Source: Cupriavidus gilardii J11 (GTDB lineage: Bacteria > Pseudomonadota > Gammaproteobacteria > Burkholderiales > Burkholderiaceae). From it: 32,792 nucleotides of DNA. The DNA is taken from positions 43,624-76,415 of the forward strand of contig NZ_VLJN01000015.1 of the NCBI RefSeq assembly GCF_007829435.1. The letters are read 5' to 3'. The translations under genes were made by a program, and so were the position numbers. This document shows, one piece after another, positions 1 through 32,792 of this stretch. Numbering within the stretch: position 1 is the first letter of the stretch; each line of letters opens with the position of its first letter. The notes beneath the pieces were generated by a model, which worked only from the letters and a program-made list of their open reading frames with translations, was not told the DNA's origin and did not search any database.

Positions 1-1
1 C

Positions 2-217
2 CGCCGCATCGGCGATCTGGACCGCGCCGCCATCCGCGCCACGTTCGAGCGGCGCTTCACCGTGCAGCGCATGGCGCACGACTACGTGGCGATCTATCGC
101 GCCTTGCCGGCGCTGCGGCGGGCGGCCGCATCGCGCCCGATGCCGGCGTCCGAGGCACCGAACCGCTGGACCGAGGCACTGGTGGGCCGGGGCGCGGGCC
201 TGCGCGTACCGGCCTGA
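2..217 (+). CDS. Probable glycosyltransferase (group 1/GT4-like), C-terminal fragment
   Basis: An open frame enters from the left edge and ends at a TGA at 215-217, giving the last 71 residues of a protein. The tail carries a phrase of the type FERRFTVQRMAHDYVAIYRAL, which resembles the C-terminal helix of group-1 glycosyltransferases (arginine-rich, 'aRMAxDYxxxY'). The catalytic domains lie outside the window, so the family call rests on this short stretch and on the neighbour: a glucan-debranching-like gene begins 19 bp downstream on the same strand, a common pairing in Burkholderiales. The two are probably co-transcribed. Substrate cannot be said. Confidence 0.5.
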   Translation, partial: RRIGDLDRAAIRATFERRFTVQRMAHDYVAIYRALPALRRAAASRPMPASEAPNRWTEALVGRGAGLRVPA

Positions 218-236
218 AGCAGCGAGGGAAAACAGC

Positions 237-2453
237 ATGTCGGTACCCAGCATCGAAACGGCGATCAAGGCCTCCCATCCCGCCGCGATCGGCACAGCCC
301 CGCTGGCGCAGTTCTTCATTCCGGCCGCGGCCTCGCTGCAGGAGCGGCGCCCGCGCACGTTAAAGCATGGCGATACGTTTGCCGTGTTCGACCACAACGG
401 CGATGCGCTGTCCGGTCCCGGCAGCCCCGAGGGGATCTTTCATCGCGATACCCGGCATTTGTCGCATTGGTATCTGACCATCGGCGGCGCGCGGCCCATG
501 CTGCTGTCGTCCACACTGCGCGACGACAATGCCATGCTGACCTGCGACCTGACCAATCCCGACCTGTACGACGCCGAAGGCCGCCTGCTGCTCGAGCACG
601 ACCTGGTGCATCTGCGACGCTCGCGATTCCTGTGGAACGGCAGCTGCTTCGAACGGCTGCTGGTGCGCAACTTCGACGATTCGCCGCGACGGATCGATAT
701 CGGACTGGTATTCGAAGCTGACTTCGCGGATCTGTTCGAGGTGCGCGGCACGCGGCGCCAGCGGCGTGGCGAAGCGCACGGGCCGGAAATCGGCGAGGAT
801 CGCGTGGCGCTGTCATACACCGGCCTGGACGGGCTGCGACGCACCACCGTGCTGTCGTTCGATCCGGCGCCGGCGCGGCTGTCCGGTGCGGGGGCCCGGT
901 TCGATCTGGAACTGGGCCCGCGCCAGGCCTGCGCGCTGTTCATCGAAGTCCGCTGCGAGGCAGGCGCATCGGCCATGCCGCCGCGACGCGCGTTCTTCAG
1001 CTCGCTGCGCGATGCGCGCCGCGCGTTGCGCGCGTCGGCGTCGCGCGCGACATCCATCGCGACCTCCAACGAGATCTTCAACGAGTCGGTCCGGCGCAGC
1101 GTGTCGGACCTCTACATGCTGCTCACCGATACGCCGCAAGGCCCGTATCCCTATGCCGGCGTGCCATGGTTCAGCACGGTGTTCGGCCGCGACGCGCTGA
1201 TCACCGCGCTCGAAACGCTGTGGCTGGACCCGGCCATCGCGCGGGGCGTACTGCGCTACCTCGCCGTGAACCAGGCCACTACCGTGGATCCGGCGGCCGA
1301 CGCCGAGCCGGGAAAGATCCTGCACGAGGTGCGGCGCGGCGAAATGGCCGAACTAGGGGAGGTGCCGTTCCGCCGCTATTACGGCAGCATCGACTCCACG
1401 CCGCTGTTCGTGATGCTGACCGGCGCCTATCTGCACCGCACCGGCGACGTGGACACCGTGCGCGACCTATGGCCGCATGTCGGGGCCGCGCTCGACTGGA
1501 TCGACAAGCATGGCGACCGGGATGGCGACGGCTTCGTGGAATATGGCCGCCGGACCAGCGAGGGGCTGATCAACCAGGGCTGGAAGGACAGCCACGACTC
1601 GGTGTTCCACGCCGATGGCACGCTGGCGCGGGGCCCCATCGCGCTGGCCGAAGTGCAGGCCTACGTCTATGGGGCCTGGGTTGCCGCCGCCGACATCGCA
1701 CGGCGCCTGGGCCACGAGGCTCAGGCCGTGGCCGCGGTGCGGCGGGCGGAAGCGCTGCGCGCCGCGTTCGACGAGCACTTCTTCGACGAAGCGCTGGGAA
1801 CCTATGTGCTCGCGCTCGATGGCGACAAGCGTCCGTGCCGCGTGCGCACCTCGAACGCCGGCCACGCGCTGCTGACTGGCATCGCGCTGCCGGAGCGCGC
1901 CGGCGCGGTGGCGCGCTCGCTGATGGCGGGATCGTCGTTCTGCGGCTGGGGCGTGCGGACGGTGGCATCGACGGAGGCGCGCTACAACCCGATGAGCTAT
2001 CACAACGGCTCGGTGTGGCCGCATGACAACGCGCTGATCGCGGCGGGACTGGCGCGCTACGGGTTGCACCGCGAGGCGGCGCGCATCTTCGAGGGGCTGT
2101 TCGCCGCCTCCAGCTATATCGACCTGCGTCGCTTGCCCGAGCTGTTCTGCGGCTTTGCGCGCCAGCATACGCAGGGGCCGACGTTCTATCCGGTCGCCTG
2201 CGCGCCGCAGGCATGGGCCGCGGCGGCGCCGCTGTTGATGCTGCAGGCCTGCCTGGGACTGCGCTTCGATCCCGGCGAATTGCTCGTGGCCTTCGACGAG
2301 CCCACGCTACCCGCCTTCCTCGACGAGGTGGTGTTGCGCAACCTGTCGGTGGGCAACGGCGCGGCCGACGTGGCGCTGCGGCGGTCGGGACGGCGTGTGG
2401 TGGTGGATGTGCTGGAGCGAAGGGGGCCGGTGAGGGTGATGACGACGAATTAG
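237..2453 (+). CDS. Amylo-alpha-1,6-glucosidase / glycogen-debranching-type glycoside hydrolase
   Basis: This 738-residue protein has the two-part layout of bacterial glycogen-debranching-like enzymes. An N-terminal beta-rich domain spans roughly residues 40-240 (GSPEGIFHRDTRHLSHW). A C-terminal (alpha/alpha)6 catalytic domain runs from about 280 to 710, with FGRDAL near 317, QGWKDSHDS near 446 and SVWPHDN near 592; the acidic residues in these blocks are the likely catalytic ones. The ATG at 237 follows a GAGGGA ribosome-binding site. It lies 19 bp after the probable glycosyltransferase, suggesting a small operon in alpha-glucan or compatible-solute metabolism. No signal peptide is evident, so it is probably cytoplasmic. 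Related GH63/mannosylglycerate-hydrolase-like proteins share this fold, so the exact linkage is not certain. It converges with the formate dehydrogenase operon, only 60 bp away. Confidence 0.8.
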   Translation: MSVPSIETAIKASHPAAIGTAPLAQFFIPAAASLQERRPRTLKHGDTFAVFDHNGDALSGPGSPEGIFHRDTRHLSHWYLTIGGARPMLLSSTLRDDNAMLTCDLTNPDLYDAEGRLLLEHDLVHLRRSRFLWNGSCFERLLVRNFDDSPRRIDIGLVFEADFADLFEVRGTRRQRRGEAHGPEIGEDRVALSYTGLDGLRRTTVLSFDPAPARLSGAGARFDLELGPRQACALFIEVRCEAGASAMPPRRAFFSSLRDARRALRASASRATSIATSNEIFNESVRRSVSDLYMLLTDTPQGPYPYAGVPWFSTVFGRDALITALETLWLDPAIARGVLRYLAVNQATTVDPAADAEPGKILHEVRRGEMAELGEVPFRRYYGSIDSTPLFVMLTGAYLHRTGDVDTVRDLWPHVGAALDWIDKHGDRDGDGFVEYGRRTSEGLINQGWKDSHDSVFHADGTLARGPIALAEVQAYVYGAWVAAADIARRLGHEAQAVAAVRRAEALRAAFDEHFFDEALGTYVLALDGDKRPCRVRTSNAGHALLTGIALPERAGAVARSLMAGSSFCGWGVRTVASTEARYNPMSYHNGSVWPHDNALIAAGLARYGLHREAARIFEGLFAASSYIDLRRLPELFCGFARQHTQGPTFYPVACAPQAWAAAAPLLMLQACLGLRFDPGELLVAFDEPTLPAFLDEVVLRNLSVGNGAADVALRRSGRRVVVDVLERRGPVRVMTTN

Positions 2454-2513
2454 TGGGTTGTTTGCCGGGGGTGGTTGGCGGGCTGTTGCTGCCCTCTCCC
2501 CCCTCGAACACCA

Positions 2514-5333
2514 TCAACCCGCCGCCAATATCCTGCCCCCGCCATAACTCGATTGCACCGGCTCCGCACCTCCCAGCGTCATGCTGATCGCGCAGTACTT
2601 GAATTCCGGGATCTTGCCGAACGGGTCCAGCGCCGCGTTGGTCAGCTTGTTGATCGCGGCCTCGTAATAGCAGAACGGCACGAATACTGCGCCGCGCGGC
2701 GTGCCATCGTCGGCGCGCGCGTACAGCGACACCCGTCCGCGCCGCGACGCCAGCGTGACGATGTCGCCAGGCTTGCCGCCGAGCGCGGCAAGATCGAGCG
2801 GATGCACCAGCGCCACCGGGTCCGGTTCGAGCGCATCGAGCACGCCGGCGCGCCGGGTCATGCTGCCGGTATGCCAGTGCTCCAGCTGCCGTCCGGTGAT
2901 CAGCACCATCGGATAGTCGCTATCCGGGCGCTCGGCCGCCGGCACGATATCGGCCGGCACGAACCGCGCCCGCCCGGTCGGCGTCGGGAAGTCCTCCATG
3001 AAAATCACCGGTTCGCCGGCGTCGCCCTCTTCCCTGCAGGGATACGTCACCGCATGCTCGCGTTCGAGCCGCTCCCACGTGATACCGGCGATGCTGGGCA
3101 TGGCCCGCCGCATCTCGTCGAACACGTCGGCGACGCCGCCATAGCGCCAGTCCAGGCCGAGCCGCGCGGCGATCTGCTGGATGATCCAGATGTCCTGCCG
3201 CGCCTGCCCCGGCGGATCGATGGCCTGGCGGCCAAGTTGCACGATGCGGTCGGTATTGGTGAAGGTGCCGGTCTTTTCGGGGAACGCGGACGCGGGCAGC
3301 ACCACGTCGGCCAGGTAGGCGGTCTCGGTCAGGAAGATGTCCTGCACCACGAGATGGTCCAGCGCGGCCAGCGCTTCGCGGGCATGCTGCGCGTCGGGGT
3401 CGGACATCGCGGGGTTCTCGCCCATGATGTACATGCCGCGTACTTCCCCGGCCTCGATGGCCTTCATCACCTCCACCACCGTCAGCCCGGGCTGCCGGTC
3501 CAGCGGCCGGCCCCACAGCGCCTCGAAGCGCGCGGCCGCCGCCGGATCGTCGACGCGGCGATAGTCCGGATACATCATCGGGATCAGCCCGGCATCGGAC
3601 GCGCCCTGCACATTGTTCTGTCCGCGCAGCGGATGCAGCCCGGTACCGGGCCGTCCGATCTGGCCCGTCATCAGCGCCAGCGCGATCAGGCAGCGTGCAT
3701 TGTCGGTGCCGTGCACGTGCTGCGACACGCCCATGCCCCACAGGATCATCGCGCTGCGCGCGGTCGCGTATAGCCGCGCGACATGGCGGATGGTCTCGGC
3801 GTCGATGCCGCATATCGGCGCCATGGCCTCGGGACTGTACGGCGCGACGTTGCGCGCCAGCTCCTCGTAGCCAATGGTCCTGCTGTCGGTGAAGTCGCGG
3901 TCGACCAGGCCCTCGTTGACGATCACATGCATCATCGCGTTGAGCAGCGCGACGTCGGTGTCCGGCTGGAACTGCAGGAAACGATAGGCGAAGCGCGCCA
4001 GTTCGGAGCGGCGTGGATCGGCGACGATCAGGCGCGTGCCGTTGCGCACCGCGTTCTTGATCCAGGTCGCGGCGACCGGATGGTTGACGGTGGGATTGGC
4101 GCCGATCAGGATCACGACCTCGGCCTTGCCGACATCCATCACCGGATTGGACACCGCGCCGGAGCCGATGCCCTCCAGCAGCGCGGCAACCGACGACGCA
4201 TGGCACAGCCGCGTGCAATGGTCGACGTTGTTGCTGCCAAACCCCGTGCGCACCAGCTTCTGGAACAGATACGCTTCCTCGTTGCTGCCCTTGGCCGAGC
4301 CGAAGCCGGCCAGCGCGCGGGGACCGTGCGTGTCGCGAATGCGGGCCAGCCCGCCGCCGGCGCGTTCGAGCGCTTCCTCCCACGTGGCCTCGCGGAACAC
4401 GTCCATCGCGCGGGCCGGGTCCATCACGACATCGCCCCGCTTGGGCGCATCGTCGCGGCGGATCAGCGGCACCGTCAGCCGATGCGGATGCGCGGCATAG
4501 TCGAAGCCATACCGGCCCTTGACGCACAGCCGCCGGTGATTGGCGGGACCATCGCGCCCCTCGACATACTGGATGCGGTTGTCCTTGACGTGGTAGGTCA
4601 GCTGGCAGCCCACGCCGCAGTACGGGCATACCGACGCCACCTGCTTGTCCGGCACGGGCAGCGCGGCCCCGCGGGCCGGCATCAGCGCGCCGGTCGGACA
4701 CGCCTGCACGCATTCGCCGCAGGCGACGCAGGTGGAGGCGCCCATCGGGTCGTCCATGTCGAACACGATGGCCGCTTGCGCGCCGCGATAGGCGATGCCG
4801 ATCACATCGTTGGCCTGCTCGTCGCGGCAGGCACGCAGGCAGCGCGTGCACTGGATGCACGCGTCGAGATTGACCGCGATCGCGGGATGCGTGAGGTCGG
4901 GGGCCACGGCCTCGCGTGGCGCGAAGCGCGGCTTGCCGATGCCAAGACGCAGCGACCAGTGGTCCAGCTCGTTGTGGCGCGTGTAGTCCGCCTCCGGCAT
5001 ATCGGACTGCAGCAGCTCCAGCACCATGGCCTGGGCGCGCCGGGCCCGTGGCGATTCGCTGCTGACCTTCATGCCGGGAGTGGGCTGCCGGCAGCACGAG
5101 GGCGCCAGCACACGTTCGCCGTCGATCTCGACCATGCAGGCGCGGCAGTTTCCGGCCGTGTCGAGGCCGTCCTTGTAGCACAGATGCGGGATCTCGACGC
5201 CTTCGCGTCGCGCTACCTGCAGTAGCGTCTCGCCGGGCGCGGCGGCGACTTCCCGGCCGTTCAGCGCAAAGCGCACCACGGTGTCATCCGAAGCTTCGAT
5301 CAGGGCGCGCTCCGCGCGGGTGAGGGCATTCAT
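2514..5333 (-). CDS. fdwA: NAD-dependent formate dehydrogenase, catalytic alpha subunit (Mo/W-bis-MGD)
   Basis: The 939-residue catalytic subunit oxidises formate to CO2 and passes electrons through Fe-S clusters to the partner diaphorase. Domains in order: [2Fe-2S] ferredoxin with Cys52, 63, 66 and 80; a NuoG-type His/Cys segment near 110-165; two [4Fe-4S] motifs (CIQCTRCLRAC at 159-169, CVACGECVQAC at 202-212); a further [4Fe-4S] motif CPYCGVGC at 236-243 completed by Cys270; then the molybdopterin domains. Cys377-His378 in the TRLCH motif aligns with the metal-ligating Cys/Sec-His pair of the family. I chose the ATG at 5333 over an in-frame GTG at 5363; either places the start downstream of the partner's stop at 5373. 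The architecture matches FdsA and methylotroph Fdh1A. Pairing with a fused beta-gamma subunit favours the FdwA/Fdh1A type, which is often tungsten-linked, but the metal cannot be read from sequence. No fdhD or other accessory gene is adjacent. Confidence 0.92.
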   Translation of the reverse strand: MNALTRAERALIEASDDTVVRFALNGREVAAAPGETLLQVARREGVEIPHLCYKDGLDTAGNCRACMVEIDGERVLAPSCCRQPTPGMKVSSESPRARRAQAMVLELLQSDMPEADYTRHNELDHWSLRLGIGKPRFAPREAVAPDLTHPAIAVNLDACIQCTRCLRACRDEQANDVIGIAYRGAQAAIVFDMDDPMGASTCVACGECVQACPTGALMPARGAALPVPDKQVASVCPYCGVGCQLTYHVKDNRIQYVEGRDGPANHRRLCVKGRYGFDYAAHPHRLTVPLIRRDDAPKRGDVVMDPARAMDVFREATWEEALERAGGGLARIRDTHGPRALAGFGSAKGSNEEAYLFQKLVRTGFGSNNVDHCTRLCHASSVAALLEGIGSGAVSNPVMDVGKAEVVILIGANPTVNHPVAATWIKNAVRNGTRLIVADPRRSELARFAYRFLQFQPDTDVALLNAMMHVIVNEGLVDRDFTDSRTIGYEELARNVAPYSPEAMAPICGIDAETIRHVARLYATARSAMILWGMGVSQHVHGTDNARCLIALALMTGQIGRPGTGLHPLRGQNNVQGASDAGLIPMMYPDYRRVDDPAAAARFEALWGRPLDRQPGLTVVEVMKAIEAGEVRGMYIMGENPAMSDPDAQHAREALAALDHLVVQDIFLTETAYLADVVLPASAFPEKTGTFTNTDRIVQLGRQAIDPPGQARQDIWIIQQIAARLGLDWRYGGVADVFDEMRRAMPSIAGITWERLEREHAVTYPCREEGDAGEPVIFMEDFPTPTGRARFVPADIVPAAERPDSDYPMVLITGRQLEHWHTGSMTRRAGVLDALEPDPVALVHPLDLAALGGKPGDIVTLASRRGRVSLYARADDGTPRGAVFVPFCYYEAAINKLTNAALDPFGKIPEFKYCAISMTLGGAEPVQSSYGGGRILAAG

Positions 5334-5372
5334 ATCTGTCTCGTGTCTTGTCGTGGCGGGCACGCGCCTTCG

Positions 5373-7082
5373 CTATTGCAGTTCGTGCGGGAAGTACTTG
5401 ACCACGCTGTCGATCGGATTGGGCGCGGCCTGGCCCAGCCCGCAGATCGACGCATCTCGCATCACGGCCGAAAGATCGGCCAGCGCGTCGAGATCCCACT
5501 TCGGCGCGGCAATCAGTTCCGACGCCTTGGCGGTGCCCACCCGGCATGGCGTGCACTGGCCACAGGACTCGTGCCGGAAGAAATGCATCAGGTTGCGCGC
5601 GACGTCGACGGCACGGTCGTGATCCGACAGCACCACCACCGCCGCCGAGCCGATGAAGCAGCCGTGCGGCTGCAGCGTGTCGAAGTCCAGCGGAATATCG
5701 CCGAGCGACGCCGGCAGGATGCCACCCGACGCGCCGCCGGGCAGATAGCCGTAGAACGTGTGGCCGTCGAGCATGCCCCCACTGTATTCGTCGATCAGTT
5801 CGCGCACCGTGATGCCGGCCGGCGCGAGATGCACGCCGGGGCGCTTCACGCGGCCGGACACCGAGAATGAACGCAGACCCTTGCGGCCATGGCGTCCCTG
5901 CGAGGCAAACCAGCCGGGGCCGCGTTCGAGGATGTCGCGGACCCAGTACAGCGTTTCGAAGTTGTGTTCCAGCGTCGGCCGGCCGAACAGGCCCACCTGC
6001 GCGACATATGGCGGACGCAGCCGCGGCCAGCCGCGCTTGCCTTCGATCGATTCGATCATCGCGGATTCCTCGCCGCAGATATAGGCGCCCGCGCCCCGGC
6101 GCAGCGAAATGGGGGGCAGGCCCGTGCACGGCGGCGCCTCGGCCAGCTCGCGCAGCGCGTCGGTCAGCAGCGCGCGGCAGCCGGCGTACTCGTCGCGCAG
6201 ATAGATGTAGATCGCGTCGATCTCCACCACGCGCGCGGCGATCAGCATGCCTTCGAGGAAGCGGTGCGGATCGCGCTCCAGATACACGCGGTCCTTGAAC
6301 GTGCCCGGCTCCCCCTCGTCGATATTGACGGCCATCAACCGGGGGCCCGGTTCGCTTCGCACGATGCGCCATTTGCGTCCGGCCGGGAAGCCCGCGCCGC
6401 CCAGGCCGCGCAGTCCCGCCTGTTCCATCGCGACGATAGCGTCTTCCGCGGCGAGCGTGCCATCGGCCAGCGCGCGCAGCAGCGCATAGCCGCCCTGCTG
6501 CACATAGGCGTTCATGCCGATCCACGGCTCGGGGTCGTGCCGCGTCGCCCGCGCGCTTACGCGCTGCGCGATTGTCGCGGGATCGGCATGGTCGACCGGA
6601 TTCTGACCGACCAGCGCGGCCGGAGCCTTCTCGCAGCGGCCGATGCAAGGTGCCGCCACCACCCGCACATCGGCGTCGAGCAGCGCCGGCAAGCGTTGGA
6701 GCAAATCCCTTGCGCCGGCGAGTTCGCAGGCGATGCCCTCGCACACCCGCACCGTCACCGCGGGCGGCGGCGCGATGTTGCCGTCGGCATCGCCGCGCAC
6801 CACGTCGAAATGGTGGTAGAAGGTCGCGACCTCGTAGACCTCGGCCTGCGACAGCTTGAGTTCGGCGGCGAGCGCGGCCAGATGCGGCACCGCGAGCTGG
6901 CCGTAGCGATCGTTGATTGCATGCAGATGCTCGATCAGCAGATCGCGCCGCCTCGGCATATCGCCCAGCACGGCGCGCACCTCGGCCAGCGCGGCGGGAT
7001 CGACCTGGCGTCCCTTGGGCTGGCTGCGCTTGCGCTGCCTGCCGATGCTGGCGACCGGAATGGGGATCACGACCTGGTTCAT
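5373..7082 (-). CDS. fdwB: NAD-dependent formate dehydrogenase, fused gamma-beta (diaphorase) subunit
   Basis: This 569-residue protein fuses two parts that are separate in FdsG/FdsB-type enzymes. Residues about 25-165 form the thioredoxin-like [2Fe-2S] domain (NuoE/FdsG), with Cys114, 119, 146 and 150. Residues about 190-569 form the NuoF/FdsB domain: FMN/NAD loop GLGGAGFPAGRKW at 226-238, GAGAYICGEESA, and a [4Fe-4S] set CGQCTPC at 507-513 plus Cys547. It receives electrons from the alpha subunit and reduces NAD+. The fusion is typical of Methylobacterium Fdh1B and of Cupriavidus FdwB. It is the first gene of the operon; the alpha subunit starts 40 bp after its stop. A promoter with the shared operator lies about 145 bp upstream of the ATG. 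The ribosome-binding site is weak. Confidence 0.92.
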   Translation of the reverse strand: MNQVVIPIPVASIGRQRKRSQPKGRQVDPAALAEVRAVLGDMPRRRDLLIEHLHAINDRYGQLAVPHLAALAAELKLSQAEVYEVATFYHHFDVVRGDADGNIAPPPAVTVRVCEGIACELAGARDLLQRLPALLDADVRVVAAPCIGRCEKAPAALVGQNPVDHADPATIAQRVSARATRHDPEPWIGMNAYVQQGGYALLRALADGTLAAEDAIVAMEQAGLRGLGGAGFPAGRKWRIVRSEPGPRLMAVNIDEGEPGTFKDRVYLERDPHRFLEGMLIAARVVEIDAIYIYLRDEYAGCRALLTDALRELAEAPPCTGLPPISLRRGAGAYICGEESAMIESIEGKRGWPRLRPPYVAQVGLFGRPTLEHNFETLYWVRDILERGPGWFASQGRHGRKGLRSFSVSGRVKRPGVHLAPAGITVRELIDEYSGGMLDGHTFYGYLPGGASGGILPASLGDIPLDFDTLQPHGCFIGSAAVVVLSDHDRAVDVARNLMHFFRHESCGQCTPCRVGTAKASELIAAPKWDLDALADLSAVMRDASICGLGQAAPNPIDSVVKYFPHELQ

Positions 7083-7224
7083 GGCGCTCTCTGTCTACTT
7101 GTCATCGTGCCGTCGGCAGGCGCAGGCGCCGCGGCGTGCTGGTGGGGATGCGCCCGGATATCCGGCCGCGAGGTCGATCATCATAGACCAACCCGCTCAT
7201 TGCAACGACCCGCGCCGATCTACT

Positions 7225-7257
7225 GCTATACAGTATGTGATATATCAGACGAGTCAA
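7225..7257 (-). promoter_or_regulatory. Promoter plus operator (site A) of the formate dehydrogenase operon
   Basis: Read on the minus strand, TTGACT (7252-7257) is followed after 16 bp by TACTGT (7230-7235), a plausible sigma-70 promoter directed at fdwB. The perfect palindrome TGATATATCA (7238-7247) fills the spacer and runs into CATAC-TGTAT. The same string occurs in front of the ThDP-lyase operon and, nearly unchanged, before the ligase pair and by the panE-like gene. The AT-rich block stands out in a GC-rich region. Binding by the GntR protein encoded at 21063-21800 is inferred. Confidence 0.65.
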
Positions 7258-7296
7258 GCGCTTTTTGGATGATTGCCAACATCGGCCGGGAAATCC

Positions 7297-8199
7297 CTAG
7301 GGGCGTCGCGATCGGGTCGCAAGCCATATCACGGCCATCGCCACGCAGCCGATGCCGCCCAGTTGCGCGATGCCGACCGGTTCCCCCAGCAGCGTCGCGG
7401 CCAACGCTACCGCGGCAATCGGCGCCAATGCCGTGAACAACGCCGCCTCGGCGCCGCTGGTGCGCGCCGCGCCCGCATACCAGAGCAGATAGCCGCCCAC
7501 GGTCGGGATCAGCGCGTAGTACAGCACGGCCCACAGTGCCTGGTGGGGCAGCGCGCCTTGCCACGCGCCTTCGTAAATCGCCGGTCCTGCCGCGGCAAGC
7601 AGGCCGATCGCGCTCATCAGCGTGGACAGCACCAGCGGTGACGGCGCCTGTCGCAGCCGCTTGTTGAGCAGGATGAACAGGCTTTCGCACGCCACGGCGC
7701 CGAGCACCAGCGCGTTGCCCATCACCTGCTGGAACACCGCGCCGCCCTCCCCGTCTTCGGCTTCCGGAGCGGAAGGCACGGCCACCGCGATCACGCCGGC
7801 AGTGGCCAACCCGATCGCCAGCCACAGCGCCCGGTCCGGCCGCTCGCGCAGCACCAGCGTGGCGACCAGTGCCGACACCACCGGCAAGGTGCCTACGATC
7901 ACGCCGGCATCCGCGGCCGACGTCATGCGAAGGCCGGACAGCAGCAGGGTCGTATAGCCGGCGCTGCCGGCCAGCCCCTGCAGCACGAGCAGCGCCCAGT
8001 CGGCGCGCGCGAGCCGGGGCCACGGCGCGCGCTGCAGGCGCATCAACAGCAGAAAGACCGGCAGTGCGATGGCAAAGCGCAGCGCCGTCGCGGTAAACGG
8101 GGGCAGGCCGCCCGCGATGACCTTGCTGGCCACCACGGTGCTGCCGACCGTGACCATGGCCAGGGAAAGATAGAGATAGCCGACTTTGGTTGCCGACAT
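7297..8199 (-). CDS. EamA/DMT-family inner-membrane transporter
   Basis: The 300-residue protein is mostly hydrophobic, with about ten predicted membrane segments arranged as two EamA repeats (roughly residues 5-135 and 155-295). Typical phrases include GSTVVASKVIAGGLPP near the N terminus and the ALLGEPVGIAQLGGIGCV-like ending of the second repeat. Members of the drug/metabolite transporter superfamily export amino acids and other small metabolites; the substrate here cannot be predicted. The gene lies 111 bp downstream of an AraC-type regulator on the same strand, a frequent arrangement in which the regulator controls the exporter. It is followed by the formate dehydrogenase promoter, which makes that operon independent. 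Confidence 0.87.
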   Translation of the reverse strand: MSATKVGYLYLSLAMVTVGSTVVASKVIAGGLPPFTATALRFAIALPVFLLLMRLQRAPWPRLARADWALLVLQGLAGSAGYTTLLLSGLRMTSAADAGVIVGTLPVVSALVATLVLRERPDRALWLAIGLATAGVIAVAVPSAPEAEDGEGGAVFQQVMGNALVLGAVACESLFILLNKRLRQAPSPLVLSTLMSAIGLLAAAGPAIYEGAWQGALPHQALWAVLYYALIPTVGGYLLWYAGAARTSGAEAALFTALAPIAAVALAATLLGEPVGIAQLGGIGCVAMAVIWLATRSRRP

Positions 8200-8310
8200 G
8201 GTGCGCGCTCCGAAGGGTTGAGGAGGCGGCAGGATGCGGCGAAGTGTGGGAGGTGGTCTTGGATGAAATTGCAGGGGACGGGGGAGAGGGCAGTAACACC
8301 CTAACCACCA

Positions 8311-9123
8311 CTACCTCCCCACCACCCTCGCATACGCCCACGGCGACACCCCGTACGCCCGGACAAATACGCGCGTCATATGGCTCTGGTCCGCAAAGCC
8401 CGCAGCCAGCGCGGCCTGCGCCAGCGGATCGCCGCGCTCGATCAGCCCGCGTGCCAGATCCACGCGGCGCTGCAGCAGATAGGCATGCGGTGTCATCCCC
8501 GTCGCCTTGGCGAAACCGCGCAGCAGCTGGAAGCGGCTCAGGCCCGCCAGTTCGGCCAGCTGCTGCAGCGATGCCGGCGCCACCGGATCGTCGTCGATGC
8601 GGGCGCGCGCCCGCGCGACACCGGCCGGGACACCGCCGTGCGCAGCGGTTTCGACGCCGCTGCCGAACAGCCGCATGAACAAGGTCGCCAGCGCGGCGTC
8701 GCGACGCAGCCCGCCGGTAGAGTCCATGGGCGCGGCCATGGCCTGGAACAGGTGCAGGAACGAGCTTGCCGCGGCTGGGTCGCGCAGGACCGGCATGGTG
8801 AATTCGTCGACCATGCCGTCATCGCCGAGCCCGGCGCATTGCGCGCGAACGACGGCCGGCTCGAAATACAGCATGCGCCAGCTGCGGCCTCGTTCGTCGA
8901 GGGGAACGCCATCATGGACCTCGCCCGGATTCACGGTGATCAGGTCCCCTGCCTCGGCCTGCACGAGGCCACGGCCGCTGGCCGACCTCTGCGCGCCGGC
9001 AACGATCACGCCGACACCGAAATGGCCGTGGGTATGGCGCGGAAAGCGGTGACGCGAATGCGCTTCGACAGCGAAGACGCCCGGCAGCGAGCAAGGCAGC
9101 GAATGGAAGCCGGCGCTGGACAT
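8311..9123 (-). CDS. AraC-family transcriptional regulator
   Basis: The start at 9123 gives a 270-residue protein of normal length; the longer open frame upstream only shadows the neighbouring LysR gene. An N-terminal cupin-like sensing domain occupies about residues 10-150 (HTHGHFGVGVIVAG, then AGDLITVNPGEVHDG). Two helix-turn-helix motifs lie in the last 90 residues (LQQLAELAGLSRFQLLRGFAK and the QAALAAGFADQSHMTRVF region). An AGGGG ribosome-binding site precedes the ATG. It probably regulates the EamA transporter downstream, and possibly itself; the ligand is unknown. AraC proteins of this layout often sit next to LysE or EamA exporters. Confidence 0.88.
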   Translation of the reverse strand: MSSAGFHSLPCSLPGVFAVEAHSRHRFPRHTHGHFGVGVIVAGAQRSASGRGLVQAEAGDLITVNPGEVHDGVPLDERGRSWRMLYFEPAVVRAQCAGLGDDGMVDEFTMPVLRDPAAASSFLHLFQAMAAPMDSTGGLRRDAALATLFMRLFGSGVETAAHGGVPAGVARARARIDDDPVAPASLQQLAELAGLSRFQLLRGFAKATGMTPHAYLLQRRVDLARGLIERGDPLAQAALAAGFADQSHMTRVFVRAYGVSPWAYARVVGR

Positions 9124-9233
9124 GGCGGAGCCCCTGCGGTGGTGGACGATCGCCATATTGCCGCAAGCCTGCGTATCCCGGAAGCAGATAGCTATCGCAA
9201 GCCCGCCCTGCCGACCGGCCTGCCGCCCATGGC

Positions 9234-10142
9234 CTAGCCGGTCTTCAATGCGACCAGCGGCCGCTCCTGCTGCGCGATGGCGTCCCAGATCGCCGCCGCA
9301 TTGGGCTTGAGCGACCGTCCCTTGCGCCGCACCAGCATCACGGGCAGCGCCGCATGAGGGCGCAACGGCAGCAACACCACACCGGCCGGCAAGCCGGCAC
9401 CCCGCGCGCGCGATGGCACGATGCCAATGCCCTGCCGCCGCGCCACCATGCCGATCACCGCGCAGAAATGCCCCAGCGGCCGGTACAGGCGCGGGCGGAC
9501 ATGGTAAGCGGCCAGTGCCCGCTCGATCGCGGCATGCATGCCGGAGCAGCGATCGGGGCCGAACACCTGCGCGTCGTTCAGATCGCCCCATCCCAATGCC
9601 TCGCGCGAGGCCAGCGGATGGCCCGCCGGCAGCGCGACATGGAAGGCGTCCTCGTAGACGAGCTCGCATTGCAGCTCCGCGCAGGGCTCCGGATCGCTGA
9701 CGATGGCGAAGTCCGCCTCGCCGCTGCGCACGCTGTGCAGCGCGGCGTCCTGTCCGAGGTCGCGCAGCAGCAGGTCGATTTCCGGCAAGAGTGCCTGACA
9801 TGACTGCAGCCATCCCGGCACCGACAGCGACGACAGCATCGGCCCCAGCGCCAGCAGCACACGCCCATGCGGAGGCCGCGCGCTGCCATGGGTCTCCTGC
9901 AACGTCTGCTCGACCTCGTCGATCAGGTGGCAGATGCGCTCGGACAGATGCGTGCCGGCCTCGGTCAACTCGACCTGCCGGGTCGTGCGGTCGAACAGCC
10001 GCTGGTCGATCTCGTCCTCGAGCTCTCGCACGCTGCGGCTGACCGCCGATTGGGTCAGGCCGAGTTCGGCGGCGGCGCGCGTGAAGCTGCGATGCCGCGC
10101 CACGGCGGCGAATGCCTTCAACTGCGGAAGCGAGACGTTCAT
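9234..10142 (-). CDS. LysR-family transcriptional regulator
   Basis: The ATG at 10142, preceded by AGGAG, gives 302 residues. The winged helix-turn-helix is at about residues 3-62 (LPQLKAFAAVARHRSFTRAA, then LTQSAVSRSVRELE). A LysR substrate-binding domain follows at about 88-290. It is divergent to a second LysR gene across a 228-bp region holding two short inverted repeats. The obvious target would be itself or a neighbour. The open frame reaches back to 10214, but those codons have no ribosome-binding site and no family similarity. Effector unknown. Confidence 0.88.
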   Translation of the reverse strand: MNVSLPQLKAFAAVARHRSFTRAAAELGLTQSAVSRSVRELEDEIDQRLFDRTTRQVELTEAGTHLSERICHLIDEVEQTLQETHGSARPPHGRVLLALGPMLSSLSVPGWLQSCQALLPEIDLLLRDLGQDAALHSVRSGEADFAIVSDPEPCAELQCELVYEDAFHVALPAGHPLASREALGWGDLNDAQVFGPDRCSGMHAAIERALAAYHVRPRLYRPLGHFCAVIGMVARRQGIGIVPSRARGAGLPAGVVLLPLRPHAALPVMLVRRKGRSLKPNAAAIWDAIAQQERPLVALKTG

Positions 10143-10259
10143 CGGGGGTCTCCTCTTGCGCCGGCATCGGGCCGCCACGGGCCATGCCGCGTCGCTGTTC
10201 TTGTCTGCCGCCACGCCGGCCGCCTGGGTGCCGCGACGCGGGGATCGTCTTCGATGCTA

Positions 10260-10300
10260 GTGCAAACGACTATGCACCACGCCTTAACTTTTTTATTAAG
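10260..10300. promoter_or_regulatory. Candidate LysR-type binding sites between divergent lysR genes
   Basis: Two inverted repeats with 8-bp spacers lie here: GTGCA-N8-TGCAC at 10260-10277 and CTTAA-N8-TTAAG at 10283-10300. The second fits the T-N11-A type of LysR box and is AT-rich, so it may also overlap a promoter. They sit 70-110 bp upstream of the + strand lysR and about 120 bp upstream of the - strand one. The sequence cannot show which regulator, if either, binds. Confidence 0.4.
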
Positions 10301-10370
10301 ATCATTGACGATCCGCTATGGATGCGCCCGCGCCCGGCGTTCGTTGGGCGCATCACCTGCCGAGGCCGCG

Positions 10371-11315
10371 ATGAAAAACGCCACCCTGCGTCAGCTGAAG
10401 GTGTTCGAGACGGTCGCCCGCCATCTGAGCTTTTCGCGCGCGGCCGAGGAATTGCACCTGACCCAGCCTGCGGTATCCACGCAGGTACGGCAGCTGGAGA
10501 ACCATGTCGGCCTGCCGCTGTTCGAGCAGCTCGGCAAGAAGATCTACCTGACGCCGGCCGGCACCGAGATGCTGCACTACAGCCGCAGCATCATCCAGCA
10601 GTTCCGCGAGGCCGAGGACGCAATGTCGCAACTGAGCGGCATCGCCGGCGGGCGGCTCAATATTTCGGTGATCAGCGCGGGAGATTACTTCTTTCCGCGC
10701 GTGATCGCCGAGTTCATGCGCCGGCATCCGGGCGTCACGCTCAACCTGGCGGTGCACAATCGCGAGGAACTGCTGCATCAGCTGGCCGGCAACCTGACCG
10801 ATCTGGCGGTGATGGTGCGTCCGCCATCGGGCCTGGACACCGTGAACGAGTCGTTCGCACCGCATCCCTATGTCATTGTCGCGGCGCCAGACCATCCGCT
10901 GGTGGGCAAGCGCAACCTGCCCTTCTCGGCGCTGGCCGACGAGGCCTTCATCTGCCGCGAGAAGGGCTCCGATACGTGGAACTCGATGCAGGAGGGCATC
11001 GGCGCACGGCTGCAAAACGTGCGCATCGCCATGGAGATCAAGAGCACGGAGACCATCAAGCAGGCGGTGATCGCCAATATGGGCATCGCCTTCCTGTCCG
11101 CGCATACGGTGGCGCTGGAACTGCGCACCGGACATCTGGCCGTGCTGGACGTCGAGGGCTTTCCGGTCATGCTGAACTGGTACGTCGTTCATCGCAAGAA
11201 CAAGCGGCTGCCGCCGGTGGCGCTGGCCTTCAAGCAGTTTCTGCTGACCGAGGGCGCGGCGCAGATCGACAGGATCACGGCGGTGGATGGGTTGATACGC
11301 CGCCGTGGGCGGTAA
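10371..11315 (+). CDS. LysR-family transcriptional regulator, CbbR-like
   Basis: This 314-residue LysR protein begins MKNATLRQLKVFETVARHLSFSR, with the helix-turn-helix at about residues 5-64 (LHLTQPAVSTQVRQLENHVG) and an effector domain at about 90-300. The N-terminal phrase is close to that of CbbR-type regulators of Calvin-cycle genes, but no cbb genes are in the window, so this is only family resemblance. Many LysR proteins of this branch respond to carbon-metabolism intermediates. It is divergent to another lysR gene. A short inverted repeat (GTGGGCG/CGCCCAC, 11306-11327) overlapping its end and a REP-like palindrome follow. Confidence 0.86.
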   Translation: MKNATLRQLKVFETVARHLSFSRAAEELHLTQPAVSTQVRQLENHVGLPLFEQLGKKIYLTPAGTEMLHYSRSIIQQFREAEDAMSQLSGIAGGRLNISVISAGDYFFPRVIAEFMRRHPGVTLNLAVHNREELLHQLAGNLTDLAVMVRPPSGLDTVNESFAPHPYVIVAAPDHPLVGKRNLPFSALADEAFICREKGSDTWNSMQEGIGARLQNVRIAMEIKSTETIKQAVIANMGIAFLSAHTVALELRTGHLAVLDVEGFPVMLNWYVVHRKNKRLPPVALAFKQFLLTEGAAQIDRITAVDGLIRRRGR

Positions 11316-11347
11316 CGCAACGCCCACCGCGCGTTTCTCTCCCCTCT

Positions 11348-11371
11348 CCCTCTCCCGCGTGCGGGAGAGGG
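11348..11371. repeat. REP-like palindrome (CTCTCCCGC type)
   Basis: An 11-bp perfect stem, CCCTCTCCCGC paired with its complement, closes on a 2-nt loop. It belongs to the CTCTCCCGC/GCGGGAGAG family seen in other gaps of this window (13061, 20979, and degenerate at 24830). It follows the stop of the upstream lysR gene by 32 bp and lacks a T-run, so it is a dispersed repeat rather than a classical terminator. Confidence 0.7.
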
Positions 11372-11491
11372 GAAAGGCCTCCACCTATATACGATCGCTT
11401 ATGGTTCCGGCCATCAACTTCAATTGTCGTGAATGGTTCAGCGTTCCTATGCTGCAGTCATGTCCCACTGCATCCGTACCGAGGAGCGATC

Positions 11492-11812
11492 ATGGATACG
11501 CTGACGACCGACACGCTGGCCGCGAGCGCGGCTGCTTCCGAGAGCCGTACCGGGACCCCGCCCACGCCGTCGCGCGACGCGCAGCTGTGCGCCTATAACT
11601 CCGTGTTTGTCGAACTGGAGCTGGGTTTCAGCTGGGACCAGCAGATGTTCGACTGGCTGTGCGGCATCGAATGCGAGCGCACGCGGATCGCCCGCTATAT
11701 CGAGGAGTACCACGCGCATCTGCTGACGGCCTATGACGCGGACTTCCTGAGCCAGTTGATTCTGGACAAGAAGAACGCGCATCTCGAAGCGCGGGCGATG
11801 GGCGTCAACTGA
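11492..11812 (+). CDS. Hypothetical protein, 106 aa
   Basis: The ATG at 11492 is preceded by GAGGAG at ideal spacing. The first 30 residues are Ala/Thr/Ser-rich and probably disordered. The remainder is a compact, helix-prone, acidic/aromatic domain (ELGFSWDQQMFDWLCGIECERTRIARYI at about 43-70, then YDADFLSQLILDKKNAHLEAR). I do not recognise the family. No signal peptide or membrane segment is visible. It stands alone between a lysR gene and the end of the large minus-strand operon, with a 176-bp upstream gap holding a REP-like palindrome. The good ribosome-binding site and native codon use support a real gene. Confidence 0.65.
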   Translation: MDTLTTDTLAASAAASESRTGTPPTPSRDAQLCAYNSVFVELELGFSWDQQMFDWLCGIECERTRIARYIEEYHAHLLTAYDADFLSQLILDKKNAHLEARAMGVN

Positions 11813-11852
11813 ATCGCCCTTGGCCCATCGCATGCGGGGCCGTCCGCTTCCT

Positions 11853-11935
11853 CGTCGCCCCCGCGCACGCGGGGGCCGCCGGCTTATTCAAGCATGGGAA
11901 AGTCACCGGGTCCCCGCATTCGCGGGGACGACGGC
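11853..11935. repeat. Pair of inverted REP-like stem-loops (CGTCnCCCCGCG type)
   Basis: Two stem-loops lie in opposite orientation. The first, at 11857-11876, has a 9-bp perfect stem GCCCCCGCG with a 2-nt loop. The second, at 11910-11929, has an 8-bp stem GTCCCCGC with a 4-nt loop. Their flanks (CGTCG on the left, GACGACGG on the right) show that they are inverted copies of the intergenic element often written CGTCATCCCCGCGnAnGCGGGGA. They lie between the orphan ORF and the end of the frc operon, and may help terminate converging transcripts. Confidence 0.65.
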
Positions 11936-11964
11936 AGCATGCGTGGGAGTGACGAAGGCATGTG

Positions 11965-12234
11965 TCAGCCCGGCCAACGGCGCCGGCCCCCTCCCTTCCA
12001 CGCCGACACACCCGCAACCGCACCAGCCAGCGTGATTGCGGCCGCCACAAGCAGCACGCCTTCCCGACCCGCCAGCAAGGTAGCCAGCACGGCCACAAGA
12101 AAACCCGCCATGGCACAGGCCATTCCGGGCCGCCAGCCCATTGCCTGCGCGGCCAGCCCGCCCATGGCGAGCGCGCAGGCCACCAGGTAGATCGATTCAT
12201 CGGGCGTTGGCATCGCGGGGCCCGGGGCGCTCAT
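11965..12234 (-). CDS. Small membrane protein, 89 aa, translationally coupled to the FAH-family gene
   Basis: The ATG at 12234 overlaps the stop of the preceding gene (ATGA), so translation is probably coupled. The protein has three hydrophobic segments at about residues 15-32, 36-53 and 58-78, with a basic C terminus (KGGGRRRWPG), suggesting a three-helix inner-membrane protein. I do not recognise a family. It is the last gene of the ThDP-lyase/frc operon. A role as a transport accessory or membrane anchor is possible, but nothing in the sequence proves it. Confidence 0.6.
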   Translation of the reverse strand: MSAPGPAMPTPDESIYLVACALAMGGLAAQAMGWRPGMACAMAGFLVAVLATLLAGREGVLLVAAAITLAGAVAGVSAWKGGGRRRWPG

Positions 12235-13004
12235 CCACCGACCGCGTTCACCAGCGAGCCGATACCGTCGATGCATACCTCCACCACCGAGCCGGCCTTC
12301 ATCGAACCCACGCCCAGCGACGTGCCGCATGCGATCACATCGCCTGGCATCAGCGTGAGATCGCGCGACAGCCGGCTGACCAGTTCCTCCGGTCCGAAGA
12401 TCATGTCCGACAGCGGGTAGCGCTGGCGTTCGGCGCCGTCCAGCCGCGTCACCACGGTGGCGTCGCGCCAGTTGAAGCCGGTGACGATGGCCGGGCCGAT
12501 GCAGCCGAACGTGTCGCTGCCCTTGGCGCGGCACCATTGCGCAAAGGTGGGATCGGCGGCGATCAACTCGGCCGCGGTGACGTCGTTGACGGCGGTGTAG
12601 CCAAAGATGTAGTCACTCGCGCGATCGACCGGCACATCGCGGCATACGCGTCCGATGACGATGCCAAGTTCGCCCTCGAAGACGATCTTGCCGGTGTAGC
12701 CGGACGGCCGCGCGATGGTATCGCCGGGCCCGGCCAGCGACGAGGCGGGCTTGAGCAGGAACAACGGATGCGCGGGCGCGGGCTTGTCGAGCTTGCGCGC
12801 CAGCGCGTGGAAGTTGTTCCACAGCGCGACGATCTTGCCGGGCTCGCACGGCGCAAGCAGGCGCACCTCGCTGCGCGGGAACGATACGCCGGTGGGACGC
12901 GGCACGGCATAGCCCGGTCCATCGTGCTCGAACACCCGCTTGCCGTCGAGCCGTCCGGTACGCGGCCGGCCATCGCCGGCATCGAAGCGAATCCAGGTTT
13001 GCAT
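12231..13004 (-). CDS. Fumarylacetoacetate hydrolase (FAH) family protein
   Basis: This 257-residue protein carries the FAH fold in its C-terminal 200 residues. The divalent-metal triad is Glu110 and Glu112 (in FEGELGIVIG) and Asp141 (FGYTAVNDVTA), followed by the RAKGSDTFGCIGP loop. Family members hydrolyse or decarboxylate 2-oxo/2,4-dioxo acids, for example acylpyruvates, oxaloacetate or 2-oxohept-3-enedioate. In this operon an oxaloacetate-decarboxylase- or acylpyruvase-like reaction is conceivable but not provable. The start at 13004 follows an AGGA-type site; the frame extends to 13118, but only through a REP palindrome. It is separated from the upstream acyl-CoA synthetase by that repeat and overlaps the small membrane-protein gene by 4 bp. 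Confidence 0.85.
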   Translation of the reverse strand: MQTWIRFDAGDGRPRTGRLDGKRVFEHDGPGYAVPRPTGVSFPRSEVRLLAPCEPGKIVALWNNFHALARKLDKPAPAHPLFLLKPASSLAGPGDTIARPSGYTGKIVFEGELGIVIGRVCRDVPVDRASDYIFGYTAVNDVTAAELIAADPTFAQWCRAKGSDTFGCIGPAIVTGFNWRDATVVTRLDGAERQRYPLSDMIFGPEELVSRLSRDLTLMPGDVIACGTSLGVGSMKAGSVVEVCIDGIGSLVNAVGG

Positions 13005-13060
13005 GGAGAGGTCCTGTGGGTCTTCATCTGCGAATGCCTGGGGGCGGTTTGCTGTTATTG

Positions 13061-13112
13061 CCCTCACCCCCACCCTCTCCCGCAAAGCGGGAGAGGGGCC
13101 GGGGGAGAGGTG
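13061..13112. repeat. REP-like palindrome within the operon
   Basis: An imperfect stem of about 23 bp (left arm 13061-13083, loop AAA, right arm from 13087) carries the same CTCTCCCGC-AAA-GCGGGAGAG core as the copy at 20979. It lies between the acyl-CoA synthetase and the FAH-family gene of the same operon, where it could act as an mRNA-stabilising or processing hairpin. Confidence 0.7.
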
Positions 13113-13142
13113 AGTCATCGCTCCACTACCGCCCCCAAACCA

Positions 13143-15272
13143 TCAAATCTTCCCCGCCCCCCGCGCCCACTTGTACTTCGCCCCCAGCACCGCCACCGGG
13201 ATCTCCGTCGAGTACGCATAGGCCGGCACGCCATGCTCGTACAGGTACTCCGCCGCCTCCTCCACCTGCACGTCGCCAGCCAGCGAAGCGACGATCGGCT
13301 TTTCGATGCCGCGCGCCGCCATCTCCTGCTTGACCTCGACCACCAGCCTGGCGAAGACCATCGGCGGCGTGATGATGGTGTGCCAGTAGCCCAGGATGAT
13401 CGCGTGGATGCGCGGGTCCTCCAGGCCCAGCCGGATGGTGTTCTGGTACGTGCTGGGCGGCTCGCCGCCGGTGATGTCGACCGGATTGCCCGCCGCGCCG
13501 AATGGCGGAATGAACTTGCGGAAGGCAGCGTCGAGGTCTTCCGGCATCGCCATCAGCGACAGGCCGTTATCCACGCAGGCATCGGACAGCAGCACGCCCG
13601 AGCCTCCCGCGCCGGTGATGATGACCACGTTCTCGCCCTTGGGCGTCGGCAGCTTCGGAATGCCGCGCGCAAACTCCAGCAGGTCGCGCAGCGAACGGGC
13701 CCGGATCACGCCGCACTGCCTGAACACGTCCTCGTAGACGCGATCGTTGCCGGCCAGCGCGCCGGTATGCGAACTGGCGGCGCGCGCGCCGAGGCTGGTG
13801 CGGCCAGCCTTGAGCACCACCACCGGCTTGCGCTTCGACACACGGCGCGCGGCCTCGGCAAAGGCGCGTCCGTCCTTCAGGTCCTCGCAGTGCTGGGCGA
13901 TGATCTCGGTGTCGTCGTCCTGCTCGAAGAACGTCAGCAGATCGTCTTCGTCGATATCGGACTTGTTGCCCAGGCCCACGATGGCCGACACGCCCATCTT
14001 CGCGGAACGCGAGAAGCCGATGATCGCCATGCCGATGCCGCCGGACTGCGACGACAGCGCGGCCTTGCCCTTGACGTCATAAGGCGTGCAGAAGGTGGCG
14101 CACAGGTTCTTCGGCGTGTAATAAAAGCCGTAGATGTTCGGGCCCATCAGACGGATGCCATGCTTGCGGGCGATCGCGACGATCTCTTCCTGCCCCTCGA
14201 CGTTGCCGGTCTCGGCAAAGCCCGACGGGATCAGCACCGCGCCCGGAATACCCTTCTTGCCGACCTCCTCCAGCGCCTGGGCCACGAACTTGGCCGGAAT
14301 CGCGAACACCGCCACGTCGATGTCGCCCGGTACGTCAAGCACGCTCTTGTAGGCGGTCATTCCCATGATCTCTTCGGCCTTGGGATGGATCGGATAGATC
14401 TTGCCCTGGTACCCGCCGTTGATCAGGTTCTTCATCACCGAGTTGCCGATCTTGCCGTCCTCGGCCGACGCGCCGATCACCGCCACCGTATCGGGCCGCA
14501 TGATGCGGTTCATCTGCGCGACGATCTGCTCCTGCGTGGGTCGATAGCGCTGCGGCTGCGGCGCGTGGTCGAGCACGATGCGCACGTCGGCAGCCACCGC
14601 GCCCGATGCACTGGCGAACACCGGGTTCAGGTCCAGCTCGGCGATCTCGGGGAAGTCGCTGACCAGCTCCGACACGCGGCGGATCATGCCGGCCAGCGCC
14701 TCGCGGTTGACCGGCTCCGATCCGCGCACGCCCTTGAGCATCTCGGCGGCAGCGATGCCATCGAGCATGCCCAGCGCGTCCTGCTCCGTCGCGGGCGCCA
14801 TGCGGAACGTGATGTCCTTGAGCACCTCGACCAGCACGCCGCCGAGGCCAAAAGCCACCAGCTTGCCAAACGACGGATCGGTGACCGCGCCAATGATGAC
14901 CTCCTGCCCGCCGCCGATCATCTGCTGCACCTGCACGCCGAGGATCTCCGCCTTGTCGTTGTAGCGCTTCGCGTTGTCGAGAATGGTGCGATAGCCTTCC
15001 TCGACCTTCTGCGCGCTGTCGAGCCCGACCAGCACGCCGCCGGCCTCGGTCTTGTGCAGGATGTCGGGCGACACGATCTTCAGCACCACCGGAAAGCCCA
15101 TGCGCGACGCCAGCTTCGCCGCCTCGTCGGCGGATCTGGCCAGGCCCTCGCCAGGCACCGCGATGCCATAGGCGTCGCACACCAGCTTGCCCTCGGGCGC
15201 CGTCAGCGCGGTGCGTCCCTGTTCCTTGGCGGTGGCCAGAATATTGCGCACCGCGTCCTTGTCATACGCCAT
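13143..15272 (-). CDS. NDP-forming acyl-CoA synthetase (acetate-CoA ligase family), fused beta-alpha
   Basis: The ATG at 15272 follows a perfect GGAGG and gives 709 residues. The order is ATP-grasp first (about 8-235; HKTEAGGVLVG, then GVQVQQMIGGGQEVIIGA), then a CoA-binding Rossmann domain (about 258-350; VAVIGASAEDGKIGN), then the succinyl-CoA-ligase-like flavodoxin domains (about 375-700). The phosphohistidine is probably His502 in SSHTGALAG. Such enzymes interconvert an acid, CoA and ATP with acyl-CoA, ADP and Pi. It is the third gene after the ThDP enzyme and formyl-CoA transferase, so its acid is probably a substrate or product of those enzymes (oxalate, formate, or a 2-hydroxy acid). 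This would give a CoA-activation route independent of the transferase. Substrate specificity cannot be read directly. Confidence 0.85.
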   Translation of the reverse strand: MAYDKDAVRNILATAKEQGRTALTAPEGKLVCDAYGIAVPGEGLARSADEAAKLASRMGFPVVLKIVSPDILHKTEAGGVLVGLDSAQKVEEGYRTILDNAKRYNDKAEILGVQVQQMIGGGQEVIIGAVTDPSFGKLVAFGLGGVLVEVLKDITFRMAPATEQDALGMLDGIAAAEMLKGVRGSEPVNREALAGMIRRVSELVSDFPEIAELDLNPVFASASGAVAADVRIVLDHAPQPQRYRPTQEQIVAQMNRIMRPDTVAVIGASAEDGKIGNSVMKNLINGGYQGKIYPIHPKAEEIMGMTAYKSVLDVPGDIDVAVFAIPAKFVAQALEEVGKKGIPGAVLIPSGFAETGNVEGQEEIVAIARKHGIRLMGPNIYGFYYTPKNLCATFCTPYDVKGKAALSSQSGGIGMAIIGFSRSAKMGVSAIVGLGNKSDIDEDDLLTFFEQDDDTEIIAQHCEDLKDGRAFAEAARRVSKRKPVVVLKAGRTSLGARAASSHTGALAGNDRVYEDVFRQCGVIRARSLRDLLEFARGIPKLPTPKGENVVIITGAGGSGVLLSDACVDNGLSLMAMPEDLDAAFRKFIPPFGAAGNPVDITGGEPPSTYQNTIRLGLEDPRIHAIILGYWHTIITPPMVFARLVVEVKQEMAARGIEKPIVASLAGDVQVEEAAEYLYEHGVPAYAYSTEIPVAVLGAKYKWARGAGKI

Positions 15273-15348
15273 GTCAGACCTCCATTGGGTCATGGATTGC
15301 AGCGAAGAATGGAAAGCAACATCACGGGCGGCCGACGGGCCGGCCGCC

Positions 15349-16578
15349 TCAGATCGCGCCGGCCGCGCGCAGCGCCTCGATCTGCGCCGGCGAGCGGCCC
15401 AGCCATTCGAGAATCTCGGCGGTGTGCTCGCCCAGCAGCGGCGACCGTTCGACCTCGACCGGCGACGCCGACAGGTTCACCGGGCAGCCCAGCTGCACAT
15501 AACGGCCGCGTTCGGGATGGTCCAGCTCCACCAGATAGCCGCGCTCGTACAGCGAACGATCCTCGATCAGATCCTTCATCGACAGGATCGGACCGCAAGG
15601 CACGTCCACCTCGTTGAGCGCTTCCATGACCTCGAACTTGCTCTTCGTGCGCGTCCATTTCTCGATGATCGAGAAGCACTCCTCCAGGCATTTGAGGCGG
15701 GCCTCGGGCGTGGCGAACTGCGGATGCGAGATCAGGTCTTCCCTGCCGCACAGGCGCATCAACGGCTCCCAGCCCTGCGGCTGCACGATGACGTACACGT
15801 AGTCGTTGGCCCCTCCCGGCGCGCAACGCAGCGCCGCACCCGGCTGGCCGCCGCCCGACGCATTGCCGGCGCGCGGCACGTAGTCGTGGAACTCCTTGTT
15901 CGGATACTCGCGCAGCGGCCCGGCCGCCAGGCGCTGCTGATCGCGCAGCTTGACGCGGCACAGGTTCAGCACCGCGTCCTGCATCGCGACCTCGACGCGC
16001 TGGCCCTCGCCGCTGCGCTCCCGGTGCAGCAGCGCGGCAAGGATGCCGATCACGCAATGCACGCCGGTGCCCGAGTCGCCGATCTGCGCGCCGGTCACGG
16101 TTGGCGCGCCATCCTCGGTGCCGGTGGTCGATGCCGATCCACCCATGCACTGCGCGACGTTCTCGTACGCCTTGCAGTCGGCATACGGTCCCGGACCGAA
16201 GCCCTTGATGGACGCGAAGATCAGGCGGGGATTCAGCTCGTGCAGCCGGTCCCAGCCGAAGCCCGCGCGGTCCAGCACGCCGGGGCCGAAGTTCTCGACC
16301 AGCACGTCGCAGCGCTGCAGCAGATCCTCGAGGACGGCTCTTCCCTCGGGGGTCTTCATGTTCAGCGTCAGGCTGCGCTTGTTGGAGTTCAGCATCGTGA
16401 AGTAGAGGCTGTCCGCATTGGGCACGTCGCGCAGCTGGCTGCGGGTGATATCCCCGCGGCCGGGCAGCTCGACCTTGATCACGTCCGCGCCCAGCCAGGC
16501 CATCAGCTGGGTCGCCGACGGTCCCGCCTGCACATGCGTCATGTCCAGTATGCGCACGCCTTCCAGTGCCTTGCTCAT
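15349..16578 (-). CDS. frc: Formyl-CoA:oxalate CoA-transferase (class III)
   Basis: A 409-residue class III CoA-transferase that moves CoA from formyl-CoA to oxalate or a similar acid. Family landmarks: KAYENVAQ with catalytic-type Glu139; IGDSGTG with Asp168, which corresponds to the aspartyl-CoA-forming Asp169 of the Oxalobacter enzyme; a glycine loop [10 protein letters not shown]; and the ending [12 protein letters not shown]. Residue 48 is Gln, as in E. coli YfdW, rather than the Trp of Oxalobacter Frc, a position known to affect substrate inhibition. The ATG at 16578 is preceded by GGAGAC. It lies 113 bp after the ThDP-enzyme stop, with a strong hairpin in the gap, and is followed by the acyl-CoA synthetase. 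Similarity to YfdW extends over the full length, so the family call is firm; the in vivo acceptor is inferred. Confidence 0.9.
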
Positions 16579-16635
16579 GGCGTTGTCTCCTCGCCTGTTT
16601 CCGTTGGTAGTGTTGGGCCGGCAACCGGCGGACAC

Positions 16636-16683
16636 GGCCGCGCGCTTTCCTTCGATCGATGCAGCTTTCGATAGCGCGCGGCC
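16636..16683 (-). other. Intercistronic hairpin between ThDP-enzyme gene and frc
   Basis: An 11-bp perfect stem (GGCCGCGCGCT at 16636-16646 with its complement at 16673-16683) encloses a 26-nt loop. It starts 8 nt past the stop of the ThDP-enzyme gene in the mRNA sense. There is no T-run, so a processing, stabilising or attenuating RNA hairpin is more likely than a terminator. It could set unequal levels of the two enzymes. Confidence 0.5.
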
Positions 16684-16691
16684 GGGCCGGC

Positions 16692-18446
16692 TTACTTGTA
16701 CATGGTCTGGTTCTTGGTGCCCGGCGCGTACTCGCGCGGATCGACCCAGATATTGATCACGGCCGATTTGCCGGTGCGCTGGATCGCCTCGCGCCCGCGC
16801 CTCAGCGCGGCGGCGATCTCGTTCGGATCGCGCACCTCCTCGCCGTATCCGCCGAGCATCTGCGCGAACTGGCTGAACGGCACGTCCGACAGCAGATTGC
16901 CGACGTTGCCGCGCGTCTCGCCGTACTTGGCAAGCTGGCCATAGCGGATCTGGTTCATCGCCGAGTTGTTGCCGATCACCGCCAGATACGGCACGCCGAA
17001 GCGGTTGGCGGTCTCCATGTCGAAGGCCGTCATGCCGAACGAGCCGTCGCCGTAGTAGCACAGCACTTCCTTGCCGGGATTGGCCAGCCCCGCCGCGATG
17101 GCGAAGCCGGTGCCCACGCCGAGCGAGCCGAGCGCACCCGGGTCCATCCATTGGCCCGGCCGGCGCGGCCGTACCGCCTGCGCGCTGATGGTGACCACAT
17201 CGCCGCCGTCACCGATGTAGATCGTGTCGTCGCCCAGGAACTCGTTCAGCTCGTAGGCCACGCGATACGGATGGATCGGCGTGCTGTCGGAACGGAACAG
17301 CGGCATCAGCTTCTCGGTGGCCTTGGCTTCGGCCTCGGTCAGATCCGCCATCCACTTGCGGCGGGTCTGCCGCTTGTCCTGCTTGATGCGGCCGCCGGCG
17401 GCCTGCAGCACCGCGCCCAGGATCGCGCCCGGGTCGCCTACCAGTCCCAGGTCGATGTCGCGGTTCTTGCCAACGGTGCGGTAATCCATGTCGATCTGCA
17501 CCAGCTTCAACTCCTTGCTGATGCGCTTGCCGTAGCCCATGCGGAAGTCGAACGGCGTGCCGACGATCACCAGCACATCGGCGTTGGCGAAGGCCTGCGA
17601 TCGCGTGCGGTCGAAATGGTGGGGATCGCCCGGCGGCAGCAGGCCGCGGCTGGCGCCGTTGAAGTAGCCGGGGATATCGAGGCCGCGCAGCAGCGCGATG
17701 GCTTCCTCGTGGCCGCGTGCCGTCCATACCTGCTGGCCGAACAGGATGGCCGGACGTTCGGCGTCGACAAGGATGTCGGCCAGCCGCTCGATATCGCGCG
17801 GATCGCCGATTGATCTGGTCGAGGCGCGATAGTGACCGGGCTGCGGCACCACGGCGCGTGCAAGTTCCACTTCACGGTCCAGCACATCGCGAGGGATTTC
17901 CAGATAGGCTGGACCGGGCGCGCCGTTGAAGCATTCGCGCGCGGCCATCGAGATCATGTCGGCGACGCGCTCGGTGCTCGGAATGCTGGCCGCGAACTTG
18001 GTGATCGGCGCCATCATGTCCACATGCGGCAGGTCCTGCAGCGAACCCATCTTGTGCTGCGACAGCGCGCCCTGCCCGCCGATATGCAGGATCGGGCTTT
18101 CCGAGCGGAAGGCAGTGGCCACGCCGGTGACCGCGTTGGTGCAGCCCGGCCCCGCGGTCGTCACGACGCAGCCCAGCTTGCCGGTCTGGCGCGCGTAACC
18201 GTCGGCGGCATGCGCGGCGACCTGCTCGTGCCGCACGTCGATGATTCGGATGCCCTCGTCGACGCAGCCGTCGTAGATGTCGATGATGTGGCCCCCGCAC
18301 AGCGTGAAGATGGTATCCACGCCTTCGTTCTTCAGCGCGCGCGCCACCAGGTGGCCGCCCGAGACGATGCCGGCTTCGCGGCTCTTCTGCTTCAGGGTGT
18401 CATCGGCCGTCGTCGAATCCGGCCGCAGCGATACGACTGCAGACAT
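16692..18446 (-). CDS. ThDP-dependent lyase/decarboxylase (oxalyl-CoA decarboxylase / 2-hydroxyacyl-CoA lyase / acetolactate-synthase superfamily)
   Basis: This 584-residue enzyme has the three-domain ThDP fold. The N-terminal PYR domain contains Glu74 in [15 protein letters not shown], the cofactor-activating glutamate. The central domain spans about 210-350, and the C-terminal PP domain has the GDGS...NN motif (466-469, Asn493-494). Its position before frc suggests oxalyl-CoA decarboxylase. However, the segment after residue 120 ([16 protein letters not shown]) lacks the YEE signature of Oxalobacter Oxc and reads more like 2-hydroxyacyl-CoA lyases and acetolactate synthases. The C terminus ([12 protein letters not shown]) is also unlike Oxc. 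Formyl-CoA is the plausible shared intermediate with Frc in either case. It is the first gene of the operon; a promoter with the shared operator lies about 130 bp upstream. Fold certain, reaction unsettled. Confidence 0.8.
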
Positions 18447-18572
18447 GTGTGGGTCTCCTCGTTGACTTCGGCGCAGCCGGGCTTGCCGGGCGCCGCTTTC
18501 CTTCTTGTCGGCCGGGCGGCCACCTTTTGACCTCTCGCTCGGTCTCCATTTGTCGGGCGACCTTGATGAAAT

Positions 18573-18601
18573 ACCGTATGTGATATATCAGAAGTGAGCA
18601 A
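18573..18601 (-). promoter_or_regulatory. Promoter plus operator (site B) of the ThDP-enzyme/frc operon
   Basis: On the minus strand TTGCTC (18596-18601), a 17-bp spacer and TACGGT (18573-18578) form a plausible promoter. The perfect palindrome TGATATATCA (18581-18590) fills the spacer and continues as CATACGGTAT. A 15-bp string through the palindrome and CATAC is identical to site A, 11 kb away. Such identity in non-coding DNA argues for one shared regulator. Confidence 0.68.
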
Positions 18602-18766
18602 GGAAAATTGCGGCCCGGGCGCGTGAAATCGACGATGCAGCGCAGCAAATGAGCGATAAATTGACCGATATATGCGGCCTTCTTGTTATATCTCCGTCAA
18701 TAATGGGCGGCAGTCATCAATCACCGCATACACGGACCTCGGGCAAATTCAGGGACAAAAATCGCC

Positions 18767-18800
18767 TTGGCGCCTGTTGATATATTACATACCATATTTC
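18767..18800 (+). promoter_or_regulatory. Promoter plus operator (site C) of the ligase-like pair
   Basis: TTGGCG (18767-18772), a 17-bp spacer and TACCAT (18790-18795) point toward the ligase pair starting at 18873. The spacer carries TGATATATTA (18778-18787), one base off the palindrome of sites A and B, followed by CATACCATATTTC. The orientation is flipped relative to site B, matching the divergent transcription. The 426-bp gap between the two operons holds nothing else recognisable. Confidence 0.65.
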
Positions 18801-18872
18801 TGCGCATTTCCTGCGCCCAACGCGATGGGTGACCGGCCGCGCGCCCTCATCACAACAAGCCAGCGAGGAGAC

Positions 18873-20069
18873 ATGAACATTCACGAATATCAGGCCAAGG
18901 AGCTGCTGCGTCGCTACGACGTCGCGGTACCGCGCGGGGCGGTGGCCTTCACCCCCGACGAAGCGGCCAGCGCCGCGCGCCGGATCGGCGGACCGGTATG
19001 GGTGGTCAAGTCGCAGATCCATGCCGGAGGACGCGGTGCGGGCCGGTTCGCCGACGACCCATCGGGCAAGGGCGGCGTGCGCGTCGTGAAGTCGGTGGAC
19101 GACGTGCGCGCGCAGGCGGAGCAGATGCTCGGCAAGGTGCTGGTCACCAGGCAGACCGGCGCGGCCGGCCGGCAGGTGCGCCGGCTCTATATCGAGGAAG
19201 GCTGCGACATCGCGCGCGAGCTGTATCTCGGCATGCTGATCGACCGCGCCACGTCGCGCATCACCGTGATGGCGTCGACCGAAGGCGGCATGGAAATCGA
19301 GGAGGTCGCGGCGCGCACACCGGAAAAGATCCTGAAGCTGGCGATCGACCCGGTCACCGGCATCCAGCCTTTCCATGCGCGCCGGCTCGCGTTCGGCCTG
19401 GGCCTGTCCGGCAAGCAGGTCAATGCGGCCACACGGTTCATCCTGTCCGCATACCGCGCATTCACCGAGCTCGATGCCTCGGTGGTGGAGATCAACCCGC
19501 TGGTGGTCACCGGCAGCGGCGACGTGATGGCGCTCGACGCGAAGTTCAATTTCGACGACAACGCGCTGTTCCGCCATCCCGATATCGAGGCGATGCGCGA
19601 CGAGACCGAGGAAGACCCGGCGGAGATCGAGGCCGCGCGCCATAGCCTCAACTACGTGAAGCTCGACGGCAATATCGGCTGCATGGTCAATGGCGCGGGG
19701 CTGGCGATGGCCACCATGGACATCATCCAGCTCTACGGCGGCCAGCCGGCCAACTTCCTCGACGTAGGTGGCGGCGCCACGCGCGAGCGCGTCGCGGCCG
19801 CGTTCCGGCTGATCCTCGCCGACCGCAACGTCAAAGGCATCCTGGTCAATATCTTCGGCGGCATCATGCGTTGCGACGTGATCGCCGAAGGCGTCGTCGC
19901 GGCCGCGCGCGAGGTCGACCTGACGGTGCCGCTGGTGGTGCGGCTCGAAGGGACCAATGTCGAAATGGGCAAGGCCATCTTGCGCGACTCGGGTCTGCCC
20001 ATCGTATCCGCCAGCAATCTGGCCGACGCCGCCGCCAAGGTGGTGGCCGCAATCCGGGGAGGAAAATGA
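18873..20069 (+). CDS. Succinate/malate-CoA ligase-like beta subunit (SucC/MtkA family)
   Basis: A 398-residue ATP-grasp acyl-CoA ligase beta subunit: ATP-grasp domain at about 1-240 ([12 protein letters not shown], then QIHAGGRG at 48-55, [15 protein letters not shown]), and the ligase CoA-binding domain to the end ([39 protein letters not shown]). A longer loop at about 56-68 ([14 protein letters not shown]) resembles alphaproteobacterial SucC more than the short loop I recall for betaproteobacterial SucC. GAGGAG precedes the ATG. With the alpha subunit 1 nt downstream it should form an ATP-dependent ligase. The shared operator and acid-metabolism neighbours suggest a specialised paralogue for malate, oxalate or another dicarboxylate rather than the TCA enzyme. 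Substrate is inferred only. Confidence 0.87.
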
Positions 20070-20070
20070 A

Positions 20071-20946
20071 ATGGCCGTGCTGATCGACCGCAATACCAGG
20101 GTGCTGTGCCAGGGCTTCACCGGCGCGCAGGGCACCTTTCACTCGGAACAGGCGCTGGCCTATGGCACGCGGATGGTGGGCGGGGTCACGCCCGGCAAGG
20201 GTGGCGACACGCACCTCGGCCTGCCGGTGTTCGACACCGTGGCCGACGCGGTGCGGCACACCGGGGCGGAGGCATCGGTCATCTATGTGCCGCCGCCCTT
20301 CGCCGCCGATGCGATCCTCGAAGCGGTGGACGCGGGCATCGGCCTGATCGTCTGCATCACCGAGGGCATTCCGGTGCTGGACATGGTGCGGGTCAAGCGC
20401 GCGCTGGCCGGGTCCGGCAGCCGGCTGGTCGGACCGAACTGTCCGGGCGTGATCACGCCCGGCCAATGCAAGATCGGCATCATGCCGGGCCATATCCACC
20501 GGCCGGGCAAGATCGGCGTGGTATCGCGCTCCGGTACGCTGACCTACGAGGCGGTGGCGCAGACCACGGCGGCGGGCCTGGGCCAATCGACCTGCATCGG
20601 CATCGGCGGCGATCCGGTCAACGGCACCGACTTCATCGACTGCCTGCGGATGTTCCTCGAGGACGACGACACCGAAGGCATCATCATGATCGGTGAGATC
20701 GGCGGCTCGGCCGAGGAAGACGCCGCGCACTTCCTGCGCGACGCGGGCAGCGACAAACCCGTGGTCGGCTTCATCGCCGGCACCACTGCGCCGCCGGGAC
20801 GGCGCATGGGACATGCCGGGGCGATCATTTCAGGCGGAACGGGCACCGCCGAGGCAAAGATCGAGGCGATGCGAGAGGCGGGCATCCATGTTGCGCGCTC
20901 GCCGGCGGAGCTTGGGATGACGATGGTGAAGGCGTTGGGGGGATAG
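20071..20946 (+). CDS. Succinate/malate-CoA ligase-like alpha subunit (SucD/MtkB family)
   Basis: This 291-residue alpha subunit has an N-terminal CoA-binding Rossmann domain ([34 protein letters not shown]) and a ligase domain ([20 protein letters not shown]). The phosphohistidine is His248 in [14 protein letters not shown]. It starts 1 nt after the beta-subunit stop, with its GGGGAGG ribosome-binding site inside the end of that gene, so the two are co-translated. Length matches SucD (289) and MtkB-type subunits. A long perfect palindrome follows 32 bp after the stop, facing the gntR gene. Confidence 0.88.
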
Positions 20947-20978
20947 GGTTTTTGTCGGGGTTTCGCATGCTGTGACCG

Positions 20979-21031
20979 CCCTCTCCCCCGGCCCCTCTCC
21001 CGCAAAGCGGGAGAGGGGCCGGGGGAGAGGG
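20979..21031. repeat. Perfect 25-bp REP-like palindrome between convergent genes
   Basis: Left arm 20979-21003 and right arm 21007-21031 are exact complements around an AAA loop, and pairing extends about six more bases with one mismatch (TGAC outside). It is the best copy of the repeat family in the window. It sits between the ends of the + ligase pair and the - gntR gene, so it could act as a bidirectional transcription barrier, although it lacks T-runs. Confidence 0.85.
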
Positions 21032-21062
21032 CAGTCAGGGCAAAACCGCTACACCATCCCCC

Positions 21063-21800
21063 TCAATCCAGGAAATCGCAATACCGCTCCACATAATCGG
21101 CCAGATCCAGCGAGTGCTGGCGCACCAGCCGTTCGGCCAGTTCGGTATCGCGGCGCTCCAGCGCCTCGATGATGCGCAGGTGATCGACGATCGAGCGCGC
21201 GGCGCGGTCGCTCTGGGAGATGGTCATTTTGCGGATGGCCCGGACATGGATGAAGATGTTCCGGATCGTGTCCATGATGATCTGCGACTTCGACAGCTGC
21301 ACGATCGCCTGGTGGAAGGCGATGTTGGCATCCGAGTATTCCTCGATATGCTCGGCCGGGGTGGTATCCCGGAAGCTGTCGAACATGTGCCGCAGCTGCG
21401 CGATTTCCTCGTCCCTCGCATGAATCGTGGCAAGGCGCGCCGCCATGCTTTCCAGCGCGGCCCACATCTGGATCATCTCGACGATCTCACGCTTGGTCTT
21501 GCGCATGATGTAGATGCCCCGGCGCGGCACCGTGCGCAGGAAACCCTCCTGCTCCAGCAGCGTCATCGCTTCGCGGATGGGCGTGCGGCTCACGCCCAGC
21601 GCCTCGCTCAATACGCGTTCGTCCAGGCGGATCTCGTCGCGCGACTGGTAGATGTCCGCATCCGCGATGGCCTGCCGCAGCATCGCATAGGCCTGATCGC
21701 GCAGGCTCGCGCCCGCATTGATCGGCTGCAGCGATAAGGCGAGCGCCGGCGACGCTTCGGCGGTGGTCGGGGAAAGCTCGGCTTGACGTTGCACGGACAT
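21063..21800 (-). CDS. GntR-family transcriptional regulator, FCD (FadR/VanR) subfamily
   Basis: A 245-residue regulator. The winged helix-turn-helix is at about residues 33-98 (RLDERVLSEALGVSRTPIREAMTLLEQEGFL). The all-helical FCD effector domain is at about 105-240, with its metal-site residues intact: Asp157 and His163 (DANIAFH), His207 (DHLRII) and His229 (RQHSLDL). FCD regulators usually bind carboxylic acids and often control catabolic genes next door. Here the gene lies between the ligase pair and the panE-like gene, and a degenerate copy of the shared operator lies in its own upstream region. It is therefore the best candidate for the regulator of sites A-E. The first 30 residues are a poorly structured extension; the ribosome-binding site is weak, so a slightly later start is possible. 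Confidence 0.9.
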   Translation of the reverse strand: MSVQRQAELSPTTAEASPALALSLQPINAGASLRDQAYAMLRQAIADADIYQSRDEIRLDERVLSEALGVSRTPIREAMTLLEQEGFLRTVPRRGIYIMRKTKREIVEMIQMWAALESMAARLATIHARDEEIAQLRHMFDSFRDTTPAEHIEEYSDANIAFHQAIVQLSKSQIIMDTIRNIFIHVRAIRKMTISQSDRAARSIVDHLRIIEALERRDTELAERLVRQHSLDLADYVERYCDFLD

Positions 21801-21898
21801 GGAATCGCTCGTCGGTGAAGATCGCCGGCCTGCCCGATGCAGGCCGGCGCAAGGATTGCGGCGCGAGGCTGATTGATCACCGCCACGGTCGCTCCTTT

Positions 21899-21916
21899 GT
21901 TGTATATGGTATATCA
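21899..21916 (-). promoter_or_regulatory. Degenerate shared operator (site E) upstream of gntR
   Basis: On the minus strand this reads TGATATACCATATACAA. It keeps the TGATATA half of the core and the TAC at the -10-like position seen in sites A-D, but one palindrome base and the following bases differ. It lies about 100 bp upstream of the gntR start, in the gap after the panE-like gene, so negative autoregulation is the simple reading. Confidence 0.5.
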
Positions 21917-21935
21917 GTTCACATGGACCGCGAGT

Positions 21936-22910
21936 TCAACGCTGCTGCGCGACCTTCTCGCGCAGCTTGATCAGCGCGAGCACCGCGTCGATGGTCGGAG
22001 TGGGCTGGTCCACCAGCCGGCCCATTTCCTGCACAACGGTCAGCAGCGGATCGATCTCCATCGGCCGCCCTGCCTCCAGGTCCTGCAGCATCGAGGTCTT
22101 GTGCGCGCCCACCGCGCCCGCGCCGTCGATACGGCGTTCGACATCCACCCGGAAATGGACGCCGAAGCGCTCGGCGATGTCCTTGGCCTCCAGCATCATC
22201 TTGCGCGACAGCGCCCGCGTGCCAGGATCGGATGTGATCACGTCCAGAGTCGCATGGGTCAGCGCGCTGATCGGGTTGAAACACAGATTGCCCCACAGCT
22301 TCAGCCAGATCTCGTTACGGATGTCGTCGCGCACCGGCGCTTCCAGATCCGCCGCCATCATCGCCTCGGCCAGCGCGGCCACCCGCTGGGAGCGGGTGCC
22401 ATCGGGCTCACCGAGCGGGAACTTCTTGCCGTACACATGGCGGATCACACCGGGTGCAACGATTTCGGCGGCGGGATAGAGCACGCAGCCGATCGCCCGT
22501 TCCGGCCCGAGCAGCCGCCACTGGCGTCCGCCCGGATCCACGCTTTCGAGCGTCGTTCCTTCCAGCGCGCCACCATGCCGGTGGAAATACCAGTACGGAA
22601 TGCCGTTCACGCCAGTGATCACGGCGGTCCGCGGCCCGAGCAGCGGCTGCATCGTCTCCACGACGCCGGGCACGGAATGGGCCTTCAGCGTAATGAATAC
22701 ATAGTCCTGCGGTCCCAGTTCGCGGGGATCCGACGTGCACCGCACCTTCTGCACGCGCTCCTCGCCGTCGATCAGCAGCTTGACGCCGTTTTCCTGCATG
22801 GCCGCCAGATGCGCGCCGCGCGCCACGAAGCTGACGTCGATGCCCGCCCGCGCCATTTGCGCGCCGATATAGCCGCCGATAGCACCGGCGCCGTAAATGC
22901 AGACCTTCAT
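21936..22910 (-). CDS. 2-dehydropantoate 2-reductase (ApbA/PanE) family oxidoreductase
   Basis: This 324-residue NAD(P)H-dependent reductase has an N-terminal Rossmann fold (MKVCIYGAGAIGGYIG) and an all-helical C-terminal domain. The catalytic set of ketopantoate reductase is present: Asn102 (GVNGIP), Lys204 and Asn208 (IWLKLWGN), and Ser273 and Glu285 with the same 12-residue spacing as in the E. coli enzyme. The ATG at 22910 follows GGGAGA. Annotated PanE paralogues are not always pantothenate enzymes: in Methylobacterium extorquens a PanE2 protein was reported as oxalyl-CoA reductase. With frc, formate dehydrogenase and a shared operator in the window, oxalyl-CoA or another 2-oxo-acyl substrate is a reasonable hypothesis here. 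It is transcribed toward gntR, 135 bp upstream of it. Confidence 0.87.
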   Translation of the reverse strand: MKVCIYGAGAIGGYIGAQMARAGIDVSFVARGAHLAAMQENGVKLLIDGEERVQKVRCTSDPRELGPQDYVFITLKAHSVPGVVETMQPLLGPRTAVITGVNGIPYWYFHRHGGALEGTTLESVDPGGRQWRLLGPERAIGCVLYPAAEIVAPGVIRHVYGKKFPLGEPDGTRSQRVAALAEAMMAADLEAPVRDDIRNEIWLKLWGNLCFNPISALTHATLDVITSDPGTRALSRKMMLEAKDIAERFGVHFRVDVERRIDGAGAVGAHKTSMLQDLEAGRPMEIDPLLTVVQEMGRLVDQPTPTIDAVLALIKLREKVAQQR

Positions 22911-22964
22911 GGGTTGTCTCCCGGATGTGGTTTTGGATTCTGTGCGCGCCCATGCCGCGAACAC

Positions 22965-23005
22965 TGGTATATCACATACTATATTTCAACCGTTACGAAT
23001 CACAA
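22965..23005 (-). promoter_or_regulatory. Operator (site D) and promoter in the panE-like/opgD gap
   Basis: The core TGGTATATCA (22965-22974) is followed on the + strand by CATACTATATTTC, nearly identical to site C. On the minus strand TTGTGA (23000-23005), 16 bp and TATAGT (22978-22983) make a good promoter for the panE-like gene, with the operator just downstream of its -10. In contrast to sites A-C, the motif's own orientation points toward opgD, so control of either gene, or both, is possible. Confidence 0.6.
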
Positions 23006-23133
23006 CCGGAATTTGGCCGGCAGCTACGGTGGGATAAGATCGCTCGTCTGCTCCCACGCGCCCCGGCGCCGAACTTTTTCGGACCGCGGGCGTCTTTTCT
23101 GCAACTTCATCGACGGGCTCGCGCCCCTCCCGT

Positions 23134-24812
23134 ATGCCGAAAATGAACCGACGGACCGTCCTGGTCTCCGCCGCGGCTACCGCCGCGCTCGCCGCACTGG
23201 GCATCCCCGCGCCGGCCCTGGCCGCGGGCCGCATCAAGCTGGCCAAGGGCCAGCCCTTCAGCCATGAGGGCCTGGTCGCGCTGGCGCGCCAGATGGCCAC
23301 CCGTCCTTACGTGGCGCCGCCCTCCCCGCCGGCCGATATCCTCGAGAAAATCGATTACGACGCGCACGGCAAGATCCGCTATCACACCGACGACGCGCTG
23401 TTCGCCAACGGTCCCGGCCAGTTTCCCGTTACCTTTTTCCATCTCGGCACCTACTTCCGCGTGCCGGTGCGCATGCACGTGGTGGAACCCGGCAACGGTG
23501 GCGCGATGGCAAGGGAGATCGTCTACGACGAATCGCTGTTCGACATGCCGGCCGACAGCCCGGCCCGCAAGCTGCCGCGCGGCAGCGGCTTCGCCGGCTT
23601 CCGTTTCCAGGAAAGCCGCCTGGGCGACCAGAAGAAGCTGGACTGGCGCAAGAACGACTGGGTGGCCTTCCTCGGCGCGTCTTACTTCCGCGCGATCGGC
23701 GAGCTGTATCAGTACGGCCTGTCGGCGCGCGGCATCGCGATCGACGTGGCGGAGCCCGGCAAACCCGAGGAATTTCCGGTCTTCACGCATTTCTACTTCG
23801 AGACGCCCACGGACGGCAGCGACACCGTGATCGTCCACGCGCTGCTCGACGGTCCGAGCGTGACAGGTGCTTACCGCTTCGCCATGCAGCGGGCCAAGGG
23901 CGTGGTCATGGACATCGACAGCGCTATCTTCCTGCGCAAGGACGTGGGCCGGCTCGGGCTGGTCCCGCTGACGTCGATGTTCTGGTTCTCGGAAACGGTA
24001 AAGGGGACCGGCGTCGATTGGCGCCCCGAAGTGCACGACTCCGACGGCCTCGCGATGTGGACCGGCGCCGGCGAACGCATCTGGAGGCCGCTGAACAATC
24101 CGGTCCGCACCATCGCGTCGGCCTTCTCCGACGACAACCCGCGCGGCTTCGGCCTGCTGCAGCGGGACCGCAATTTCGACCATTACCAGGACGGCGTGAT
24201 GTACGAACGCCGGCCGAGCCTGTGGGTCGAGCCGCGCGACGGCTGGGGTGCCGGCACGGTGCAGCTGATCGAGATCCCGACCGACGACGAAATCCACGAC
24301 AACATCGTCGCCATGTGGGTGCCGAAGGCGCCGGCCAAGGCTGGCGACAGCCACCCACCGGGGCACCCCCCCCCACTGGCTCGCGGACGAGCCCTATCCG
24401 ACCCCGCTGGCGCGCTGCGTCGCCACGCGCCTGGGCAATGGCGGCCAGCCCCGGCCCCCCGCCCCCGCGCGCCCCCCGCCCCGCCCCGCCCCGCGGAAGG
24501 GGCCCCCAGCCGGCCCAGCCCCGTCCGTCCGGCGTGCGCAAGTTCATGGTCGAGTTCAAGGGCGGCCCGCTGGAAAACCTGCCCTTCGGCACCAAGCCGG
24601 AAGCGGTGCTATGGGCGTCGCGCGGCAAGTTCTCCTATGTCTTCACCGAAGCCGTGCCCAATGGCGTGCCGGGCCACTGGCGCGCGCAGTTCGACCTGAC
24701 CACCGAAGGCAACGACCCGGTCGACATGCGGCTGTTCCTGCGGCTCGACGGCAAGACGCTGTCGGAGACGTGGTTGTACCAATACCATCCGTTCGCGGCA
24801 ATCAAGCGCTGA
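23134..24812 (+). pseudogene. opgD: Glucans biosynthesis protein D (OpgD/MdoD), reading frame broken twice
   Basis: The N terminus is a twin-arginine signal peptide (MNRRTVLVSAAATAALAALG, cleavage after PAPALA). The mature part is the periplasmic MdoG/OpgD fold, which shapes the backbone of osmoregulated periplasmic glucans. The first frame is intact to about 24350 (ending PKAPAKAGDSH). Homologous sequence then continues in the +2-type frame (HWLADEPYPTPLARCVATRLGNGGQP, 24374-24450) and finally in a third frame (QPRPSGVRKF onward, from about 24516) to a normal stop at 24810-24812. Between these lie a run of ten C and about 60 bp of almost pure C/G that has no counterpart in the family. The flanks are otherwise well preserved, so sequencing or assembly error is more likely than decay. 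Read literally, the first frame would give a 521-residue protein with an abnormal tail. Confidence 0.8.
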
Positions 24813-24829
24813 CACGCTCCGAAGGTTCG

Positions 24830-24873
24830 CCTCCCCCTCTGCCGCAACGCGGGCGAGGGGCCGGGGGTGAGGG
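24830..24873. repeat. Degenerate REP-like element
   Basis: A worn copy of the CTCTCCCGC/GCGGGAGAGGGGCCGGGGG repeat lies 18 bp after the opgD stop. The right half (GAGGGGCCGGGGGTGAGGG) matches the copies at 13061 and 20979 well; the left half is altered, so the stem is imperfect. Confidence 0.55.
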
Positions 24874-24931
24874 CGGTAACCGCGACAGCGATGCCGCTAC
24901 CCCCTCTACCGCCAAGCAAGAGACGACGTAA

Positions 24932-24993
24932 AAAAAACCGGCCCGGTATCGCCCCAACGCTTGCGTGCGGGACCGATACCGGGCCGGTTTTTT
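24932..24993. terminator. Strong bidirectional rho-independent terminator
   Basis: A 20-bp perfect stem (24932-24951 with 24974-24993) contains the GC core CCGGCCCGGTATCG, flanked by a run of A on the left and T on the right. It therefore works as stem plus U-tract on both strands. The loop is 22 nt. It ends the + opgD transcript and the - strand 61-aa gene that stops at 25061. Confidence 0.9.
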
Positions 24994-25060
24994 ATCACTG
25001 CGTCGCTACTTTCCGCGCTCCTACCTGTGGGCGCGTAGCGGCCGCATGCTGCGCTGCAGC

Positions 25061-25246
25061 CTAGCCGTTCGCAAACGCGATCTTGGCGTCGCGGGCGTCG
25101 GCTTGCAAACGGCCGAACAGGGCTTGGACGGCGGCGATCGCGCGCTTCACGTCATACGCCAGTCCCAGGCGCGGCGCGGTGATTTCGCGCTCGATCAGGT
25201 CGCGTTCGAGTTGATCGGTCAGCTTGGTGTCGAAATGGGCGTTCAT
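25061..25246 (-). CDS. Hypothetical 61-aa protein, copy 1 of a tandem pair
   Basis: The start at 25246 (MNAHFDTKLTDQLERDLIERE) is preceded by TAGGAA and by a promoter. The ORF extends to 25354 without that support and would cover the promoter. The protein is charged and helix-rich, with no cysteine, signal peptide or membrane segment. It is about 85% identical by eye to the protein at 25582-25767; differences cluster at the N terminus and near residue 22. The family is not recognised. A strong terminator follows. Confidence 0.75.
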   Translation of the reverse strand: MNAHFDTKLTDQLERDLIEREITAPRLGLAYDVKRAIAAVQALFGRLQADARDAKIAFANG

Positions 25247-25288
25247 GGCGTCGGTTCCTACAGGATTACCCTCATCGGGTTTTCCCGA

Positions 25289-25317
25289 ATTGTAGGCCAA
25301 CCGATGTCGCATCGCAA
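25289..25317 (-). promoter_or_regulatory. Sigma-70 promoter of 61-aa gene copy 1
   Basis: On the minus strand TTGCGA (25312-25317), a 17-bp spacer and TACAAT (25289-25294) lie about 43 bp upstream of the start at 25246. The -10 and the stretch after it (TTCGGGAAAACCC) are identical in the second copy, which supports function. Confidence 0.7.
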
Positions 25318-25448
25318 CATTAGGTAGAAGGGCGTATGCGGAAAAGCAACGCATTCCGCACGGACGCCACCCGAGCGACCGATGTCAGCGCCCTGACACA
25401 TGGCTGTGCGCCTCACTACGCCCCCAGGCCAGCAGTGACAAAGCAAAA

Positions 25449-25496
25449 CCGGCCTGGCATGGGACCGCGCTCGGGCGCGAACCCATGCCAGGCCGG
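25449..25496 (-). terminator. Rho-independent terminator of 61-aa gene copy 2
   Basis: A perfect 15-bp stem (CCGGCCTGGCATGGG at 25449-25463 with 25482-25496) has an 18-nt loop and is followed on the minus strand by GGTTTTGC. It lies about 85 bp past the stop of the gene at 25582. The 335-bp gap between the two small genes holds only this terminator and the promoter of copy 1. Confidence 0.75.
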
Positions 25497-25581
25497 CTTC
25501 TCGTCGCCTCAGCGACCCGCTATTTCGCCGTCAGCCACCCGTCTACATGACTGACGCGACAGGCGGATGCTGCACTGCAAC

Positions 25582-25767
25582 TTAACCGTTCGCAAACGCG
25601 ATCTTGGCCTTGCGGGCGTCGGCTTGCAGGCGGTCGAACAGCGCCTGCACGGCGCCAATGGCGCGCTTGACGTCATAGGCAAAGCCCAGACGGGGCGCGT
25701 CGAGCTCGCGCTCGATCAGGTCGCGTTCGAGTTGGTCGGTCAGCTTGATATCGGATTGGGTGTTCAT
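25582..25767 (-). CDS. Hypothetical 61-aa protein, copy 2 of a tandem pair
   Basis: The start at 25767 (MNTQSDIKLTDQLERDLIERE) has a TAGGAG ribosome-binding site and its own promoter. The C-terminal half (YDVKRAIGAVQALFDRLQADA) matches copy 1 almost exactly, ending in the same KIAFANG. The upstream 100 bp are duplicated too, but the terminators differ in sequence, so the unit duplicated was promoter plus gene. Differences are mainly conservative, consistent with selection on the protein. Function unknown. Confidence 0.75.
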   Translation of the reverse strand: MNTQSDIKLTDQLERDLIERELDAPRLGFAYDVKRAIGAVQALFDRLQADARKAKIAFANG

Positions 25768-25809
25768 GGCATCGCTCCTACAGGGATAACCCTTATGGGG
25801 TTTTCCCGA

Positions 25810-25838
25810 ATTGTAGTGGAGCGATTGTCGCAACGCAA
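25810..25838 (-). promoter_or_regulatory. Sigma-70 promoter of 61-aa gene copy 2
   Basis: On the minus strand TTGCGT (25833-25838), 17 bp and TACAAT (25810-25815) lie upstream of the start at 25767, with spacing the same as in copy 1. The flanking CATTAGGTAGAAG (+ strand) further upstream is shared by both copies. Confidence 0.68.
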
Positions 25839-25935
25839 CATTAGGTAGAAGTGCGTATGCGGGAAAGCAACGCTTTGGCGAACAACGCACTGGCATATGC
25901 TTTTTACGCCGTCTGTTCGGTGCGGGCCACGCGCG

Positions 25936-26181
25936 TCATGCCGTCAATGCCACACCACCGTGGAGCCGTTCCGTGACGGCGCGTCGCACCCATTGGGGCG
26001 CGTCGACAAGCAAGCCGGGCCATTCGGCGATGGCTTGCCGCGCGAGTTGCCGGGCCTTCCGCAGATAGCGATGGGGTCGCATCAGGCCGGCGGCGCGTAT
26101 CAGCGCCTCGAGGTCAGCCCAGGAAAAGGCCCGCAAGGTGGCATCAATGGCGCGGTTCACGCCATAGTCCGTCGGGGCCAC
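25936..26181 (-). CDS. Hypothetical protein, about 81 aa, possibly a fragment
   Basis: The only start in this frame is a GTG at 26181 (MAPTDYGVNRAIDATLRAFSW). The frame is open upstream to a stop at about 26209 with protein-like sequence (LEHAAFFDSV), which hints that the N terminus may have been lost. The rest is basic and helical (YLRKARQLARQAIAEWPG). I do not recognise it. It lies between the duplicated small genes and dctD, with no clear ribosome-binding site. Confidence 0.35.
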   Translation of the reverse strand: MAPTDYGVNRAIDATLRAFSWADLEALIRAAGLMRPHRYLRKARQLARQAIAEWPGLLVDAPQWVRRAVTERLHGGVALTA

Positions 26182-26303
26182 GCTATCGAAGAAGGCCGCA
26201 TGTTCAAGCTACATACAATGATCATTTTTGCAACAAAGCGTAGAACCATGATCCGGGGAACTGTGGCACCACGGCAAACGGTGCGACGACATCTCGCCGG
26301 CGG

Positions 26304-27692
26304 TCATCCACCTCTGTCCTTGACGTACTCACGCCGATCGATGCCATGGCGGTTCAGCTTGTCGTAGAACGTCTTGCGCGCAATACCGAGCGCTTCGATG
26401 GTCGCCCGCACATCGCCGCCATGCGCGGCCAGCGCCTCGCGGATCAGGCCAGCCTCGTAGCGGTCCATCCGTTCGGCCAGCGTGCCCTCGCCCGTCGCGG
26501 CATCCCGGTTGGACGTCGTGGCACCGGCCGGCGACGTCGGCAGCTCATGCACGCCCAGCACAAACCGTTCAGCGAAGTGCAGCAGTTCGCGTACGTTGCC
26601 CGGCCAGTCGTGATGGCGCAGATAACGCCGGACGGCGTCCGTCATCGGTGGCACGTCGCGCTGGAAGCGGCGCGCGGCCTGTCCGGTGAAGACTTCGAAC
26701 AGCAGCGGGATGTCTTCGCGCCGCTCGCGCAGCGCGGGCATGTACAGCGTGACGACGTTGAGGCGGTAGTACAGGTCCTCGCGGAAGTCGCCGCGGCGCG
26801 CGGGGTCGCCGAGGTCCACCTTGCTGGCGGCAACGACACGCAGATCGACCGGACGCATCTCGTTGGTGCCCAGCGGCGCGACGCTGCGCGTCTCCAGCAC
26901 ACGCAGCAGTTTCAGTTGCACCGCCGGCGGCATGCCCTCGATCTCGTCGAGGAACAGCGTGCCGCCGCTGGCGTATTCGATGCGGCCGACGCGCTTGCGC
27001 TGCGCGCCGGTGAAGGCGCCTGGCTCGTGGCCGAACAGTTCGCTCTCGATGACGGACTCCGGCAACGCGGCGCAATTGAGCGCGACGAATTCCCCGGCGG
27101 CGCGGCGGCTCCAGCGGTGCAGCGCGGTGGCTGCCATTTCCTTGCCGCTGCCGGTCTCGCCGACCACGAGCACGTCGACATCGGCGTCGGCGATATGGCG
27201 GATGGTCTGGCGCAGCCGTTCCATCGCGGGCGTCGCGCCGATCAGCGGCCATGCGCTTTCGGCCTGCGTGGCCGCCTGCTGGAGCCTGCGGTTTTCCATC
27301 AGCAGTTGCCGCTTTTCCCACGCGTGGCCGACCGCCGTCAGCAGCCGGTGGCTGGCGTACGGCTTTTCGAGGAAGTCGTAGGCCCCCCGGCGCATCGCCT
27401 CGACGGCCTGCGCGATGTCGCCGTGGCCGGTGATGAAGATGACCGGCAGGCCGGCGTCGCGCTCGAGCACGCGTTCGAACAGTTGCAGGCCGTCCAGGCC
27501 CGGCATGCGCAGGTCGGTGACCAGCACATCGGGATAGCCGTGGCGCAAGCTGTCGAGAAAGGCCTGCGCGCTGGCGTGGGCGTCGACTTGATAGCCGGCC
27601 AGCCGCAGGGCGTCGGCGGCGGCGATACGTACGTCCTCGTCGTCATCGACCAGGGCCACGCGGCGTGCCGGGGCATCGTTGGATTGCATCAT
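26304..27692 (-). CDS. dctD: C4-dicarboxylate response regulator DctD (sigma-54 activator)
   Basis: The 462-residue NtrC-type regulator has a receiver domain at about 10-125 with phospho-Asp60 (LVTDLRMPG) and Lys110. The AAA+ domain at about 150-380 carries Walker A GETGSGKE (178-185) and the sigma-54 contact loop GAFTGA (225-230). A Fis-type helix-turn-helix lies at the end ([21 protein letters not shown]). It overlaps the end of dctB by 4 bp (starts at 27692 or 27689), giving a coupled two-component pair. The neighbouring dctA has a -24/-12 promoter and paired upstream palindromes, so activation of dctA in response to dicarboxylates is the natural reading. Confidence 0.92.
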
Positions 27693-29575
27693 GGCGCTCG
27701 GTTCAGCGTGATGGTGAAGATGGCGCCGTCGCTGTCGGCGGCGCGGTGTTCGAGCTTGCCGCCGAAGTCGGCGACGATGTCGCGGGAGATCACGAGGCCC
27801 AGGCCCAGCCCCTCGGCCTTGGACGTCGAGAACGGCGTGAACAGCCGTTGCGCGATATCGGGCGCGATGCCGGGGCCGTTGTCCGCGATGTCGATAACGA
27901 TGCAGGGACCCGCATCCCGTACCGCGATGTCGATGCGTGGCGCCTCGCGGTCGCCGACGGCGTCGAGCGCGTTCTGCAGCAGGTTGACCAGTACCTGTTC
28001 GAGTCGCAGCCGCTCGGCCATCACGTGCAGGCCATGCCGGCCCGCGCGACGCAGCGTGACGCCGAGCCCGCGCATGCGCGGACCCAGCAGCATCAGGGCG
28101 CCGTCGATGGCGTCGTCCACCGCGGTGGGCTCCACCGCGCCGCTACCCTTGCGCGCGAACGCGCGCAGGTGTCCGGTAATGGCGCCGATGCGCTCGGTCA
28201 GCGCGCCGATGCGCGACAGGCTCGCCCGCGCGCCGTCGGGCTCATTGCGTTCAAGGTAGCTGCCGGCGTTGTCGGCATAGGTCCGGATCGCGGCCACGGG
28301 CTGGTTGATCTCGTGCGCCACGCCGGCTGCGATCTGCCCGAGCGACGCCAGCTTGTTCGCCTGCACCAGTTCCTCCTGTGCGAGGTGCAGGCGGACTTCG
28401 GCCTGTCGCCGTTCTTCCATCTCGGCTCGCAGTTGGTCGTTGGCCGCCTGCAGCGCCGCCGTACGCTCGCGCACGCGCATCTGCAATTCCGCCCGAACAG
28501 CGGCCTGCTGGGCGTTGTGCCGGCGCACGCGGCGGCGAGCGTAGGCAACCAGTCCCACACCGAAATAGGCGAGCAACAGCACGACCACCGCCTGCGCCTG
28601 CATGCGGGCGCGCGTGGCGGCCAGCGTCGCACTCGCGGGCGACAACTGGTGAAAGGTCCACGAGGTTGACGGCACCGGCATCGCGGTATGCACGTAGCGC
28701 TCGTCCGGCGAACGTCCCGGCGCCGCCAGCCGCAGCAGGTCGCCGCGGCCGCCACGGTCGGCGGCCCCACGGGCGGGCGGCCGGTCGAGGGGCAGGGGCT
28801 CAAAGCGCGCCTCGCCGAACTGCAGGCTCTGCCGCAGGCGCCGGGCGGTGGGCTCGGCCACCGGCGCCAGTGCGCGGAAGCGCCAGCCGGGCTCGCTGGT
28901 CAGCAGCACCACTCCGTCCGGATCGGTCACCAGGACGGGATCGGGCAGGTGCGACCAGTCCTGTTCCAGGCCATTGAATTCGACCTTGACCACGACCACG
29001 CCGAGCGCCGCGCCGCTCGCGTCGTCGAGTCGATGCGACAGGTACAGGCCCGGGCGCCGGCTTCGGGTGCCCAATGCAAAGTGTTCGGCCGCGCCGGACG
29101 CGATGGCGCGTTGGTAATAGGGTCGGAAACGGTAGTTCTCGCCGACGAAGCTGTCCTGCTGCAAATAGTTGCTCGCGGCAATGGTCAGCCCCGTCCGGTC
29201 GAGCAGATAGACCACCGATGCGCCGGTAGCCTCCGCAAGCCGTTGCAGCTTGGCATCGAGCGCGGCGATCCGTGCGTCGCCGCCCTGCGTGATCGCCCGG
29301 TGCAGGTCCGGATCCTGGGCGAGCACGTACGGCAGCGCCCGGTGCTTGTCCAGATCCCGACGCAGCGTGGCGACATTGAAGTGGGCGGCACGGCTGGCAC
29401 GCCTTGCCACTTCATCGACGCCTTGCCGGTACGCGAGCCGGTCGACCCAGTACAGCACGGCGGCGGCAAGCAGCACGGCAAATGCCGCGGCGATGGCAAA
29501 GCCGGCTAACCGTCGCGGCGAAATCCGGGACGGCGAGTATGGGGCGGACGGATCGGAGGGAGGAGACGAGGTCAT
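27689..29575 (-). CDS. dctB: C4-dicarboxylate sensor histidine kinase DctB
   Basis: From the ATG at 29575 the protein is 628 residues. A first membrane segment lies at about 20-42 ([21 protein letters not shown]). A periplasmic double-PAS/Cache sensor follows to about 290, then a second membrane segment ([19 protein letters not shown]), a coiled coil (about 325-400) and the kinase core. The phospho-accepting His421 is in [18 protein letters not shown] box [11 protein letters not shown]1 DNGPGI and G2 GLGLGLVIS are all present. The frame reaches 29665, but that part overlaps the DctD-type palindrome and lacks support. The ribosome-binding site is weak. It is divergent to dctA. Confidence 0.91.
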
Positions 29576-29635
29576 GACGGCGGGGCCGCGAAGCAACAGT
29601 CGGCAGCGGATCTGCACACCGCCTGCGCCACGCGC

Positions 29636-29682
29636 TGTGTGGAAATCCACACACAGCCCGGGCATTCTATGCGGATTTCCGC
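29636..29682. promoter_or_regulatory. Paired DctD-type upstream activating sites of dctA
   Basis: A perfect 18-bp palindrome, TGTGTGGAAATCCACACA (29636-29653), and a second, GCGGATTTCCGC (29671-29682), have centres 32 bp apart, about three helical turns. They share the GGAAATCC/GGATTTCC core and lie 75-121 bp upstream of the sigma-54 promoter. This is the tandem arrangement known for DctD enhancers; binding is inferred. Confidence 0.72.
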
Positions 29683-29756
29683 TCGTCCGCCAGCGAGCGG
29701 ATCGTCACTGCAACGGTTTTTCCTTTGCGTTCAACGGCTTACAGCGAATCCCGTAG

Positions 29757-29773
29757 TTGGCACAGCGCTTGCG
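29757..29773 (+). promoter_or_regulatory. Sigma-54 (-24/-12) promoter of dctA
   Basis: TTGGCACAGCGCTTGCG contains TGGCAC, 5 bp, then TTGC, the consensus for RpoN holoenzyme with correct GG-to-GC spacing. It lies about 107 bp upstream of the dctA ATG and downstream of the paired palindromes. The sigma-54 activator DctD is encoded next door. Confidence 0.88.
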
Positions 29774-29880
29774 TTATAGGCCCGCCCCGGCGCCGCACCC
29801 GTTCGGCCCGGCCATCGCAAACACGGCTATTCGCACCCGTCGCGACGGGAACAGCGGCAGCCACCGCAGGGGACACCCAC

Positions 29881-31224
29881 ATGATCGCATCCGACTTCGA
29901 GGCGGCCGCCGCCCAGCCTCGTCCGTTCTATCGTCATCTGTATTTCCAGGTCCTGGTCGCCATCGTGGCCGGCGTGACGCTGGGCCACTACTGGCCCGAC
30001 CTCGGCGCCAGCATGAAGCCGCTGGGCGATGCCTTTATCAAGCTGGTGAAGATGATCATCGCGCCGGTGATCTTCCTGACCGTGGTGACCGGCATCGCGG
30101 GCATGACCGACCTGAAGAAGGTGGGCCGCGTCGCCGGCAAGGCGATGGCCTACTTCCTGATCTTCTCCACGCTTGCGCTGGCGGTCGGCATGATCGTGGC
30201 CAATGTGGTGCAGCCGGGCCACGGTCTTCACATCGATCCCGCCACGCTGGATTCGAAATCGGTTTCCGGCTACGTGTCGAAGGCGCATGACTCGACCATC
30301 ACCGGCTTCCTGATGAACATTATCCCGACCACGGTATTCAGCCCGATGGTCAACGGCGACATCCTGCAGGTGCTGTTCGTCGCGGTGCTGTTCGGCATCG
30401 CGCTGGCGCTGGTGGGCGAGCGCGGCAAGCCGGTGCTCGACTTCTTCCATGCGGTGATGCATCCGGTGTTCCGGCTGGTGGCGATCCTGATGAAGGCCGC
30501 GCCGGTGGGCGCATTCGGCGCGATGTCGTTCACGATCGGCAAGTACGGCATCCACTCGGTGGCGAACCTCGCCATGCTGGTCGGCACGTTCTACCTGACC
30601 TCGCTGCTGTTCGTGCTGGTGGTGCTGGGACTGGTGGCGCGCTACAACGGTTTCTCGATCGTCAAGCTGATCCGCTACATCCGCGAGGAACTGCTGCTGG
30701 TGCTGGGCACCAGTTCGTCGGAGGCCGCGCTGCCGACCCTGATGCAGAAGATGGAGCGCGCTGGCTGCGCGAAGTCGGTGGTTGGTCTCGTCGTGCCTAC
30801 CGGCTATTCGTTCAACCTGGACGGTACCAATATCTACATGACGATGGCGGCGCTGTTCATTGCGCAGGCCTGCGACATCCATCTGTCGTTCGGCGACCAG
30901 ATCCTGTTGCTGCTGGTGGCGATGCTCAGCTCGAAGGGCGCCGCTGGCGTGACGGGCGCGGGCTTTATCACGCTGGCGGCGACGCTGGCCGTGGTGCCGT
31001 CGGTGCCGGTGGCCGGCATGGCGCTGATCCTGGGCGTGGACCGGTTCATGTCGGAATGCCGCGCGCTGACCAATCTGGTTGGCAACGCGACCGCCGCGGT
31101 GGTGGTGGCGCGCTGGGAAGGCGAGCTGGACAAGGGGGAGCTGGATCGTGCGCTGGCAGGCGAGGTGGCGGCGCCTGGGGAGCAGGAGGCTGCCAACGAG
31201 GGGGTGGTGCAGCGGGTGGCTTGA
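29881..31224 (+). CDS. dctA: C4-dicarboxylate transport protein DctA (DAACS family)
   Basis: This 447-residue inner-membrane symporter imports succinate, fumarate and malate with cations. It has the family's layout of eight membrane helices and two hairpins. Motifs include [19 protein letters not shown] near residue 60, the first-hairpin serine-rich stretch [16 protein letters not shown] near 275, and [17 protein letters not shown] in the substrate/cation-binding helix. The ATG at 29881 follows AGGGGA; the longer open frame upstream overlaps the sigma-54 promoter and is not coding. It converges with boxA. Uptake of oxalate by DctA is not established and is not implied here. Confidence 0.94.
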
Positions 31225-31300
31225 AGGCGTTTTTTGTCGGCACGGGGTTGGGGAGAGGGCCGGCCGGCGGCAATCCTCCCGCCCGCCATCCCAACAACGC

Positions 31301-32608
31301 TCAATACGTCTCCAGATGCAGCCGCCCCTGTTCCTTCAGGCCGGCGGCCACCGCATCCCAGTCCATTCCCGCCTGCTCGGCGATCTCGCGCAGCGCCAGT
31401 ACCACGCCCTCCTCCATCGCCTTCAGTCCGCACACGTAGAAATAGCAGTCGGGATCGCCCAGCAGCGGCGCCAGGTCGGCCGCGCGCTCGCGCATCAGGT
31501 CCTGCACATAGCGCTTCGGTTCTCCCGGCGTGCGCGAGAAGGCCAGGTTGATATCGATGAAGTCCTTCGGCAGGCTCTGCAGCGGCCCGAAATATGGCAG
31601 TTCTTCCCGGCTGCGGGCGCCGAAGAACAGCATCAGCTTGCCGCCGTCAAACTTGCCTGACTTGCGCAGCCGTCGACGCCATTCCGTCATCGCACGCATG
31701 GGCGCGCTGCCGGTGCCGGTGCAGATCATCACGATGTGCGAGCGCGGATGGTTTGGCATCAGGAAGCTCGCGCCGAAGGGGCCAATGACCTCCACCTGGT
31801 CGCCGACACGCAGGTCGCACATATAGTTCGACGCCACGCCACGCACCGGATTGCCCTCGTGGTCCTCCAGCACGCGCTTGATGGTCAGCGACAGGTTGTT
31901 GTAGCCCGGCCGTTCGCCGTTGCGCGGGCTTGCCACCGAATACTGGCGCGCGTGGTGCGGCCGTCCGCTGGCGTCCACGCCGGGCGGCACGATGCCGATC
32001 GACTGCCCTTCCAGCACCGGGAACGGCATGGCGCCGAAGTCCAGAACGATGTGGTGGGTGTCGTAGTCGCTGCCGGCTTCGCGGCCCACTTCGGTCACGC
32101 GCACGTTGCCGACCACGGTGGCCGTTACCGAGCGACGTGCGGACCTGGGCCCGTACAGGTTGGTATAGCAGTGCGCGGCCGACCAGGGCGGTACCGTGGC
32201 GCCATATTGCACGCTTTGCATGGGCGCCAGCGTCGCATCGGCCGCGGCCATCGCATCGGCGGCCAGGGGCTGCTCCGCCGCGTTGCTATCCTCGGCCAGC
32301 GCGGAGGCGGCGCCCGCGGCGGCAAGCTGCTCGCCGCTCAACTCCTCGGGCAGCACGTCCCAGCCCAGTTGCTCGTCCAGGGTATAGGGCCGGCTGCGCG
32401 GCACCGTGCGCCAGTTGTCGATCGAGCCCGTCGGACACGGCGACACGCAGGTCATGCATAGATTGCACTTGTCGGCATCGACCACGTAGTTGCGCGAATC
32501 GTGCGTGATGGCGCCGACCGGACAGGTCGCTTCGCAGGTATTGCAGCGAATGCAGATCTCGGGGTCGATCAGATGCTGCTTGATGACATGAATGTCTGCC
32601 ATATCCAT
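31301..32608 (-). CDS. boxA: Benzoyl-CoA 2,3-epoxidase, reductase component BoxA
   Basis: The start at 32608 follows GGAG at good spacing and gives 435 residues; upstream and downstream Met codons are alternatives. Two [4Fe-4S] motifs come first ([12 protein letters not shown] and [12 protein letters not shown], within residues 15-65). An Ala-rich linker follows (about 90-125), then a ferredoxin-NADP-reductase module: FAD motif [13 protein letters not shown] motif GTGSAPMRA, and the C-terminal [14 protein letters not shown]. BoxA passes NADPH electrons to the di-iron epoxidase BoxB in aerobic benzoyl-CoA breakdown. The boxB end lies just upstream on the same strand, so this is the box operon. 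Confidence 0.93.
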
Positions 32609-32655
32609 GGCGATCTCCATTGCCGGCCGCTCGTTGGCCGATACCGCCGCGCGGC

Positions 32656-32792
32656 CTAGTTGAAGCGGACGTACTCGAAATCCACGGGCTGCCGGTTGAT
32701 GCCGATCGCCGGCGGCGCGATCCAGTTGGCGAACTTGCCGGGCTCCACCACCCGCCCCATCAGGCTGGCGACGAACGCGCGGTCCTCGTCGG
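32656..32792 (-). CDS. boxB: Benzoyl-CoA 2,3-epoxidase, oxygenase component BoxB, C-terminal fragment
   Basis: Only the last 45 or so codons are in the window, running off the right edge and ending in TAG at 32656-32658. The tail, with [20 protein letters not shown] followed by YVRFN, is the characteristic BoxB ending. BoxB is the di-iron oxygenase that epoxidises benzoyl-CoA. The boxA start is 47 bp downstream, so the two are co-transcribed. Confidence 0.88.

Follow-up and report, generated by a model that had tools for sequence, protein, structure and literature searches.

FadR, LldR and PmiR belong to the FCD subfamily of GntR repressors, which act through short palindromic operators; binding of metal and carboxylate ligands is characteristic of the FCD domain. 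The enzymes of oxalotrophy, a process relevant to carbon cycling, are known. Mutants in Cupriavidus necator H16 and Burkholderia phytofirmans PsJN establish the oxalate role of such genes: in H16, growth on oxalate was lost when frc–oxc was deleted and was slower without apbA2 (PMC7486775), and oxalotrophy is important in plant colonisation by Paraburkholderia (PMC3886118). In the portions of these two papers available to us, the regulator or operator of the oxalate genes is unnamed ('gntr' occurs 0 times in PMC7486775 and 'regulator' 0 times in PMC3886118). The available parts of the examined oxalate and lyase literature likewise name no GntR regulator of oxalate genes, and a search of the open literature, with most subscription journals outside its range, found no named oxalotrophy regulator for the family. 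The genome examined here, that of Cupriavidus gilardii J11, holds the same kinds of gene (frc, panE/apbA2 and an antiporter) as described for H16 (frc–oxc, apbA2; PMC7486775) and PsJN (oxc, frc, antiporter; PMC3886118); unlike those systems, it has no canonical oxc over the model cut-off. Its 32,792-nt stretch analysed here (the window) also encodes a regulator that, like the FCD repressors, combines GntR and FCD domains, is associated with a 10-bp palindromic core and has a site in its own promoter. It differs from them in that the targets here are oxalate genes, and in that a −10 box, not the palindrome, accounts for one arm of the 15-bp motif. On sequence comparison, we consider it very probable that an FCD-type GntR repressor of oxalate catabolism in Cupriavidus, Paraburkholderia and their kin uses this element as its operator.

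The 15-bp site GTATGTGATATAYCA, consisting of a 10-bp core and a CATAC arm, is present in five copies in the window (G+C 67.3%), every one within a promoter gap. A window search allowing up to three mismatches returned these five sites and no others, confirming the positions listed in the first-pass annotation. The core is the palindrome TG(A/G)TATA(T/C)CA; it is exact (TGATATATCA) at 7238 and 18581, and carries one change at 18778 (TGATATATTA) and at 21907 and 22965 (both TGGTATATCA). The same search of 100 dinucleotide shuffles of the window gave a mean of 0.16 matches and a largest value of 2. Moreover, a position weight matrix (PWM) built from the sites of relatives, with the window excluded, scored the five sites at 29.5–38.5 bits, against a best score of 17.1 across 30 first-order Markov windows.

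Operator 1 (7233..7247, plus strand, no mismatches) lies before two minus-strand formate dehydrogenase genes, and its core is flanked, on the gene strand, by TTGACT-16 bp-TACTGT. The first gene encodes a fused NuoE/NuoF-like subunit (5376..7082; NuoF- and NuoE-family matches below their equivalog cut-offs), which we take to be fdwB. The second encodes a molybdopterin catalytic subunit (2514..5363; PF00384, PF01568), presumably fdwA, the name and the formate specificity being assumed from gene order and domain make-up. Operator 2 (18576..18590, plus strand, no mismatches), flanked by TTGCTC-17 bp-TACGGT, precedes a minus-strand operon of a thiamine diphosphate (ThDP) enzyme (16695..18446), the formyl-CoA transferase gene frc (15352..16578; TIGR03253 631.5 bits, cut-off 504.2, the sole protein of the genome over that cut-off) and, presumably, a fused ADP-forming acyl-CoA ligase (13143..15293; PF13549, PF19045, PF13607). 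In many relatives the ligase or frc has as its neighbour a hydrolase-like gene (12234..13007, minus strand; 70% identical to the gene of the L012 locus); we label it FAH from its sequence, not from a family match, and the L012 copy had no NCBIfam match at 1e-100. Operator 3 (18778..18792, minus strand, one mismatch), flanked by TTGGCG-17 bp-TACCAT, precedes a plus-strand pair of sucC-like (18873..20066) and sucD-like (20071..20943) ligase subunits, which match the NCBIfam succinate–CoA ligase beta and alpha models, respectively, over cut-off.

The remaining two sites lie before minus-strand genes. Operator 4 (21902..21916, plus strand), the weakest of the five with two mismatches and a PWM score of 29.5 bits, precedes gntR and is proposed to be its autoregulatory site. 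Operator 5 (22965..22979, minus strand, no mismatches in its Y form) precedes a panE/apbA2-like gene (21939..22910; NF005089 534.9 bits, cut-off 223), and a promoter-like TTGTGA-16-TATAGT runs into the site. This gene is likely to encode an oxalyl-CoA reductase of the ApbA2/PanE2 type, given the phenotype of the C. necator apbA2 mutant in PMC7486775. The first-pass annotation had assigned operator 5 to both the panE-like gene and opgD. The panE half of that assignment is favoured and the opgD half disfavoured: the site more likely belongs to panE, because it persists before panE in Cupriavidus loci that lack an opgD match (for example, L016, L028, L032 and L036).

Across the 4.88-Mb genome the motif is rare, with seven matches at two mismatches, whereas the reversed control gave none. 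Five of these are the window sites and one lies before an oxalate/formate antiporter gene on another contig, at a distance of 363 bases (351 in L013), so that six of the seven precede gntR or genes fitting one pathway. The seventh (C9, two mismatches; L006) sits within long open frames and was taken as chance. The earlier suggestion of a local regulon is supported as to a shared regulon but not as to a purely local one, given the extra antiporter site. The targets include frc, the oxalate/formate antiporter, panE/apbA2 and formate dehydrogenase, as would be expected of an oxalate regulon; oxalate catabolism as a common theme was absent from the claims of the first-pass annotation.

The candidate controller is encoded at 21066..21800 on the minus strand and has an N-terminal GntR winged helix–turn–helix (PF00392, 46.4 bits, cut-off 27) and a C-terminal FCD domain (PF07729, 89.5 bits, cut-off 24.3), both above cut-off. 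Its best NCBIfam match, phnR_burk, reaches 103.9 bits against a cut-off of 271.5, short of a named equivalog, and its best solved match is 7xp0, a 'probable transcriptional regulator'. In this genome six promoters, its own and those of its putative targets, contain palindromic sites, and we infer that GntR is the protein that binds them.

The position of the core within the promoters points to how such binding might act. Among 315 unique sites, 103 have a CTTG tetramer starting exactly 12 bases ahead of the core and 25 have one starting 11 bases ahead, compared with 1 at −12 in the mirror control. A TANNNT hexamer follows 17 bp on in all 103 of the CTTG(−12) sites, of which TAC belongs to the searched motif and only the final T is independent. 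No CTTG is present at −12 or −11 in 187 of the 315, including the gntR and panE sites. The core thus often lies between a −35-like CTTG and a −10-like TACNNT, and at panE just beyond the −10; the −10-like hexamers are weak, and consensus promoter scans detected the panE promoter alone. Repression is the likely mode, because the core fills the −35/−10 spacer or lies just past the −10, where GntR on its operator would block RNA polymerase; at many catabolic promoters the one-sided CATAC arm overlaps the −10 box. An oxalate-derived ligand would then release GntR and turn on the target genes, gntR itself among them. The induced functions would comprise uptake by the oxalate/formate antiporter (whose gene here lies on a different contig), activation by Frc and the ADP-forming ligases, decarboxylation by the ThDP enzyme here and by canonical oxalyl-CoA decarboxylase (OXC) in relatives, reduction to glyoxylate by PanE/ApbA2, and formate oxidation by FdwAB. 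That GntR instead works from these sites as an activator, or in a dual role, is unlikely: FCD proteins of either kind are known, but a protein bound in the spacer or just past the −10 usually blocks transcription.

A GntR repressor acting at these sites also accords with their distribution among relatives. At two mismatches, 79 of 80 GntR-ortholog loci have a site, which bears out conservation in Cupriavidus and beyond, and in 76 of the 80 a site lies within 500 bp upstream of gntR. In all, these loci (1.6 Mb) gave 333 matches against 8 for the reversed pattern, counting both strands and overlapping matches. L025 has only a three-mismatch site before gntR, and L013 and L035 have none there. 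Thiomonas L060 is an unexplained exception, with no operator in its 20.7-kb locus despite a GntR of 87% identity and a matching helix–turn–helix stretch. No site precedes the panE start in 25 of 58 loci, all of them Paraburkholderia or Burkholderia except L060. The targets across relatives are chiefly oxalate genes (antiporters, frc, oxc, panE/apbA2 and formate dehydrogenase) together with gntR itself; antiporters in this survey were found by means of another antiporter, OFA2. A similar site precedes antiporter–fdwB–fdwA in other Cupriavidus (L107, L110, L112, L121, L127, L132 and L134). In L106, L111, L120, L125 and L126, sites also lie before genes without an obvious oxalate role.

Among 150 genomes of the family searched at one mismatch, the motif is present in 46 of the 48 with a GntR of at least 80% identity, a line set after inspection of the data, versus 4 of the 102 others. 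In both exceptions, G081 and G116, two-mismatch sites occupy the same gaps, and the four positives outside the group have a single mismatched match each. This tracking of the close GntR ortholog supports the first-pass proposal of the GntR/FCD protein as the simplest controller, through binding that we predict. All 14 genomes with an OXC match and no GntR match lack the motif, so its presence goes with the regulator, not with the pathway genes.

Conservation next to the oxalate genes is shared by a LysR-type regulator at 10368–11312, which could in principle bind the motif. Of the 150 genomes, 61 carry its ortholog; these include 46 of the 50 motif-bearing genomes, which equals the count for GntR at any identity. 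With all 59 GntR matches counted, GntR does not outperform LysR (motif in 46 of 59 and 46 of 61, respectively); this comparison weakens the case for GntR, and the choice rests on other evidence. Where the LysR gene diverges from an antiporter gene, however, none of 44 such gaps contains a site at two mismatches, compared with the 76 of 80 gntR promoters, which strengthens the GntR case. The motif at one mismatch is missing from 15 of the 61 LysR genomes versus 2 of 48 for close GntR; G037 and G038 have LysR but neither GntR nor motif; and a 10-bp palindrome fits an FCD protein better than the T-N11-A box of LysR regulators. Control by LysR is therefore improbable.

Less probable still is that the element is mere shared promoter sequence (−35, spacer and −10) with no dedicated regulator. 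The CTTG and TACNNT at fixed distances around many sites would suit such an origin, but the core remains at the gntR and panE sites that lack a CTTG box, T6, TATA at 9–12 and C14 of the motif are each at 1.00 in 248 unique sites (picked at two mismatches, which favours invariance), and the motif is absent from all 14 genomes that have an OXC match but no GntR match. AT-rich chance matches, which a looser 10-mer at two mismatches does yield (five additional window matches; 2.49 expected, 10 seen), are refuted for the 15-bp motif by the shuffles, the reversed genome control and conservation across genera, in line with the earlier judgement that five copies are unlikely by chance.

A dedicated GntR operator would offer a controller that can be tested, a set of possibly oxalate-responsive promoters and a route to oxalate genes missed by similarity, the first of which is likely to be an alternative oxalyl-CoA decarboxylase. 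No protein of this genome exceeds the cut-off for canonical OXC (TIGR03254, 739.4 bits), and the ThDP enzyme, at 226.3 bits, falls far under it. The two are nearly mutually exclusive, occurring together in 1 of 60 Cupriavidus genomes, and the ThDP enzyme may stand in for canonical OXC. Like OXC (TIGR03254; 2c31, 7ayg), it has the ThDP-enzyme domains, the ThDP-activating Glu and an operon with frc. Unlike OXC, it lacks Y120, E121, Y483, S553 and R555 (numbering from 2c31), which we take to be the OXC substrate residues: these were kept in 0 of 17 ThDP sequences versus 22 of 22 OXC sequences, in an alignment possibly a few columns off near Y120 and Y483.

Among solved structures, those nearest to the ThDP enzyme are 2-hydroxyacyl-CoA lyases (HACLs; 7pt3, 278.6 bits; 8vza, 254.8 bits), although its genomic setting is oxalate catabolism and its score against the HACL model (361 bits) is below the cut-off of 600. 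Its best curated model, 'acetolactate synthase' (ALS), is also below cut-off. A GntR gene likewise adjoins the lyase of the actinobacterial 2-hydroxyisobutyrate cluster (PMC7176365). Our literature search found no paper on OXC/HACL/ALS phylogeny. From these comparisons we lean towards a second, non-orthologous oxalyl-CoA decarboxylase from the 2-hydroxyacyl-CoA-lyase side, with a differing active site, that would have been swapped with canonical OXC, in either direction, more than once inside a conserved GntR regulon. Surveys seeking canonical oxc alone may therefore wrongly class these strains as non-users of oxalate. We rejected glyoxylate carboligase as an identity for the ThDP enzyme: TIGR01504 (cut-off 711.2) and PRK11269 (cut-off 791) were outside its best 25 of 51 families, the 25th scoring 215 bits, and a true glyoxylate carboligase is encoded elsewhere in the genome (L090, 1163 bits).

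The first-pass annotation had placed one AT-rich operator in five promoter gaps and proposed the GntR/FCD protein (21066–21800, minus strand) as its simplest controller. The five sites are borne out: TGATATATCA occurs exactly at 7238 and 18581 and with one change each at 18778, 21907 and 22965, before fdwB/fdwA, the ThDP–frc–ligase operon, the sucC/sucD-like pair, gntR and the panE-like gene. With the CATAC arm added, the motif becomes GTATGTGATATAYCA; allowing up to 3 mismatches, it matches the window at those five places and nowhere else, against a mean of 0.16 and a maximum of 2 in shuffled windows. A matrix built from relatives' sites, with the window excluded, scores the five at 29.5–38.5 bits; its top score on 30 first-order Markov windows was 17.1 bits. 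The genome-wide scan that the annotation had called for found the motif to be rare, with seven matches at 2 mismatches in 4,878,234 bases on 66 contigs and none for the reversed pattern. Five are the window's own sites; the sixth, an exact match on contig C11, lies upstream of an oxalate/formate antiporter gene, 363 bases from its start (the 379 residues read score 532 bits against TIGR04259; cut-off 335), and the seventh, on contig C9 with 2 mismatches, falls within long open frames.

Conservation in relatives, the other proposed check, was likewise found. Among the best 80 of the 186 loci returned by the GntR search, 79 hold one or more sites at 2 mismatches, and in 76 such a site lies no more than 500 bases upstream of gntR; in locus L025 the upstream site appears only at 3 mismatches, and in L013, L035 and L060 there is none within 500 bases. 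These 80 loci (1.6 Mb) contain 333 matches at 2 mismatches, counted on both strands with overlaps included, versus 8 for the reversed pattern. In the relatives' gene maps, sites precede panE, gntR, sucCD, ThDP–frc–ligase and canonical oxc–frc (oxc encoding oxalyl-CoA decarboxylase, OXC), and also frc–hydrolase–pntAB–antiporter, further antiporters and antiporter–fdwB–fdwA (the labels pntAB and hydrolase/FAH were read off the sequences, without a family match). A site stands before panE in 33 of the 58 loci of this set that have a panE start; the 25 without one comprise L060 together with Paraburkholderia/Burkholderia loci where panE has another place in the locus. In other Cupriavidus (L107, L110, L112, L121, L127, L132 and L134), the fdw operator precedes an antiporter–fdwB–fdwA operon; no antiporter was seen at the corresponding place in the window. 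Operator-like sites in four relatives' genomes (L106:4933, L126:4300, L125:4211, L120:4268 and L111:4703) are followed by genes that, read from sequence, are deacetylase-like, an oxidoreductase cluster, LysR and others, with no obvious oxalate role; these sites are possibly further targets or chance matches.

Frc is the sole TIGR03253 match above cut-off in the genome (631.5 bits), and the panE-like protein matches NF005089 at 534.9 bits (cut-off 223). According to the available part of a study of C. necator H16, apbA2 lies near frc–oxc and has 51% identity to Methylobacterium panE2; its deletion slows growth on oxalate, and deletion of frc–oxc abolishes it (PMC7486775). Two C. necator loci, L024 and L025, each carry, beside frc and oxc, a panE with 85% identity to the window's panE-like gene, and from this position we infer that it is apbA2. 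The two-subunit dehydrogenase (fdwB/fdwA, 2514–7082), presumably specific for formate, would oxidise the pathway product; priming of the cycle with CoA may fall to the fused ADP-forming ligase and the sucC/sucD-like pair. Alignment to relatives covers only about 78% of the opgD frame (23134–24699), and an apparent C-terminal stretch lies in the overlapping frame 24018–24812 (together 23134–24812); opgD may be frame-shifted or misassembled. At 26307–31221, a two-component sensor and an NtrC-type regulator adjoin a dctA-like dicarboxylate symporter, with no operator match.

Of 150 genomes of the family, 50 contain the motif at 1 mismatch. It accompanies a GntR of at least 80% identity, a line set after the tables were seen, in 46 of 48 genomes, and is found in 4 of the remaining 102, with one mismatched match apiece (Fisher p ~2e-31, kinship ignored); the reversed pattern gives 7 matches in all 150. 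In the two exceptions, G081 and G116, the same gaps hold sites with 2 mismatches (L135, L136). A group of eleven genomes, whose only GntR is 71% identical, shows no motif at 1 mismatch; in G031 (L137), the member inspected, drifted sites lie upstream of that gntR (29.9 bits) and of panE (26.2 bits). All 14 genomes that match OXC but not GntR lack the motif. At any identity, the motif accompanies GntR in 46 of 59 genomes and the rival controller, LysR (10368–11312), in 46 of 61. GntR is set apart as the candidate binder because gntR itself carries a site and none of the 44 LysR–antiporter divergent gaps among the best 80 of 186 loci does. Counter-evidence comes from L060 (Thiomonas delicata), in which GntR is 87% identical with a matching helix-turn-helix stretch, yet nothing near gntR scores above 5.1 bits. 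LysR itself is CbbR-like by NCBIfam (below cut-off), is kept beside oxalate genes and is divergent from an antiporter gene in 44 of these 80 loci; it is possibly a second oxalate regulator. In Pandoraea-like genomes (L139:2740–5460 and L142), a second GntR paralog (73–74%) adjoins a second ThDP gene, and the L139 operators are weaker or altered.

Of 315 unique sites read on the gene strand, 103 have a CTTG starting exactly 12 bases ahead of the core (mirror control, 1), and 25 have it 11 bases ahead. All 103 have a TANNNT hexamer (TACNNT in 102) 17 bases after the TTGNNN hexamer; TAC belongs to the searched motif, leaving the final T as the independent part, and this T is missing in many of the other 212 sites. 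The spacing therefore puts the palindromic core in the −35/−10 spacer at these promoters and makes the CATAC arm partly a −10 box, which would explain why the motif is palindromic centrally and one-sided outside. In C. gilardii J11, this arrangement is seen at fdwB (16 bp), ThDP (17 bp), sucC (17 bp) and the antiporter (CTTG at −11); at panE the site starts where a −10-like TATAGT ends, and the consensus of gntR sites shows no CTTG-type box. Measured against the consensus the hexamers are weak, and consensus scans detected no promoter by score beyond that of panE. The in-spacer and post-−10 arrangements would both suit a repressor, for which oxalate or oxalyl-CoA is our guess at the inducer. 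An FCD-GntR repressor with its operator is a well-supported computational prediction of a regulon, of a type already known. No GntR regulator of oxalate genes is named in the titles and abstract openings that searches of mainly open literature brought up, in the available parts of PMC3886118, PMC8305402, PMC7486775, PMC5116747, PMC7176365, PMC2864759, PMC12542777 and PMC12927642, or in PMC9476978.

Attached to the regulon is a sharper prediction, on the ThDP enzyme (16695–18446, minus strand). The genome has no OXC above the TIGR03254 cut-off, the best match being this enzyme (226 bits versus 739.4), and we lean towards its replacing canonical OXC. Of 60 Cupriavidus genomes, 42 have OXC (40 above cut-off, 2 partial) and 14 have the ThDP enzyme; one genome has both and five have neither (Fisher p 2e-8, kinship ignored). 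The 48 genomes with GntR at 80% or above divide into 29 with OXC only, 14 with ThDP only, 3 with both and 2 with neither; of the last, G048 carries fragments of ThDP at the ends of contigs (L140, L142) and G061 an frc slot without either gene (L141). Five OXC loci (L016, L023, L032, L034 and L041) have the same sucCD–site–site–frc slot minus the ThDP gene. On a GntR tree with 36 rows, of which 29 are labelled, the OXC/ThDP label must change three times, on at least two occasions along well-supported branches; the tree is a guide only, since gntR may travel with the cluster. The nearest solved relatives of the ThDP enzyme are 2-hydroxyacyl-CoA lyases (278.6 bits, versus 170 for OXC chain 2c31), and the positions of the OXC residues Y120, E121, Y483, S553 and R555 are kept in 0 of 17 ThDP sequences versus 22 of 22 OXC. 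The main rival to replacement is a 2-hydroxyacyl-CoA lyase that supplies Frc with formyl-CoA from another acid, a reading kept plausible by an actinobacterial 2-hydroxyisobutyrate lyase cluster that likewise has an adjoining GntR gene, as described in the available part of PMC7176365. Glyoxylate carboligase was rejected because a true one elsewhere in the genome already fills that role. In L080, the interval between operator and frc contains coding sequence (11003–11347) for 125 C-terminal residues of a ThDP enzyme (46%), which may be what is left of a lost ThDP gene.
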